Origin: Heterotrichella gracilis
Lineage: Eukaryota; Sar; Xanthophyceae; Tribonematales; Xanthonemataceae
Length of the DNA: 64,000 nucleotides
NCBI GenBank assembly: GCA_032358255.1
Contig: JAULBX010028493.1
Span: forward strand, 1 to 64,000
Reading direction: 5' to 3'
The notes below the pieces were generated by a model that saw nothing but the letters and a program-made list of their open reading frames with translations, was not told where the DNA came from and did no database searches. The position numbers and the translations under genes are program-made. Of the stretch, positions 1-64,000 are shown piece by piece; position 1 is the first letter of the stretch, and each line of letters begins with the position of its first letter.

Positions 1-1021
1 CGCGGCGGCGGCCGCGGCGGCGCCCCCCGCCCCCCCCGCGCGCACGTGGAGGACGAGGAGGAGGGCCACTCCAGCGGCCTGCAGGTGGGTTTGGGAGGAG
101 GTAGTAGGGCTTGCCCTAGGGTTTTGTGGTGAGGGGGGGAATTTGGTAGCATAGGGCTTGCCCTGGGGTTTTGTGGCAGAGTGGGGTTCATGGTGGGGGA
201 TGACACCTTGCTCTACCAAAAGTGCACCTCCTGACACTCGCCGCAAGCTGCATGCTAGGACCTAGGCTAGTGTGTAGCCGCGTGCAAGGTGTTCACCCTG
301 CCGGTGCATCCTGGTTGTGCTCACACACCCCTTCCCCGCCTGTGCAGGTTGTTGTGCAGGGAATCCCCTGGGCCTACACCTGGAGGGAGCTGAAGGACCT
401 GTTTGGCGAGCTGGGCGAGGTGGCGCGGGCTGACGTGGTGTACGGCAAGGACGGGCGCAGCAGGGTGAGTGGCGGGGGTTGTGTCTAGGCTTTAGGGTTT
501 AGGGCTAGGTCTTGGGGTTTAGGCTCAGGGCTTGGGTGCTGATGGGGTGTACGGCAAGAAAGGGGGCAGCAGGGTAGGTTTAAGGGTTTGGGGCTTTGTT
601 TAGGGTTTGGGGCTAGGGTGCTGATGTGGTGTACAGCAAGGAAGGGCTCTGCAGGGCTGGTTTCAGGGTGAAGACTAGAGGCGAGAGCTATGCTTCATAT
701 GGATAGGCGTAGCAGGATTCGAGGCTAGATTCCCGATCAAATCGCGCATGGCCTCAACCTGAACCCTGGTAGGGGTTGTTGCATCGGCGCATCGCCGCTG
801 GTGCCTGACCAGCATGGATGCTGTGCTTGACATGGTGATGTGCACCCTTGGCTAATGAACGCCCCCATCTATTCCCCACATGAACCCCGACACCCTTGCT
901 GCAGGGCTACGGCACTGTGCGCTTTGAGACCCAGGCCTCCGCCGACGCCGCCATTGAGAAGTACCACGGCACCGACCTGGAGGGCCGCACCCTCACTGTC
1001 AAGCTGGACAAGTACGCGTAA
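1..1021 (+). CDS. RRM RNA-binding protein, 3' part (hnRNP M / Gbp2-like)
   Basis: Partial gene whose 5' end lies before the window. Three exons read in one frame: 1-84, 348-464 and 905-1021, with GT-AG introns, all in phase 0, stop TAA at 1019-1021. The first exon ends an RGG-rich, acidic linker (RGGGRGG, then EDEEE). The other two encode one complete RRM: RNP2-like VVVQGIPWAYTW, then RNP1-like GYGTVRFE, and a C-terminal strand LTVKLDKYA that ends the protein. The 'G-x-PW-x-Y-x-W-xx-LKDLF' opening resembles RRMs of hnRNP M and yeast Gbp2/Hrb1, so a nuclear mRNA-binding role is inferred. Both introns carry TTTAGGG-like repeats, and intron 2 holds two degraded copies of the end of exon 2. The RRM is clear; the exact orthologue is not. 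Confidence 0.85.
435..655 (+). repeat. Tandem copies of exon 2 tail plus donor, in RRM gene intron
   Basis: The end of exon 2 (435-464, containing GTGTACGGCAAGGACGGGC and ending AGG before GTGAGT at 465) is repeated in the intron at about 544-573, followed by GTAGGT, and at about 621-654, more decayed. The gaps are filled with TTTAGGG/TTTGGGG-like repeats. All copies keep the AGG|GT-type junction or a near match. This is read directly from the sequence. Confidence 0.85.
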
Positions 1022-1739
1022 AGTGTGCAGCATTGGACCCTGGGCTAGCTGCTTTGGGCGGGCCCCCGCTGGCTAGCTAGATTGCTGGCTGCAGCGGTGT
1101 GGAGCCACGAGCTTGGCCAAGTGTTGCTTGACAGTGTGTGGCCTGCCATAGATGGCTGGTCATGCGGGCCACTGGCGCAGTGGTGTGGTTGTGTACGGTT
1201 GAGGGCAATGCCATCAGGCGGCGGGCGGATGTGAAGCCGCCCGGATGCGCGATTGTGACTGCAGACGGTTTTTGGCCCCTTCTACCTGACGCTCAGAGTT
1301 TTGTCCCCCCCCCCGGTTGTAGCAAGGTTTGACCCAAATCTGATGGGCCAAGTGCGATGCAGCTGTGATTTGTGTCGTGCGGCAGGTGCATAGGTTTTCA
1401 AGGGTGCAATTGAGTCGGGCGGTAGTTTCTAGTCTGTGCCTGACTGATGCGTAGTGCCGCTTAGCTTTGCTTCTCTGCATCGTGCGTTGCGCTGCCTTTG
1501 TGTCTTTCAAGACGTTATCTATTGATCTGCCTCACAAGTGGCTGCTTGAGCACGCTTTTGCAGCCAGTTCACTCTGCCTGTCTGTAACTGAGAAGAGTAT
1601 TTGCCAATCATTTATGCCAGGCGATCTGCCATGATGGTGATGATGATCAGCGCAGCTCGCACTCTAAAAAGGAGAAAACCTTGTGCGCAACGTCAGTTGC
1701 TGCCGCAATGCCTGGGCTGATTGGCAGTAATTTAATTTT
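1022..1739. other. 3' flank and spacer, no gene seen
   Basis: About 0.7 kb downstream of the RRM gene. Short open frames exist on both strands but none has a recognisable motif or a consistent splice model. It probably holds the 3' UTR and then spacer up to the retroelement fragment. Confidence 0.5.
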
Positions 1740-2625
1740 TTGCCAGCCCGCCTCCCCCTTGCCCTTTATGCCGTCTTCCAGATGGCATTGCCCACTGTCT
1801 TGGATCATGCAAACACCCCGAGATCCATGCCCTTATCATCGCCAGGCACGGCAACCTTGCTCACTCCATCTCCACTACCATAGGGAGTTCCAAAAATGGC
1901 AATTGCCTTCTGTTCACAGATGCAGAAACTCACCCGCCCCGTTACACGCAGCTACCAATCTGGCTAGTGCCCCCTCAGCACCAGACCACCAAGCCTGATA
2001 TTGTCATGATCACCAATGCTGACAAAAATGATCTGCATACTCGGACCACAGCCCTGTCCCAAGCCCGCCGCAAGGACCACCACATTCAACTCCTAGAGGT
2101 CAAGTGCCCCAATACATTTGGCATTCATCGCACAGTTGTTGGAGCACTCCGAGTGCTTGAACCAGCACACAGGCCTGGGGCCCTGGCCACCCATCTCCGA
2201 CCTGTTGGCCTGGCTACCCACCTTAGATACGCTGGCTGGAGAGTAACCTGCCATGCACTATTTATTACCAACACTGGCATTGTCCCAGTTTCTATGTTCG
2301 AAGCCTTGACTGCTATAGGCTTAGCCCCACGTGTGATTGCCAACCTAATTCCTGAGTTGCAACTCCTTGCTATTCAAGGCTCCTATGCTGTGTACACTAA
2401 ACGCCAAACCCTTCTGCATGCCATGCCTGCGGGCATTGGCTAATTACTTGACCAGCCGTTCTGGCTGGTGTGGTGCCCTGGTGCGAGCCAGTGGCCCCCT
2501 AACTACGCCTCTGTGCGTTCCCTTTCTTTCTTTCTTCTTCTAATTACTGCCATGATGCCCGCCAGTCAGTCACTGTGCCATCATGCACATTTAATTTATG
2601 ATTTGTGATTTGTGATTTGTGACAA
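1740..2625 (+). mobile_element. 5'-truncated non-LTR retrotransposon fragment
   Basis: The frame ending at the stop 2441-2443 can be read back to about 1740, just after an in-frame TAA. It begins with the zinc-binding cluster found at the end of many protist and algal LINE-type polyproteins: C-P-L-C, then H-C-L-G-S-C-K-H-P-E, then ARHGNLAHSI. A segment with PDIVMI and LLEVKCPNTFG follows, like the restriction-endonuclease-like or DUF-type tail of these elements. There is no reverse transcriptase core in the window and no start codon at the edge, so this is a dead 3' remnant. The presumed 3' end carries a pyrimidine-rich stretch and a (TGATTTG)3-like microsatellite at about 2594-2622, as in LINEs with microsatellite tails. 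The clade is not determined. Confidence 0.7.
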
Positions 2626-4077
2626 GGTTTTCAAAACAAATTGTAAATTACCGGTTATTAACACAAGGTGGCTGGAAATAATTATCCTGGCGGCTAACTG
2701 GATATTAATACTAAGAATTTCCGCCGTTGAAGAGCCCCTATCAGTCTTTCTTTCTACAGCGCCTGACTTGGGCATTATTCTACCGTCACAGTGACTGGCT
2801 ATGGTCTACAGGTGGCCAATTGGCACATGAAATGGAAGCCAATTGCCACTTCTTTTTCTATTAAGAAGCAATTATTCCAAGGCTTAGTGCACAAATCTGC
2901 CCTAGTACGAAAAAGCAACCTTGGACCCAGGTTGACCTCAAAACTCACAGCCAGAGCGGGAAATGCAGTAACGCACAGATGCATGCTATCCACTGCCATA
3001 CACTACCCTGCCCACAAATTGTAGTAACTGTCTTGCACGAAAGCAGACTCTTGAGGCACGGTGAATCATTGCTGCGTGCTAGGACTCCCTCTAGGAAAAT
3101 GGCTGCCAAGGGTTGAGATGCATACACACCCCGACCACAAACCACATGTACAGCGCACTTTCTCTACCTCTGTGACATGTCCCCCCATCTGCCTAAGAAC
3201 TCTGAATCACAAACCCGATACCTTGTGTGCCATTGCATTCCAGATTACGCTTGAAAGATACGGTAGCTACCAGAACTCTAACAGTCTCACTACATTGCCA
3301 GTGCTTGGCTTCACAGTTATACTAACAAATAAGAAATTACCAAAACATTGTGGGTGGATGCATGAATTGTAGAATCGCTTGCGAGCGAGGCACAGATGCT
3401 CAAAACATGCAGTGCCTGCACATGATTCAAATAAAATTGATTTGCCAACCCATTTGCAAGCATGCCGAATTAAAATCCTAATCTCAGGGGCAAACCATCA
3501 CTAATCCTGTCGCAAGAAGGAGCAAGTGGCGGGAGATCACAACATAAAAATCTAGCAAAATTACCGGCTCGACAGCCTGTAGTCACCCATTTCATGCAGT
3601 GCTCCTAAAAACGGTGTAGGCGAAGCTGCATCTGCAACAATACCTTCTAGAGCGGCAGACGTGGCAACAAACTGGCGACCACAACTGCACCACTATAGTA
3701 CTCTCACTAAGCTGTAACATCTACAACGTAGTACACGAAACTGTCGACTAGGCGCAAATTCCAAGCCACATCAATGCATCTGCCACAGGAAACAACCTAC
3801 CGGCTGGGAGCCTATGATAGCTGTGCGACTTGCCAGTGACACATTGACCCAGGGTGCACTTATTGTTTGCCCTGCAACCTGTGGTTCACAGATGGGACAT
3901 ACCACATGGCCAATATTCCCAATGAGAGCCAAAGGTCACCCAACCTGGACTCCTGAGCACCAGCGGCCCACCACACAACAAGCTGACATCATCAGATCCT
4001 GTGGTGGGCCGCTGTCAATCCAGCCCCTGCTGACATCCTTGCCCATGCAGCAACTCCCCCGCACAGCCTGCCCCTCC
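2626..4077. other. AT-richer intergenic stretch, no gene seen
   Basis: About 1.45 kb between the retroelement tail and the 3' end of the next minus-strand gene. Small open frames occur (for example 2791-3024 and 3061-3372 on plus) but show no motif, no convincing splice pairs and no repeat structure. The part next to 4078 should include the 3' UTR of the minus-strand gene. Confidence 0.45.
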
Positions 4078-6537
4078 TCACACCTCCATCTTCACAGCAG
4101 CTCCAGCCTGCCGGGCAGCACCAGCCTTTGGATATGCAGCGCCACCAGAGCGCCTGCGGCCTGGCCATGACCGCTGGCCACCGCTCCTGCCTGGCGCCTG
4201 GGCCACAACCCCCGTCAGGGCGCGCACGCCGCCTGGCAGCGCACCTCCAGGCGGGCCGAGGCTGCCCTGTGGCGCAGCACCAGCAGGGGCTGCTGCAGAT
4301 GCGGTGGCTTGCATCCAGGTAGGCGGGGCTGCAAAGGGGGCAAAGCGGGGGGGCAGCAACAGCCCTGGGGAGCCACCGGGTGGACCCTGGCCAGGGCACA
4401 GGGCTGCACCTCCCTCAGCCGGGCCCACCATGTAGGTGAACGGGCTCCTCCTGCCTCCCACCCCCTCGCGCACCAGGCGCTCCTCGATCTTGAGCCTCCT
4501 GCCACACGTGGGGGCATGCGCCAAGTCAACATGCTGACAGTGGTATGATCGGCTGACATTGAGTGATATTGCTTGATATTGATCATAATCTGATGGCACT
4601 CACTCCCTGTCCACACACGCTGGCATGCATGGTTTTTTGCGCCTTGCAACCATTTTGAACATCTCACAATTACACATTTCACCATAACAACGGCATTGGC
4701 AGGTTGTAGATAGCAATGTCACATATGTGAGCTTGGCATCAATTTCTGCTCGTTAGGCGTATGCGGATAGAACAGGACAGCCATTTTTCTTGCCACCAAA
4801 TTGTCCCACCCAGGGTTCTAGAACAAAGTGTAGGATGATGTAACCCACCTGAGTGCCTTGCTGGTGTCCGGTGTGTTCCCCATGATCTGGCGGATCTCGG
4901 CCTCCTTTACATTAGTCCTCTCACCAATGTACTCAATGATTGCGTTGGCCAGCTTCTCGATACGGGTGCCTCCATGCTGCACACGCAATGTGGACAGCGT
5001 GTCAGCTGCACACTGATATAACTAATTAAGCACATGGCATTCAACGCAATTTGTTTACAAAAGGCAATATACTAGCTCCCTCGTCAATGAGCGGCTTGTA
5101 ACATGCCATGCCAACAGGCCTCAGGAGGTCAACATGCATTATCATGATCTGTTGACAAACCCTAATAAGGGTTTAGAAAGTGCAGGCGGCCATGGCAGGC
5201 TCGGCACTTATTTCCCCCAGGGATGACCACATCCTGGTACCATCCAGGAAGCCAAGGACCTGGCTGCCTGGTCAGGTGGTACTTTCACTCCTGCACACCT
5301 TGCGAGTTCCTCCCGCTTTCTTCTCCTTGGGCTTGGGGATTGCCTCGGCGCCGTCCTCGGATGCTGCCCTTGCAGTACTGGTCCGAGTCCCCATCCTGGC
5401 TACCGGTGACGCAGCCAGCTCCTGCAGTTGGGCGGCTGACACCGTGCTGGTGGGCACGAAGGCTGAGCCGCTGTTGTGCACCAGGAGCGTGAAGGAGGCC
5501 GACTCTGAAGATAACAATAAATGATTTGTTGTTGATCCATTTATTGATAGATCAATAGAGTGATTTGTGACAGGTAGGAGAGTACACGGATAGGAGTACA
5601 CTCTGACAGATAGGGAAGTGCAATTTGTCATTGGTGCGAGGGCATTGATTGAGAAAGGGATAAGGGTTGGAAGGGTGGCAGCAGGCATTGATCATTCCCT
5701 GCAGTGCCCCTACCATTATCTGCGTCTGTCTGGCCCTGGGCACCCCTGTGCAGCCTGTCAAGCTCCTCCAAGGGGCCATCTCCAAACCGTGCTGGTCGCT
5801 GCATCCACAGGATGCTGTCAGCCTTAGATTGAGGGAGGCAATTGCAATGCCGTGGGATGCAGTGATCACAGGGGATCGCTTGCCGCTCTTTGCATGCATC
5901 CGATGCAAAGATTTAATATTCAGCTACAACTGGTTTGTGCGACTGTGTCCCTTTGATGCCAACGATTTGCCGCAGTCAGCAATGCCCATCAAGGGGCAGT
6001 TTGCCAAAGTATGAATGTCATTGTGACACTGGTTTCTTGCTGTCAAATTATTTTATTTTAAATTCAGAAAAAATGTTCATTTTTAAAATAAGGTTAAGGT
6101 GTTACAATAATTGTAATACCTAGTGCATATGAGCACGCACACATCGTGACTCACACAAGTAGTATCACAGGGTGCTGATTGCCTTCACACACATGTTAAA
6201 TGAATTGCTTAGACATAAAACTGTCAGGCAATCATTGGCAATGCCTGTGTCAGTCAGTGAGTCAGGAATGGCACGATCAAGAAGTCAACACCTATGCCAT
6301 CCACTTGCACAAAATTTGATGTCAGGATGTCAAGGCCGCACCTTGAGGTTCCTAACCGGGCGGTCACTGTCAACGTGTTGTGGAAGATGGCCTGAGGTGG
6401 TGGTGAAAGACAACAGAGGCTGTGCGTCTATTGGGTCACCTACCCCAGTGCTTCTCCTGCCTGCACCATTTGGGCGCCTCCCCAGTCCAGCTGCTATTGC
6501 CACCCCCTGGAGAGGGGACTTGGGCAGAGTCCTCTGA

Positions 6538-6574
<37 letters not shown>

Positions 6575-9500
6575 GTTTGAGACACACGCACATGGTGTCA
6601 TATTATTTTGAAAAACAGATGTGCACATGTGATTTTATTCATGATCACGGGACAAAAAAGGTAAAACATTGTGTTTTATTGCGTACTGCTGAATAATTGC
6701 AGATACTGTATGTATCATTATGAATGGAATTCTCAATGTCAAGAAGATCTACCTCCACTGCAGCCTAAAGCCTATCTACTGATTTAAAATTTTGCAGCCA
6801 ATGCTTCATGACATTCGCACCCAGATGTAAAGCTAAAAGTTTCGGGTTTCAGTTTTGGCTTTTATACTTCCTGCTTTCCCCATTTCAGTATGCCAATATA
6901 TCCTGGGAAGGCACATTCCTTACCTTGGTCACCTGTCCTGACTTGACGTGGTACTTGTTGTCGGCCTGCAGCTGGATACTGTCACCCACCCAGGGGACTG
7001 GGTCCCCGCCATCGTCCAGCATGGTGCAACCCATGGGGTAGTTGTGGACCGGGACGAGCATCGGGGGGGTGGCAGGCTGCGTCGTATCCCCGATGCCAGA
7101 GGCCTTCATGGCACTGACTATGGCTTGGGACAGGCTACTGGGGTTGCTGCTAGGGCGCATCGCTGGAGACTGGTACCGGCTGCGGACCTGCAGATGTCAC
7201 GCAAAAGGTTGATGACAGCATGGAAACCCTTGCACAGCTGCGCATGAAGTGACCCTGTGTGCACTTGCCATCTTATTCAAACCATTGCCAATTACGTAAA
7301 GCACCACTTGCTGGCATAAATTATTTGCAACGCAACTGGTAACACAACTCAGAAATTTTGAGCAACAAAAGCATGGGATTTTCACTCTGTGAACAGTATC
7401 GATGGTCACTTTTGTACAGTAATGTTTGCAACTGGACCAGGTAACATGACCCAGGAATAATGTTGGACAAGAGCATGGGAGTTTCATTCTGTTAACAGTC
7501 AGTTGTGCACGTGATAAACTTCAACCTGGGGCAGTGATGGAGTCTGGGTGGGGCTCACGCGATTGCCACCTGGCAGACCCTCCAGCAGCTTGTCAATCAT
7601 AGCACTGCTGTCCGCCACTTGGCTGGTTGCTGGGAGCGACACGCTGACTGCAGCAGCGGGCCCCGCGTCTTGCCTTGCTGCGGCAGCGGCGTCAGGGACA
7701 GCCTCTGAGCGCAGGGAAAGGAGAGCGTCAATGAGCTTGGCGGCCTGGATCTGCTTGTCTGCGTTGTTCTTCATTGCCGCACCTGTGACATGGGCCGCGG
7801 TTTTGTAAGCCAACTTTGGTCAATATTGCAAGTCAATAATTCATTTTTATTATCAACACGTTTGTTTTGTCTCCAGCGCAATGGTTATACATCAGTCCGC
7901 CTGGACGCTTTTCTTGCAAGACCTGGATATATGACTATATGCAATGAGCACATCACCACAGCTAAGGTCTGTTTTATAACAGCCAAAGTACATCAACCTG
8001 ACAGTGTCATTGCCTTGTCACAGGGCCCACATGATCTGGGTCACGCTGAGCCATGTCTGACAATTGACACTGAGGCAGCTGCTCCCCATGGAACCACAGT
8101 GCATATATCAAGGCTGGATGCACTTTATGCAGGTGTCACTTTGGGACTTCCCCAACCACGATGCCTGAAAATATATGTAAACACCAGGCTAGCTGCCAGT
8201 GTCTGGCAGCAGTTTCCAGCTTGGTCTACAGCCTGATTTGAAACAATCATCATTCATGGCAGCATCTTACCTGGTGACAGCAAGGCTTCAATCTGGCCCA
8301 CCGCGTTTGAGTTGCTGCCCAAACCAGCAGGCTGGGCGCCATTCAGCTGCGCAGGCGTTCCGAGGCCAAGGGTGATGGTCTTCCCTTGCAGTGGGAGCAG
8401 CGGTGGCGCAGGGGCAGGCGGCGCAGGGCTCTGGCTGCCAAGCTGCCCCGGCTGCCTGGGGACTGGCTGCAGCAGCCCTCCTACGCCTGAATATGAAATA
8501 TATATAGATGATTAGTAGATAGCCTAGACTTGATATATTCATAAAATGGCGGTGCAAGCAGCACTAACTGTTACAGTAGGCAAACAGATGTGTGCTGCAC
8601 TCCTTTCTACCTTGTTGCATACCATGAGATGGTGCGTGACAGGCCATGTATGGGGCTGTACATGAGAAAGTTACCTGACAACGGGCACACCATTCCCAGC
8701 AGAGGGTTGGAGACAGACGCCTGACCTGCTAGTCGCGAGTTACCAGGCTGCGTGTTGGCGCCGCCAGACTGGGTGATCCCCAGCACATGCGAAGCCAGCC
8801 CAATGCCTGCAGATGCGTTGCAGGGGGTTGAAGGGGCAGCCATGGGGGTGCTTTCGCTCTTGATCGCTGCCAGCTGGGCCATCAGGGACCTGTTCTGCTC
8901 CTGGAGGGCTGAAACGCTGTTGGATTCATCATACAGCTGCTTCTGTGACTCCTGTGGGGCGCTGCCCTGCCTGGACAGCCACGCCGCCTTTGCCGCACGG
9001 GTTGTGCCTGCCCAGCTTCCTCTGCCTTGGCCAATAGAGCCATCCCCAGAAGAGACCAGAGAGCCCTGGCGGTCGAGCTGCACTGCTGGCAAAGGCATGC
9101 TGTTCTGTTTGGTGGTGAGGATTGGTGCTTCGGTAGCCATTTCTGATGGCTGGCGCTGTGCATGGACTGACTGAGATCTTGCGGCTGAGACCATGATGGC
9201 TGCCGTGATGTCGGAGCCAGGCTGCTTGTGACTGCTGCCGCTGTCTTGAGGAGGGGATGTAGCAGCCTGGAATGGAGACACGGGGGTTGCTGCACCAGTG
9301 TGAGGCACATTGTATTGGCACTGCTTCATCTGCGCCTGGAGTCCAGCTTGCTGCGGGGCTTGGGCTGCAAACCCCATGGCCTGCTGGGCAGGCGCTTTGA
9401 GCACAAAGCCCTGCAGGGCGTTTGGAGTTATTGAGAGGAGGGTAGAGTCACTGCTTGCTCTGCCCAGGCCCTTCCTCAGGCTTGCAGCACCCGTCAGGGG

Positions 9501-10591
9501 GTTGAAATGGAGGGCATTGTCCCCTAAACTCTGCAGGGACCCAATGTGGGGATGCGCTGGGGGCTTCATCGCCACGGTGCCAGCCCGCGACAGCATCGCA
9601 TTGCCCACAAGATGGAACGGGGCGTTCATGGGTGACAATTCACCAAACCTGTCCTCTGCGCCAGTTCCAAAGCTTGAGAGGCTGCTAAGTGCTGCCAGGT
9701 TGACTGAAGCAAACTGACTGGGAGGCGCTGTTCCTGCCCTCTGGAGGCTGTTGAATACACTCTTAGGGTACAGCGCTGCGCCTGCCTGTGGTTCTGCCTT
9801 GATGCGCGGTGATGGAGGGAACAGGCTGGCTGCCGCTGCAAAACCACAGAGGTCCCCGTCCAGGCTACCCAGGAGGTCATGTGGCGCCTCAAAGGTGGAT
9901 GCAAAAGCAGCCGCCGCTGGTTGCTGGAATGGGGATGACCCTGGCAGTGTGTGGTGGTCCTCCTCACGCTTGATGTCAAACGCACATGCAGCTGCGCTCG
10001 GCATGAAGGGTGAAGCTTGCATTGAGAGAGATGGGTTAATGAATGATGTTGGCTGGGGCTGAGAGCTGTTCTGTGGGCGCCGATCAGCGGAGTTGTTTGT
10101 GGATGAAGCTTCCGTGTGGTCCTCCTCCATTGGTGCCACATTGGAAGGAGCATTGCAGTCCCCGCAGTCTGAAATCCCGGTCAAGAAGCTTGCGCCTGGG
10201 TTGTGCTGGGAGGGATAATGAAAAAGCTCCCCACAATCTGCAAGGGGATGAAAACACTATCAAAAGATAAATCGGTGCATTAAATTCTGCGAGGATAGTA
10301 CGTTACTCTCTACATAGTTCTGCTGGTGTGCGTCACAGTAGCAAAATATACAACCAGGAAAGCAACCAGTAACTTTGCAATTAAATGTACGTACTATCAA
10401 ATTTTGGTTGGTGCATTGCATGTACAGGAATGCCGCATTGGCAATGCTGCAGTGCTGCAAAAAGCAATCGCATTGCAGTAGGGTGATAAACAAAGCGGTT
10501 GAAAAACATTCGTACCAGCGAGAATGCTCCCAGTTTGCATGTTATTATTACCCTTGAATAGGGGCTGTGCTAGCCCTGGACCTTGATTCAT
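4078..10591 (-). CDS. Large low-complexity protein with C-terminal winged-helix-like domain
   Basis: Ten exons on the minus strand, phases all compatible: 10591-10552, 10237-8675, 8486-8271, 7782-7526, 7187-6924, 6533-6342, 5822-5714, 5504-5299, 4976-4849, 4498-4078; about 1131 aa. The start MNQGPGLAQPLFK follows an in-frame stop. Residues about 14-880 are Ser/Gln/Ala/Pro-rich and apparently disordered, with a short coiled coil near the end of exon 2 (VSALQEQNRSLMAQLAAI). Residues about 950-1016 form a compact domain: helices around KLANAIIEYIGERTNVKEA, then GNTPDTSKALR, then a wing ending GGRRSPFTYMV, the pattern of a winged helix-turn-helix. The Gly/Ala/Pro-rich tail ends KMEV. A DNA-binding regulator is plausible, but I recognise no named family. 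Exon 10 could hide a further 3' intron. Confidence 0.7.
6539..6573. repeat. (AC)17 microsatellite
   Basis: An uninterrupted AC dinucleotide run in the intron just upstream (in the gene's sense) of exon 6 of the minus-strand gene. It abuts the acceptor, so on the coding strand it is a GT-rich tract ending in CTCAG. Confidence 0.95.
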
Positions 10592-10752
10592 GGTGAAGGC
10601 CAGCCTGAGGTCGGCAGGCTGTGCTTAAAACGGCAGGGAATACTGTTCCTTGATCTCCTGGAAAACCTGCAGCACAATCCAGCATATTATGGTACACCCA
10701 AAACGTTAAAGATTTACCCAAAATGTATTTCTGACCATGTATAACTCTCTGC

Positions 10753-10872
10753 TACACTGCCCACTCGTGCCTTTAACCAAGACGATGACTGCCGCAGTGT
10801 CAAAGAAAAGTCAAACTAATCTTTGAACTGCGGCAGTCATCACCCTCGTCAGAGACACAAGTGGGCAGTGTA
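10753..10872. ncRNA. 120-nt imperfect hairpin: candidate pre-miRNA or MITE
   Basis: The outer arms 10753-10765 and 10860-10872 are perfect inverted repeats (TACACTGCCCACT). The inner arms 10784-10805 and 10821-10841 pair over 21 bp with a single one-base bulge (GATGACTGCCGCAG / CTGCGGCAGTCATC plus TCAAAG / CTTTGA), leaving a 15-nt loop. An 18-nt partly paired internal region separates the two stems. The 21-22-nt near-perfect duplex next to a small loop is what a plant or algal miRNA precursor looks like. Equally, TA at both ends with terminal inverted repeats fits a Tc1/mariner-type MITE. It lies 160 bp upstream of the start of the minus-strand gene and overlaps no credible CDS. Either strand could be transcribed. 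Confidence 0.55.
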
Positions 10873-13837
10873 ACAATGCCTTGTACATACGCCTTAATGT
10901 ACGCCGCCGTATGATGTGGCCGCCAGGCAAAACTTTTAGTGCAATTGCTATGGATGGCCTGAACCATCTCTATCTGCCAGAATCTATCTGATTGAATGGA
11001 AAGCACATTGCGTCCCCTTCCCCTACCCTGTTCCCCCTGCAAGGGCGCATTGCATGGGCCACTTTGTGTACATGGGTAGCTGCCGTAGGGCCTTCCAGTG
11101 GCCAAGGCAGGTGCCTAGTGGACCAATACAACGTGTGAGCACCATAGGGCATACTGCAAGTGTCTGCAAACCAGTGAGTGACACAATGATCCCTTCACAG
11201 GTTGCAGTGGTTTATGTAACATGACTGGTCCATGAAAATAGGCACCAACCCGTGACCACATCAGCATGACTATTTCACTGACACAAGTAGCTAAGGGCCA
11301 GGGGCCCAAGGCCCAAGGGTCACGCCGCATGCAGTGCAGAGCTTGTAACAGCCTCTAACAGCTTGTACAACCGGGTTGACATAAACTGAATATATACAAT
11401 CACACTCCTGCTGTTTTCAGATACTGCCAGGCTGTCTTTGAGTGCCTATAACATCATAAGGCCACCGCTGCAACGGTCACCCACTGAAATAAACGCATGC
11501 AGCATCCATTGCTACCCCTACTCATCGACAGGCAGTGACCTCAGTGTAGTGCATGCACCTCAGAGTCTGGCATCAAGTTCGTCACCACCACCTGGAATAT
11601 GCAGTGCAATGGATGATTTTCACCAGCCCAAGACAACCTTCTTGCTTCCATTGCATCGTGTAAACAAGTCAATATGGATCGTGGCACTCTGAAGTTGCCC
11701 GGCATGGTGCAGGCAAAGCCCAAGACCACCGAAAGTTGCACGCATGCGGTTTTGAGGGTCTGATTAAGCAGTGGTACATGGAACACACTGTGAACAAAAC
11801 GTACAAGGCAGTGAGGTACACGGCATCGCGGGAAACTCACCAAAGCTCTTGGAGGTATCGCAGCAGTGGCGGCTGAATGGAGGTCGGGTGTCACCGCATG
11901 AAAGCAGCCGGCCCGGGGCTGGCAGTCTGACCTGTGATATAGGCAGGTGCAATCAGTGTTACAGGCCACCCACCGTGTGGTACACAACTGGCTGGTATAG
12001 ATAACAATAGCATGTGTCCTTAGACCGCAAAGACAAGACAGGCCTGTGAGAATGCGATGCTTCAAGAAGGTGCTTGGCAATCATTATGCCTACAGGTTGA
12101 ATTCAAAAGAATCGCTTCTTCTCAACCGATGTGCATGCCATGTCGTTCTACCCAATCCACCTGACAGTATAGGAACTCAGGCTGTGTATGGAGGGCACTT
12201 GTGCCGGTAAGGCCTGAGAACTTCTTAGCACATACACTTCAAGTGCCTATGCGGACTTACAGCGCACTTTACCTGACAGCCGCTTGAGCAGTCCGGTCCC
12301 CTTCAGGCCCTTTCAGATGATTGCCACAGCTGAGCCTGTCACCTCCAAAGCCCCTGTCAAAGCAGACGTTTGCCTAGCTTTTTAACGTTGCCAGTTGCCT
12401 AAAGTCCAAGCTGAAAACGCCAATTACCCGTGCTCTGAGTGCAAATCTGGGCTCCTACAAATGGAGGGTCCAGCTTCTTGGATGCGCATGTACGAAGCCA
12501 GGATCCATGTGACTATCCTGCAGAGGAATGACGCCAAGACAGGCAGTCATGCGTCAGCATTGCTACAGCAGTACAAGTACCGGTCCAGCTTGCAGTGCAA
12601 AAACTGTCCTAGACTGGAGCTTGCCGCCATGACCTGTCACAATAGGAGCGGTGCGTTTTCACATGCCATGCCATGATCGCTCGGGAAACGTACATCGCTC
12701 CACGCCATGTTCCACTTGTACCACATGGGGCGATCCGTGCACCTAGTCTGCAGCACTTCCGCCACACAAGTGGTAGCCAATTGTCACCCACCAAAAGTGC
12801 CTCCTCAGGCAGCCCTGGGCTCATACTGTGAGGCCTTGTACCTCCTACAAACCCTTCCATAGGGTTGCTTCTGTGCTCATGGGTGCCTTTGCAACACCAC
12901 CTTGAACTGCATTTGGTGCTATGACATAGCAAAGTTTGGTGGGGACGGTGTCTGTGGCGACTTGGGTCCATCCTGCTCCGCGAGTGGACTTGCTGGAAAG
13001 AGTGGTGCTGGCACCCATTCCCTGCTGCATGCATGCATCCTGTGTAGAGATGTGCATGCATGCCTGATGCATCTCTGCTGACTGGCACAATTACTGATGG
13101 CTGAGTAATGCACATCGCTGGATTGTTCACACAATGTCATGCAAAATGGGGGTACTTACCATGATGGAAACAAGTGAAATGATGATGTTAAGGCACCTGG
13201 AAACAGTTGAAGCGTGAATCCATGTTCACAAGAATTCAGCAGTAGATTGCATGGTTGCACCATCCCCTACTGTGAGAAGAGTCCCATGTTACACCCGCCA
13301 ACGGATGCACAAGTCCCATATTGATATGCTGCATGGCCCCATTTGGAATTGGGTGGACACATCTATATGCGATGATTTTGTCGGGAATAATTATATATGC
13401 CCTACCTGGTTGATTGCTTCCATGAGCCTGTCGCTTCTTCATGGCGGAACATGATGCATGGCCATCCGCCATGCCGGCATGGCGCATGGCATGGCGCATG
13501 GCATTGACACCAGCCCCTTATCATCCAGCGCCACTTGCAATAGACTGGAGCACGCCAGAGCACCCAGTGGACACCGGAATTTGCCATATGAGTGCAGCGA
13601 TAGCGAAGGGAATAAGCAATGGTTCCCAGCGAGCCTGGGGAGGGTGGCCAGAAACCCTGCAAGGGTTTTGCTTTCAGCTTAGACGGGCCACCCACACCCA
13701 CTGTTTATGGGCAAGTGGCAGCGCCGAGGTGGAACTCTAATTGCTGTTTGTTGTTGCGGGTCGCTCTGTAACTGGTTCGCACCTTAGGGCTTGTAGCCTG
13801 CTGAAGCCCACACAGGTGCTTGCCCAGTGATGTTGCC
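10873..13837. other. Long spacer, no convincing gene
   Basis: About 3 kb between two divergent genes. The longest open frames (for example minus 11541-12080 and 12609-13130) contain no recognisable motif. One plus frame, 12395-12676, encodes about 93 aa with two CxxC pairs (PCSECKSG and LQCKNCP), which could be a small zinc-binding exon; I cannot join it to neighbours. GCATGC- and CATGG-rich palindromic patches occur around 13020-13060 and 13476-13505. Promoter sequences for both flanking genes should lie at the two ends. Confidence 0.45.
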
Positions 13838-15321
13838 ATGGCAGCCGTGCTGGCGTGTGCTCGACAGCTACTGTTGCAACAGAGTCGGGGTGTAACGAAC
13901 AATGGAAAAGCACTGGGAGCTTTGTATCACTGCGCAAGGGTGTGTGTGCGACGTGTGCTCGCCTGCGTAGTCCTGCATGCATATGCATGCACAACACGGG
14001 GTGCAAGTTTCCGGAACCAAATGATTGTTCGAGACTGTAATGAACACATAACAACGATCATCAAGTGTAATACTAACGTGTATGTATATGTCGTGCAACT
14101 CAGGAAAAGGTGGAAAGCAGCAGGGCATTCAGCAGTGAAACAGCCCAGGTGAACTTGACCTCCTTGAGTCACCCACCTTGCCTAAATTGATTCCACCACT
14201 CGTTGGAGGTATTACACCGGCTGTGCAGTGCGCGTTTTTTGCTGCACTCAGTGACGGTCCCCCATGGGCCTGGCATGCCCACATGCAAGGCCTTGCATAC
14301 AGAGTAGTCTGGTCAGGTAGCGGAAAGGTGACTCTACGGTTGCCTGTCTTGTTAGCCACACAGGCAGCTTTTGAGTCGTCTTGAGCTACCACACCAGACT
14401 ATTATGGATGCATGGCTCTTTCATGCGGGTACTGCATACACACCTGCGCTTGGTCCGCAACTGCACACACTCCTTTGCATCAACTTGGCTTATATTACAT
14501 GTGGGTGGCAGGTGGGACGCCTGAACCACGTGGCAGTGGCTGTGCCTGACCTGCAGGCAGCAGCGGACAGCTACAGGGAGGTGCTGGGGGCAAAGGTGAG
14601 GGTTTAGGGTTTTAGGGTGTAGGGTGTTTGCACACATGGTTATGTAGGGTGGAGTGTGGAGAGAGTATGTGGTGGATCACGGGGGGAGTGCATATGCGGG
14701 TTGATGAATCCTAAACCCTAAACCTTAAAACCCTTTGGTACCAGGTCAGCAGTCCCCAGGCGCTGCCCGAGCACGGCGTGACGGTTGTGTTTGTGGACCT
14801 GGGCAACACAAAGATTGAGCTGCTGGAGCCGCTGGGGGAGCAGTCGCCCATAGCCAAGTTCCTGCAGCGCAACCCTGCTGGAGGGCTGCACCATGTGTGC
14901 CTGGAGGTGAGTGAGTGGTGTAGGGGTGGGCGAGTGGGTGGTGTGTGTGGATGGTGTGTGGGTGGTGTGTGAATGTGTGGGATAGTGAGTGTGGATAAGT
15001 GGGACCCTTGGTCGTACCGTTCTCACACCTGGCGTACCTTTCATATCCCCATTCAAAATCACCTTTTATCCCCAGGTGCTTGACTGGGCTTCACCCTGCA
15101 TGCCTGCCCCAGCAATTGATCCACCAAAAAATTCCATCCCACTTCGCACCATTTTCCATCCCCAGGTGCCCGACATTGGCGCGTCCCTGCGCGCCTTGTC
15201 CCAGCGCATGCGTGTGCTTGACAAAGAACCTAAGCTAGGGGCGCATGGCAACCCCGTGGTGTTCCTGCACCCCAAGGACAACCAAGGGGTGCTAATGGAG
15301 CTGGAGGAGGTGAAACCATAA
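13838..15321 (+). CDS. MCEE: Methylmalonyl-CoA epimerase, mitochondrial
   Basis: Four exons, all phase 0: 13838-13939, 14512-14595, 14745-14906, 15166-15321; 167 aa. The product interconverts (R)- and (S)-methylmalonyl-CoA between propionyl-CoA carboxylase and methylmalonyl-CoA mutase. Residues 1-34 (MAAVLACARQLLLQQSRG and on) are an Arg/Leu/Gln-rich leader without acids, fitting mitochondrial import. Residues 36-163 form one VOC (glyoxalase-fold) domain with GRLNHVAVAVPDL, TKIELLEP, GGLHHVCLE and GVLMELEE. The metal-ligand positions H40, H111 or H112 and E161 are present. The length is normal for the family. The donor of exon 2 runs straight into GGGTTTAGGG repeats, and CCTAAACCC repeats precede exon 3. 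The acceptor of exon 4 has an upstream look-alike near 15073-15077. The start was chosen as the only ATG giving a presequence in frame with the VOC domain. Confidence 0.9.
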
Positions 15322-16096
15322 GAGGAGAGGACAGCATCGAAATTAGAGGTAGAATGCTTGAAGTTCTAGAAGGGAATCTCGTGGTGCAGGGCCCGGCACA
15401 TGCCACATCGGGGCCTGGCACAAGACAAGGCAAGGGTAGCTTGTTATGGCAACCTAGGGTACTAATGGTCCAGGAGCTATAGAGGGGTGGTGTTGCTGCC
15501 ATGCGTGGCCAGCTGTGTAGCGGCAGGATCTATTTTCTCTTTCCTAAAGGAAAGTGCTTTTTGTGGACACCGTCCAACCGCCATTGCACCTGCTGGTACC
15601 ACTGATAATAGGTTCCTTCCTTGACAGGGACGGGGCTCCCATGACCACTTTCCATAGCGGCTAAATGGCTATTGCCACCTTTCTATGCGAACTGCGTTTG
15701 TTGTCTTTTCTAAGAAAATACTTTTAAAGGGAAATTTCTTGCACCCTAAACGCCAGTAGTAATGGCACCCAGGCGTCTTAAAAAGCTGTTGGTGCGGTTT
15801 CATATGACACCCATGGCTGTATCTAAACAGGGCTTGTGTGTCACTTGCTGATACAGTGTCACTTCAACGCAATGCTACTGCTGAACACAACGCTGGGCAT
15901 GGAAAAAGCTGCATGGTGGCCCGCAAAAGTCCAAAAGTCTTTAATGCTGGTATCAATCATTTCCCAAGCCCATAGATTATGTTTCAGTGCACTCAATGAC
16001 ATCATGCACCGCCATGGCAGACTTTACCGTGCTTATCAAGGATCTCCAGCTACATACTATTCAATGTCCAAGACAAATCAGGGTGAAAATCACTCC
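15322..16096. other. Spacer between convergent genes
   Basis: Holds the 3' flank of the epimerase gene, then non-coding sequence up to the duplicated terminal exon of the F-box gene. I see no motif-bearing open frame. Confidence 0.5.
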
Positions 16097-16290
16097 TCAA
16101 AAGATGTAGTCCCGCACCTTGCGCTGGAATCGCACCCACTGCACATCAAAATCCCCCCCTGTGGGCCGCACCAGGGCCCCTCCACAAGGACCATCCAGTG
16201 TGCGCCCTTGGCATGTCCCCAACAGTACCAGCTTCCCCATTGAAATAGCCCAGCCGCGCAGTTCAACGTTGCGTCCGCCGCCAAAAATGC
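16097..16290 (-). pseudogene. Tandem copy of the terminal exon of the F-box gene
   Basis: 220 bp downstream of the real stop codon of the F-box gene, the last exon is repeated in the same orientation. The copy encodes PTGGDFDVQWVRFQRKVRDY followed by IF and TGA (stop at 16097-16099). The genuine exon has PTGGEFDVQCARFLLKVPDY then IF and TGA. Further upstream the copy diverges (GGGRNVELRGWAISM). No clear 3' splice site of matching phase is evident, so it is probably a decaying duplicate, though use as an alternative last exon cannot be excluded. Confidence 0.75.
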
Positions 16291-16316
16291 ACGAAGAGCC
16301 TCAGACACAGCCGCTC

Positions 16317-19300
16317 TCAGAAGATGTAGTCCGGTACCTTGAGCAGGAATCGCGCGCATTGCACGTCAAACTCCCCCCCTGTGGGCTGCGCCAGGGTGCC
16401 CTCCACAAACCCAAACTCGCCCTCCATGCTGCCCCCATCCTGCTCCTGGTGCGTGCAGCTCTGGTACACAAACTCCTGGCCGCCTGCGCAACGGGAAAAT
16501 AAATGCATTTAAAATCCAAGTATATAATGCCACGCAGAAATGCATTTAACATCCACTGTGTATGAAAAAGTAAAAAAATCATTATAAACATCACAGATAA
16601 GCATCAGTAAGGAATGCGCCCTCCTCTTCCTGGAGCGCACAGCATTTATACACATCTCATGGGTGCATTTGCCTGCTCAATGGGTTGATGAGACCAAGAA
16701 CATATGCTGTGCTGCCCACTGTCAGAGATGGGTGGTGTGGTGTGGCACAGGATGATTGTGCACCATGAACAGTAGCTACAGGAATTGCCAGGGGCATTGC
16801 TGATTATATCACTATGGTAATCGGGAATATGTACATCCAACTGGATCCCAATGATGGAACCTGAAGCCCTTCCTCAGCCACCCCACACCGCACCTGGTGT
16901 CAGGATCGGGTACTTGCCCACCACCGCATCCCCAGACACCTCGCTCCCAACCTCCCCCTGCACATGAGCAAAAAATGAGACAAGCATTCAAAGTAATCCA
17001 ACATTGATGTGCTTGATTCAAGGGATCTTCACTGGAACTGAAACCAAGAACAGCATTGCAGCCTATTCTTGAACAAGGCAAGGCAGGAAAAGAGAAGGAC
17101 ATGATCCTCGCCTGTGCATTGCCCCCTTAACCTGCCCCTCAGCTGCACCATACACCCTACCTGCGCGTCACGCATCACCCAGTGCCTGTTCCTCAGCTGC
17201 ACTCTACACCCTACACCCTACGTCCTACACCCTACCTGTGCGTTGCGCATCACCCAGTGCCTGTTCCTTAGCTGCAACCCACACCCTACACCGTACCTGC
17301 GCGTCGTGCATCACCCAGTGCCTGTTCCTCAGCTGCACTCTACACCCTACACCCTACGCCCTACGCCCTGCACCCTACCTGTGCGTTGCGCATCACCCAG
17401 TGCCTGTTCCTCAGCTGCACCTTGGTGATCGGGCGGAAGGGGCCCGCGGTGGCTGGCCAGTGGCGCAGCTGGTCCTCAGGGGGGAGCAGGGAGAAGCGCA
17501 CGCTGGAGAAGGTGACGGTGCGTTAGGTTTTAGGCTCTGTGAGGTAGGGTATTGCGGTTGCCGGCCTTCCACTGCCTTCAGTTGAGCTGACTGCTAACTT
17601 GACTGCATTGCTGGAACGCATGCCAACCAACTAACCTACTACTACCGTATTAAGGGTTTCCCATCAAATAGGGTGTGCCTCAACCCTGGACATCTTCTAA
17701 TGTAGCCAATGGTGCTGCCGACACCCGCACGCAACACCAGGCCACCTGCCACCTCCCCGGTGCGTGCAGCGGCTTTCCACCGCTAAAACACCGCGCCCAC
17801 TCCGGATGTCACCTAACTTGGCCACCACTTTGCACCCACCTGTAGGCGAAGAACAGGCGCCTCTCGGGGTGCGCCTCAACCCTGGACATCTCCGGAATGA
17901 ACAGGGGGGCGGCCGTCACCCGCACGCCACGTGTCACCGCCTCTGAGCGCGTGGGGCCCCTGGCGGGGTACAGGCAGATGCCCAGGCTGTCTGGCTCCTG
18001 CTCATCCAGGCGCTCCACACTGATTTCACCCCTTGTGAGGGCTGAGGCGTAGGCCTCCACCCAGCGCAGGAGGCCATCGGTGGCGCCTGCGGGAGGCGAA
18101 AGATGCACGTGGAAAAAGGAAAGGGAAAGGGAAAAGGAAATGAGTGGGGCCTGTGGAAGGTAAGGGGAGGGGTGTCTAGCCAGAATTAGGGTGGGGTGGT
18201 GCGCGTGGGAAAAGTTATAGAACAAAAGTTGGCCACCTGATAAAGGAAAATGGAAAACAGTGGTGCGCGTGGAAAAAGGAAAAGAATATAGGGTGTTGCG
18301 GGCGACTGCCCACAGCTAGCTGTAGTATGGGATGCAGCGAAGAATAATGGATTCTGCACAACCATCTGAAGCCCAATTGGCGGCGTTTGCAGAGGCGTAG
18401 GAAGGTAGATGTGGAGGCAGGGCGAGGTAAGGCACTGGCTGCTTTCTTAGGGGAGTCAAACAAATTCCGTGTGTGCGGTGTGGCAAACCCCTGCTCTGTA
18501 AATCCCTTTTCTTGTGACCGTGCTCGCAATTGTACTTGAGGTGATTACAATCGTAATTGTGTGAACATCCTAGCTCCCAGTGGCGCTCCATGAGTACATG
18601 TTGAGGACTCCCTTTCTTTAGTTTCCAAGGCTTTTAGGGGTTTTTGTGCCCTAAGCATACTTCGCATGATAATCTACAACCGTTATGACGAGGTTGACTC
18701 ATTACGGTACTTGTGATCACTCACCTGGGTTTTGTGTGTCGGTCGGCACTGCAGTCATCATCCCTTCTTGAGACCGGGTCCCGTCCCGGAATTGAGGCAA
18801 CCCAGACGGGCTACGGGGCAGGGCACACCACTCAGAAGTATGTTGTACAAGAATAAATATAATATATACTTTATGATGATGTATAACTATGCAATGTATG
18901 ATGATTGCTAGAGATGAAAAAACATGTTATTCTATATACCATAGGTATTACTACTCGAGATAAAGCAGTGTACGACTTACGATTTATGTGGATCAGTGGC
19001 AACTCCAAGTGGGTGGCGGGTCAATGAACACCATTGATGGGGGATATTGTAGGACCAGGGGAATATCATATGTATGTTTCCACCTGCAAGCATTTACCTT
19101 TCAGTGTGAACAAGAATGGGGGTAACTTTGCTTTTGCAGAGGGATGGGGGGGCCATACCACAACGCTTATCACAGTAGCGGTATCCTGGTAATCCTTTCT
19201 CCCTCTTCAAATCCAACCTCGTACTGGAGATGGAGAGGAAGAGGGACAAGAAATCCCAGGATACCACTACTGTGACAAGCGTTGTGGTATGCCCCCCCCC

Positions 19301-22100
19301 CCCATCCCTTTGCAAATGCAAAGCACCCCATTGTAGTTCCCACTGAAACGTAACCGCTGGCCGGTGGAGAACTACGGTGGTGATGATGTAGTCCTCATAA
19401 TGCTTCATGCTTTTATTATAGACTTGTGGGTCGAGCGACATGCGTGCCAATCCGTACCTAGGAGGTCATGTGTGAACAACATGCCTGCCCAGGGGTTTAG
19501 GGTTTTAAAGTACTATGGCGAGGCGATACCAAAAGGGGAACTCAGGGACAGTCTGTTTGTGACTCCCATGCGAGCTGAGTATGGTTCTTACACCTTTTCA
19601 GGGATTTATGGCGCCCAGTCCACAAACCTGAGACGCATGGGTTTTAACCATGCAGTGAAGAATTAGGGTTTTTAGGGTTTTGTGGCACCCACCAGTCGAC
19701 CACCATGAGGCGCCCTAGATCGAACGACGCTGAGATGAGCACGCGTTCAGTCTCTGCAGCCCAGGCGGCTGTCGTGTACAGGGTGTCTGTCCACTTGGCG
19801 AGCCTGGCCAGGGGGAGCATGCGCATGCTGACGAGGTGGTTGTAGAAGGAATAGCTGCAACACGGGGGGGAACCCTTAGAGCTCAAAGAACTAGGGTTGC
19901 GCGGTACAGGGAGGGCGTGCGCATGCTGACACTGTGGTTTTATACGGGTCTCTGCAAGAGGGGGGAGCTAATAGGGTTTAGCGTTTAGGATGAAGGGTGA
20001 CGGAGAGCATGCGTATGCAGACCCGGCGTTATTAAAGAATACCAAGATAGATGCAAAAGAACGATGCAGATTATGCGGCACAGTGTAATACTATAGGCAA
20101 CTTGACTGTGCAGCATATGGGCACTGCATTCAGAGATAAGGGAATGGCCACCCTCCAAAACCGACTCTTCGCCCTAAACCGAAACCCTTCAAGGTTGCCT
20201 TCTACCGTTCCATGGCTTGTTCTCAACCCATCAACGACATTTGAGACCAGGCGCACATAAAGAAATGTGAAGAATTGAGGATGGAGTAGGATGGAAGACG
20301 TGAGGTGTGGTGAAACTACCAACATTTATATACTCAAAACATTGAATGTATAATCTAAACAATGCAAACCTATCCTATTATAATTTATGGGCAATGTATT
20401 CATTCAATCGCTTCAATGCAGATAATCACCTCACAAATTAGGGATTATCAAAGACAGCTACCCCTGTTCACATCTGTGCGCACCCGCCAAACACCCCGTG
20501 GTACAGCGACGGCATGTTGGCGCTCACAAGATGCTGAAAGCCAGCTGGTCGGTCAACGCGCTGGTCAAACGCCAGCGATTGGCCGTCGTGCACTCGGTAC
20601 AGTGCGCGCATGGCAGCGGGGAAAGTGACCCCCAGCTTGAATTCAGCAGCGTCCAGCTCAGCTTCACTTGCGCCTGGCCTGTGTGGGAAAAACGTGGGAC
20701 GTGGGTGTTAACCCAACCTGCTGTTGGCTACAACTTTTGTGGCTTAAAATAAGATTATACCCAAGAATTTGCTTGTATCACGGGGGTGCTGCCCTGTAAG
20801 CGAGGGTGCTGCTTGACGCTGCTCTGGTTGAGTGACCAGGCAGGGAGGGGGAGGCACGGTGGGAATGCAACGAGCGGGGAGGGGTTGATGGGTGCGGCAA
20901 AGCATGCAGAATATACCGCATGGCTGCCAGCGTATACCTGGTGCAGGACTTTCCTCTAGCTAGTGCATCGTGGTGCAAAGGGTGCTGCGTGAAGGTACCC
21001 AGTCCGCCCAAAGGCAGGTGCTGGCAGTCGGCCGCATCGAGACAGATGGTGGGAAGGCCAATGGTCACCGTGCACGGTTGAATTGACCCAGCAGGGTGCT
21101 AAATCGCAGAAGACACGCCAGTCAGCATCCACCGCCAGTACCGACGACGAACGAGGAGAATACCCTACCTTAGGGACCGAGCCACCGGCGGGATGTGCTG
21201 CCTGGTCCACTCCTCTATCTTCCTCCAGCACCACACCGCACGCATACCCAGCTCCCCATACATGCCCAGCTCCCGCTGGAAGGCGCAATACGCAGCGCGA
21301 AAGGAGGGGAGGGCATCCCCCGCAAGGGACACTGGGCTGTGCAGGCCCCATTTCTGCCCAAGCAAGAACGGATTTTTTTTAAGAAAGTACATTATTCAAA
21401 ACAAACGGCGTGGGAAAATGAGAAATTGAGGGTTCACCAGGGAGAGCAATAGGGTAGGTGAAAACCCCTTACCAGTACAGGGTAGACCCTAACGGAGGAA
21501 GGTTTCTCGCACCTTGTCACACAGCTGCTTCCACAGCCGGTCGTCTGCGGCGATGAGATCGTTGAAGCTCTTCTGGGTGCAGCACAGGCGAGCCAGGTCC
21601 TTGCCTGCGAGGAAGCTGCAGCAGGACGGGGGTGCATATGCATTAGAGTGAGTAGAGATACATCAGCGCCTCCGAGGTTTTTACGCAGCACAGGGACATA
21701 TGGTACAGGGTAAGCATCCAGGCAGCAGATTATGAGCGTTTGAGGTCGCTTTGGGCGACGGTGGCTATGTGAGGGTGGCATGGTGGGAACATGCTGTGTG
21801 CAAACTTTCCTTTCGAGGCTGCAATGGCCCCCGGCAGTAGCGGACAGTGTCATCGGCAAACAAGGCACTGGCGAGCGCAGCATATACAACAGCCGCTTGT
21901 AACAGAACGCCAGAATACGCACAGCAGCAGGTGGCGCGAGTTGCAGCAACACGCCAGGTTGCATGCAATTATTTTTCCTTGCATGCATGCATGCATGCAT
22001 GCAACGTCTTGGGTTCCGCAAGAGTAGACGCGCTGTCGACGCACCTGAAGACGTGCACCAGACTGTTCGGTTCCAGGTCGTTGATGCATGTGGTTGACAT
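16317..22100 (-). CDS. SKIP16: F-box protein, SKIP16-like (F-box + SMI1/KNR4 + ApaG)
   Basis: Ten exons on minus, phases consistent: 22100-22045, 21615-21513, 21353-21169, 20678-20484, 19854-19693, 18810-18725, 18086-17840, 17502-17379, 16957-16894, 16483-16317; 462 aa. Arabidopsis SKIP16 has the same domain order and similar length. Residues about 7-50 are the F-box (INDLEPNSLVHVF, LARLCCTQKSFNDL, WKQLC), which should bind SKP1 in an SCF ubiquitin ligase. Residues about 115-235 are an SMI1/KNR4 domain (ALYRVHDGQ, GYSFYNHLV, LPLARLAKW). Residues about 310-462 are an ApaG/DUF525 beta-sandwich (GVRVTAAPLFIPEMS, RHWVMRNAQ, VVGKYPILTPG, EFVYQSCT, PDYIF at the end). The substrate is unknown. Intron 5 contains a 256-nt fold-back, intron 8 three extra copies of the exon 8 tail, and the terminal exon is duplicated downstream. 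The start is the first ATG ahead of the F-box. Confidence 0.93.
17161..17414 (-). repeat. Four tandem copies of a 36-nt exon tail with splice sites
   Basis: On the minus strand the last 36 nt of exon 8 (17414-17379, LRNRHWVMRNAQ) recur at 17332-17297 (RHWVMHDAQ), 17271-17236 (RHWVMRNAQ) and 17196-17161 (RHWVMRDAQ). Each extra copy is preceded by TGCAG and followed by CAG|GTAGGG or CAG|GTACGG. It therefore looks like a 12-codon phase-0 micro-exon with both splice sites. The gaps are (GTAGGGT)n-type telomere-like repeats; the spacing is 61-82 bp. Confidence 0.92.
19096..19351. repeat. 256-nt intronic fold-back (long inverted repeat)
   Basis: The arms 19096-19189 and 19256-19351 are inverted copies with few mismatches (core CATACCACAACGCTT / AAGCGTTGTGGTATG and GTATCCTGG / CCAGGATAC). 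The 66-nt centre pairs further (TCTCCCTCTTC / GAAGAGGGA). A 12-C run at 19292-19303 faces a 7-G run on the other arm. It sits inside intron 5 (19692-18811) of the F-box gene. It could be a MITE-like fold-back element or a long hairpin RNA source. The open frame covering it on minus is not coding. Confidence 0.85.
21979..22004. repeat. (GCAT)n palindromic tetranucleotide run
   Basis: Perfectly self-complementary GCATGC run (TTGCATGC repeated to GCATGCAA) in intron 1 of the F-box gene. Shorter GCATGC runs are frequent elsewhere in the window, for example near 13029 and 52697. Confidence 0.9.
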
Positions 22101-22517
22101 TGTGAGAGCGGGACCAAGAGGCTCGTTGAGTGTGTGGGTCCGTGGGTGGGTGGGCACAAGCGCTGGGGTGGTCAGCAAGGGGATCAACCTACACGAAGCT
22201 TGGAAACACTGGAGACGAGTATCGTACTTCGCAAGTAACGAAGGGTTGGGCACCACTGGGTGATACAGCGTTTTGGCCAATTGCCTCCGATGTTATGCAT
22301 GTGGACACCCCACTTGGTTCTAATCATATTGCTCCCTTGGAGGTATCAGGGGGTATTTTTGGGCGCAAAGGCTATTGCATGGGTCGTTTTTGGCTGCCGT
22401 TGGGTGTCTTAAACCACTGCATGAAACACCTTGTGTGCCGGTGATCTCCTAGGAATAGTGTGTGACAGCCATTGCGGGTTGCCAGACGGCCCGAACGTCA
22501 GCACACCCACTGGAAGG
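22101..22517. promoter_or_regulatory. Divergent promoter region, F-box / RING genes
   Basis: 417 bp between the start codons of the minus-strand F-box gene and the plus-strand RING gene. It should contain both promoters and 5' UTRs. I see no TATA element I would defend. An in-frame upstream ATG at 22431 would add 29 residues to the RING protein. Confidence 0.5.
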
Positions 22518-24853
22518 ATGGCAGACAGCCAGCAGGACGGGAGCGAGGTTTTCGAGCTTGAAACCGAACGGACCAAGTCAGAAACGACGTCAGACTTGCT
22601 CCAAGACGCCAGCACCACCGCCGAGTCAGAAACCTCAGAGCAGCCGTCCACCTGCGACGCAGCAGTGAGTAACGAGGATGTGGACCTCGCGCGCAGAGTG
22701 GTCCCAACCCTTGATTCGTCACAGGACGTGTGCAGCATATGCTTAGACGAGTATACTGAGGAGGATCCTGGGCAATCTACAGTCTGTGGGTAAGCTCTGG
22801 CCTGGAGCTGCTGCCATATATCGTTTTCTGGTGTACTGCCACCAGCCCCAACTTGAGTGCTGGAACGTTGCTTTGCAGGCACAGCTACCACCTGCAGTGT
22901 ATTATGCAGTGGGCGCAGCGGAGTAGGGAGTGCCCTTTGTGTTTCCGGACGTTACAACTTCAGGTAACCCTTTTGCAACCTGTTGCCCGACATGTGTATC
23001 GTGTCACTGCCACCCTTGTGATAGCTGTGGGGGTATTGGCAGGAAAGAGTGAAGCAATACAAAATGTTGTCCACCTTGCACACCCTGTTTGTATCTATAC
23101 TTTCGCATATATGTTTGTCCCCAGCTCTATGAACACTCCAAGAACCCTCGGTGTGGACTAGCACGGTTTGGTAGTCACCGTACTGCCCCTGGGTGAGTGC
23201 ATGTTGCCACTCTTTCAGCTAACTTTTGTGCTTGTTTGCCTCAGGAAGCAGAGTTGAACGAGCTGCTGCCGTTTGGTGAATATGTATCCCCGCAACAACA
23301 TCAAGTGCCCTTTATGGTAGGTGGGCAGTGGAAGCTTCCTATCTGCTGACGTTACCACACCCTATCCAACCTTGCATATATGATGGTTCCTATTATGAGC
23401 AGCTTGGTTGACAGCTACACTCCGTAATCTTCTTGTTGACAAAAGCCCATCACCAGTTGGCACCGTCTGCACACCCCCATCGAGACCTTGCGAGAACGGC
23501 TGTGCCAACACCCACCGCATTTGGCTGCGGCTGTACCCACCACACTACCGTGCTCCCCCTGATGGGCGCTGTCTGCATGCTTGTAGGCCTGGGAGTTGGA
23601 GCGGCTCTTGCAGCAGCTGGCCATCGCTCAGAACCCAAACTCCCGGCGGCCGCATGGCCGCTCCTCCCGATCGCGCAGCCATGCACACAGCTCAAGGGGC
23701 CAGGACGCTGCTCACATACTTAATGCGCCCAACCCAGGTAAGCACAGCAGCCCGTTCAGCTGGCACTGGATACTGTTTTAGAAGCTGCACCACTGGGGTC
23801 CCTATCGCCAGTTTTTAGAGCCTGTAGTCCAGACCAGTAAAGCAAAGACAAGGACTTGTGCTAGCACCACGTGCGGGGACGAGCGCAAGGGCACACCTTG
23901 CAATGACTGGGGTTCATAGATGACACTGACCATCTGTGCAGGTGATGGTCAGGTGTGGGTCACTGAGACAAGCGATACACCTTACAAAGCGCGGGAAGAA
24001 CTGGCTGGTGTCGCTCTCAGACTGACAGCTTTCCTCCTGCGCAGGCGCTCGTGGAGGAGCAGCGTCCACCCCCAGGAACGTTGCTACGGGGGACCCTACT
24101 GCAGCTGGACCCGAGAGCTTTCCCAGCAGCTGGCCCCCTGCCAATCGCACGCAGCTGGCACGCCCCAGCATGGCACAGGATGGGCAGCCCTCCACCCCCA
24201 CAGACAGGTATGCATAATGCCACATATCCCACGCGGAGTAGGATGTTATGCAATGGCAAGTGATGTGCACAGCCGCGCAACAGACCGTTGTAGCCTGACG
24301 TTGGTGTCAATTATTGCACCATAGTCTGGGGCGAATGCTATGAGACGCATGGAGCGAATATAGTGCTTTCACGGGGTTGGCTGTCATTGTTCGCCACTTC
24401 GGCATTTGCCTTCCCCGCCTACCCAGTACTAGCTGGGTCCACCTACACCAAATCCATAGGCGCCCATACCCCTGCAATGTGTGCACATGCATCCGCATGC
24501 AGCCCTTTCAGCAACAGGGGAAAGCCTTACCTCCAGCTGGGCGCCAGCTGCGGCAGCAGCAGTGCTTCACCTTTCATGCCTTTGGCGTATGTTTCGTTTC
24601 CTTTGTTTCACCTCCCTCTACCGGTCTGTTCCACAGAAACCGGATAAGCACCAGTGGCAGCGGCAGCAGCACCAGCGGCATGGGCGAGGTGCTCAAGTCG
24701 CGGTGGGCAGCGGTCTCCAGCCGCTGCCGGGAGAGCCTGAGCCGCACCACCAAGGAGATGCGCGCGCGGTTCAACCCGGGGCCAAGCGGTTCCGGGGGCT
24801 CCACGCCCAAGCCGTCCACCTCCAACAACCAGCCGCCGCCCGCCACCAGCTGA
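22518..24853 (+). CDS. RING-H2 E3 ubiquitin ligase, RHF1A/RHF2A-like
   Basis: Six exons, phases consistent: 22518-22789, 22879-22963, 23245-23316, 23587-23737, 24045-24207, 24637-24853; 319 aa. Residues about 73-112 are a RING-H2: CSICLDEY, then CGHSYHLQCIMQW, then ECPLC, giving the C3H2C3 zinc ligands. The sequence on both sides follows the plant RHF group: an acidic Ser/Glu N-terminus, a helix ELERLLQQLAIAQ with a His/Arg-rich stretch, and a C-terminal GEVLKSRWAAVSSRCRESLS with FNPG. In plants RHF1A/2A degrade a CDK inhibitor during gamete formation; any such role here is inference. ATG 22518 was chosen because it opens directly into the acidic region; 22431 is an in-frame alternative. A frame-shifting cassette exon candidate lies between exons 2 and 3. 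Confidence 0.9.
23125..23192 (+). other. Candidate cassette (poison) exon in the RING gene
   Basis: 68 nt bounded by a good acceptor (TGTCCCCAG) and a good donor (TGG|GTGAGTGC), open in the frame of exon 2 (LYEHSKNPRCGLARFGSHR). Because 68 is not a multiple of three, inclusion shifts exon 3 and meets TGA within four codons (GGG AAG CAG AGT TGA). The fully phase-consistent model skips it. Confidence 0.45.
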
Positions 24854-26573
24854 GGGGGCATGGTGGAGGCTGGGCAATTATATGCGGGGCGCGATGAGGG
24901 GCTGCTGGTGCGACGGGGCGTGCATTGTTCCCACATGTGAGGCATGGGGCTGGGCCTGCGGCTGTCCCGTGGCAGCAGTGAGCAGGGTTTTGATAGTTGC
25001 GGGTGCGGGTGCGGGTGCAGCCTTGAGAACATAGTGGCAGCTTTACAATAGGTATGCCTTGAACGCATGGGCAAAGTGGCGAGGGAAGTGTTTCAGGCGC
25101 AGGCAGCTGTGCAGGACGCATGTGGGGATGTTGGGCTGACAATGGATCGTGCTGCGGTAGCATTCACGCGGCAGAGATGTGGCGTGTCTGCAAGGGGACT
25201 TGCAGCTCCAGCGAATCATATTGGTGAACAGTAACCTTTTACCCGAGGCAAGTTGGTTTCAGCTATGCAGCATGGCATCAGGACCACGATGATGGGATGC
25301 CAGTTCTTTGTGAGGAAAGATTCTATCTGTGGGTCAAGCGTTATCCATGCATCCCTGGTTTCAGTGAGGGTCCTTGGTGGACTATTTTTTAGTTTGATTT
25401 TTTTTGCCGCTCGCTGTGCTCGCGGCTATTTCATGTGGTGACACATCCATGCTGTGTTGAGCGCCACAGGTGTTGCACGTTTTTGTTGGAAGTCCACGTT
25501 GCACCCTGCCAAGGTGTTGTAAGCTATAGCACTAGGTGCTCTACCATTTACCTGGCTCAACTTGAGCCACTCAAGTGCTGCAGCACCCAGCTACCTTGCA
25601 AGGATGCAGTCCGTTGTCTTTCTCGAAAGCTACCGGTAGTTAAGTTCTAGTTTGGTGCCGAGTCAAACGCTTGACCCAAAAATAGCGTCCTACCAATAAC
25701 AACAAACACCAGAGCCAGCAATTTTCTGGCATTCCCACTTACGGTTATAGGTTGCAGCAGTCTCTCAACCTGACTTGTGCCCAAGCAGAGTCTTGTAATA
25801 ATTCTACAAGCAAATGTTTGCACCTGTCGCAGAAGTGGGACAAGGATTCACAACAGCGTTTGCTTGAATAAGGGCTCTCTTTGCTGTGAGAACTCTTGTG
25901 CAGCAGCAGTTGTCGAGGTCCTGACCCAGTTACTGGTCTGGCTGCCATTTACAACCTACCCTAGGGCTGACTGCTAGGTCAACTTCTGCACGTGACGTGA
26001 TGCAAGACGGTCCCCGCATTTGATCGCTTATAAGCACGCACACTGGTCGGTTGAGTTTAACCTCAACGGATACCATATACGTGCGCGTTTGAACCTCTGG
26101 CAAGATACCGTGGGACACCTGCGACGGTTGCTGGTACACCGATGCATGCAGACCCCGGATCGACCACCTGTGGCCCGGACCCGTTATAACAGCAACAGCT
26201 TAACCGGTGAGCTTGAATCCGACTGCATTTCTGGGACTGGGCTGACGTTATTGTGACAAGTCTGCCCATCAGTGCGTGTCGAGAGGCGAATGCCCTTGCA
26301 TGCCAGTGCATGCATGCATCGCCCACGTCGCCAGTTTGCACCCACCGCAAACCAAAAGCTGGACCTGTATGAAGATTTTAACGCTGCAAAAGTTTTCCTT
26401 TTAATGCTGGAAGTGGAACGAAGCATTGCGCACGGATTCTCCCGGTGCCTTGACTAGGCGCCCGTGCAGAAGCCACTTGGGAAGCCACTTGGCTAAACCC
26501 TTACCCTGTGTTCTTGCAGAAACCAGCCCACTTCTGATTTGCCACGACCTAGCTACGATACACTACTCTCGTC
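24854..26573. other. Intergenic region, no gene seen
   Basis: About 1.7 kb between two plus-strand genes. Only short motif-free open frames were found. It includes the 3' flank of the RING gene, with GGGTGC repeats near 25003-25018, and the promoter of the membrane-protein gene. An upstream non-coding or N-terminal exon of that gene could be here. Confidence 0.45.
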
Positions 26574-28266
26574 ATGAACTCTCTGTGCAAGATGGTGTGT
26601 GGCAACATGGATTGGGTAAGTGCCCCTGCTGCCTCAGCACTGCATACCCTAGCCCTGCTGCACAACCCCCTGCTCACTAGCACCACTTTGGCACATGCAG
26701 GGCCGCTGTGACCACTTCAAGCTCCCAGATGGCCAAGACTGCAGCGTGCGCACACACTTCTTCCATATTCTGGGCGTCCCTCTCTTCCCGAGGACAACCC
26801 ATGTCTTTATCGGCAACCAGCCGCTTGACACCGTTCAGCCTGTGGCTGGTGCCAGGCGCCGGTCTCTCCTGCTGGTAAGCGCCACCATAGGCATATTTCC
26901 TACACATGCACCCTTGCGCAAGCCCTCAAGCTATCACCCACTGTGCTCAGCAAGCTACCAATATGCTTGCGCACCATTCTGTCCTGTGCGGCACATGTGA
27001 TGACCCACATGTGCGCAACACTGCCCACTGTCATACACTTCGCATACCCTTGCCTACTTTCCATGGCAGATATTCGAAAGCTGTACCTTCCCTCTGCAGG
27101 CTTACCTCCGCCAAGCCATCATCCTCGTGGGCTTCCTGTTCCTGCTGCCACCCATGAGGCCCCCGCCCCACCAGCACGGCGGCCACCTGCCCAGGCACTT
27201 GGACCCCTTTGGCCCCCCACCCCACATGGTCCCCCCCTGCCTCCCCATCGTGCTGGGTGCCCTGCTGATAGCGCTGGGGCTCGTCCTAGAGCTTCGTTTC
27301 AAGAGGCCCCAGGCATCTGCTGACAACCAGCAGCACTACCTCCAGGCAGTGATAGAGGTACGGGCCCCACACGCAAACCCTTGCTTTGCTGCAACCACGT
27401 TGTAAATGAAGCTGTTGCTGCTCATGCTTTGGGCATAGGTCTAAGGGAGTACCACATGGCTTTGCACCACCAGTACATGCCTGAAAAATGACCCTAGGGT
27501 TATGCATCTTGGCACTGCCTGCCTTCAATGGAATTTAGATTAGGCTTGTAAGCGTCATGTCCAGTAGCGATGTGGTGAGCAGGGTCATTGCTTTTTGCAG
27601 AGCGCTGACACATCTGTCGAGGCTCCGGTCAAGACTGCTGCATACTATCCCGAACTGACAGTGGACACCGGCAATGGCGGCACTGCGACCGGCGGCGCCA
27701 AGCAGCCGCCCTCACCCATCCGCATGCCAGCTGTGCCTGCTAACCCTCAGCCTGCAGAGGAGATCACCGTCACCCGCACAGACGCCAGTGACGTGGACTC
27801 TGCCAACCCCACCTTGGGCCTGCTGAGGATGCTGAGGGATGGCGGGGCAAGGCTGTTTGGCAACGGCGTGCGCAGCGGCGACCATGTTGCTCTTGCCTCT
27901 GCCCCCCCCATGGATGAGGAGGCCGCGGTGCCTGTTGATAGCGTCGATGCCCATGGCCCAAGCGCCGCCAAGGCGCGCCAGGTAATCAAGGAGAGCCAGC
28001 GCATTGGCGGCTCTGGGAGTGGTGATGGCGATGAGGGTGTGCGCACACCTCTGCTGCAGGGGGCAGTTCCCTCCGATATTGCCCAGCCAGATGCATCAGC
28101 GCCCGTTGCCAGGCCATGCACGAGCGCCACTGCACTGCTGGGTAGTGCTGATCCGGCCACACGCAATGGGGCAGTGGATGTGAGCAGTGTGTGGCTGTTG
28201 GTTGATGAGCAGGCGCATGCCAGGAGCGGCACAAGCAGTGTGTACGATTCAGGTGAAGAGAAGTGA
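26574..28266 (+). CDS. Conserved-looking membrane protein of unknown function
   Basis: Four exons, all phase 0: 26574-26615, 26701-26874, 27100-27357, 27601-28266; 379 aa. The N-terminal 70 residues hold CGNMDWGRCDHFKLPDG, then CSVRTHFFHILGVPLFPRTT, a Cys/His-containing motif next to a short hydrophobic turn. Two hydrophobic helices follow (QAIILVGFLFLLPP and CLPIVLGALLIALGLVLEL), separated by a Pro/His-rich loop. Exon 4 gives a long soluble, Ala/Ser/Pro-rich acidic tail with little order and no motif I know, ending SVYDSGEEK. A two-pass membrane protein with a cytosolic tail is the likely shape. The open frames and clean GT-AG phase support a real gene; the family and function are unknown to me. 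Confidence 0.75.
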
Positions 28267-29595
28267 GTTGTGGGCTGGCACAAACAAGGATTTCAAACTG
28301 GTGGCTGTTAAAGACAGTTGTATGCTTTGAGGTTGGTCTTTCCCAGCCCAGGGCGTGGCCTACTTGTCCGAGGCTGATTCAGGCAACTGTCTAACTCAAC
28401 TTGCGGGATGGGTCACTTTGCAGGCCATGGTACATTTTCTCTCGTTATAGTCTATCAAAGTTTGATGGTACAGCGTTGCCGCGCATGTTGGTTTCAATAT
28501 ATTTGCAAATCTCGATGGGAAATCCCAGACAATTACTACAGCTGCAACCCTGAACACTCGCACGTGTATTGCAGTCTACTGAATTGATTAACGCAGTGGT
28601 TAACTGGCACGGTCGCAACCTGCATGCCATGAATGTTTCATCACTGAACTTGGCTGTTAAATCGTTGTCGTTTTTTGCAATTAATTTCCAAGTGCTATTG
28701 AAGTCTAGCTTGGCCTGATCCAACGACCGGTGCTGTCACAGAGGCTTGGCATTGTACATTATTGTACTTGGCTTCAATGCGTTACTTTTGATGCACCAAT
28801 TCTCCGCCGCTGCTCAAGCAGCTATAAAACTCAGGTTGAGGTGTATGCTGTACAGGTTTACAGTTTGTAAATTGGTCCTGCTTACATCAATTGCCACTCC
28901 GTCAGGGTCAAAGCGACAGTGTGCATCAATTTCTATTCTGAACCAGAGCTGTTGCAAAACAATGGGTAAGTTGCTGACAGAGAAAAAAGTAACAGTACGG
29001 TGTTCTTGGTATAACTGCTTCCATAGGTTGTGCTGCAGGCACACCGTCGGTAATACTGGGTAGTGTTTCCTGAGGTACTGCGGGTAGAATAAACAGAAAG
29101 AAAATAGTCAAAATTGTGAGTCAAAGCAACGGTCTGTATTGTCGTGGGGTTGTGGTCACCTGAGGGGTTCATGCCTACCATGAACACCCACCATGGAACA
29201 CAACCTTGCCACTGGCAAGCACACACACGCCCAGTTCTTCAGAACTGCAGTAAAGAATACATACATACAATACACTCTAGCACCACGTCAAAAGACGAAA
29301 ACGCTTGCCACTCTGCAAGTGGGGGGGAGTCCGAGTTACCTCTCCTGAACAGGGTCCGCCACCAGAAAAGCTGAAGCTAAACAGCACCAAGAGGGTGACA
29401 ACCATCTCAGCGAGCACCTATCTAGATATATTGAGCTAACCAGACTGGACCTGCCACCTGCCCTCAACCCTGCATCTACAACCTAACCGTACAAAATTTT
29501 ATGAGTCGGTGCTAACTAGTTTGACGTTCGTTGCTTCTGGTCGCAAATCCCAGTATAAAGAGCAGCTTTCTCTGCTCTACGACGCGCTGTACTAG
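28267..29595. other. Spacer between convergent genes
   Basis: About 1.3 kb between the 3' ends of the membrane-protein gene and the J-domain gene. Open frames such as plus 28746-29063 show no motif and no consistent splice model. Confidence 0.45.
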
Positions 29596-30339
29596 TCATA
29601 CAGCCAGAAGAGATGCAACCCGGGCTTTGCCAAAGCTCCAGCAGCTGTACACCACATGCGGAAGGTGCTGCTGTGGCAGCTGCAGCCCACTCACTGTCAG
29701 CACCAGTTCATTGAACCGCTTGAGGTAGTCCTGCAGCAAGACAGCAGGGATCAGAACCTGTACTGCACTGGTAGTTTGCACCCAAAGGCCTTGAACAGGG
29801 GACAACAGCACACCTCAATCGAGAACTTTTCAATGTAGAGCAGGTCATGCTGCGCACGCTGCTCGGGGTCTCGGAGAACTGCACAGCATCGAAGAGATAT
29901 CAGAACCAGCCTTGTAATTGAAGAAACAGCCACAGCAAACGAAACAGGCACTGCCCACACCTTCATAGGCGTGCTGGATCTTCAAAAAGCTTTCTGAGCT
30001 GTTGTGTTGCCTGTCTGGATGGTGTTTCTGCAGGGCAGGTTGGGTAGTCTGTTAGCATGTGGCCAAACATCAAAGCCAGTGAGGGCATCAATGCGAGCAT
30101 ACGCTTTGACATCACCACTCTCATCAGCCACAGCTGTTACGCACTCACCAGGGCGAGCCTTCTGTAAGCTGTCTTTATTTGTTCCCCAGAGGCCTGTGGG
30201 TTGCAGCAGAGGTACAAGGTCAGCAACTAGCCAACACAAACGTCCAATCAAGGCAGACACAGCCGGGAAAGGAAGGTAAACTCACCGAAACTTCAACCCC
30301 TAGTGTCTCGTAGCAACTTTCGATTGCGTGGGGAGGCAT
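29596..30339 (-). CDS. Small J-domain (DnaJ-like) co-chaperone
   Basis: Five exons on minus: 30339-30286, 30193-30149, 30027-29961, 29878-29814, 29730-29596; 121 aa. The protein is almost only a J domain. Helix I-II is CYETLGVEVSASGEQIKTAY followed by RRLAL; the invariant loop HPD is at residues 36-38; helix III-IV is FLKIQHAYEVLRDPEQRAQH. The tail EDYLKRFNELVLTVSGL resembles the ends of small plant J proteins of the same size. It should stimulate an Hsp70 ATPase, in the cytosol or nucleus since no leader is visible. The last exon could splice at CTGACA|GTGAGT (29694), but read-through to the stop at 29596 matches the plant relatives better. It is divergent with the INSIG-like gene, 552 bp apart. 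Confidence 0.88.
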
Positions 30340-30891
30340 CGGGGGCGACAGGCGAGACCCAGGTTCCCTTCACAACCCTCAGCAGTGCATCCAAACCCAC
30401 TCCCCACTTCCCAAAGCAGAAACGAGGCAGTGCACTGCTGTAGGAATCTGGGCGCTAGTGACGCGGAATGTGGCAGCAAGCCAGTGGAATGCGGGGTTAC
30501 GGCCGTCCGCGGACAGTCACGCAGATGTACACACAGCTCCAATCCAGAAACTTTATGAGGTTCAAAAGGTAGCCGGAGTTCGACGCCGCGAGCTCTTGGA
30601 AAGTTGTGCAGCATTTAGACGGCCATTTTTAAGCCTTTGTAGCCACCAGTGGACCACCACCAAGCTGAGGTCACCTTTCACGTGCGGGCGCTGCCCAGAT
30701 CTCAGATGACGTGGAAGGGTTTGGCTCTTGGGGTTTGCTCTGGCTGCAGCTTGGGGTAGGGCCACACAAAAACCTGGCTTACCTCTGTTGAAGGCAGTGG
30801 CTTCTGTAAAGCACAGTATGGGTTGGAGCACCAAGTGCTTAGAGTGCTAAGAGGGTTTGCTAGGTGATGGGGTAGTTGTTGCCATCTTAAG
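30340..30891. promoter_or_regulatory. Divergent promoter region, J-protein / INSIG-like genes
   Basis: 552 bp between two divergent start codons; both promoters should lie here. No specific element was identified. Confidence 0.45.
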
Positions 30892-32961
30892 ATGGCATCT
30901 GTGCAATCCGCCAGTGTCCCGCGGGTAGCAATGAGCTTGGTGGTCACGCAAGCCGCAGTAGGTCAAACTAGGAGAGTGCTCCTTCCCAACAAAGTGTTTC
31001 AAAGTCCTGGGACCAAACACTGGCGTGCTGCTGGAAGGAGCAGCAGGCACAAGCGCACGCCATGGCAGCCATCCACATGCACCAATAAAAGGAGCACTGA
31101 ATCTGTGACACAGGCAAGTAATATAACTCTGTGCTGCTGTACAATGTCTGACAATCCTATGTCGCTTACTTGGCTGGGAATTGGCTACCCTTTGCCAATG
31201 TTTTGCCCGCCATGTTTTACATGCCATATGCATGCCTTTGCAGGGGGGCAAGCCACAAACCCGCATACCACTCACAGCAGCAGCACTGGCTGCTTTGGGC
31301 TCCACCGCTGGCCCTGCACTGGATGGTATCCACTCACGTGTACAGCTTCTCCTGTATGACTGGAACCCGTTGGACCTCGGTGGTTTGCACACCTCTGCGG
31401 CTGTGCCACTGCTGCTCAGCCTATTCTATGTGGTGGTGGGTGGCCTGCACATCGCCCTGGATGCAACTGTGTTCAGAGGCGACCCAAGGACAGAAAACGC
31501 ACAAGACAAGGCGGAGTGGCCGTGGGTGGCCTTGACATACGGGTGCGTTGGTTGTCTGAACCCAATCGGGTGGACCATTGGTTGTTTAGTCCCAATTTGA
31601 TGTGTGCACAATCAGGGTGCCTACTGAAGCGTGGATCCACTTGCAGGTGCCTTGCAGGGCTCCTGCAGCTCAGTGCCTGGATGTACGATTCTGGGGTGCC
31701 ATATGGACAGGTATGGAGGGCTGCGCCACAAACCCCCTACCCGTAATGACCGCAGTGGGCCTATGCGCCTGGGGTCGGAATGTTTGTCCATGCCTAGTAT
31801 GGCTGCACCCATTATTTTCAGCATGTCTAGAAGCAATTGAGTCGAGTCCATGTATTTACACAATAATTTATTTTCAATTTTTTCGACAGCAAAGGAGCGA
31901 TTAATAAATTTCATTCTGAACCGCTACAGCTATGTTTGGTAGCGATTCTACTCATGCAGCAAGAATCCGAGAATGGGCCTGCCTTTTACGTTGGCGTGAA
32001 TGCATGCAGATATCGCTAGTGCTGGGAGCGCTGGCAATCCTCAACTGGAAGGCGTTTGATGGTGGGCCTGTGCACTCTGCATTCTGCTGACTTGCCTTGT
32101 TGGAATTCTTTTAGTGTTGCGTACCTCCTGCACCGCCCCCATGTCATGCAATTTCCGAGTGCTGACTGCCCAAAAAATGGGAAGCTTGCTGCAGACATAT
32201 GGATACAACGCACCATGCTGGTCATCCTTTTTGCATGTATATCAATATGCATGCTGCTCGGTCCATGCAATGTTTTTCGCCATGGCTGAGGGCAACATAT
32301 ATCTTTGGCCGTGTGTGTATACCTTCTCGTGACTCTGCGTATATGGCTGTGCATATTGAAAATAAATTATGGGATTTCAATTTTGTAGCACAATGGATTG
32401 CTTCACACACTCACACAATTGAATTGATCCCCAAAGCTATCCTGTTGGGACTGACCATTTTGGTGACCCTGGCAGGCACGGTACAGGGGTTGCTGCTGGC
32501 AGCGCTGTGTGCTTTGGGAGCACCTGCATGTGAGCTGGTTCTCATGGGCGTGTTTGGGGTCTGGCACTACCCACATCCAGACATCATCGTTGGCGATCTG
32601 GGCTTGCCTTCATGGTAGGTGACTTATTTATATGCGATGAACTATCAGCGTGTCTGGATGGACAGTGCACAGCTTGTCTGAGCCCTTGAATGTGCACAAT
32701 TGTAATGCGATATTGCGCACATGGCCCTGCCCAATGGTACACATGCCCAGCAACCAAAATATGTTGCAGAGGCCCGAGTGCCACCATGGACACAATGACT
32801 GTCGCCATCATGTTGTATACGGAAGTGCATATAGCTTAGCTTTGTAGAGCCTAAGCAGAGTAAATCTAATGGTTCCTTGTGCATGCAGGGTTGCGTGGTG
32901 CTACTTCTTTTACACACCAGCCCTCGGCAGCCTGTCCCGCTGCCTGTGGAAGCAGCAATGA
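30892..32961 (+). CDS. INSIG-like multi-pass membrane protein with plastid-type leader
   Basis: Six exons: 30892-31113, 31244-31542, 31647-31710, 32010-32061, 32476-32614, 32889-32961; 282 aa. Intron 1 has a GC donor (CAG|GCAAGT at 31114) and a TGCAG acceptor. Residues 1-70 are rich in Ser, Val, Arg and Lys with no acids until late (MASVQSASVPRVAMSLVV), like a chloroplast transit peptide. The rest is hydrophobic with several membrane helices: AAVPLLLSLFYVVVGGLHIA, GCLAGLLQLSAWMYDSGVPY, LVLGALAILNWKAFDG, GLLLAALCALGAPACELVLM, then VFGVWHYPHPDI and VAWCYFFYTPALGSLSR. The 'W-x-x-FD-G-T' helix and the final Trp-containing membrane segment resemble the INSIG family layout. INSIG proteins retain sterol regulators in the ER; with a plastid leader that role would not apply. 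Family assignment is tentative, the exon model firm. Confidence 0.72.
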
Positions 32962-33464
32962 GTCACGAGATATATCACAACTGTTGCTCTTGAGAGGGCT
33001 GTCACAGTCTACGACTCAGCAACTACAACCACAACTACACTGTGGAGTGATTCTGACTCGGCACAGTTTTAATGGGGTTCAGCCAAGACTGGCTGGTAGT
33101 CAGTTCCTTGCAAATAATGCAAATAAATGGACATGCTGAGGCACAGCAGCTGCAATGCAATACAGCTGGGTGCTTATTATGAGACTCAAGGAATTGGAGC
33201 CTGCAACCGTGGCGCTGCCTGAACATTGTCGATATGGGCAGTCTCATGACGTGTACGCGTACAACAGCTGCACCGTCCATGCTGCCAAGAGGGTGCCAAA
33301 GGTAAATTCTGCTGGAGGTCAGCTTGGCAAAAATTTTGAGATAGTGGGCTGCTGCATCCATTAGAGGATGGATATAATTATTATTGATTTGCTGTAGGTA
33401 TGTCTCATTTAGAAGCATGGAGTGAGCTGCGCTATGAAAAAGTCTGTGCTGCAACTTGCAAGTA
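32962..33464. other. Spacer between convergent genes
   Basis: About 0.5 kb between the stop codons of the INSIG-like gene and the axonemal coiled-coil gene. It should hold both 3' UTRs. No other feature was seen. Confidence 0.5.
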
Positions 33465-36400
33465 TTATCGGAAGCCAATGATTGAGCCTCTTGCAGTGGT
33501 CCCTGCCAGGTTCATTGCGTTGGCAAGGCTGCCATCAGTCAAGCGCCTTGGGTGGTGCAGTGGGTTTCTTGGACACTTGCCTGCAGCAGTTGTGCGCACG
33601 GTGGTCATTCTGGTTTATCAACAAGGTCGCTATTAAATAGTGCATGACAACTGTCATGAAGGCAAGGCTTGCAGAACCTGTACAAACAGCTCCCTAGCTA
33701 TAGTAGCACATTTGCTGTGATCTCAGACAGTTTTGTTCTCACCTTCGAGGTTTTCTGCAATCAAAAGGGACAGCAAGGTGTCAATGTACATTGCCTGCCC
33801 AGTCTTTGTTTGAATGAGAGCGGGGAACACTGCTTTCTGCATGACCTCCAAGGAAGCCGCCTGCTCCACGTTGTACAGGTTGCCAAGGAGGTCTTGGATG
33901 CAAGAGAGCGGCAGCATTGCTGCATGATCCACCACTTGCCAGTCCTGCAGGCAACAGCATTTCCCCCACATTATGATTATACACCTTGAAGCCTACTCGG
34001 ACCAATGTAAATATTGTCCTACATCCCCATTCCCCCCACTGCTCAAATTGAATATCATATGGTCTATGAGACCATATTCCCGATGGGCTAGCTGTCACAG
34101 CTATAAGCAACCCTGCATGACCATGGCAGCACAAACATACTGACCACATTTCTGTACCTGCACAATCCCCGTCCAGCTTTGTCCAACGAGTCCCCTCACG
34201 CAATCAAGGATCTGTATGAGGAAGCGCCAAGCTGTGGGTGGCAAGGGGTCCTTGGCTACTCCCATAAATTGCATGAACAGCTGCACGCGTGGGTCGTTCT
34301 GGTACAGGCGCAGGCTCGTCACCAGGGCTGCAACTGGGCCTGTTTCACTGAGCAGCGGTGCAGCATCTGTGGTGCCGGAGCTTTCAGCTCCAGGACCTGC
34401 AGCAGACCACAATACTATTATGTAAGATGATCTTCAACTTAGATAGTGCACACAGGAAGCAAGGACACTGCTAGTAAATTGTGCCAGATGAAACCACTGA
34501 AGCTGATGCAGCAAGTGAGAAGGCCTGACCCACTATATGCTGAAATGTACAAATTTAAAATAATGCTTGTCATTTTCAATGTGCATGGTGTGCACCTGGG
34601 CCCAACTACCCCATCAAGCCATACCTTTGGTGGAGGAAGGTGCTACATTGGCACACAGGGCATCAAAGACCGTGTCGCCATTCAAGCTGGCATCTCTTGC
34701 GATGGACAGGCGGCTTGTGTATGTGGTGATGATCAACGCTATGACTTGGGCTTTGGAGAGTGGCTGCTTTGGCCTGCCCTTTGGAAGCTTGCTGGTGAAC
34801 TCCTTCATGACACCTTCCTCTGCACAATCTACCTGCGCCGCCTGCAAGGACCGTACCACTCCTCTTGCGTCATCTAATATAAAAATATTTCTTTCTGAAC
34901 AGAAATATTTTTAACAACGAAGGCCAAAGACCAGAAAGGAGGAGATGGGAACTGCAAGAGACATGCAGCCAAAAGGGCATGTGTGCTGCACAAACATGGC
35001 AATTGCCGTTGCCATACCACATGTTGCACAAATGGTTCACTTGCAATACGTAACAAGGAGCGCTTTCCCTTCATGCAGCAACTTGGTCACAATGGGCGGG
35101 CGCATTTTGCCCCAACTTCTTGTGATTAACGGTTTTACCAGCATTTTTGGCACCGTTATTCCTCATCACACTAACCTTATCTTCACGAGTTGCAAATCTG
35201 CCCCGCCAGGATGTCACCTCCGTGGCAAGGCTATCATACACACACAAAAAGTCAGGTATGACTTCTTGCATCACAGATGATGCCTCAAGCAAGCTGCCAT
35301 GCTGCAGATGTAGAAGTCTTCTGAACTCCTGCAACACACCCGCAAGACCCAGTGACTGTGAGTGATATATATTACATGCATACCGGCAACAAAGCCAGAT
35401 CAGCAACTGTGAGTGAAGATCCTGGTAAATTGGTCCATTGTGTGGGGGTTACAAAGGTCCCAGATATGATGTGACTAAAGCAAACTGCATTCAACAGTTC
35501 TGGCACTTGCAATACACGGACGCTAGTAATAACGGTTGCCACCCAACTACTGCTGCAAAATTGCCAAATATCCTCGCACTTACATCGCATATTTCTGCCA
35601 TTGCCTGCATCAGGTAGGTCCCTGTGGCTTTCATTTCTTGCATGTGGCGCAGCTGCAGCTGAATACTGCTGGCAGCTGTCAGCTCCCTCTCTTGCAGGAG
35701 CTGTGTGGAAAGCTCTGCAAGTTGTGATCGAAGGTGCTTCGTCTGCTCAGCTAGCAGGCTGCTTCGAATGTTAGCCCATACAATGTGCTTCTGTGCGGCT
35801 TGTTCCATGAAGCTCCTGGGCAGCAGATCCTAGCATGTGGGCAACAAACTTTAGTTTGGGTCCATCGTAGCTCACAATACAGCTAAGAGCATGTTTGCAA
35901 TACACAATCATGATGCTGTCCAAAGTGCACTTTGGACAGCATTATGGATCATGCTCAGCTGCTGTGAAAATGCATGTTTGGAAGGGCATACTGAAAAATG
36001 GTTTAAGGACTGCCAATGGCTGTGTACGCACAGACTATTAGCATCCCCATAGCATTGGTGCAATGGTGACACTTGGATTGCCACAATTCAACATCCAGTG
36101 GCTAGGATTTTTGCTCATTTCAAAGTGCCGACTTCACTGAATCAAAAGTTGCGGGTTTGGGGAATTGACTGTTAGCATTGTTGCGACAGCAGTGGTAACA
36201 ACCCTGATGTGTACAATAGCAATCTCACCTGCACAAATGCCCAAAAGTTGCCAGCAGAAGCTTGAACATCAGCCGTTCCAGAGGCATGGTTGCTGTGCCC
36301 ATCATTAGTGCTGGACTCTTCAAGCTGAACACACAGGTCAAACAAAGTGAGCCATCTCACAGGAACAAGCACGATTCAAGTCAATGGTCAGGAAAAAATC

Positions 36401-39400
36401 CCAAAGCTCTGCGTGTGAAATCAGAAGGTGCCATAGCCTACCTGATTATGATCTCTGCCGCTTGTCGAGGCACTGTAGTGCATCAGCATTGTGTGCAACC
36501 GAGTACACCGCAATACAGCAGCCTCTAATGCCTGCTGCTGATGGTTGCAATGCACCTCCAATGCTGTGTGACGATCTGCCAAAATTCTGCATGCTGCCTG
36601 TAACAAACACACACATTTTGCATTTGAGGTGTTTACCAGGTCAAACAGCTTAGATGCAGCGAGTGTCTATTGGTAAAGCTTGTAATAATCCATTCCCCCC
36701 AGGACACAAAACCAGGGTGGTAAATCCGAGTTAAAAAGCAAGCGATGGAGAGCACACAGCTATCAGCATGTTGCCGCAGACAATCTCTAGCCTGCACCAG
36801 CCTGCAAAGTGAATGTTCAGTTGTCACCTCTGACTCCAGCTGCGCTGCCTGCAATTGGCTGCTCGATAATCGCTCTGCTGTCTGCGCAAAACAAAGGCTG
36901 GGTTAGTGGAGCCTCTCCACAGTCGCTTTGGCAAAGGTAACTGGATTCCACTTTCAGTTTGGAGGACAACAAACGCTAAGAAAATCCCAACATGCAGCCT
37001 TGTTCCAGGGTTCCAAACCAATCCCCAACCATTCCTTCAAAGTAACTCAAAAGCAGAAGCTGCAAACAACATCTTCCTGGTGTGGTAACAATGTCCTCAA
37101 CTAGCCAGGGGATTAGTGGAACTGCTCGCAGACATGTGTACCGGCTGACCCAAGGGCACGCTCTTACCAAGGAATCTTCAAACCTTGCGCTAGCCTGTAC
37201 CATATCCCCAACGGCTGCATGGTACTTTGTCAGCTTAGCCTCCTGCTTGGCTATGCACCCCAGGTGCTTTGCAACCTCGCCTTTCAAATTTGCTATATTC
37301 AGGTTGGCAATGTTCCCCTTCTGTAGCAACCTGCAAGATCAATACTGGCTGCATTGGAATCAATCTTTTTCACAGATGACTGGCGACCATGCACAATCTG
37401 GCTTATCTGGCATGTCCTACAATTAAGCACCATGCATAATCGAAGGGCAATGTATGCCAGTATGCGTGCTATACCTCACCTGTTCTGTTCCGCTTTGAGT
37501 TCAGCAATCTCCTGACCCATCTGTGCACATTCCCTCTCCAGTGGGCACAATCTGAACACCTCAATTTTGAGATTCTCTTCAATCGTTTGCAAGCGCTTCA
37601 CATCCTCTACCAGGTGTTCTATTTCACTCTTGCACTGCACCCAAAGCAGTTACAATATGGTACTGAATACAGCGACAGTATAGGCTAAAGCCTATACTGG
37701 GATACCCGCCCACAAAAACGTATGTTTGCAATTAACAGCTCAATCAATGACTTTGTAACATCTAACACAGCACCCATGGTACCTGCTTGGTAATGGCCTC
37801 CTCTGAATTTAAGCACAATTGCAAGTGCGCTTTTTCCTCCAGCAGAGTTGCCTTATCCCTTTCAAGGATTGCACGCTCTCCTTTGGCCTGATGACAATAG
37901 AAACGTTGATTGAATCAATGTACTGCAGTGGCCGCAAGCATATACATACAAACACACCAAACTAATAGATACCCTAATGTTATAAGCTTGCTCAACGCAT
38001 GCGGCAACAAGTACAAAACAGCAGCACCAACCTGCACCAATGCCTCCTGAGCAGCTGCTCGCACTCGTTCTTCAGAGGTAAACCTCTCCTTGTACATGCG
38101 CGCATCCCTCTCGAGGATGAGATTAAATTGAAGGAGATCCTATGCAAAAACACAGGCCAAAGTATCGTACTATTTCAACCATGACCAAGGACGTCTCTGG
38201 TTATTGGACACGTTGATAGAAACCCCCAACCAGATATGATAGAACCCCCAAAAAAGTACAATAAAGTAAACATTGTCGCCAGCCTGGCTGCATGCATGTT
38301 GTCCATGGGCAGGGGGGCATAATACACTTGCCTGCATCTGGGTCACAATTGTTGTGGCAGCTCCTTGCATCACGCTGGATGCGCCAGGTTGCTCCCATGC
38401 TTTATCATCGCCTGCAACAGTCCAATTGACCAGCATGTGCTCTGATAAGCTCTTGATTCCACCTTGCAGCACTGCCCTCAGACCCTGCCAGACACAATTG
38501 CCTATCACCCTGTGATACTATCAGTGTGAATGACGTTGGCATACAAGCAGGCATATCTGTTAAGGTGACATAAATGCATTTCAATACAAAGCAGATAATA
38601 CAAATCATGACTCATGAGACAATTTTCAGAGAGCGGATATCAACCATGATGCACAAAACGCTATTGTCGCGGTTCTGCTGCATTGTACATTGACCAGTAT
38701 GGAATCACAGCTTTAGTGACATCAGGTGTCCACATGAGTGGTGTTCAAATGTTCAGTAGAAAACTGTGACCAACACCTAATCACTCACTCCCAGTTGCGC
38801 CCTGTAAGCAGAACACGTGCTCTGTTCAGCCTTCAGTTCTTCACACAAGGACGTCGCGGTTTGTTGCAATTCCTCCTGGACTGCAACAAGCTTCTGGGAA
38901 GTTTCTTGCAACTCCATTTCCAGAACAGCATGTTTTGACGACACTTCAGTAAATCTTGCTGAAACAATTTGCAGCTCGGATTCCACATCTAAGTGTTGCC
39001 TGCAACAGGAGCTTGGCATTAAATTTAACCAACATGGGTGAAGGGGAAACACTTCAGCAAAATAGTACATTTTGTTAGTAATGATATGCGATATGCGAGC
39101 AAGCCTATCAAACCAGCCCCAGGCCATCTGCAGAGATGATCATTGCATGCGCCAAGGCATGGCATTACAGACACCTTTTACAAGCCAAACTAGTTTGGAT
39201 TAGATTTGGACACAAAAAGTACAATGCATTTTGACAATTCAAACTCTCTGCCCGCTTACTTTGCAGACGACTTCTGCACTTCAACCTTTGCTGCAAGAGT
39301 TGCCTTCAAATTCAACTGGGCTGCTTGCAATTCTTGCTTGAGAGATTCAACCACTCGTCTTTGGACATGAGCTTCTGCTTGCAACACCTCATCGTGCATC

Positions 39401-42400
39401 TGCAGCTGAGCAATGTCCTTCTGCTTCTCCCTCAACTGCTCTTGGAGAGAGATCACCAGCACCTCTGCAGTGTCAGCGTGCCGTTTGGCTTTGTTAAAAT
39501 CTGCCTACAGAAGTTACAGAAAGGATGGCTTTGTTAGCACACTGTGGCCCATGTGTCATCATCATGCTAGAGAGGGCAAGATGAAAATAATTCAATACAA
39601 CATTGTGCCTTGAACGCTCTGCGCAGACATGATAGCTTATTTAATAAGGTATTAACTCCTCTTGTCCCCGTTCAACTACCGCAGTGTTACCATCATGTGC
39701 CATACGCAAACCACACGACAATGTATTGACCCTTTGATCACGAGAGGTGGTGCATGGTGCTGCCCAGCTTGACAGACATTTCCTCCCGACCAAGCAACAT
39801 GATGCAGATTTTTGGCATTACATGGCATGGCGCAAGAGCTGCCCTGGTTCACCCATTACAAAGCTTGAGATCCTGCAGAGATTTGGGCCGTTGCACGGGC
39901 ATATGCCGTCATTCCTACCTGCATGTGCGCAACAGTTTCAGCCAGTAGATGCTTCTCCTGCTTCAGCTGCATGTGATCTTCCTGCAGCTGCCGGTTCTGC
40001 ATGCGCATCTGCTCAAGCTGCAAGCTCAAGGAATTGCTCTCGGCTGCTGCAGCCGCTGACGCCTGTTTGATGAGCCTGATCTTTGACTGCAGCTCCGTGG
40101 CAACCTCTTCCTGTCTCTGCACCCGCTGCTCCTGCTCCATGCGCCTCTCCACCTCCGCCTACGCATGATGCAGCAGCAGGCGTCATGTCTCAAAATATGT
40201 TTGAGGAAATTAGAATATATACTGTGGAAAATGAAATACGTTGCAAAGCTATAAGTTATATATTGCAACGCGCATTGAGCTGTCAACAAACTCAAAACAG
40301 GAACAACTGCCAATTGCCTCCCGTCTTGCACGTGAGAGGCTCAACAACTTTCCATGTGTGTTGTGTTTGGCAACGCTGCATGTCCATGGCATAGCATTGC
40401 CTAAGCCTAGCCTGCCAATTGTACGTGCAAAGATATTGCCCTATGCGGCTGCCATTCAGGATTGCTCACCTGCCAGTCGCTAGTGGTTTTTGCAAGCTGC
40501 CTCTCCAAATCCTTCAGCCGCTGGCGCTCTTTGAAGACATTCATTGCCATCACTCGGTTCTGCTGGTCAGAGCGATCTGCATCGCCTCGTGCACTGCGTT
40601 GAAGCTCCAGTAGCTCAGCCTCTGCTGACCTGCAGAGTACATTGTTCACGTTTTTGACCTCTGTTCCTGAGTGATTTCCTGTGTTTGTCATCACTGTGCG
40701 CGCATTTGTCCTCCCATCAGCCTGTTCTACTCTGCAGGGTAGCCTGTGCTACTGTGCAGGGTACTGTATGGTGACAGTTAGCGAGAAAGCGTAATGTTAG
40801 TAGTATATCAGCTGACGCAGATGGGGATTCACAGATCCTCTTCATGCACAGCACCTCTTGCAGCATGCATTTCAGGTGCCTACGTTGGGTCCCCACATTC
40901 CTAAACCCTAAAACCCTAACCATACCTGAGCTGATTCTTCAGGTGCCTGCGTTGGCTCCTCAGATCCTCAGACTGCCCCTGTACCTCCTGGAGGCTGCCC
41001 TCATATGCGATGTCTGACCGCAGCTCAAGCAGCTGGAAGCCACAAATCACATGCCTGTTATGGTCTGCATACCTATTTTGGTCGTTCTGGCGAGAAATCA
41101 TAAATTTATTTAAAGGGGGTTTTCTGAAGCCTTTCGATTTAGCACTACGAGTCTTTAAGCCGCACCTGGAAGCAATTTCCCCACAAGGTGCGCAGCAGCT
41201 GTGAGCGATCATGGCATTCCAGCTCAACCTGCCTGCAGATTTCTTCAAAGGCGCGGCCATATATCCAGAGCACCGCATCTGTCATTTCGCCCACGGTCTG
41301 CACCAGTCGTATTGCATGTGGTTGGAGAAGTGTTTGACTATAAGTTTAAATGCCTTTCAAATAATCTATTACAGCAATCCAGCAATAGAGTGGATGCGAC
41401 TCGATTTACAAAAAAAAATGATTAAAGCCTAATTAAATTGCTGATATTCACATTGACAAGACATGCTGCATGTGCAACAGTGCACTATGCCATGCACTGC
41501 TCACTTTGCATGATTTCTCAGCATCCACCGTCTCTGGGATGCGCTCAGCAACCTGCTGCAGCATGTCACGCAGCCAGCACTCCAGCAGCGTTACATCCTC
41601 CCGCCTGGTTGGCTTTAAGCTGGGGAAAATCGATTTCTCGACCCTGCATTACGCCCAGAACCTCATTCAATGCAGAATAGCCAGAGAACCAGATTGTGAC
41701 AGGATATTTATGCATTGTAGCGTTCTGGATGATGTGTCCACCACTGTGCTGGATGATATGCCCTGGAGGGCTTCCATCCTGTGCTACTCGCAAGCAAATT
41801 CAGGGTCACCAGTGGACTTTGAATGCGTGTGTTATGAGTGGCTCCATTGGGTGCACCACATCTGCCTTGGTTAGGGCCACAATGAAATTAGTAGATAATG
41901 AACCCAGTAAAAGTCTCCTGTGAAGCGACCTAGACAAATTTTGCTCGCACCCAGTCTGTGTCACATCAGTCTTGAAGCGGTCATCTGGTAAACTTAGTGG
42001 CACAGACTCAGTGTACAGCACGATATTGCGCACCCAACCAAGTCTATCCAATCCACCCTGCAGAATTCACCACACAAAGTGATATGGTGAACACAAAAGC
42101 CATTTTCGGTGATTTTGCCCGCAGTACTTGACTCATGGACTGAAAGATTGCCAGTAGTTTTGGCGATGGTTTTACCAAGATAAACACTGTACCTCGATAG
42201 CGCCCCAGTTTGGCCCTCCAAAGAAAAGGTCTTTAGCTGTACTGGAGTGTTTGACTGGTGTAGAAATTCCCGCATTCCTGCTGGGCATCTTGGCAGGCAC
42301 TGGTAGCCCCTCAGAGCTTGCTTGCAGGCCAGCGCTGAATCCCAATGGCACACCACGAGGCGACCTTGGCGGGGAGGGCGAGGGTTCAGTAGCTCCTGGG

Positions 42401-43239
42401 GCTGGGCTTGCCAGCATCTCTCGAACCTGTAACTGCCCCTGCAACCTCCCTCTTGCGGTCACGGCTCCCGTATTATGAACCGTGTCCTGGGCATTGACCA
42501 AGTAGACCTGTCAACAGCGTGTCATGCTATAGCGGTGAGGAGCGCTGCCGCCTCCAGCTGGTACCTATGAGGGGGTGGTATAGTCTGGCAGCTAACACTG
42601 CCAGCGCACCTGAGTGGCCGTGGCGGTTGGAAGCCTGAGTTTGAACTGCTGGACAAAGGCTGGCAATGGCTTGCTGGCGGCTGGCTCAAGCGGTTCAGTG
42701 TCATCCTCGCCACTCTGAACACCAATGGATGTTGCCACAGCCTCCATGGCATCTATGGCTGCATATTTAGAAGCCAAATGCTCCCTCACAGTGGAAACTT
42801 CATTGAAGACCTGCACCAGGTACTGTGAAATCGACTCCATTTGGTCTTTGGCTGAGCAGTCGTAGACTGTCCGGCTGAGCTTTGCCCCTTTTCTGTTCCA
42901 GTATCCCAACTGGTGGATACCTGTTGAGAATGGGATGGCAAACACACGTTCAAACTTTTAGAAATTATATCAAAGCAGTGAACGGTGGTGGAGGCTTGAT
43001 GTGCAGCTCATTTGCCCTGGTATCACCAGCCCACAGAGTGTTCACATATGTAATACAGCCCCCCACATCCAATATGCATGCCGTTATATACAAAGAATTA
43101 TATATGCGTGCGTGCGTTGTCTGCAATTTGGGACCGTATTCATCTGTGCGCAACGTTTGATCGTACCGCTGCTTCCCAGCTCATCCAACACTCCTTTCTT
43201 GAGGGGTGAACCAGAAGGCGAACCCGCATGTGAACCCAT
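33465..43239 (-). CDS. Long coiled-coil protein, axonemal-dynein-light-chain-domain (AXDND1-like)
   Basis: Twenty-five exons on minus, all phases consistent, about 1378 aa. Exons: 43239-43167, 42920-42610, 42507-42193, 42057-41951, 41619-41505, 41297-41166, 41032-40926, 40629-40470, 40158-39919, 39504-39260, 38999-38789, 38484-38332, 38139-38032, 37887-37783, 37634-37480, 37330-37168, 36881-36828, 36597-36442, 36324-36229, 35829-35584, 35328-35218, 34841-34625, 34396-34158, 33944-33743, 33580-33465. Residues about 324-347 (FEEICRQVELECHDRSQLLR then TLWG) match the signature region of the axonemal dynein light chain (p28/p33) domain. Residues about 352-970 are heptad coiled coil. The C-terminus is globular and helical (RLYQNDPRVQLFMQFMGVAK, FLIQILDCVRGL). 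A role in cilia or flagella is inferred. Intron 12 uses a GC donor (38331). Exons 4 and 17 have alternative boundaries. Confidence 0.8.
35913..35942. repeat. Perfect 30-bp palindrome
   Basis: ATGCTGTCCAAAGTG followed at once by its exact reverse complement, with no loop. It lies in the intron between exons 19 and 20 of the coiled-coil gene. It could be a cruciform or dimer-binding site, or a relic of an inverted duplication. Confidence 0.95.
40850..40960 (-). repeat. Copy of exon 7 tail in intron 7 of the coiled-coil gene
   Basis: On minus, exon 7 ends CCAACGCAGGCACCTGAAG then AATCAGCTCAG|GTATGG. The intron continues TTAGGGTTTTAGGGTTTAGG and then repeats CCAACGTAGGCACCTGAAA (about 40885-40867). 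This is the same pattern as in the RRM, F-box and CLC genes. Confidence 0.8.
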
Positions 43240-43657
43240 GGCTGGGCAAACCGACCAATGAAAACCTACTTCAGAAGGTGAACCTCATTATACAAGCGTG
43301 CCGCATGTTTTAGTTAAACATTTATTCAAAACGCATGCCGCTGTGGTCCCGTGCAAAGATGTGGAACATGCGTTGGGCAGCATGCATGCCCAACATGATG
43401 CCCCTCATTTTCAATGAGACTGTACACAAAGCCTGTGGACTACAAAGACGTAGCGACCCACTGGCGGGAAATGACAAGTCTTCGTTTACGGGCAGAAGGC
43501 TGTCCCTCAAGGTGCAGACGCATACCGTAATGTGCAACTCCCATGTCTGCATGTCTGGCCCCACTACCTGGGCAGCACACACGTTCTCGTCATGAACTCG
43601 TAGCTAGACAACCTTGGCACATATGTGACCAATCAAGATACCGAATGGGAGCATGTC
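43240..43657. promoter_or_regulatory. Divergent promoter region, coiled-coil / aminotransferase genes
   Basis: 418 bp between divergent start codons. A plus open frame 43335-43595 overlaps it but has no motif and cannot be joined in phase to the aminotransferase exon with confidence. Confidence 0.45.
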
Positions 43658-45231
43658 ATGGCAGTTTTAGTCGTGGATGGGGAACTGCAGCATGCTGCTG
43701 CCCACCTCAGCTCGCAGCAGGTGATGCACCAGGTGCCCAAGGGCCCGTACACAACCTTGCTACTGAAGGGCAGCGACGTTGTCAACTGGGAATTGCACGT
43801 AACAAGGTTGACGAATAGTAGCGTGATTCTGGGGCAAGCACTTCCTGAGCAGCTCCCTCATCTCCACGCATGGCTCCAGGTAGGATGCATGCATGCATTC
43901 GAACTTTGGCCAAAGGCTCAAACGTGAGAGCCTGCCCTGTCCCTGCTTGCTCCACTAACTTTGGACCAATCCTTGAAGGCAAACGAAGGCAACACAGACT
44001 TACTTCGGGCGTTGATACTGAAGGCCGTGGTGCCTTCCCTGAGGGTTGCTGCCACTGCTCTGCAGCCCCACCACGGCAGGTCCCTGCTGTTCCTGTCCCT
44101 GTGTGATCGCCAGCCAAGCAGCCAGTGGTGAGACAACTGTCACTGTCCTTCGTTATTGGTACTTCAAGTTGGTCTCAACCAGGCTGTGGCTCCTGCTCTA
44201 TGCAGTTCGGATGGCTTGCCTGCATATGCAGTGGTGTTTGCCACTGCTTGCAAGGAAGCCGTGCCAGAAGTGGTGGTGAGTGTAGATGGGCCACCCCGGA
44301 ACATTGCACAAGCAAAGGTGAGCACAAGAGCAGTTTTAGTCACAACTGGCATCCCATCATCCCATGATGCTGATGTTTTGCTTGGCGTAGCACACGCAAT
44401 GGGTTGAAGACAGGAAGCACATTGAAGCCCGCAAGCCGCCAGGAGTTGCTGAGGCGGTGCTGTCCACGAGCGACGGCTGCCTGCTAGAAGGGATAGTCAG
44501 CAACTTCTATGTCATTAAAAGTACGTATGCCTGGTCAGGTAGGGCACAGAGACCATGTGCTACTGAACTAAAACTGAACCAGGCGATGTTTGCGGCGCAG
44601 GTAGCGAGCAGGAAGGGTACACCCTTCAAACCGCTGCTAAGGATGCTGGAATTTTGCCGGGGACATTGAGACAAAAGGTTTTGGAGGCTTGCAGAATCCT
44701 GGGCCTGGATTTGAGAGAGGACCCACCAAATATCAGGGACAGAGCATCGTGGCAGCATGCCTTCATTACCAACAGGTAAAGGGCGGGCAGGAGGCATGCG
44801 CAGCCCGTTTTGTTGCCAGTGTCGTCTGTGCTCTTTACGTAGCAAAGTAAAGCCACGCAGTAATAATATATACTTCGAGTGATGAATGAGAGTCATCGCA
44901 TAGTTGCACAACTGTACCAAGTGGGAGTGCCCAACCACATGCTCCCTGACCCATGGAGCTTCGTTTGATAGGGTTGTGCAATGGCTGACCCGATTGCTTG
45001 ATTGCAAATATGGCCTGTTGTGCACCTTTGCTGATTTGCTTTCTCCTTTGCAGCATAATTGGAGTGCAAACGGCCGCAAAAGTGGTTTGCCATTCCAGCA
45101 ACTGGTGGAAGTTTGCAGAATGGGAGGTTACACTGCCTGGTCTGCCCATCCTGATTAGCGCGATCGCCGACGCCGTGGAAGCTGGGTGTGAGCTTACGCG
45201 AATGGACAGCATACTGCAACGAATACCATGA
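43658..45231 (+). CDS. Class-IV PLP-dependent aminotransferase-like protein
   Basis: Six exons, phases consistent: 43658-43879, 43979-44127, 44206-44317, 44391-44520, 44601-44775, 45054-45231; 321 aa. The fold-type-IV aminotransferase / aminodeoxychorismate-lyase pattern is clear: VPKGPYTTLLLKG near the N-terminus, a Lys (residue 161, in IAQAKHTQWVEDR) where this plant group has its PLP lysine, then AVLSTSDGCLLEGIVSNFYV, AGILPGTLRQKVLEACR and RASWQHAFITN. The plant relatives are annotated as D-amino-acid-aminotransferase-like; the substrate (branched-chain, D-amino acid or aminodeoxychorismate) cannot be told. The C-terminus after FITNR is unlike the usual 'LLPI' ending (SIIGVQTAAKVVCH), so partner residues there deserve a check. 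The start is the first ATG in frame; GTG 43625 lies upstream in frame, and an upstream exon is possible. Confidence 0.85.
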
Positions 45232-45765
45232 CAGCACGCAGCCTTCCGCTACATGGGCAAGGCATGCTCAGCCTGAGACAAGTAGCAAACAGAAACAGCA
45301 AAAACAAAGTGGCCATGGGGCCCAGCGGCATTGTCTTGGTGTGTAAAAATATTGTCTAACGTTGTGCTTGACCTCTAGTTCATACTCTAGATCCGTTTGA
45401 AATGAAGCTCATATCTGTCAGTGGCAGGATTGTGAACTGCGGAAATGTCGATCTGGAAAACTGTTGTTCTTTATTGTAGTGCTACTACTTCATGTGAGGC
45501 TTGTACCCACCTAATCTACACATGTGTCTCTCATTAATGTTAAGTGTTTGAGCTCAGCAGAAAGTTATTGTAGGCATAAGTGAAGAAGTTGCTGGGTGAA
45601 AATCCACAGTTGGATGGAGAAGCGATGCGCAGTTAGCAGTTCATCAGGCATGCAGCCTGGTGTAACCATCCTGCTGTAAACAAACTGTAAATGAAAGTTT
45701 TTGCGGTTATCCTCTCACACGTGCCTGATTGTGGGCTGTTGCGGCTGTCAAAAGGAAGAAAATTT
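45232..45765. other. Spacer between convergent genes
   Basis: About 0.5 kb between two stop codons, expected to contain both 3' UTRs. Nothing else was recognised. Confidence 0.5.
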
Positions 45766-47653
45766 CTACGAGCCAGGGGAGGTCTCAGCTGACTCATCTG
45801 CCTCAGCCGCTTTTGTATCCCCCTTTGCATCAACCCTCACTGGGGTTTTGGATGGCGATACCCGAACAGGTAGTGACCCTGCAGCAAATGGAGCTGTCAC
45901 CAAGCTGCGTGGTTGTGCATGGAAGAGAAAAAAAAAGCAAGAATCTGCAAAATGCGTACCGAGGAGCGCCCCACTGCAATTCAGGGCTGCCTTGGCGCTC
46001 TCTGCTTTTTCAAACTCCACAAAAGCAATCCTCGTGGCGTGGTGGTAGTCGCCCAACAGCCTAATCTTTGCCACAGGTCCTGCACAACCAGGCACTTTTA
46101 GTAACGCCAAAATGATTCAAGCAAGCAGCCCGGCATAGAGATAGGACATGGTGGAGGACATAGACATTGCAGCTACAACTCTCACCACACAGGGTCTCAA
46201 AGAATGCTCTGACATCGGTTTTGTCCACTTTCTTGTCAATGTTTGCTGCATACACGGTGCGGCCGCACAGCTCGCGCTCCTCCTGGCTTTGTGGGAGGAA
46301 GTCATTCTTCACAGGTACAATGGCTGTCTTTGAAGGGAGCACGCGGAGTGGGTACAGGCCCAGCACCATGCCTGACTTGGTCAATGCCTGTGGCCAACAG
46401 GTTTTGCGTTAGGATTTGGTTTGGCAGGCCCAAAAAGAAGATGGGTGGCAAGCCCAAAAGGAAACAGGCACAGCAGCTGGCCACGCATACCTGTTGTGCC
46501 TCCTGCTCTTCATTGAACTCAATGAAAGCAAAGCGCATCGATGAGTTTGGGTCACCACACACCCTGCAGTCGATGATCTCTCCGCAGTCATCAAACGCCA
46601 TTGCCAGTTGTTCTTCTGTCACCTGCACGTACGAGAAGAAACAAGCTGTCTCATAAGCTGATATCAACCACTGCTGCTTGATAAGATGGTGGGACAGTTG
46701 TGCATTATACCGTAGTTCAGTGCACCACCCACCTGCTGGTCGACGTCACAGATGTACACAGTTCGCCTGACGTTGTCCTCCAGGCCCTTCTGCACCTGGA
46801 GCTTCTTCTTGTTCGGCAACCTTCCACGGCCTCCTCTGCCAGGGCTGCCACGGGTCATGCCCCTCCCTCTTCCTCTTGGAGGTCCGTACTGCTGCTGCTG
46901 CAGCAAAGGGGTGGAGTCCTTTGTAGTATAGCAGGCGCTATTGTTTGTTGTTGGGTACATATGTCACAGGGTGGGCAATGGAGGGTGGCAAAGTGACTTA
47001 ATGGCACAGGCTGTACGCACCCCTTGTCCTCTGTATCCTCGGCCAGGCACTGGGTACCCATGGCCATTGGGCGCTCCATAGTCTTTGGAGTGGTTGAGCG
47101 ACAGGTTGTCCATGCTTTCCAGCAGGGCTGCTGGCACAGAAAACGGGCTGGTGAAAGGCTGGATGGTACAAGGCAATTGTACAGGGCCATCAAGTATCAC
47201 AAGCCACAGTGTTCAAGCCTGCTGAATCAAGTACTCTGCACACCTGAGGGGTCGTACTGGTGTGACATTGCTGTTGGCGGCACTGGCATCATTGGCAAGT
47301 TATAAGGCCTCATGTCTGCCAGTCCAGGCATAGCACCTGTCGATACAAAAGTGAGTTGTGCCTCAGGCTATGCACTGGAAAATCACTTGCAGAGAGACCA
47401 GTTTGAACCCAGAACAAGGGTTGCGTACCGGGAGGATATTGACCAAAGTACACAGGAGGACCCATCTGGTGGGAGGGGTCCAAGCCGCCCATTGGGCCTG
47501 TTGACAAAGAGTGGGGTTCAGCGGTGATTATAAGCTAGCAACAAACAGTCTGTGTCACTGCAGAGCTGTGTGCTCACCTTGCCCATAGTGGAAGTCGACT
47601 GGATTCTTCCAGCCGAGGTGCATCGGCAGCCCATGTCCGTTTTGCTGATTCAT
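45766..47653 (-). CDS. CID8-13-type RNA-binding protein with two RRMs
   Basis: Nine exons on minus: 47653-47578, 47497-47429, 47336-47244, 47127-47021, 46897-46733, 46622-46491, 46387-46186, 46079-45960, 45878-45766; 358 aa. The N-terminal 115 residues are Pro/Met/Gly-rich (MNQQNGHGLPMHLGW). An RGG/GRG stretch (PPRGRGRGMTRG, GRGGRGRL) follows. RRM1 spans about 158-240 (RRTVYICDVDQQVTEEQLA, RFAFIEF, LRVLPSKTAIVPV), and RRM2 about 254-335 (GRTVYAANIDKKVDKTDV, RIAFVEFEKAESAKAALNC, VRVSPSKTPVR). This is the diagnostic layout of the plant CTC-interacting-domain proteins 8-13, which bind poly(A)-binding protein through a PAM2 peptide. Only a weak PAM2-like stretch is visible (NLSLNHSKDYGAP), so PABP binding is uncertain. 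Exon 5 starts in a CAGCAGCAG run, which allows NAGNAG acceptor choice. Confidence 0.92.
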
Positions 47654-49075
47654 CGTGTCTGCACAGAGAGACTGATGAGCTAGACTAGCATAGTGAACAG
47701 CTTGGACGACTGCAGGCCTTCAAGCAGAGCAGATTGCGAAGCACATGACCAGCGGTACGAGGGTGGTACTGCTGAAGCCCACTCGGCAGGGTGCTGCTCG
47801 AGTACAATTGGGGCGATGGCAGCTGCCCAATTCGTGCATGCACTTCAAAACCAAGGTGGGTATTGCTTGGTATTCAAACCAACTTCGGTCTGCTGCTGTT
47901 CTGTGGGTCGTTAGCCTGTTTTGTATCGGGCGCGCGTGACGAGGCGCTCAGCCTCGACTCACTGAATTAAATTTTGGTTTCGGATGTGAGGATGATACCA
48001 TTAAATGTGAGGAGGACACATAAGACGTTCAGTTTTCGTGACACACCCCCTTGGCCACCAGCCTGGAGCCCCCCATCCCTTCATGGGGGAAGAGCATGGG
48101 CACCTGGCATCACCTCAAAGCCACTGTTGATAAGTGGATATTACTATTGAGAGCACCCAGGTTTGCTTTTCTAGCCAGCTGCTGACAACAAGTGTGCCAG
48201 TGTGCCCGCGTGCATTCCCCGGTTATAACGACGCAGTGGCACTGCGATGGCTGTGAGGCACCATCCACTGTATTTCTGTGCGAATTTTAAGGCGCATCAA
48301 GGGTGTGGTCCTCTTGCCTGTGCACAAAATATCCATGTCACCGCACGACAGCCCATGATCATGGTATTTGAACAGGTTGTGTTGCGTGATGCCCTCCAGC
48401 ACTTCTTTCTTCCATCGTGCATGTCTTTTAATGGCCACCATTACAGCCTCAGCAAGAGAAACCCACATAGAGCACAGCAAGAAGTATGTAACATTTTGCC
48501 AGCCACAATCAGTGTTGTGACTGGATTTGGGTCTCTGTGAATGAGACCCAAATAACCGGCCACCTTCACCGTCAACCCCATCCATGAGCTGACGAGTGCA
48601 ACACAACCGCCCTGGAAATGTACCCTACGATGTCATATGCCAGTGTAGATGTAGTGCTAGTTGCTGTTGCAGTGACTACGAAAGCCCACACGGACACAGC
48701 TTGAAGGCAGCCGTTGACAGCTGTATATTATTTTTTCTGATACTACAGTACCACTGATACGTGCTTACTCATAGAGCGCGAGCATAAACCAGCCCAGCAA
48801 TGAACATTTCCAGCCGCAGACTACGGAGCTAAATTCTGCCCCAAGGTACATGCTTATGTGGTGCCAGACAAAGTACAATGAAAAAATGTGGAAAGACGCC
48901 CCAGCCTGCAGTTCATTCCCCGAAATTCCTCAAATATCGCCCAAACCTAAGCTACATCCAAGAAGCAAACGTCCGCCACAGCAAGCGAACAACCCAAAAC
49001 AACCCCGCGCATCACCCTGGCACATATGGGCGCACCACTGCGCCTAAAGTTCAGCTGCTGTCACCTAACACGAGC
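47654..49075. other. Intergenic region, no gene seen
   Basis: 1.4 kb between the start of the CID-type gene and the stop of the FTR gene, both on minus. It should hold the CID promoter and the FTR 3' UTR. Open frames such as plus 48247-48540 have no motif. Confidence 0.5.
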
Positions 49076-50297
49076 TCACATGTCTTTGGTGGCTTCAACA
49101 CACTCCTCCAAGCTGATGTTCTGGTCTTCGCCACGGAAGTCGTTGTCCTCCGTGAGGAAAAGCATGCAGTGGCACTCCTGCAAGCGGAAGAGGTACTGGG
49201 TGTGAGACTCCACTGCAACTCGGACGCGAAAGGGGCTCTTCCACTAATACGCTGTGGTTTATGCATGGCACGCAGCCAGTGCCTAGGTAGGGGCGTTTTG
49301 GTAAACTCACGCGGCAATCCAGCACGCGGGGTGTGTCTTGCAGCAAGGCACGCATGCAGGCTTACCTTGCGCTCGCGCATGGGGACACATGGGCAGTTCC
49401 AGAAGCCCTGCTCAGCCTCAGCCTTCTTGTCATCGTAGTGCCGGCACGGGCATAGGGGCGCACCCAGCTCATCTTTATGCTCGGCAAGTCCCTGTAGACA
49501 AAACACCAGGGGGTGACAACAGGGATGCCTGTATTCCTAGTGAGCCACTGTGTTGAACTACAAGTGCAGCCCTTGGTTCAGCCCTCGCGGAATCAAACCC
49601 CACATGGCATCGAACCTGCTAGCCGTGTGAGGCAACAAGGCCTGCAGATCCGCACCTGGGCAGCCACTAACCTAATAATGCTTGCTTTACATGTTTCATA
49701 CCCCTGGGTGCAGCGCTTGGAATGTGTGGCATACATGGATGGGTGTGTGCAAAGCACCCCTGCTTACAGTGCCGCCGATGTGGATGTTTGCTTACCTTGA
49801 TGACCACTGCTGTCACTGACTTGTCCACACAGAAGTAGGTCCCACTCCTGCAAGATGCAACAGCAGTACTCACAACCCGGTAGAAACAAAAACTGCCCGT
49901 CTCTGGTGCTGCAATGCAGCTGTACCACGCACCTCTTTGCATACTGCTCTGAGAATTTGCGCATGATCTCCAGACTCTTCGTGTCAGCTGCTGCCTCGGG
50001 TTCTGCAGCAGCGAACCATCACCGGTTACACTGACTATCAGGCCAAGAGCCTGTTGTGGATGAGGCTGACGGTACAACAAGGTATTGCCCAGGCACACTT
50101 AGGCCAGCAAAGTTGGCAATGAGCGATACAACTTATCAGTGCTTGCAAAGTGCCACAGCGCTTGTCAGTGCAACTGACTCACCCGCAGTAGCACGAACCA
50201 CAAGTGCAGCACGTCCCGTGCGCAGAGAGCCACTAGGCTTCCGGAAGCTGGCCTGCTTCAGGCAGAGTGAGGGAGAGGCCATCGCGATAGCAGCCAT
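49076..50297 (-). CDS. FTRC: Ferredoxin-thioredoxin reductase catalytic (beta) subunit, plastid
   Basis: Five exons on minus: 50297-50183, 50002-49933, 49847-49796, 49491-49366, 49177-49076; 154 aa. The enzyme passes electrons from photosynthetic ferredoxin to thioredoxins in the stroma. All seven cysteines expected of the family are seen: C68 (TYFCVDK), C93 and C95 (LCPCRHY), C112 and C114 (NCPCVP), C123 and C125 (ECHC); these provide the [4Fe-4S] cluster and the redox-active disulfide, with the conserved His at 97. Residues 1-38 (MAAIAMASPSLCLKQASFRK onward) form a Ser/Arg/Lys-rich transit peptide, and the mature part starts near ATAEPEAAADTKSLE. The length is normal once the leader is removed. 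No sign of damage. Gene identity is close to certain. Confidence 0.97.
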
Positions 50298-51554
50298 GGC
50301 TACGAAGCCTGCCAGAAGCAGCGGCGGCAGTCAAAGTATCACGGCTTTCAAGCCAAACGAGAACTTGAACTTGAATAGGACGCCTTCCTTAACCAAGGCT
50401 GGGCAACACAGGCTGGGCCACAAGTTCGCTGGCAGAAATTCACTTCCGAGACTTGGGTGGCAACGGGTGGCAGCTGGATCTTTGGTGGCAGCGCACAACG
50501 AGCTGGAGCGTTGGGGATTGGCACAGGGGATGACTTGGGCAAACCAGCTCAGTGCGACGTAGAATGGAGCGTTTGGGTTGTTAAGGATAAGCTTTTATCA
50601 AGGGTAGGCACAGGGGACGCATAACAGGGTAGGCTCGGAGGGGGTGTCAGGGGGTTGTCATAATGGTATTTTCATCCTCATTGGGGGGTTGTCTGCAGAA
50701 AGCACCAGAAAAGGCCACTAGGGTTGCAACCTATGCTTCTGCTTGTGGTACCTTTGTTACTCTGATCATATGCAGGTTGTAATGTGAGTGCACGCCACCC
50801 GTAATGCCTTTTGTGGGGGAGTTTGCCTGTCCAAAGAAAGGGAAAGAATTGTTTTGTTGCCACATATGCTTTCCAATCGCGTGGGCCTCCTGATATACTC
50901 CCATGTGCGGGTACCCAAGGCAAGACAAGACATTAACTCAGCGGCGTGTGTGATTTTACTACCACCACCCACCACCGTCTCTGAGTCAGCAAATTCAGAC
51001 AAACGTGTAAATTGAAAGCTGCCTTTGTCAAGGCCCATGTTGACCGCCCCCACAGCTACTCGTCATATCAAAGCCTTGAATAGAAAAGTCAGTCTGACAT
51101 GAACCTTTAATATGCAACCATGGTAATGGTTTGCTAAGCGCAAGTGCTGCAGTTATTGTCGCTGTAATGGGTGGAGTACTGTGGACGTATTTTCAATGTA
51201 CGCTTGCGATTTGGAATGGCTGTAGCAGCAAGCTGTGGGAGTGCACCCACAAGGCAAATACTATGGGCACCAAGTTGGGCGGCAACAATCGAGGTGCTGT
51301 ATGTAAGTGGTGATAAGTTTGCTAGTGCAGAGTGGACAAAGCCCAAAAGGGCACCACAGCTAGATGGGACAGTTCTGTGCGGAAATTAGGAAGTGTATCA
51401 GAGTGATATTCTGGATACTGGGTGACTATTTTATACAAAGAGGGTATAAGAAACTCAAATGCATTTGCCCACCACTGCACAGGCGACAGCAACCCAACAA
51501 ATAAAACCCCCTGCATTTTCCTACTCAGGGGGGCAACACGCCCCACTTGGGCCA
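50298..51554. other. Intergenic region, no gene seen
   Basis: 1.26 kb between the FTR start and the stop of the CBM20 gene, both on minus. Expected to hold the FTR promoter. The plus open frame 50056-50562 runs antisense over FTR exon 1 and is a shadow. Confidence 0.5.
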
Positions 51555-53037
51555 TCAGTCACCGCTCTTCAACAAGCGCAGCTTGCTTGTTGGGTCAGCA
51601 GCTGCAAGTGCCTTCTTCATCGCTTCTGCTCGCCGTTGAATGGCTGCCAGTTGCCTGTCCTGTGCAATGACTTCTGGGCTGGTGGCATCGTACCCATCCC
51701 GGTCCATGACATCTATCGACTCCAACAGCGTGCTTTTCAGCTCCAGGAACGCGTTTGTTTCAGCCAGGGCAACAACCGTTTTCTCGTCAATGTCAGCAAC
51801 CGAAGTCCCGCTGACCACCTGCAAAACAAGAGTGGGTGAGGAAAAGTCGGTATGCATACATATCTCCCTGAGCGCTCAAGCAGACAGATCCCGAGCTGCG
51901 GCATGCAGATGTGCACAGTTGCGTGATCTCAAATATTGCATACCTGTGCGTTTGCAAGCGCTAGCTCCAAGTCTGCTGTGTTACTTCGCACACTTTGGCT
52001 GGAGGCGTCTTGCCTGGGCAGCTGCACCTCTTCAAACTGCAACAACCAAGCATTTTTGAAGCCACATTCACTCTGGAAATATAAGGACAGCTGATAAGAA
52101 CCAGTGCAAAGAGCGTGTGTACGAGCTGCACGTACGTCCACACTCTGCCCTCCATCCCACCAGTTGTTCACTGATATCCTGCCGATTGTGCCAGGCACCC
52201 CGATACTGAAGTTCTCCCCAGGCTTCCAGGCCTCCACCGTGCCATCAGAGTTGCATACGATGTATTTGTAGTCCAGCTGTTGGATTTGCCTGCCAGTCAA
52301 CCCACCAAATAAGGACAAGACAAAGGAACCCAGAGCCAAAGCGCCGAAGGGGACGGTAAATTTGAAACCAGTTTGAACCAACAATGTGGCAACGCAAAAA
52401 TCACCCAACGTGCTCATACCCTGATCGCAAGAACAGATCCTTTGGCAGCGATCGTTCAACAGACATATGCATACTTACGCAGGGTCGACCTCTATGTCCG
52501 CTCTCCACACATCCCCGTCAGACCACTTCATGGACACTCGCTGCTGCACCTGCCAGGCCCCGAGCTTTGAAGTGGATCCCAGCAAGGCCAAGTGCTGCCC
52601 ATACGTGCAGCGATATGGAAGCGCGAAGCTGATTTTCACCGTGTTTCCTGCGTGAATCGGTGGCAGACAGGGAGATGCACTCGCACTGAATGCATGCATG
52701 TTGTTGCATGCATACGAATCACATAAGCGTGACACGCGGAGGACAGGACGCAGATGTGCACGCTACAGGCGCGATGCAGGGAGGCAAAGAAAACGACTGG
52801 TTGCAAGTCCGATCCAAACAGGTTATACAACATTGGCCAGCTGACCACTCCCTCCCAGGTCAAGTATAATACCTCAAGGGTGTGAACACCCAGACTTTTG
52901 AACGAAAGGCTCTTTTATTACTGCAGACTCGCTGAAACCCACCAGCGACAGGCCGTGCTCGCTCTTGTTCCGTGGAATAGAAGCGAGCGTACAAGGGTTC
53001 TAAACTTGGTACCGTAGCCGAGTTCAAATTTCTGCAT
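51555..53037 (-). CDS. Starch-binding CBM20 protein with C-terminal coiled coil
   Basis: Certain exons on minus: 52647-52479, 52289-52136, 52036-51944, 51818-51555. The N-terminus is unsettled. A phase-compatible first exon 53037-53013 (MQKFELGY, donor GTACCA) gives 234 aa. Alternatively, translation may begin inside an unspliced exon at 52699 (MHAFSASASPCLPPIHAG). The CBM20 domain covers roughly the first 100 residues: VKISFALPYRCTYGQHLALL, LGAWQVQQRVSMKWSDGDVW, LDYKYIVCN, VEAWKPGENFSI and a final NNWWD, with the tryptophans that stack on alpha-glucan. The remainder is helical (ADLELALANAQ, AETNAFLELKSTLLESIDVM, AAIQRRAEAMKKALAAA). CBM20 plus coiled coil recalls algal pyrenoid and starch-sheath proteins, but this one is far shorter than SAGA1. 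No obvious transit peptide is present in either start model. Confidence 0.78.
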
Positions 53038-53480
53038 CTAACCACCTTTTGCCTTGCTGCCCGGTGCACTTTGCAAGCTTGCCCATTGTTGCAGCTCTAA
53101 GAACCTAGTTTGCTGTTGCCCTTGCCCTCAAGGAACCCACCACACGCCCAGCACGCGACTTGCAACTAGTTCCAAGTACTTGTGGGTCTAGGCACACTGC
53201 TAGGTGGCGTTGATCATGCCACACCAGCAGCAGTACTCCTTGGCTACAGTACCCCACTGGTGAACGTGCGAACTGGGGAGGAGGAGGGGTCCTAGCAGTA
53301 AGTAGTGTATCACAGAGCAGTTCTAGCAAGCTACTAGTGCACTAGAGTCTCTGCCCTGGCACCATCGCCAGAGGCATTGGCCACACATGCGCCTTGTGAT
53401 CTGGTCACACCAGCTGCACAGTGACTTGCAAGGTCACATTGGTAACACTCACCTGTGGCTGGTCAGGGCGTAGGTGACCA
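53038..53480. promoter_or_regulatory. Divergent promoter region, CBM20 / CLC genes
   Basis: 443 bp between the putative CBM20 start and the CLC start. An open minus frame 53105-53329 is present, but I could not fit it into either gene. Confidence 0.45.
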
Positions 53481-56400
53481 ATGTCATATGGCGTGGTGGC
53501 CCCGGGTACAAGCTTGCTGGATGGCACTGCGGTCAAACGGCCAGAGGTGCTGTATGCGGGGCACACAGGCGGGCCTGCCAGGTCAAACAGCCTCAACCCT
53601 GACACACAGAGACCGGTGGGTTACAGCATGACAGCAACGGTGCTTGTGTGCGCCTGCCACACAACCATGCTCTAGGCAATGATCACAAATATGTTCCGAG
53701 TCTGCCATTGGCAGCGTTGGGCAATGGGGGCGTAAACCTGAATGCACTTGGCATGCCTTTCACTTGCAGCCCGCCATACCACTGCACTGTATCACACTCT
53801 GTGGCTTGACGGCTCCCTCCAAAATCGGATAGGCATCACAACGGGACCCGGAGGCGTCTCCGCTGCTGGGCCACGCCACCAAGCGCTTTGAGCCCAAGCT
53901 GCAGTCCATCGAGAGCCTGGACTATGAGAACTACGACAACACTGTGTTCAAAGCAGAGGATGCGCAGCAGACGCAGGTGGACTCGGTGCTGCACGGGCTC
54001 CTGCGCTGGCTGCTGTGCCTGGTCATCGGTGAGCGGGGCTGTAGGGTTTAGGGTTTGTGGTGTAGGGTTTAGGGTCAAGGTTAAAAGGAGGTGGACGCGG
54101 TGCTGCACGGGCTCCTGCGCTGGCGGCTGTGCCTAGTCATTGGTGCGGGGCTGTAGGGTTTAGGGTTTGTGGTGTAGGGTTAAGGGTCAAGGTCAAGACC
54201 AGGGTGCTGGTTTGGCCAACGCATCATTGTATCTCATTGCTGCACAGCCCGTCCCTTAATAACCAATCAAGTAAGAGACTCGCGGCGGCAATATGAGCAA
54301 TGCACGAAACCCTTAACCCTGAACACATCCACATTGTGCGTGCCCCCACCGCAGGGGTCACCGTTGCTCTCACTGCCATGTTTGTCAATATCAGCGTCGA
54401 GAACCTATATGGCTGGAAGTTTGGCATCACCAGCTACGTGATCAAGCGCTCCATTGTGGGGGCGTGGTTTGTGTACTCTGCGTTTGATTGCTCCCTGGTG
54501 GTTGGCGCCGCGATCCTGGTCACCTACTACGCGCCTGCGGCTGCCGGGTCAGGCATTGCTGATGTCAAGGTAATGCAGTGATTATGCATGCGTTCCTCCG
54601 TAATGATACCCCACATACCTGATGCAAAATGGTGATGCATTGCTGGCGACATTGGCGGGCCAGTGGCAGTTGCATTTGCCAACCGCCGTGCAGTACAAGG
54701 GCCAGTGGCAAAGACATCATGCGCTCAGCGGCGATTGTCATGTCACTGTGTCTGTGTTGTGCAATGGCGTGTACAGTACAATGTGCCCCATGCCCACATC
54801 CGCGGCGGCAATTTTGATGCGCACATCGCACATCTGCGTACCTCCTCACCAGTGTCTGACAAGCTGCGCATGGTGCCCTTTCACAGGCCTACCTGAATGG
54901 CATCGACGTGCCGGGGGTGCTGCTCCCCGAGACCCTGGTGGCCAAGGCGCTGGGTGCAGTGGGGTCGGTGGCTGGCGGGCTGGCGGTGGGGAAGGAGGGA
55001 CCTTTCGTGCACATAGGTGAGTGCCTTGGCGCTCTGCATTTGTGCACATCATTTTGTTGCTTTATTCTCGGTATCTCTGTTCTTGTACATCTGACTATAT
55101 TGGTACGCATATGGGGCAAGATGACAATGACAAAATTAAATAGTAATCAAATTAATTATTGTTCTCTCGTGCATATTGTGAGCGGCTGGGGCGCTATTCC
55201 CCACCATTGGCATAGTGCTGCTTGGCACTTGGCACCCAATACATTGCATGTGGGGATGCTCAGCAAGCTTGACGCATCCCAGGTGCATGGGTGTAGCGCA
55301 TGGGGCGGGCAAGAGCTGCAGGCATTACCCAGCATGGGATCAGTACTGGGGCAGGAAGGAATGGGTAGGCAGGATGCATGGTTGACGAGCTTTGCATGAT
55401 GCCTGTCCTAATCACCACCAGTCCTGAGCACAGTGCCTGGATATAAAGTTTTACGCAGTGGCATGGATAAAGCGCCCCGCTGCGCCCAAGCAAGGGGCCC
55501 ACACCGCTGCATGCACTACTCCCGACCACCTGCTCGCCCCACATGACTCCATGACCCCACCCCACCCCTCCGCAGGCGCCTGCATCGCGTCAGTCATGAC
55601 CGAGGGGGGGTTCAGCCGCCTGAAGCCAGGCTCCAAGTGGGCGCGCGTGTTCCGGGATGACAAGGAGCGGCGGGACTTTGTGTCGTGCGGCACCGCGGCG
55701 GGCGTGGCGGCGGCCTTCAGGTGGGTTGCAGAGCGATGAATGATTTTGCAGAATGATGAATGATTTTGCAGAATGAAGGATGATTTTGCAGAATGAAGAA
55801 CGAAGGAATGGTGGAGCCAACGTTTGGGACCCACGCACTGCATCTAGCGGCAATAAATCCTTCAAGGATGTTCACATTTTCATTTGGACCCTATAACTCC
55901 TTCAGATTTGTTGCAGCTAGCCTCCTTGAATCCCAACCGATATGCTCCCATCTGGGAGCAGCCGCGTAGCATCACATTATTTACTTTGCCGTACATAGCA
56001 ATGTATGGTCTTGGATGTATCACAAACATATGCACGGACAATCCAAGTCAATATTGAATGAAAAATTTGAAGAATGAAAATATTGTATGGTTGTGTTTAT
56101 GATATACTTATATTTCCTGTGGCTTGGCTGCAGGTCGCCTGTGGGTGGCGTGCTGTTTGCGCTGGAGGAAACCACCTCCTACTGGAGCAACAAGCTGCTG
56201 TGGAGAGCGTTCTTCACAACTGCAGTGGTGCGCATACCCACCTCACCGCCCTGCTTGTGCTTGTGCAGCCATGCGTAACGTCAGCAGGCGCCGCTCACAG
56301 CAACACCCATGCTGTGGTCAGTCTGTGTGCAATGCACTGCGCATTGCACCAGCTATGGCTGTTTCATATTGCACAGCAACAGCAGGTGAAGTGGCCATGT

Positions 56401-59400
56401 GGCAATGCACCTCGGCACTGCACCACCAAATGCTGTGGCCATGCGCACCCTATGCGTGCACTACATGCATCCCTAAATTCTGACCTCCATAGCAGGGCAG
56501 TGTACATGGCAGGGTACCTGACGCAAGACTAATCTTTTTCCCAATCACTCACGGCTCGGGTGGGACATGTGCAGGGCAGCGTGTTGATCAAGATGATGAT
56601 GAAGTGGTGCGGCAATGGGCGGTGCGGTGCATTCGGGCAGGCTGGTGGCTTCATCATCTTCAGCATCAAGGATGGGCAAGATGACTTTGAGTTCTTTGAG
56701 CTGTTCCCCATGGCGCTGCTGGGTAAACCCTAAACCCTACAACCCTAAGCAGGCGCTTCTAAGTTAGCCCCTGATTTTTTAGCTGTTCCCAATGGCGCTG
56801 CTTGGCAAAACCCTCGACCCTACAACCCTAAGCAGGCGTTCCTGGGTGAACGCATGACTTGCGCCACTGCTGGGTGAACGTTAAGGAGGCGCCGCTGAGT
56901 GAACCCCAATCCATTGGCTGTGAGTATTTTTAGCTATTCCCAATGACAAGCTGAATAAACCCTGTACCCTTATAACCTAGACACAATCCCACTAAACGCC
57001 ACATGCTGTATGGCAACTTAAACCCTACCAGTTGAGAAAAGCTCTAAATGAAATTCTATTGTGTGCAGGCTTCATGGGCGGCCTGCTTGGCTCCGCCTTC
57101 AACAGCTTCAACACAGCGCTGGCTGAGTGGCGGCGAGACTGGCTGTATGCCACACCCCACGTGCGCCGCGTGAAGGTCATGGAGGCGGCATGCATATCCA
57201 TCCTCACGTCCACGCTGGCATTTGGCATCCCCTTCTTCTTCGCATGCCAGCCGTGCCCGGCCAGGTAAGAATCAGCCAGTCACTTACATGCAAACAGCAA
57301 TTAGTGTGATACAGATTGGCTGTCTGGCTGCAACTTGCACATGGGGTCCCAAGCAGGGTCTATCTGGCACTGCTTACCACATTGGTGGTGACATAAAGGA
57401 ACCTGCTGGATTCGCCAAGCATTGTGGACAAATACGACTTCACACGTATGTACTTGTGTACTCCCCCTGGACTGGGGTGAGGCATACTCAAACATGCTAG
57501 TCTGGCTTAAAGTTGAAATGCACGCACTTAATTGCTTATCTACTCCCTTGACCCCTGCTGCCAGGAGCCAGGACTCGTGCCCACGCCCCACGCACTCTGG
57601 CAACTTTGTTGCCTTCCACTGCTCGCGCCCCAATGAGTACAACGACGCCGCAACCATCTTTTTCAACGGCCAGGACGACGCCATTCGCAACCTGTTCTCG
57701 GCAAACACGGAGCGGGAGTACACGGCGGGTGCGGCGATGGACCAGGGTTGTAGGGTCCTAGTTCAGGTTTAGGGTTCTAGGGTTCAGGCGCCTAGGGTTA
57801 AGGGGCCATAATTGCTACTGGCAACTGTTCCTGCCAAACACTGAGCGGGAGCGGGTGCAGCATTGAAGGGCAATTTAGGGTTTTGGGTGGAGGGTTTAGG
57901 GTTTGCATGCTTCGGCCACCTTGGAGCGGGAGTACACGGTGGGTGCGGCTGAAGGGCTAGAGTTTAGGTTTGACAACTGTCTGTGGATGCATTGCACTTG
58001 GGCACGCACATCACTGCACGATGCATGTTCTGTGTGTATGGGTGGTGGCATGGGCAGGATGGTGGTGGAGGTGCCTGTGGCAACAGCAGGTGATGCATCG
58101 CACCTAGGGCAGGCATGTGCCTGTATCTGAAAGTGTACGTGACAGCAGGAGCTTGACTGATGCACGCAGTGCTCCTGCATGTGTATGTGCATGTGCACAG
58201 ACAGTTGACAGGGAACCATGGCATGCCCTTGCTGTGCATCGGGACCCTACACCTTCTGCATGTGTATGCGGCACACATTACCCTGAAACCCTGGAGATCT
58301 TGCGGCGTATCATCCCCCCAACCTCACATCCTTACCCCCTCGCCCAGGCGCCCTCATGACCTACATGGTCGCATTCTACTCCTTGGCCCTGGCCATATCC
58401 GGCATCTCAGCATCAACCGGCCTCTTGGTGCCCTGCTTCACCCAATCCCTTGAACACCCAGTGATCAATCACGCCAGGAATTTGATCCTCCCCACAGAAT
58501 CTCATTTCAACAGAAACCCTTCCCACGCCCACCCAGGTGCCCTGGTCACCTACTTTGTTGTCTTCTACTCCCTGGCCCTGGTCACATACGGCATCTCAGC
58601 ACCAACCGGCCTCTTCGTGCCATGCATCCTGTGCGGCGCGTCTTATGGGCGCCTAGTAGGCATGCTCATGCGATCAACGTACCCTGATTCGGCCGTGGAC
58701 GAGGGGACCTATGCGCTCCTGGGTGCGGCTTCGTTCCTTGGCGGGTCCATGCGGATCAGTGTGTCGCTGTGCGTGATTTTGCTAGAGCTGACAGGGCATC
58801 TCACGCTGCTGCCGCTGATCATGCTGGTGCTGCTGGTGGCAAAGGTGGGTGGTGGGGGTTGGCAGTGTTATGGTGGGTGGTGGTCCATGCGGATCAGTGT
58901 GTCGCTGTGTGTGATTATGTTTGAGCTGACGGGGCACCTCACGCTGCTGCCGCTCATAATGCTGGTGCTGCTGGTGAGTGCATGTGGGTGGGGGAGAGCG
59001 TGTGGGGGGGATTGCGATGCTGGTGCTGCTGCTGGATAAGCTGGGTGGGTGGGGCGGCAGGGATGGGGTCGGCTGGAGGAATCATATGGTACCGTTTATA
59101 TCATTAACTCACCGCATGGAGGTAAAGCCTCTTTGGATCATCTCCAAATATTGCCAGCATCCAACGTCGCAGCTCCACAAAACTCTTGCTCTACTAAAAT
59201 CCTGTTCACCCTGGTACATGCCCCACAGGCTGCAAGTATATCGCCCTCAACCCTGACCCTAAAAACCCACCTGCCGCAGGCTGTGGGCGACTCCACCGGC
59301 GTCAGCTCCATCTACGACCTTGCCATGGTCACAAAGTCGCTGCCATACCTGGAGCCCACCGCCCCGCGTGCCATGCGCGCCATGACTGCGGGCGCGGTGT

Positions 59401-60922
59401 GCATTCGGGGGGTGGTGTCGTTTCGGCGGGTGGAGGGCGTGCGCACGCTGGTGCAGGCGCTCAGGGGTTGCTCGCACAACGGGTTCCCAGTCTACGCAGG
59501 AAGTACGTGTGTGTGGGGTGGGGGTGGGGGGAATGGGGGGTGGGGAGGGTGCGTGCTGTTGTGGCGGGTGGTAGGCGGTGCATGGGTACTGCATTGGGGC
59601 CATTAGGGTGGCATGGAACTGACCCCATTTTGTCTTGCATCTGTTGTAATCAGAAGTTGCATACTGCAGCTGATGGCGACACCAAGATGACATGTGGACA
59701 TGGTCACAAATTAAATTGCACCATTGCATGTATATAAACACTATCCTTGTTGGTACATAAACCATTTTTGTTTTTCAATATTGCAGCTGACGGCGACGCC
59801 AAGCTGATGGGCGTGGTGATGCGCAACCACCTCATCATCCTGCTCAGCAACCGCAAGATATTCCAGCCCACCCCTGGCGTGCCTCCTGGCGGCATGCGCC
59901 TGGCGCTCAACTACCACACAGCGGACTTTGTAAAGCCGGTGTCGCTGCCAGGGCCACAGGTAATGGCAAGGGAAGCAGTGGACAGGAAAGCACTTTGCTT
60001 GGCTAACTTCTCGTCCTTAACAGTGCTTCTCTCATGGACAGGCTGCGCATCTATTCTTTAATCTGAAATTTGTGGATTTCTACACAAATTTGGATGATTC
60101 CCGTGGTTTGATACTTGAGTTTCTTTTATTCATCTTACTGTGAATAAAAGAAACTCAAGTATCAAACCACTTACTGTTTATTGATTGTATTTATATTCTA
60201 TGTTTGCATTGGCCCCAGGTTGAGGGTCTGCGCCTGGCTGAGGAGGACCTTGACATGTACCTGGACCTGGGGCCATTTGTCAACTCCGCGTCATACATTG
60301 TGCACGAGGACTCCTCGCTGGCAAAGGTGGGCACACACACACATCCATGCGCGCTGTCACCCCCCGCCTCCACCTCGCACCTGACCTACTCCCTTGTGTG
60401 CATACTCTCTGTTCATGTAGCTGTTCATTATATCTGTTTACTTTTAATGATTATCTGGTATTCCCTGTGTTCGGATCAACTCCCTCTTTGTAAATATTTC
60501 CTTAATTAACAATAAAAAATATGAGTGGAAATGTATGCATTCTATGATTTTTCATGCAATTACTTCCCTGGCTGATACCTGTTCTGCCCTCCCCGTGTGT
60601 GCAGACCTACTCCCTGTTCCGCTCCCTGGGCCTGCGCCACCTGCTGGTGGTGCCGCGCACAGAGCGGTGCATAGGCGTCATCACGCGCAAGGACCTGCTG
60701 CCAGAGTACCTGGACGAGGGGGCGGGAGAGGATGACGAGGGCCAGGGCACCGATCGGTCCACCTCCCCTGCGCTACTGCATGCCGATGCGGGCGGCGACT
60801 CCACGCCGCACTCCTTCGTCCTCATCCCCCGCACAAGTGAGACGGACAAGCCGCAGGGGTTTGCGTCGCGGCAGGGGTACGGCAGCCGGCATGGGAACGC
60901 GCCGGGCAGCGGGTTGTCGTGA
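53481..60922 (+). CDS. CLC: CLC-family chloride channel/antiporter with two CBS domains
   Basis: Fourteen exons, phases consistent, 856 aa: 53481-53615, 53833-54028, 54355-54569, 54887-55016, 55576-55720, 56134-56227, 56575-56722, 57069-57264, 57565-57746, 58537-58844, 59280-59502, 59787-59959, 60219-60326, 60605-60922. Signature motifs: GSGIA (175-179, where GSGIP is usual), GKEGPFVH (217-224, gating glutamate E219), VGGVLFALEETTS (E286 at the proton-glutamate position, so an H+ antiporter is likely), and GLFVP (505-509). Residues about 610-785 carry two CBS repeats (AMTAGAV onward, then LGLRHLLVVPRTERCIGVIT followed by RKDLLP). Ser in the first motif points to chloride rather than nitrate, by analogy with AtCLC proteins. 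The site of action is probably an endomembrane. Introns 2, 7, 9, 10 and 11 contain copies of exon ends. Exon 10 has an in-frame upstream acceptor at 58348, and the donor of exon 9 (GTTGTA) is weak. Confidence 0.92.
53974..54201 (+). repeat. Exon 2 tail + donor + TTTAGGG block, duplicated (114-bp period)
   Basis: Unit 1 (53974-54087) holds the last 55 nt of CLC exon 2, its GTGAGC donor and GTAGGGTTTAGGGTTTGTGG repeats. Unit 2 (54088-about 54201) repeats all of it: GTGCTGCACGGGCTCCTGCG recurs exactly, the donor-like ATTG|GTGCGG is kept, and the telomere-like block follows. It is the least decayed duplication of this kind in the window. Confidence 0.95.
56695..56990 (+). repeat. Copies of CLC exon 7 tail with CCCTAAA repeats
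   Basis: The exon 7 end AGCTGTTCCCCATGGCGCTG, its donor and the following AAACCCTAAACCCTACAACC are repeated at about 56781-56835 (AGCTGTTCCCAATGGCGCTG). They recur again, decayed, near 56932-56975 (AGCTATTCCCAATGACAAGC). Here the telomere-like repeat has the CCCTAAA orientation. Confidence 0.88.
57690..57965 (+). repeat. Copies of CLC exon 9 tail with TTTAGGG repeats
   Basis: The exon 9 tail around GAGCGGGAGTACACGGCGGG recurs at about 57842-57862 (GAGCGGGAGCGGGTGCAGC) and at about 57924-57955 (GAGCGGGAGTACACGGTGGG). The spacers contain TTTAGGG, TCTAGGG and TTAAGGG. Confidence 0.85.
58348..58640 (+). repeat. Duplicated acceptor and first half of CLC exon 10
   Basis: Copy A begins at 58348 after CGCCCAG and encodes GALMTYMVAFYSLALAISGI then STGLLVPC. 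Copy B begins at 58537 after CACCCAG and encodes GALVTYFVVFYSLALVTYGI then PTGLFVPC. The offset is 189 nt (63 codons) with no stop between, so splicing to copy A reads straight through copy B. Confidence 0.92.
58741..59050 (+). repeat. Duplicated tail of CLC exon 10
   Basis: The helix MRISVSLCVILLELTGHLTL at the end of exon 10 is repeated at about 58876-58973 (MRISVSLCVIMFELTGHLTL) and ends in CTG|GTGAGTGC, a usable donor. A third short piece, ATGCTGGTGCTGCTG, recurs near 59017-59031. Confidence 0.9.
59666..59692 (+). repeat. Copy of CLC exon 12 acceptor and first bases
   Basis: TACTGCAG then CTGATGGCGACACCAAGATG copies the true acceptor at 59780-59806 (TATTGCAG then CTGACGGCGACGCCAAGCTG). 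The copy lies about 110 bp upstream in the same intron. Confidence 0.8.
60103..60170. repeat. Perfect 30-bp inverted repeat with 8-nt loop
   Basis: The arms 60103-60132 and 60141-60170 are exact reverse complements (GTGGTTTGATACTTGAG... and ...CTCAAGTATCAAACCAC) around the loop TCTTACTG. It lies in intron 12 of the CLC gene. It is AT-rich and could be a short hairpin RNA, an intronic processing signal or a young fold-back insertion. Confidence 0.95.
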
Positions 60923-62064
60923 GGGCGGTAATGGGTCTATGGGGATGGCGGGAAAAGGTGTGAGGGAGCGGCGGGTGGTTGATTGGGGATTGGTGACTGC
61001 CGGTTGGGATGTGGCGGGTGGAGGGGGCGGTGAGCTGGCAGGTGGTGTGCGCCTGTTTAGTGCGCTGACTGGCGCAATGCGCAATCTGTGGACTGACTGA
61101 TTTTCTGGCAACTCGGTGTGAAGGGGCAATGTGTTGGTGCACCTCAGCTGGTATGCAAGCAATGTGTATCACGTGTCCTACCGGAGAACTCTGGAAAAAT
61201 TATGCCATCCGGGATTGCAATGTGTATGGTAGGCATTAAATACACGATAGAGACCGGTAGGCTCCGCCACCTGCTATGGTGGTGCATGCCCCTGTTTAAA
61301 GCAGTAATTATGTGCTGTGTGTGAATGTGATGCCGTACACGGGAGTCTTCAGCTGCAATTATCATCCAATCGGTATACCTAGGTGCCAATCACCTGGTCC
61401 AGTTGTTGCAAAATCAGGTAAAGTTAAGGATTTTTTTGTGCAGCACATTGTACATCCCGCTCCAGTTGTGCTCGGAATATCAACAAATCTATTATACAGC
61501 ATCTTGCTAGCTAGTGAATTTCAAGTAGATGAAGGGTGGCACTGCCAGGCTCTGAGTAATTTATTACCGCAAATATGGCTGTTCCTGAGTGTATTTACTT
61601 CAGGTAATTTATCACAATTTCCTATGATGATCATGATGGACCTGGTCCATTGGTCCCCTCGCTAGTCAGAGTTGAATGTGCATTGCGGTGAGCTCACCTA
61701 GAGGTTGCCTGAATCCTCGACAGCTGTAACACACATGTTATACAGACTCCATATGGTACTATCTGGTCTTAGGCTTTGGGCACTGGCAGCTAGTGTAGTC
61801 CAAATTTTTATTGCCATGCCATGGTGAATCATTGGAAATGCAGCAGCAGCTACTGAACATGATTTGGAATAGCAGCTGACAGCAGTGTGTTGATAATGGT
61901 GAGACATGTATATTAAACCTACATAGGCCTTTCAGCGCAATCATGATAGCATCCACCAGGTGAGAACTGCAACTTTTCTGAGGCAATAGAAAACGCCATG
62001 GCATCGTGTGGGGCACTCAATGGAACATGGGCATTCGCTGCAGCCTGGGAACACATTCCTAAAT
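60923..62064. other. Spacer between convergent genes
   Basis: 1.14 kb between the CLC stop and the stop of the Gln-rich gene. Only short motif-free frames were seen; both 3' UTRs are expected here. Confidence 0.5.
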
Positions 62065-64000
62065 TTATTCCTCGACAGCTTTTGGTGCCTGGCTACTACC
62101 CTTGCGCCGCATGGCCTTCCTCATGCGCCGCACCCTGTGCTCAATCATCTTCTGCATGACCTGCCTTTGCAGCTCCGCGTCTTGAATATCCTCGTTGCCA
62201 CCCCTGATGTGCTGCTGACTGGCAGCTGATGCTGATGCTGTTGCCACGCCTGCTGATGGGCTGGCCACACAGTTGGCAATGACCATTGACTGCCGCTTGC
62301 TGCTGCTGATGTCCTCTGCCTTGCATGCAAACATGTTCAGGAGGCCCGAGGACGCCTTGCGCTTCCTTGAGTGTGTCTCGTTGCCACTGCTGGGTTTGGC
62401 AGCGTGCTGCACCCCTGGTGTTGGAGATGACTGGAGGGGACGTGCATGGCTAGCCTTGGGATTTGGCAAAGCAGTTGGCAGCTGTCCTGCCAGAGCCTTG
62501 GACCTTGATTGCTGAATGTTCTCCTGCAAGGTAAACATGACCTGAAATTTAGGCAATGCCATCAAAGGACTGCACTCGACAGTAGCATACAGGGACATGA
62601 TTTCTATAGCATTATGGCTAGTCCAGGATAGGGTTCGGGCTACTTCACACATCAACATGCGTACTGTTATTAGTATGTTACCAGCGCATTCAAGACTGAC
62701 CTTTGTGGATATATCCACCAGCGCAGGGCGTGAAGCAATTGCAGGGATTGCGGCTGCAAGTGGCGGGCGGACTTTCTGCTGCTTGAACACGCTGGACATA
62801 CTGCGCTGGGATGCCCGAGTACCATGTTGTGTGGGATGAAGCTTTGCAGTCACTGGATGGTGGTTTTGTGGCGTGGTGACTGCACCAGGAGGGACGTTGC
62901 CGTTGTGCTGCAACCCATACCCATCAAATTCCGGAGGGTGGCGTGTTGTCTGGGGCTGGGGGGATGGCTGGCAAGAAACATCCCGTTTCCCCATTTGCAC
63001 AATTTGACTCGTCTGGGTTGAAATCTCGCGGCAGGTGAAAGCCCTTGGTGCAATTGCATGCTGATGCAGAGCTGGAAGCTGTGCAATGGCTTGAATGTCA
63101 TTGCCAACTGCGCCAAGCATGCTGGTCAGTTGCATGCAGGTCGCTTCAAGGTTTTGAATCTGGCCATCCTGCCGTAATAATTTCCCATAGATGTCTTCGG
63201 ATCGCATGGCAAGGTTGTCGCATGTGCACTTCATTCCTGAAACAAATGGGGTGGTACTATGTTAGAAGCCAACACACCATAACCATGCATGCAAGTGCCA
63301 TTTAAAAGTAGCAAGAGTGTACCAAAATCCAAGCGATGCATGGATATTCATGAGGAACGCAAATGGAAAACAGCACACATGGCTTGCAGCATATACCTTT
63401 CAGTTCATCCTTCACTTTGGTGAGATCGCCAGTGGATGATTTGCCAGTCATGTCCGCCAAAAGTTTTGCTGCAGTCAAGCTGCTTAGTTGTCGCAGGTAA
63501 GTTGCAGATGGCAGATTTGAGGACGGGTTTGGGCTGCTGCCAACGGGTTTGTCCTGAGAGCCAAATGACATCTGTGATGAGGTCTTGGCAGCCGCTGGTA
63601 GACCCTGCTGGAAGACCCGTCCCTGGGAAGTCGGAGGACGCTGCGGTTGAGACACAGGAGCAGGCATCTGCTGTTGCTGTTGGTTCACAGGTTGCTGGCA
63701 AGACACAATTTGTGTGTGCGGTTGTGATGCCGAATGATGGTTGTTCTGTGAGAAATCTGCGGTCAGTTGTGTTGGCTGTGAAGACTCGGGCAATGCTGGT
63801 GGCTGTGAGTGGTTGAAGCCCATTGCTGGGCCCTGTGAATGATCAAAATTTGCCATTGGCTGTGAAAATGTATTGGCTGGAGCATTGAAAGCATGGGACT
63901 GCATGGCAGAGTTTGTGTGCTGAGCTGGCCCAGCTGTGGTGGCTGGGCGTCCCTGCTGAGCTGACCGCATGTGCTGACTCTGGGAAGGTGGCAGTGGCCT
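62065..64000 (-). CDS. Gln/Ser/Pro-rich protein of unknown function, 3' part
   Basis: Minus-strand gene whose 5' end lies beyond 64000. Exons in the window: 64000-63397, 63236-62701 and 62523-62065, about 530 residues, stop at 62065-62067. The first part is Gln/Asn/Pro-rich and low in complexity. A likely coiled coil follows at the start of the second exon (CDNLAMRSEDIYGKLLRQDG and on to MLGAVGNDIQAIAQL). The C-terminus is basic and helical (ELQRQVMQKMIEHRVRRMRK). Basic patches (SRKRKASSG, SSKRQ) could be nuclear signals. I do not recognise the family. The 177-nt intron 62524-62700 is a multiple of three and free of stops, so a retained form would also be translated. Confidence 0.65.

Follow-up and report, generated by a model that had tools for sequence, protein, structure and literature searches.

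Exon edges copied into introns and telomere-like repeats at splice sites in a photosynthetic eukaryote

A 64,000-nucleotide stretch of DNA (hereinafter, the window) raises the question of whether exon ends, together with their splice sites, are recurrently copied into the adjacent introns, and whether telomere-like repeats are involved. The assembly contains 43 matches to the light-harvesting family, indicating a photosynthetic eukaryote; taken with the TTTAGGG unit, these matches suggest a green alga. According to the original prediction, the exon tail and donor are copied into the intron at six donors of four genes (RRM, F-box, coiled-coil and CLC), whereas an epimerase donor carries a telomere-like block without a copy. 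All six cases are present, and the epimerase donor was found as described. The relevant features of the window are the following:

348..464, + strand: RRM exon, the last 36 nt of which (429-464) are copied downstream; the donor follows position 464
538-573 and 620-655, + strand: RRM exon tail copied twice into the intron, with TTTAGGG/TTGGGG-type spacers (families D6 and D9)
14596..14625, + strand: donor of the epimerase-like (glyoxalase-fold) gene with a TTTAGGG-type block, GTGAGGGTTTAGGGTTTTAGGG, and no exon copy
17146..17451, - strand: F-box-like gene, exon tail plus donor present as four units at spacings of 75, 61 and 82 nt (family D1)
19809..19947, - strand: F-box-like gene, acceptor 19854, exon head copied upstream (family D8)
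40871..40965, - strand: gene with the putative label coiled-coil, donor 40925, tail, 23-nt spacer GTATGGTTAGGGTTTTAGGGTTT and tail copy (family D18)
53975..54203, + strand: CLC donor 54029, tail and telomere-like block in tandem (families D10 and D11)
56695..56860, + strand: CLC donor 56723, tail and C-strand (CCCTAAA) block doubled with a period of 82-83 (families D13 and D15)
57692..57949, + strand: CLC donor 57729, tail copies starting near 57825 and 57912, spacers of the TTTAGGG type (families D14 and D20)
58343-58439 and 58532-58628, + strand: CLC acceptor side, the exon modelled from 58537 and, at 58343-58439 in the upstream intron, a copy of its head (family D4, 82% identity over 97 nt)
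58744-58838 and 58882-58976, + strand: CLC exon tail and its copy, 92% identical, without a telomere-like tract (family D2)

Of the two RRM copies, the first retains GT (GTAGGT) and the second has GC; in the joined protein, the RRM_1 domain spans the junction. The units of the F-box-like gene, a weak label (Pfam F-box-like, E-value 0.0015, below its cut-off), each carry CAG followed by GTAGGGTG or GTACGGTG and are separated by TAGGGTG-type spacers. In the epimerase-like gene, CCTAAACCCTAAACC is located at 14710-14724, near the acceptor. The duplication at CLC donor 54029 has a period of 112-114 and is 90-92% identical, and at CLC donor 57729, the exon ends at GGCGG/GTGCGG (the slash marks the junction), upstream of the eye-catching CAG/GGTTGTAGGG, with the protein continuous with CLC-a. 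The CLC product aligns unbroken to CLC-a across all three copy-bearing donors, including the 54029 junction; thus, with the copies omitted, the conserved protein is continuous at three CLC donors and one RRM donor.

We then counted such copies in the window and in 200 kb of contig C2, that is, DNA outside the stretch behind the original observation. Ab initio gene models, built from the sequence alone without RNA, comprised 45 coding models with 339 introns, of which 232 were testable by comparing the exon tail with the first 300 nt of the intron, with introns re-paired with other exons serving as the null. Exon-tail copies were detected in 31 of the 232 introns, against 0.0 expected (26 of 180 introns in C2 and 5 of 52 in the window). 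The 31 do not include the RRM donor and the F-box-like donor, where the gene finder took one RRM copy and two F-box copies for small exons, or the CLC pair at 58744-58838 and 58882-58976, which the model reads through. The tail copies are, however, only part of the picture, which had been drawn for donors only: in 22 of the 232 introns (0.3 expected), an exon head recurs ahead of the acceptor. Inverted copies at the same score were found in none of the 232 introns at either the tail or the head side. Altogether, 46 of the 232 testable introns, about one in five, carry an exon-edge copy of either type. Exon-edge copying is therefore real, recurrent and extends beyond the window.

The 31 donor-side copies start 20-192 nt inside the introns, and in 21 of these, a GT lies within 3 nt of the projected donor (exactly there in 15), compared with 39% for random intron positions; on the acceptor side, an AG is present in 17 of the 22 copies. 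Thus, as anticipated, the copies supply additional potential donors, and introns with a copy are indeed longer (median 396 vs 319 nt, p = 0.0045). A strict tandem unit, in which the homology equals the period, was observed at CLC donor 54029 and at C2 donor 4808. At C2 donor 148455, the homology ends near the donor and the spacer is unrelated, hence this is no simple tandem duplication, and some other copies are similar in this respect. Alignment of six paralogous intron pairs in C2 revealed gaps without a clear gain of an exon copy, and for the CLC region, the sole region searched, neither a second haplotype nor another full copy was found in the assembly.

The original prediction interpreted the copies through the model in which introns arise when an exon segment with AGGT is duplicated in tandem, and several observations are in line with this: the copies often carry AG/GT, and the gene finder read the exon tail of the F-box-like gene and two of its three other units as in-frame exons separated by GT...AG spacers. 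As in the accounts of this model that we consulted, a second donor or acceptor is supplied and the protein stays unchanged. The model also predicts an exon-tail copy flush against the acceptor, and strong in-register matches occur at chance level, with at least 13 of 21 positions identical in 1 of 277 introns (0.35 expected) and at least 12 in 1 (0.7 expected). The mean in-register tail identity is slightly elevated, 5.66 vs 5.25 of 21 across the 277 introns, a shift to which we attribute no cause, but the exon-head version is not (4.41 vs 4.57, with none at 12 or more). Furthermore, the donor-side copies are internal to longer introns. Here, unlike in the model so described, a splice site already present lies within the duplicated segment and an intron becomes longer, with no excess of the flush in-register signature, and we consider intron gain by this route highly improbable. 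Neither did all-against-all comparison of the introns reveal a shared element of the kind that would define an introner family: after telomere masking, 19 of the 339 introns have at least 40 nt in common with another, the largest group consisting of 12, some from paralogous genes. The resemblance to introners, as far as described in the part of PMC9860276 available to us, lies in the addition of intron sequence by a recurrent process, but here without a shared element.

Telomere-type words are enriched approximately fourfold inside donors, in both orientations, and C-strand words are enriched before acceptors. The first 60 nt of introns contain 12.1 G-strand and 9.9 C-strand telomeric 6-mers per kb, and the last 60 nt contain 12.4 C-strand ones, compared with about 3 in the intron middle; in these three places, the telomere word ranks first among 20 same-letter necklaces, and second in the other three. 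Across the genome, a donor followed by TTTAGGG was found 2508 times vs 656 for the reverse order, and a second count gave 1296 vs 301 (overlapping matches included in both), compared with 292 vs 202 for a control heptamer in the same order test. Three consecutive TTTAGGG units occur 834 times in the assembly (406 + 428, overlaps included), and the backward control does not occur. The TTTAGGG enrichment near donors thus holds genome-wide. The TTTAGGG-type spacers expected between copies are present at the named donors, but CCCTAAA is nearly as common at donors, as at CLC donor 56723, and for 9 of the 31 donor copies, both the spacer and the sequence following the copy lack telomeric 6-mers; a tract is therefore not required.

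Could these words be selected splicing signals, G-runs next to donors and CCCTAA next to acceptors, with the duplications a side effect? G-rich words in general are enriched at the 5' end of introns and C-rich words at the 3' end, and CCCTAAA occurs 1984 times before TGCAGG vs 1024 times after it. CCCTAA near the acceptor presumably resembles pyrimidine and branch-site signals. However, at donors the enrichment of C-strand words almost equals that of G-strand words, a balance not expected from a signal of sense-strand G-runs alone or from synthesis restricted to one orientation, and other words with this letter composition show no such enrichment. Pairing of G-strand tracts at the 5' end with C-strand tracts at the 3' end is non-significant (odds ratio 1.32, p = 0.54). 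Selected signals thus appear an unlikely explanation. A sense-strand G-run enhancer as the sole cause is contradicted by the C-strand tracts at donors, and an intron-looping hairpin formed by G-strand and C-strand tracts was rejected given the lack of significant co-occurrence.

At donors, tracts and copies are associated, as originally proposed: a tract is present in 20 of the 31 introns with a donor copy vs 56 of the 201 without one (odds ratio 4.7, p = 0.00013). For C-strand tracts alone, no such association with donor copies was detected (7/31 vs 33/201, p = 0.44). At acceptors, the link is weak (10/22 vs 56/210 for either strand, p = 0.08; C strand, p = 0.017). Among the donors listed, 5 pairs in a set of 91 and 8 in a set of 89 consist of tract-bearing donors on one strand separated by 40-300 nt, against 0.4 and 0.2 expected.

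We therefore favor, with a probability of roughly one half, the interpretation that exon edges next to telomere-like tracts are prone to duplication and that duplications spanning a splice site are tolerated, with the introns growing longer. The DNA within about 60 nt on either side of splice sites would be prone to local direct duplication, yielding copies about 50-220 nt apart, and short interstitial telomere-type tracts, in either orientation, just inside the splice sites would make duplication likelier; the process may begin with slippage at telomere-like DNA or with the repair of breaks there. If a donor or acceptor falls inside the duplicated unit, splicing would continue to use the original exon edge, and the extra piece of exon, together with its decoy splice site, would leave with the intron. 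Removal by splicing would allow such duplications to survive, and introns would therefore lengthen stepwise as tolerated events accumulate. In 9 of the 31 donor copies, telomeric words occur in the spacer as well as beyond the copy, as expected if the tract was duplicated along with the exon tail.

The placement of the other tracts, spacer only in 11 of 31 copies and after the copy only in 2, also fits insertion at the event itself. Under this alternative, a staggered break at the junction is filled in by telomerase- or filler-type repair, such that the exon edge is doubled and telomeric repeats are inserted between the copies. Near-purely telomeric spacers separate the tail copies at C2 donor 189655 (34 nt, CCCTAAA type) and at window donor 40925 (23 nt), both tract orientations occur, and C626 encodes a telomerase RNA-binding domain, although the presence of this domain is no proof of a role here. 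Precedents come from the available parts of two papers: interstitial telomeric insertions in the horse are ascribed to the repair of breaks, 3 of 66 loci showing only a duplication (PMC7215372), and telomerase acting at transcription-linked breaks has been proposed for plant telo boxes (PMC3022908). Conversely, the 9 copies with telomeric words on both sides look as if the tract were older than the duplication, blocks of 30-60 nt or longer appear long for staggered breaks, many copies lack a telomeric spacer, and acceptors show no asymmetry of tract placement (4 vs 4). Moreover, tracts are more common near active donors anyway, which alone could yield the 11:2 skew. We regard such repair as possible but doubtful.

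The position of duplications along introns supports the favored interpretation. Among the 65 introns no shorter than 420 nt, duplications involve 11 of 130 exon edges and 10 of 130 first or last 60-nt intron segments, compared with 4 of 130 zones 60-120 nt from the intron ends and 2 of 260 at 120-240 nt (Fisher test against the latter, p = 0.0002 for exon and p = 0.0004 for intron edges). The comparison of two unconstrained intron zones avoids the bias from slower decay of copies of conserved exons. Weighing against this interpretation, the exon-edge excess by plain coverage with duplicated windows (at least 24/30) is modest: 6.9%, vs 4.2% in exon interiors, 4.3% in intergenic DNA, 3.4% at intron edges and 2.9% in intron interiors. 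At 30/30, where the counts are tiny, the excess over intergenic DNA vanishes (exon edge 0.61%, intergenic 0.88%, exon interior 0.50%, intron interior 0.12%). A further alternative is ordinary minisatellite turnover near intron ends with a telomere-like unit. Local duplications occur in intergenic DNA too, and tandem repeats concentrated toward both intron ends have been described, most of all in the green algae Chlamydomonas and Volvox (PMC3887541). Minisatellite turnover alone, however, accounts neither for exon sequence copied at both kinds of splice sites nor for the top rank of the telomere word. In the available text of PMC3887541, the abundant motifs are dinucleotide GT/AC, no exon-edge copying is described and the string "telomer" is absent, whereas here telomere-type repeats come with exon copies. 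Turnover of this kind seems rather unlikely as an explanation, with the caveat that all these readings overlap and their probabilities need not total one.

As far as the available parts of the sources go, the placement of the tracts also differs from that of other interstitial telomeric repeats. Mammalian short interstitial telomeric sequences are likewise short telomeric blocks, at times with a duplicated flank, but in human they occur in introns at a random rate (31%), whereas here tracts cluster close to splice sites, at distances of up to about 60 nt (PMC7215372). The telo boxes of Arabidopsis and rice share the repeat unit and a non-random placement but favor 5' UTRs rather than intron ends; in introns, 7367 were counted vs 8293 expected in rice, and they are fewer than expected in Arabidopsis as well (3829 vs 3945, in the row taken to be Arabidopsis) (PMC3022908). 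Among open-licence papers, judged by titles and the openings of abstracts, we found none linking interstitial telomere repeats to splice sites or exon-edge copies.

A bolder proposal, which we advance tentatively, is that in this lineage telomere repeats are preferentially inserted at exon-intron junctions and that duplication of the exon edges is coupled to their insertion, an ongoing process that would be driven by telomerase or break repair at these junctions and would rewrite intron ends and supply decoy splice sites. Intron growth and the origin of new splice sites are an old question with few active systems. With copies in about one-fifth of the testable introns, the process appears common enough to be measured across strains, and its connection with telomere-type DNA of either orientation points to a cause that can be tested, namely, DNA at transcribed exon edges that is fragile or accessible to telomerase.

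The assembly comprises 68.5 Mb in 903 contigs, of which contig C597 carries the window, and contains 43 matches to light-harvesting protein genes, so that its source is a photosynthetic eukaryote, here taken to be a green alga. The intron statistics cover 264 kb of this single assembly, namely, the window and positions 1-200000 of C2, a second contig taken for its length (the stretch itself was not selected by repeat content), and are based on ab initio gene models without RNA, obtained with a small hidden Markov model self-trained on these sequences. This gene finder yielded 45 coding models (at least 300 nt) with 339 introns of median length 316 nt; because its donor model stops at intron position +6, it cannot produce enrichment beyond that point.

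The original prediction described six donors, in the RRM, F-box-like, coiled-coil and CLC genes, where the exon end is repeated in the next intron, and each was found in the window sequence. We aligned the last 60 nt of each exon with the intron that follows it (300 nt at most), using other introns as the control, for the 232 of 339 introns that were at least 120 nt long and had flanking exons of at least 40 nt on both sides (score cut-off 16 or more). As anticipated, exon-tail copies exceeded the re-paired controls, occurring in the first 300 nt of 31/232 introns (0.0 expected), and mirror-image copies of exon heads were present in the last 300 nt of 22/232 (0.3 expected). The same alignment detected no inverted copies at either the donor (0/232) or the acceptor side (0/232). 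Crossed pairings, for which the two 300-nt zones mostly overlap at these intron lengths, gave 20 matches of exon tails to the intron's last 300 nt and 13 of exon heads to the first 300 nt. C2 alone, on which the original prediction was not based, contributed 26/180 exon-tail and 19/180 exon-head copies, and the window, 5/52 and 3/52. Altogether, 46 of the 232 introns, spread over 19 of the 45 genes, carry a copy at one or both ends.

Identity between the copies spans the exon tail and decays either right at the donor or no more than about 60 nt into the intron. Full tandem duplications are found at CLC donor 54029 and C2 donor 4808; at other donors, C2 148455 among them, the exon tails are near-identical and the spacer is unrelated. 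The expected gain of potential donors was borne out, with GT at most 3 nt away from the projected donor in 21/31 copies (exact in 15; random, 39%), and at the acceptor side, AG within 3 nt of the projected site in 17/22. Introns with a copy at one or both ends are also longer, the median being 396 nt vs 319 nt without (p = 0.0045). The predicted CLC product, in which one other exon end was placed by hand, aligns unbroken to CLC-a across residues 110, 354 and 474, which correspond to three copy-bearing donors; the nearest solved structure is a CLC-a (8iab), presumably the Arabidopsis protein. The RRM_1 domain likewise bridges the copy-bearing RRM junction, and among 18 such junctions from four genes of C2, the best listed Pfam stretch encloses 8, and 10 are outside it. 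Some individual loci were also noted:

Window 17151-17502, minus strand: F-box-like exon tail and two of three further units in frame (AQLRNRHWVM repeated), separated by GT...AG spacers in the model; these units could be mini-exons rather than intron.
C2 ~165-172 kb, minus strand: predicted gene (model c2_-_28177) matching a pair of LysR modules, PF00126 and PF03466, each in two stretches; a bacterial-type regulator within a eukaryote, divided by introns that bear exon-tail copies.
Window 57469-57544: ~75 bp dispersed repeat in a CLC intron, with 75-83% identity matches in many contigs, five of them within 11 nt of the contig start (C693, C528, C388, C94, C683).
Window 60103-60170: 68-nt inverted repeat in a CLC intron, 91% identical to its own reverse complement.
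Window 1736-2443: open frame of 235 aa with a CPLC...C stretch, resembling a retroelement fragment by eye.

The predicted rise of TTTAGGG near donors was confirmed: its frequency over intron positions 1-25 is 1.3 per kb vs 0.03 in exons; CCCTAAA occurs there at 1.2 per kb vs 0 in exons, and the backward control word GGGATTT is absent from the first 25 nt of the modelled introns. The 6-mers of the repeat circle reach 12.1 (G strand) and 9.9 per kb (C strand) in the first 60 nt, 2.4 and 12.4 in the last 60 nt, and about 3 in the middle. Among 20 same-letter necklaces, TTTAGGG took first rank in each of the three places that show enrichment and second rank in the remaining three. Genome-wide, in counts that include overlapping matches, AGGTRRG precedes TTTAGGG within 30 nt 2508 times vs 656 for the opposite order, and CCCTAAA, 1296 vs 301 (control heptamer TTGATGG, 292 vs 202); CCCTAAA lies upstream of TGCAGG 1984 times and downstream 1024 times, the latter count also picking up donors. 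The longest perfect run in the first 100 nt of 258 introns was less than one unit in 201, one in 44, two in 10 and three in 3. Among the matches listed, tract-bearing donors 40-300 nt apart on one strand formed 5 pairs per 91 donors and 8 per 89 (expected 0.4 and 0.2). Other words are enriched too, G-rich near donors and C-rich near acceptors, with GGGTGGG and CCCACCC, respectively, strongly above the middles of the 339 introns. A minisatellite, GGTGTGTGGGT, occupies window 14906-14971, where the next intron of the epimerase-like gene has its donor.

The proposed link between tract and copy holds at donors: a telomeric word is present in the first 100 nt of 20/31 introns with a copy vs 56/201 without (odds ratio 4.7, p = 0.00013), by strand, G 14/31 vs 31/201 (p = 0.0004) and C 7/31 vs 33/201 (p = 0.44). 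At acceptors, the C strand gives 10/22 vs 45/210 (p = 0.017) and either strand, p = 0.08. Telomeric words lie in the spacer and after the copy in 9 of the 31 donor cases, in the spacer only in 11, after only in 2 and in neither in 9; for the 22 acceptor copies, spacer and upstream, spacer only, upstream only and neither account for 6, 4, 4 and 8. According to published reports, tandem repeats cluster toward the ends of introns in both Chlamydomonas and Volvox (PMC3887541), the Chlamydomonas genome has interstitial telomeric repeats whose role is unknown (PMC6549138), and plant telo boxes prefer 5' UTRs and fall under expectation in rice introns (PMC3022908). The accessible part of the Trebouxia report (PMC12712428) held nothing on intron ends, and the portions of the literature searched, no report linking telomere repeats to splice sites or exon-edge copies.

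The original prediction interpreted the copies as intron gain by tandem duplication of AGGT-containing exon segments, a process treated in PMC4974935 and PMC3443670. Such gain would place the exon-tail copy flush with the acceptor, but strong in-register matches were at chance level in 277 introns, although mean in-register identity was slightly raised (5.66 vs 5.25 of 21). Separately, an intron hairpin was unsupported by test, and intron comparison found no introner family.

We favor duplication at fragile telomere-like tracts adjoining exon edges. In some cases, the units carry the tract on both sides, which suggests that it is older than the duplication; in others, the spacers between two exon tails are almost purely telomeric (C2 189655, window 40925), suggesting insertion. 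The main rival is that staggered breaks are repaired by telomerase or with filler DNA; the assembly encodes a telomerase domain. In mammals, telomeric insertions occur at breaks, and human introns hold them at a random rate (PMC7215372).

Given that copies of constrained exon DNA stay recognizable longer than intron copies, placement was compared like with like. In a strict set of 65 introns with a minimum length of 420 nt (queries of 60 nt vs 150 nt), duplications were found at 11/130 exon edges (p = 0.0002 vs the zone 120-240 nt from the ends, 2/260), in 10/130 first or last 60 nt of introns (p = 0.0004) and in 4/130 next 60 nt. A looser set gave 28/205 for exon tails, 12/214 for heads and 2/52 for exon interiors; 11/183 for each of the intron zones +20..80 and -80..-20, 2/128 for +100..160 and 3/128 for -160..-100; and 5/244 for intergenic sequence (1.3 expected). 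Plain coverage by duplicated windows at at least 24/30 (and, in brackets, 30/30) was 6.9% (0.61%) for exon edges, 4.2% (0.50%) for exon interiors, 4.3% (0.88%) for intergenic sequence, 3.4% (0.33%) for intron edges and 2.9% (0.12%) for intron interiors. Thus, intron interiors are always the poorest, and exon edges are indistinct from intergenic sequence among near-identical pairs, which comprise only a handful of events. These coverage figures speak against a strong hot spot at exon edges and slightly reduce our confidence in the favored explanation.

Under duplication at fragile tracts, telomere-like repeats beside exon edges would act as fragile sites prompting duplication of the edge, and such duplications would be tolerated because splicing takes out the extra copy.
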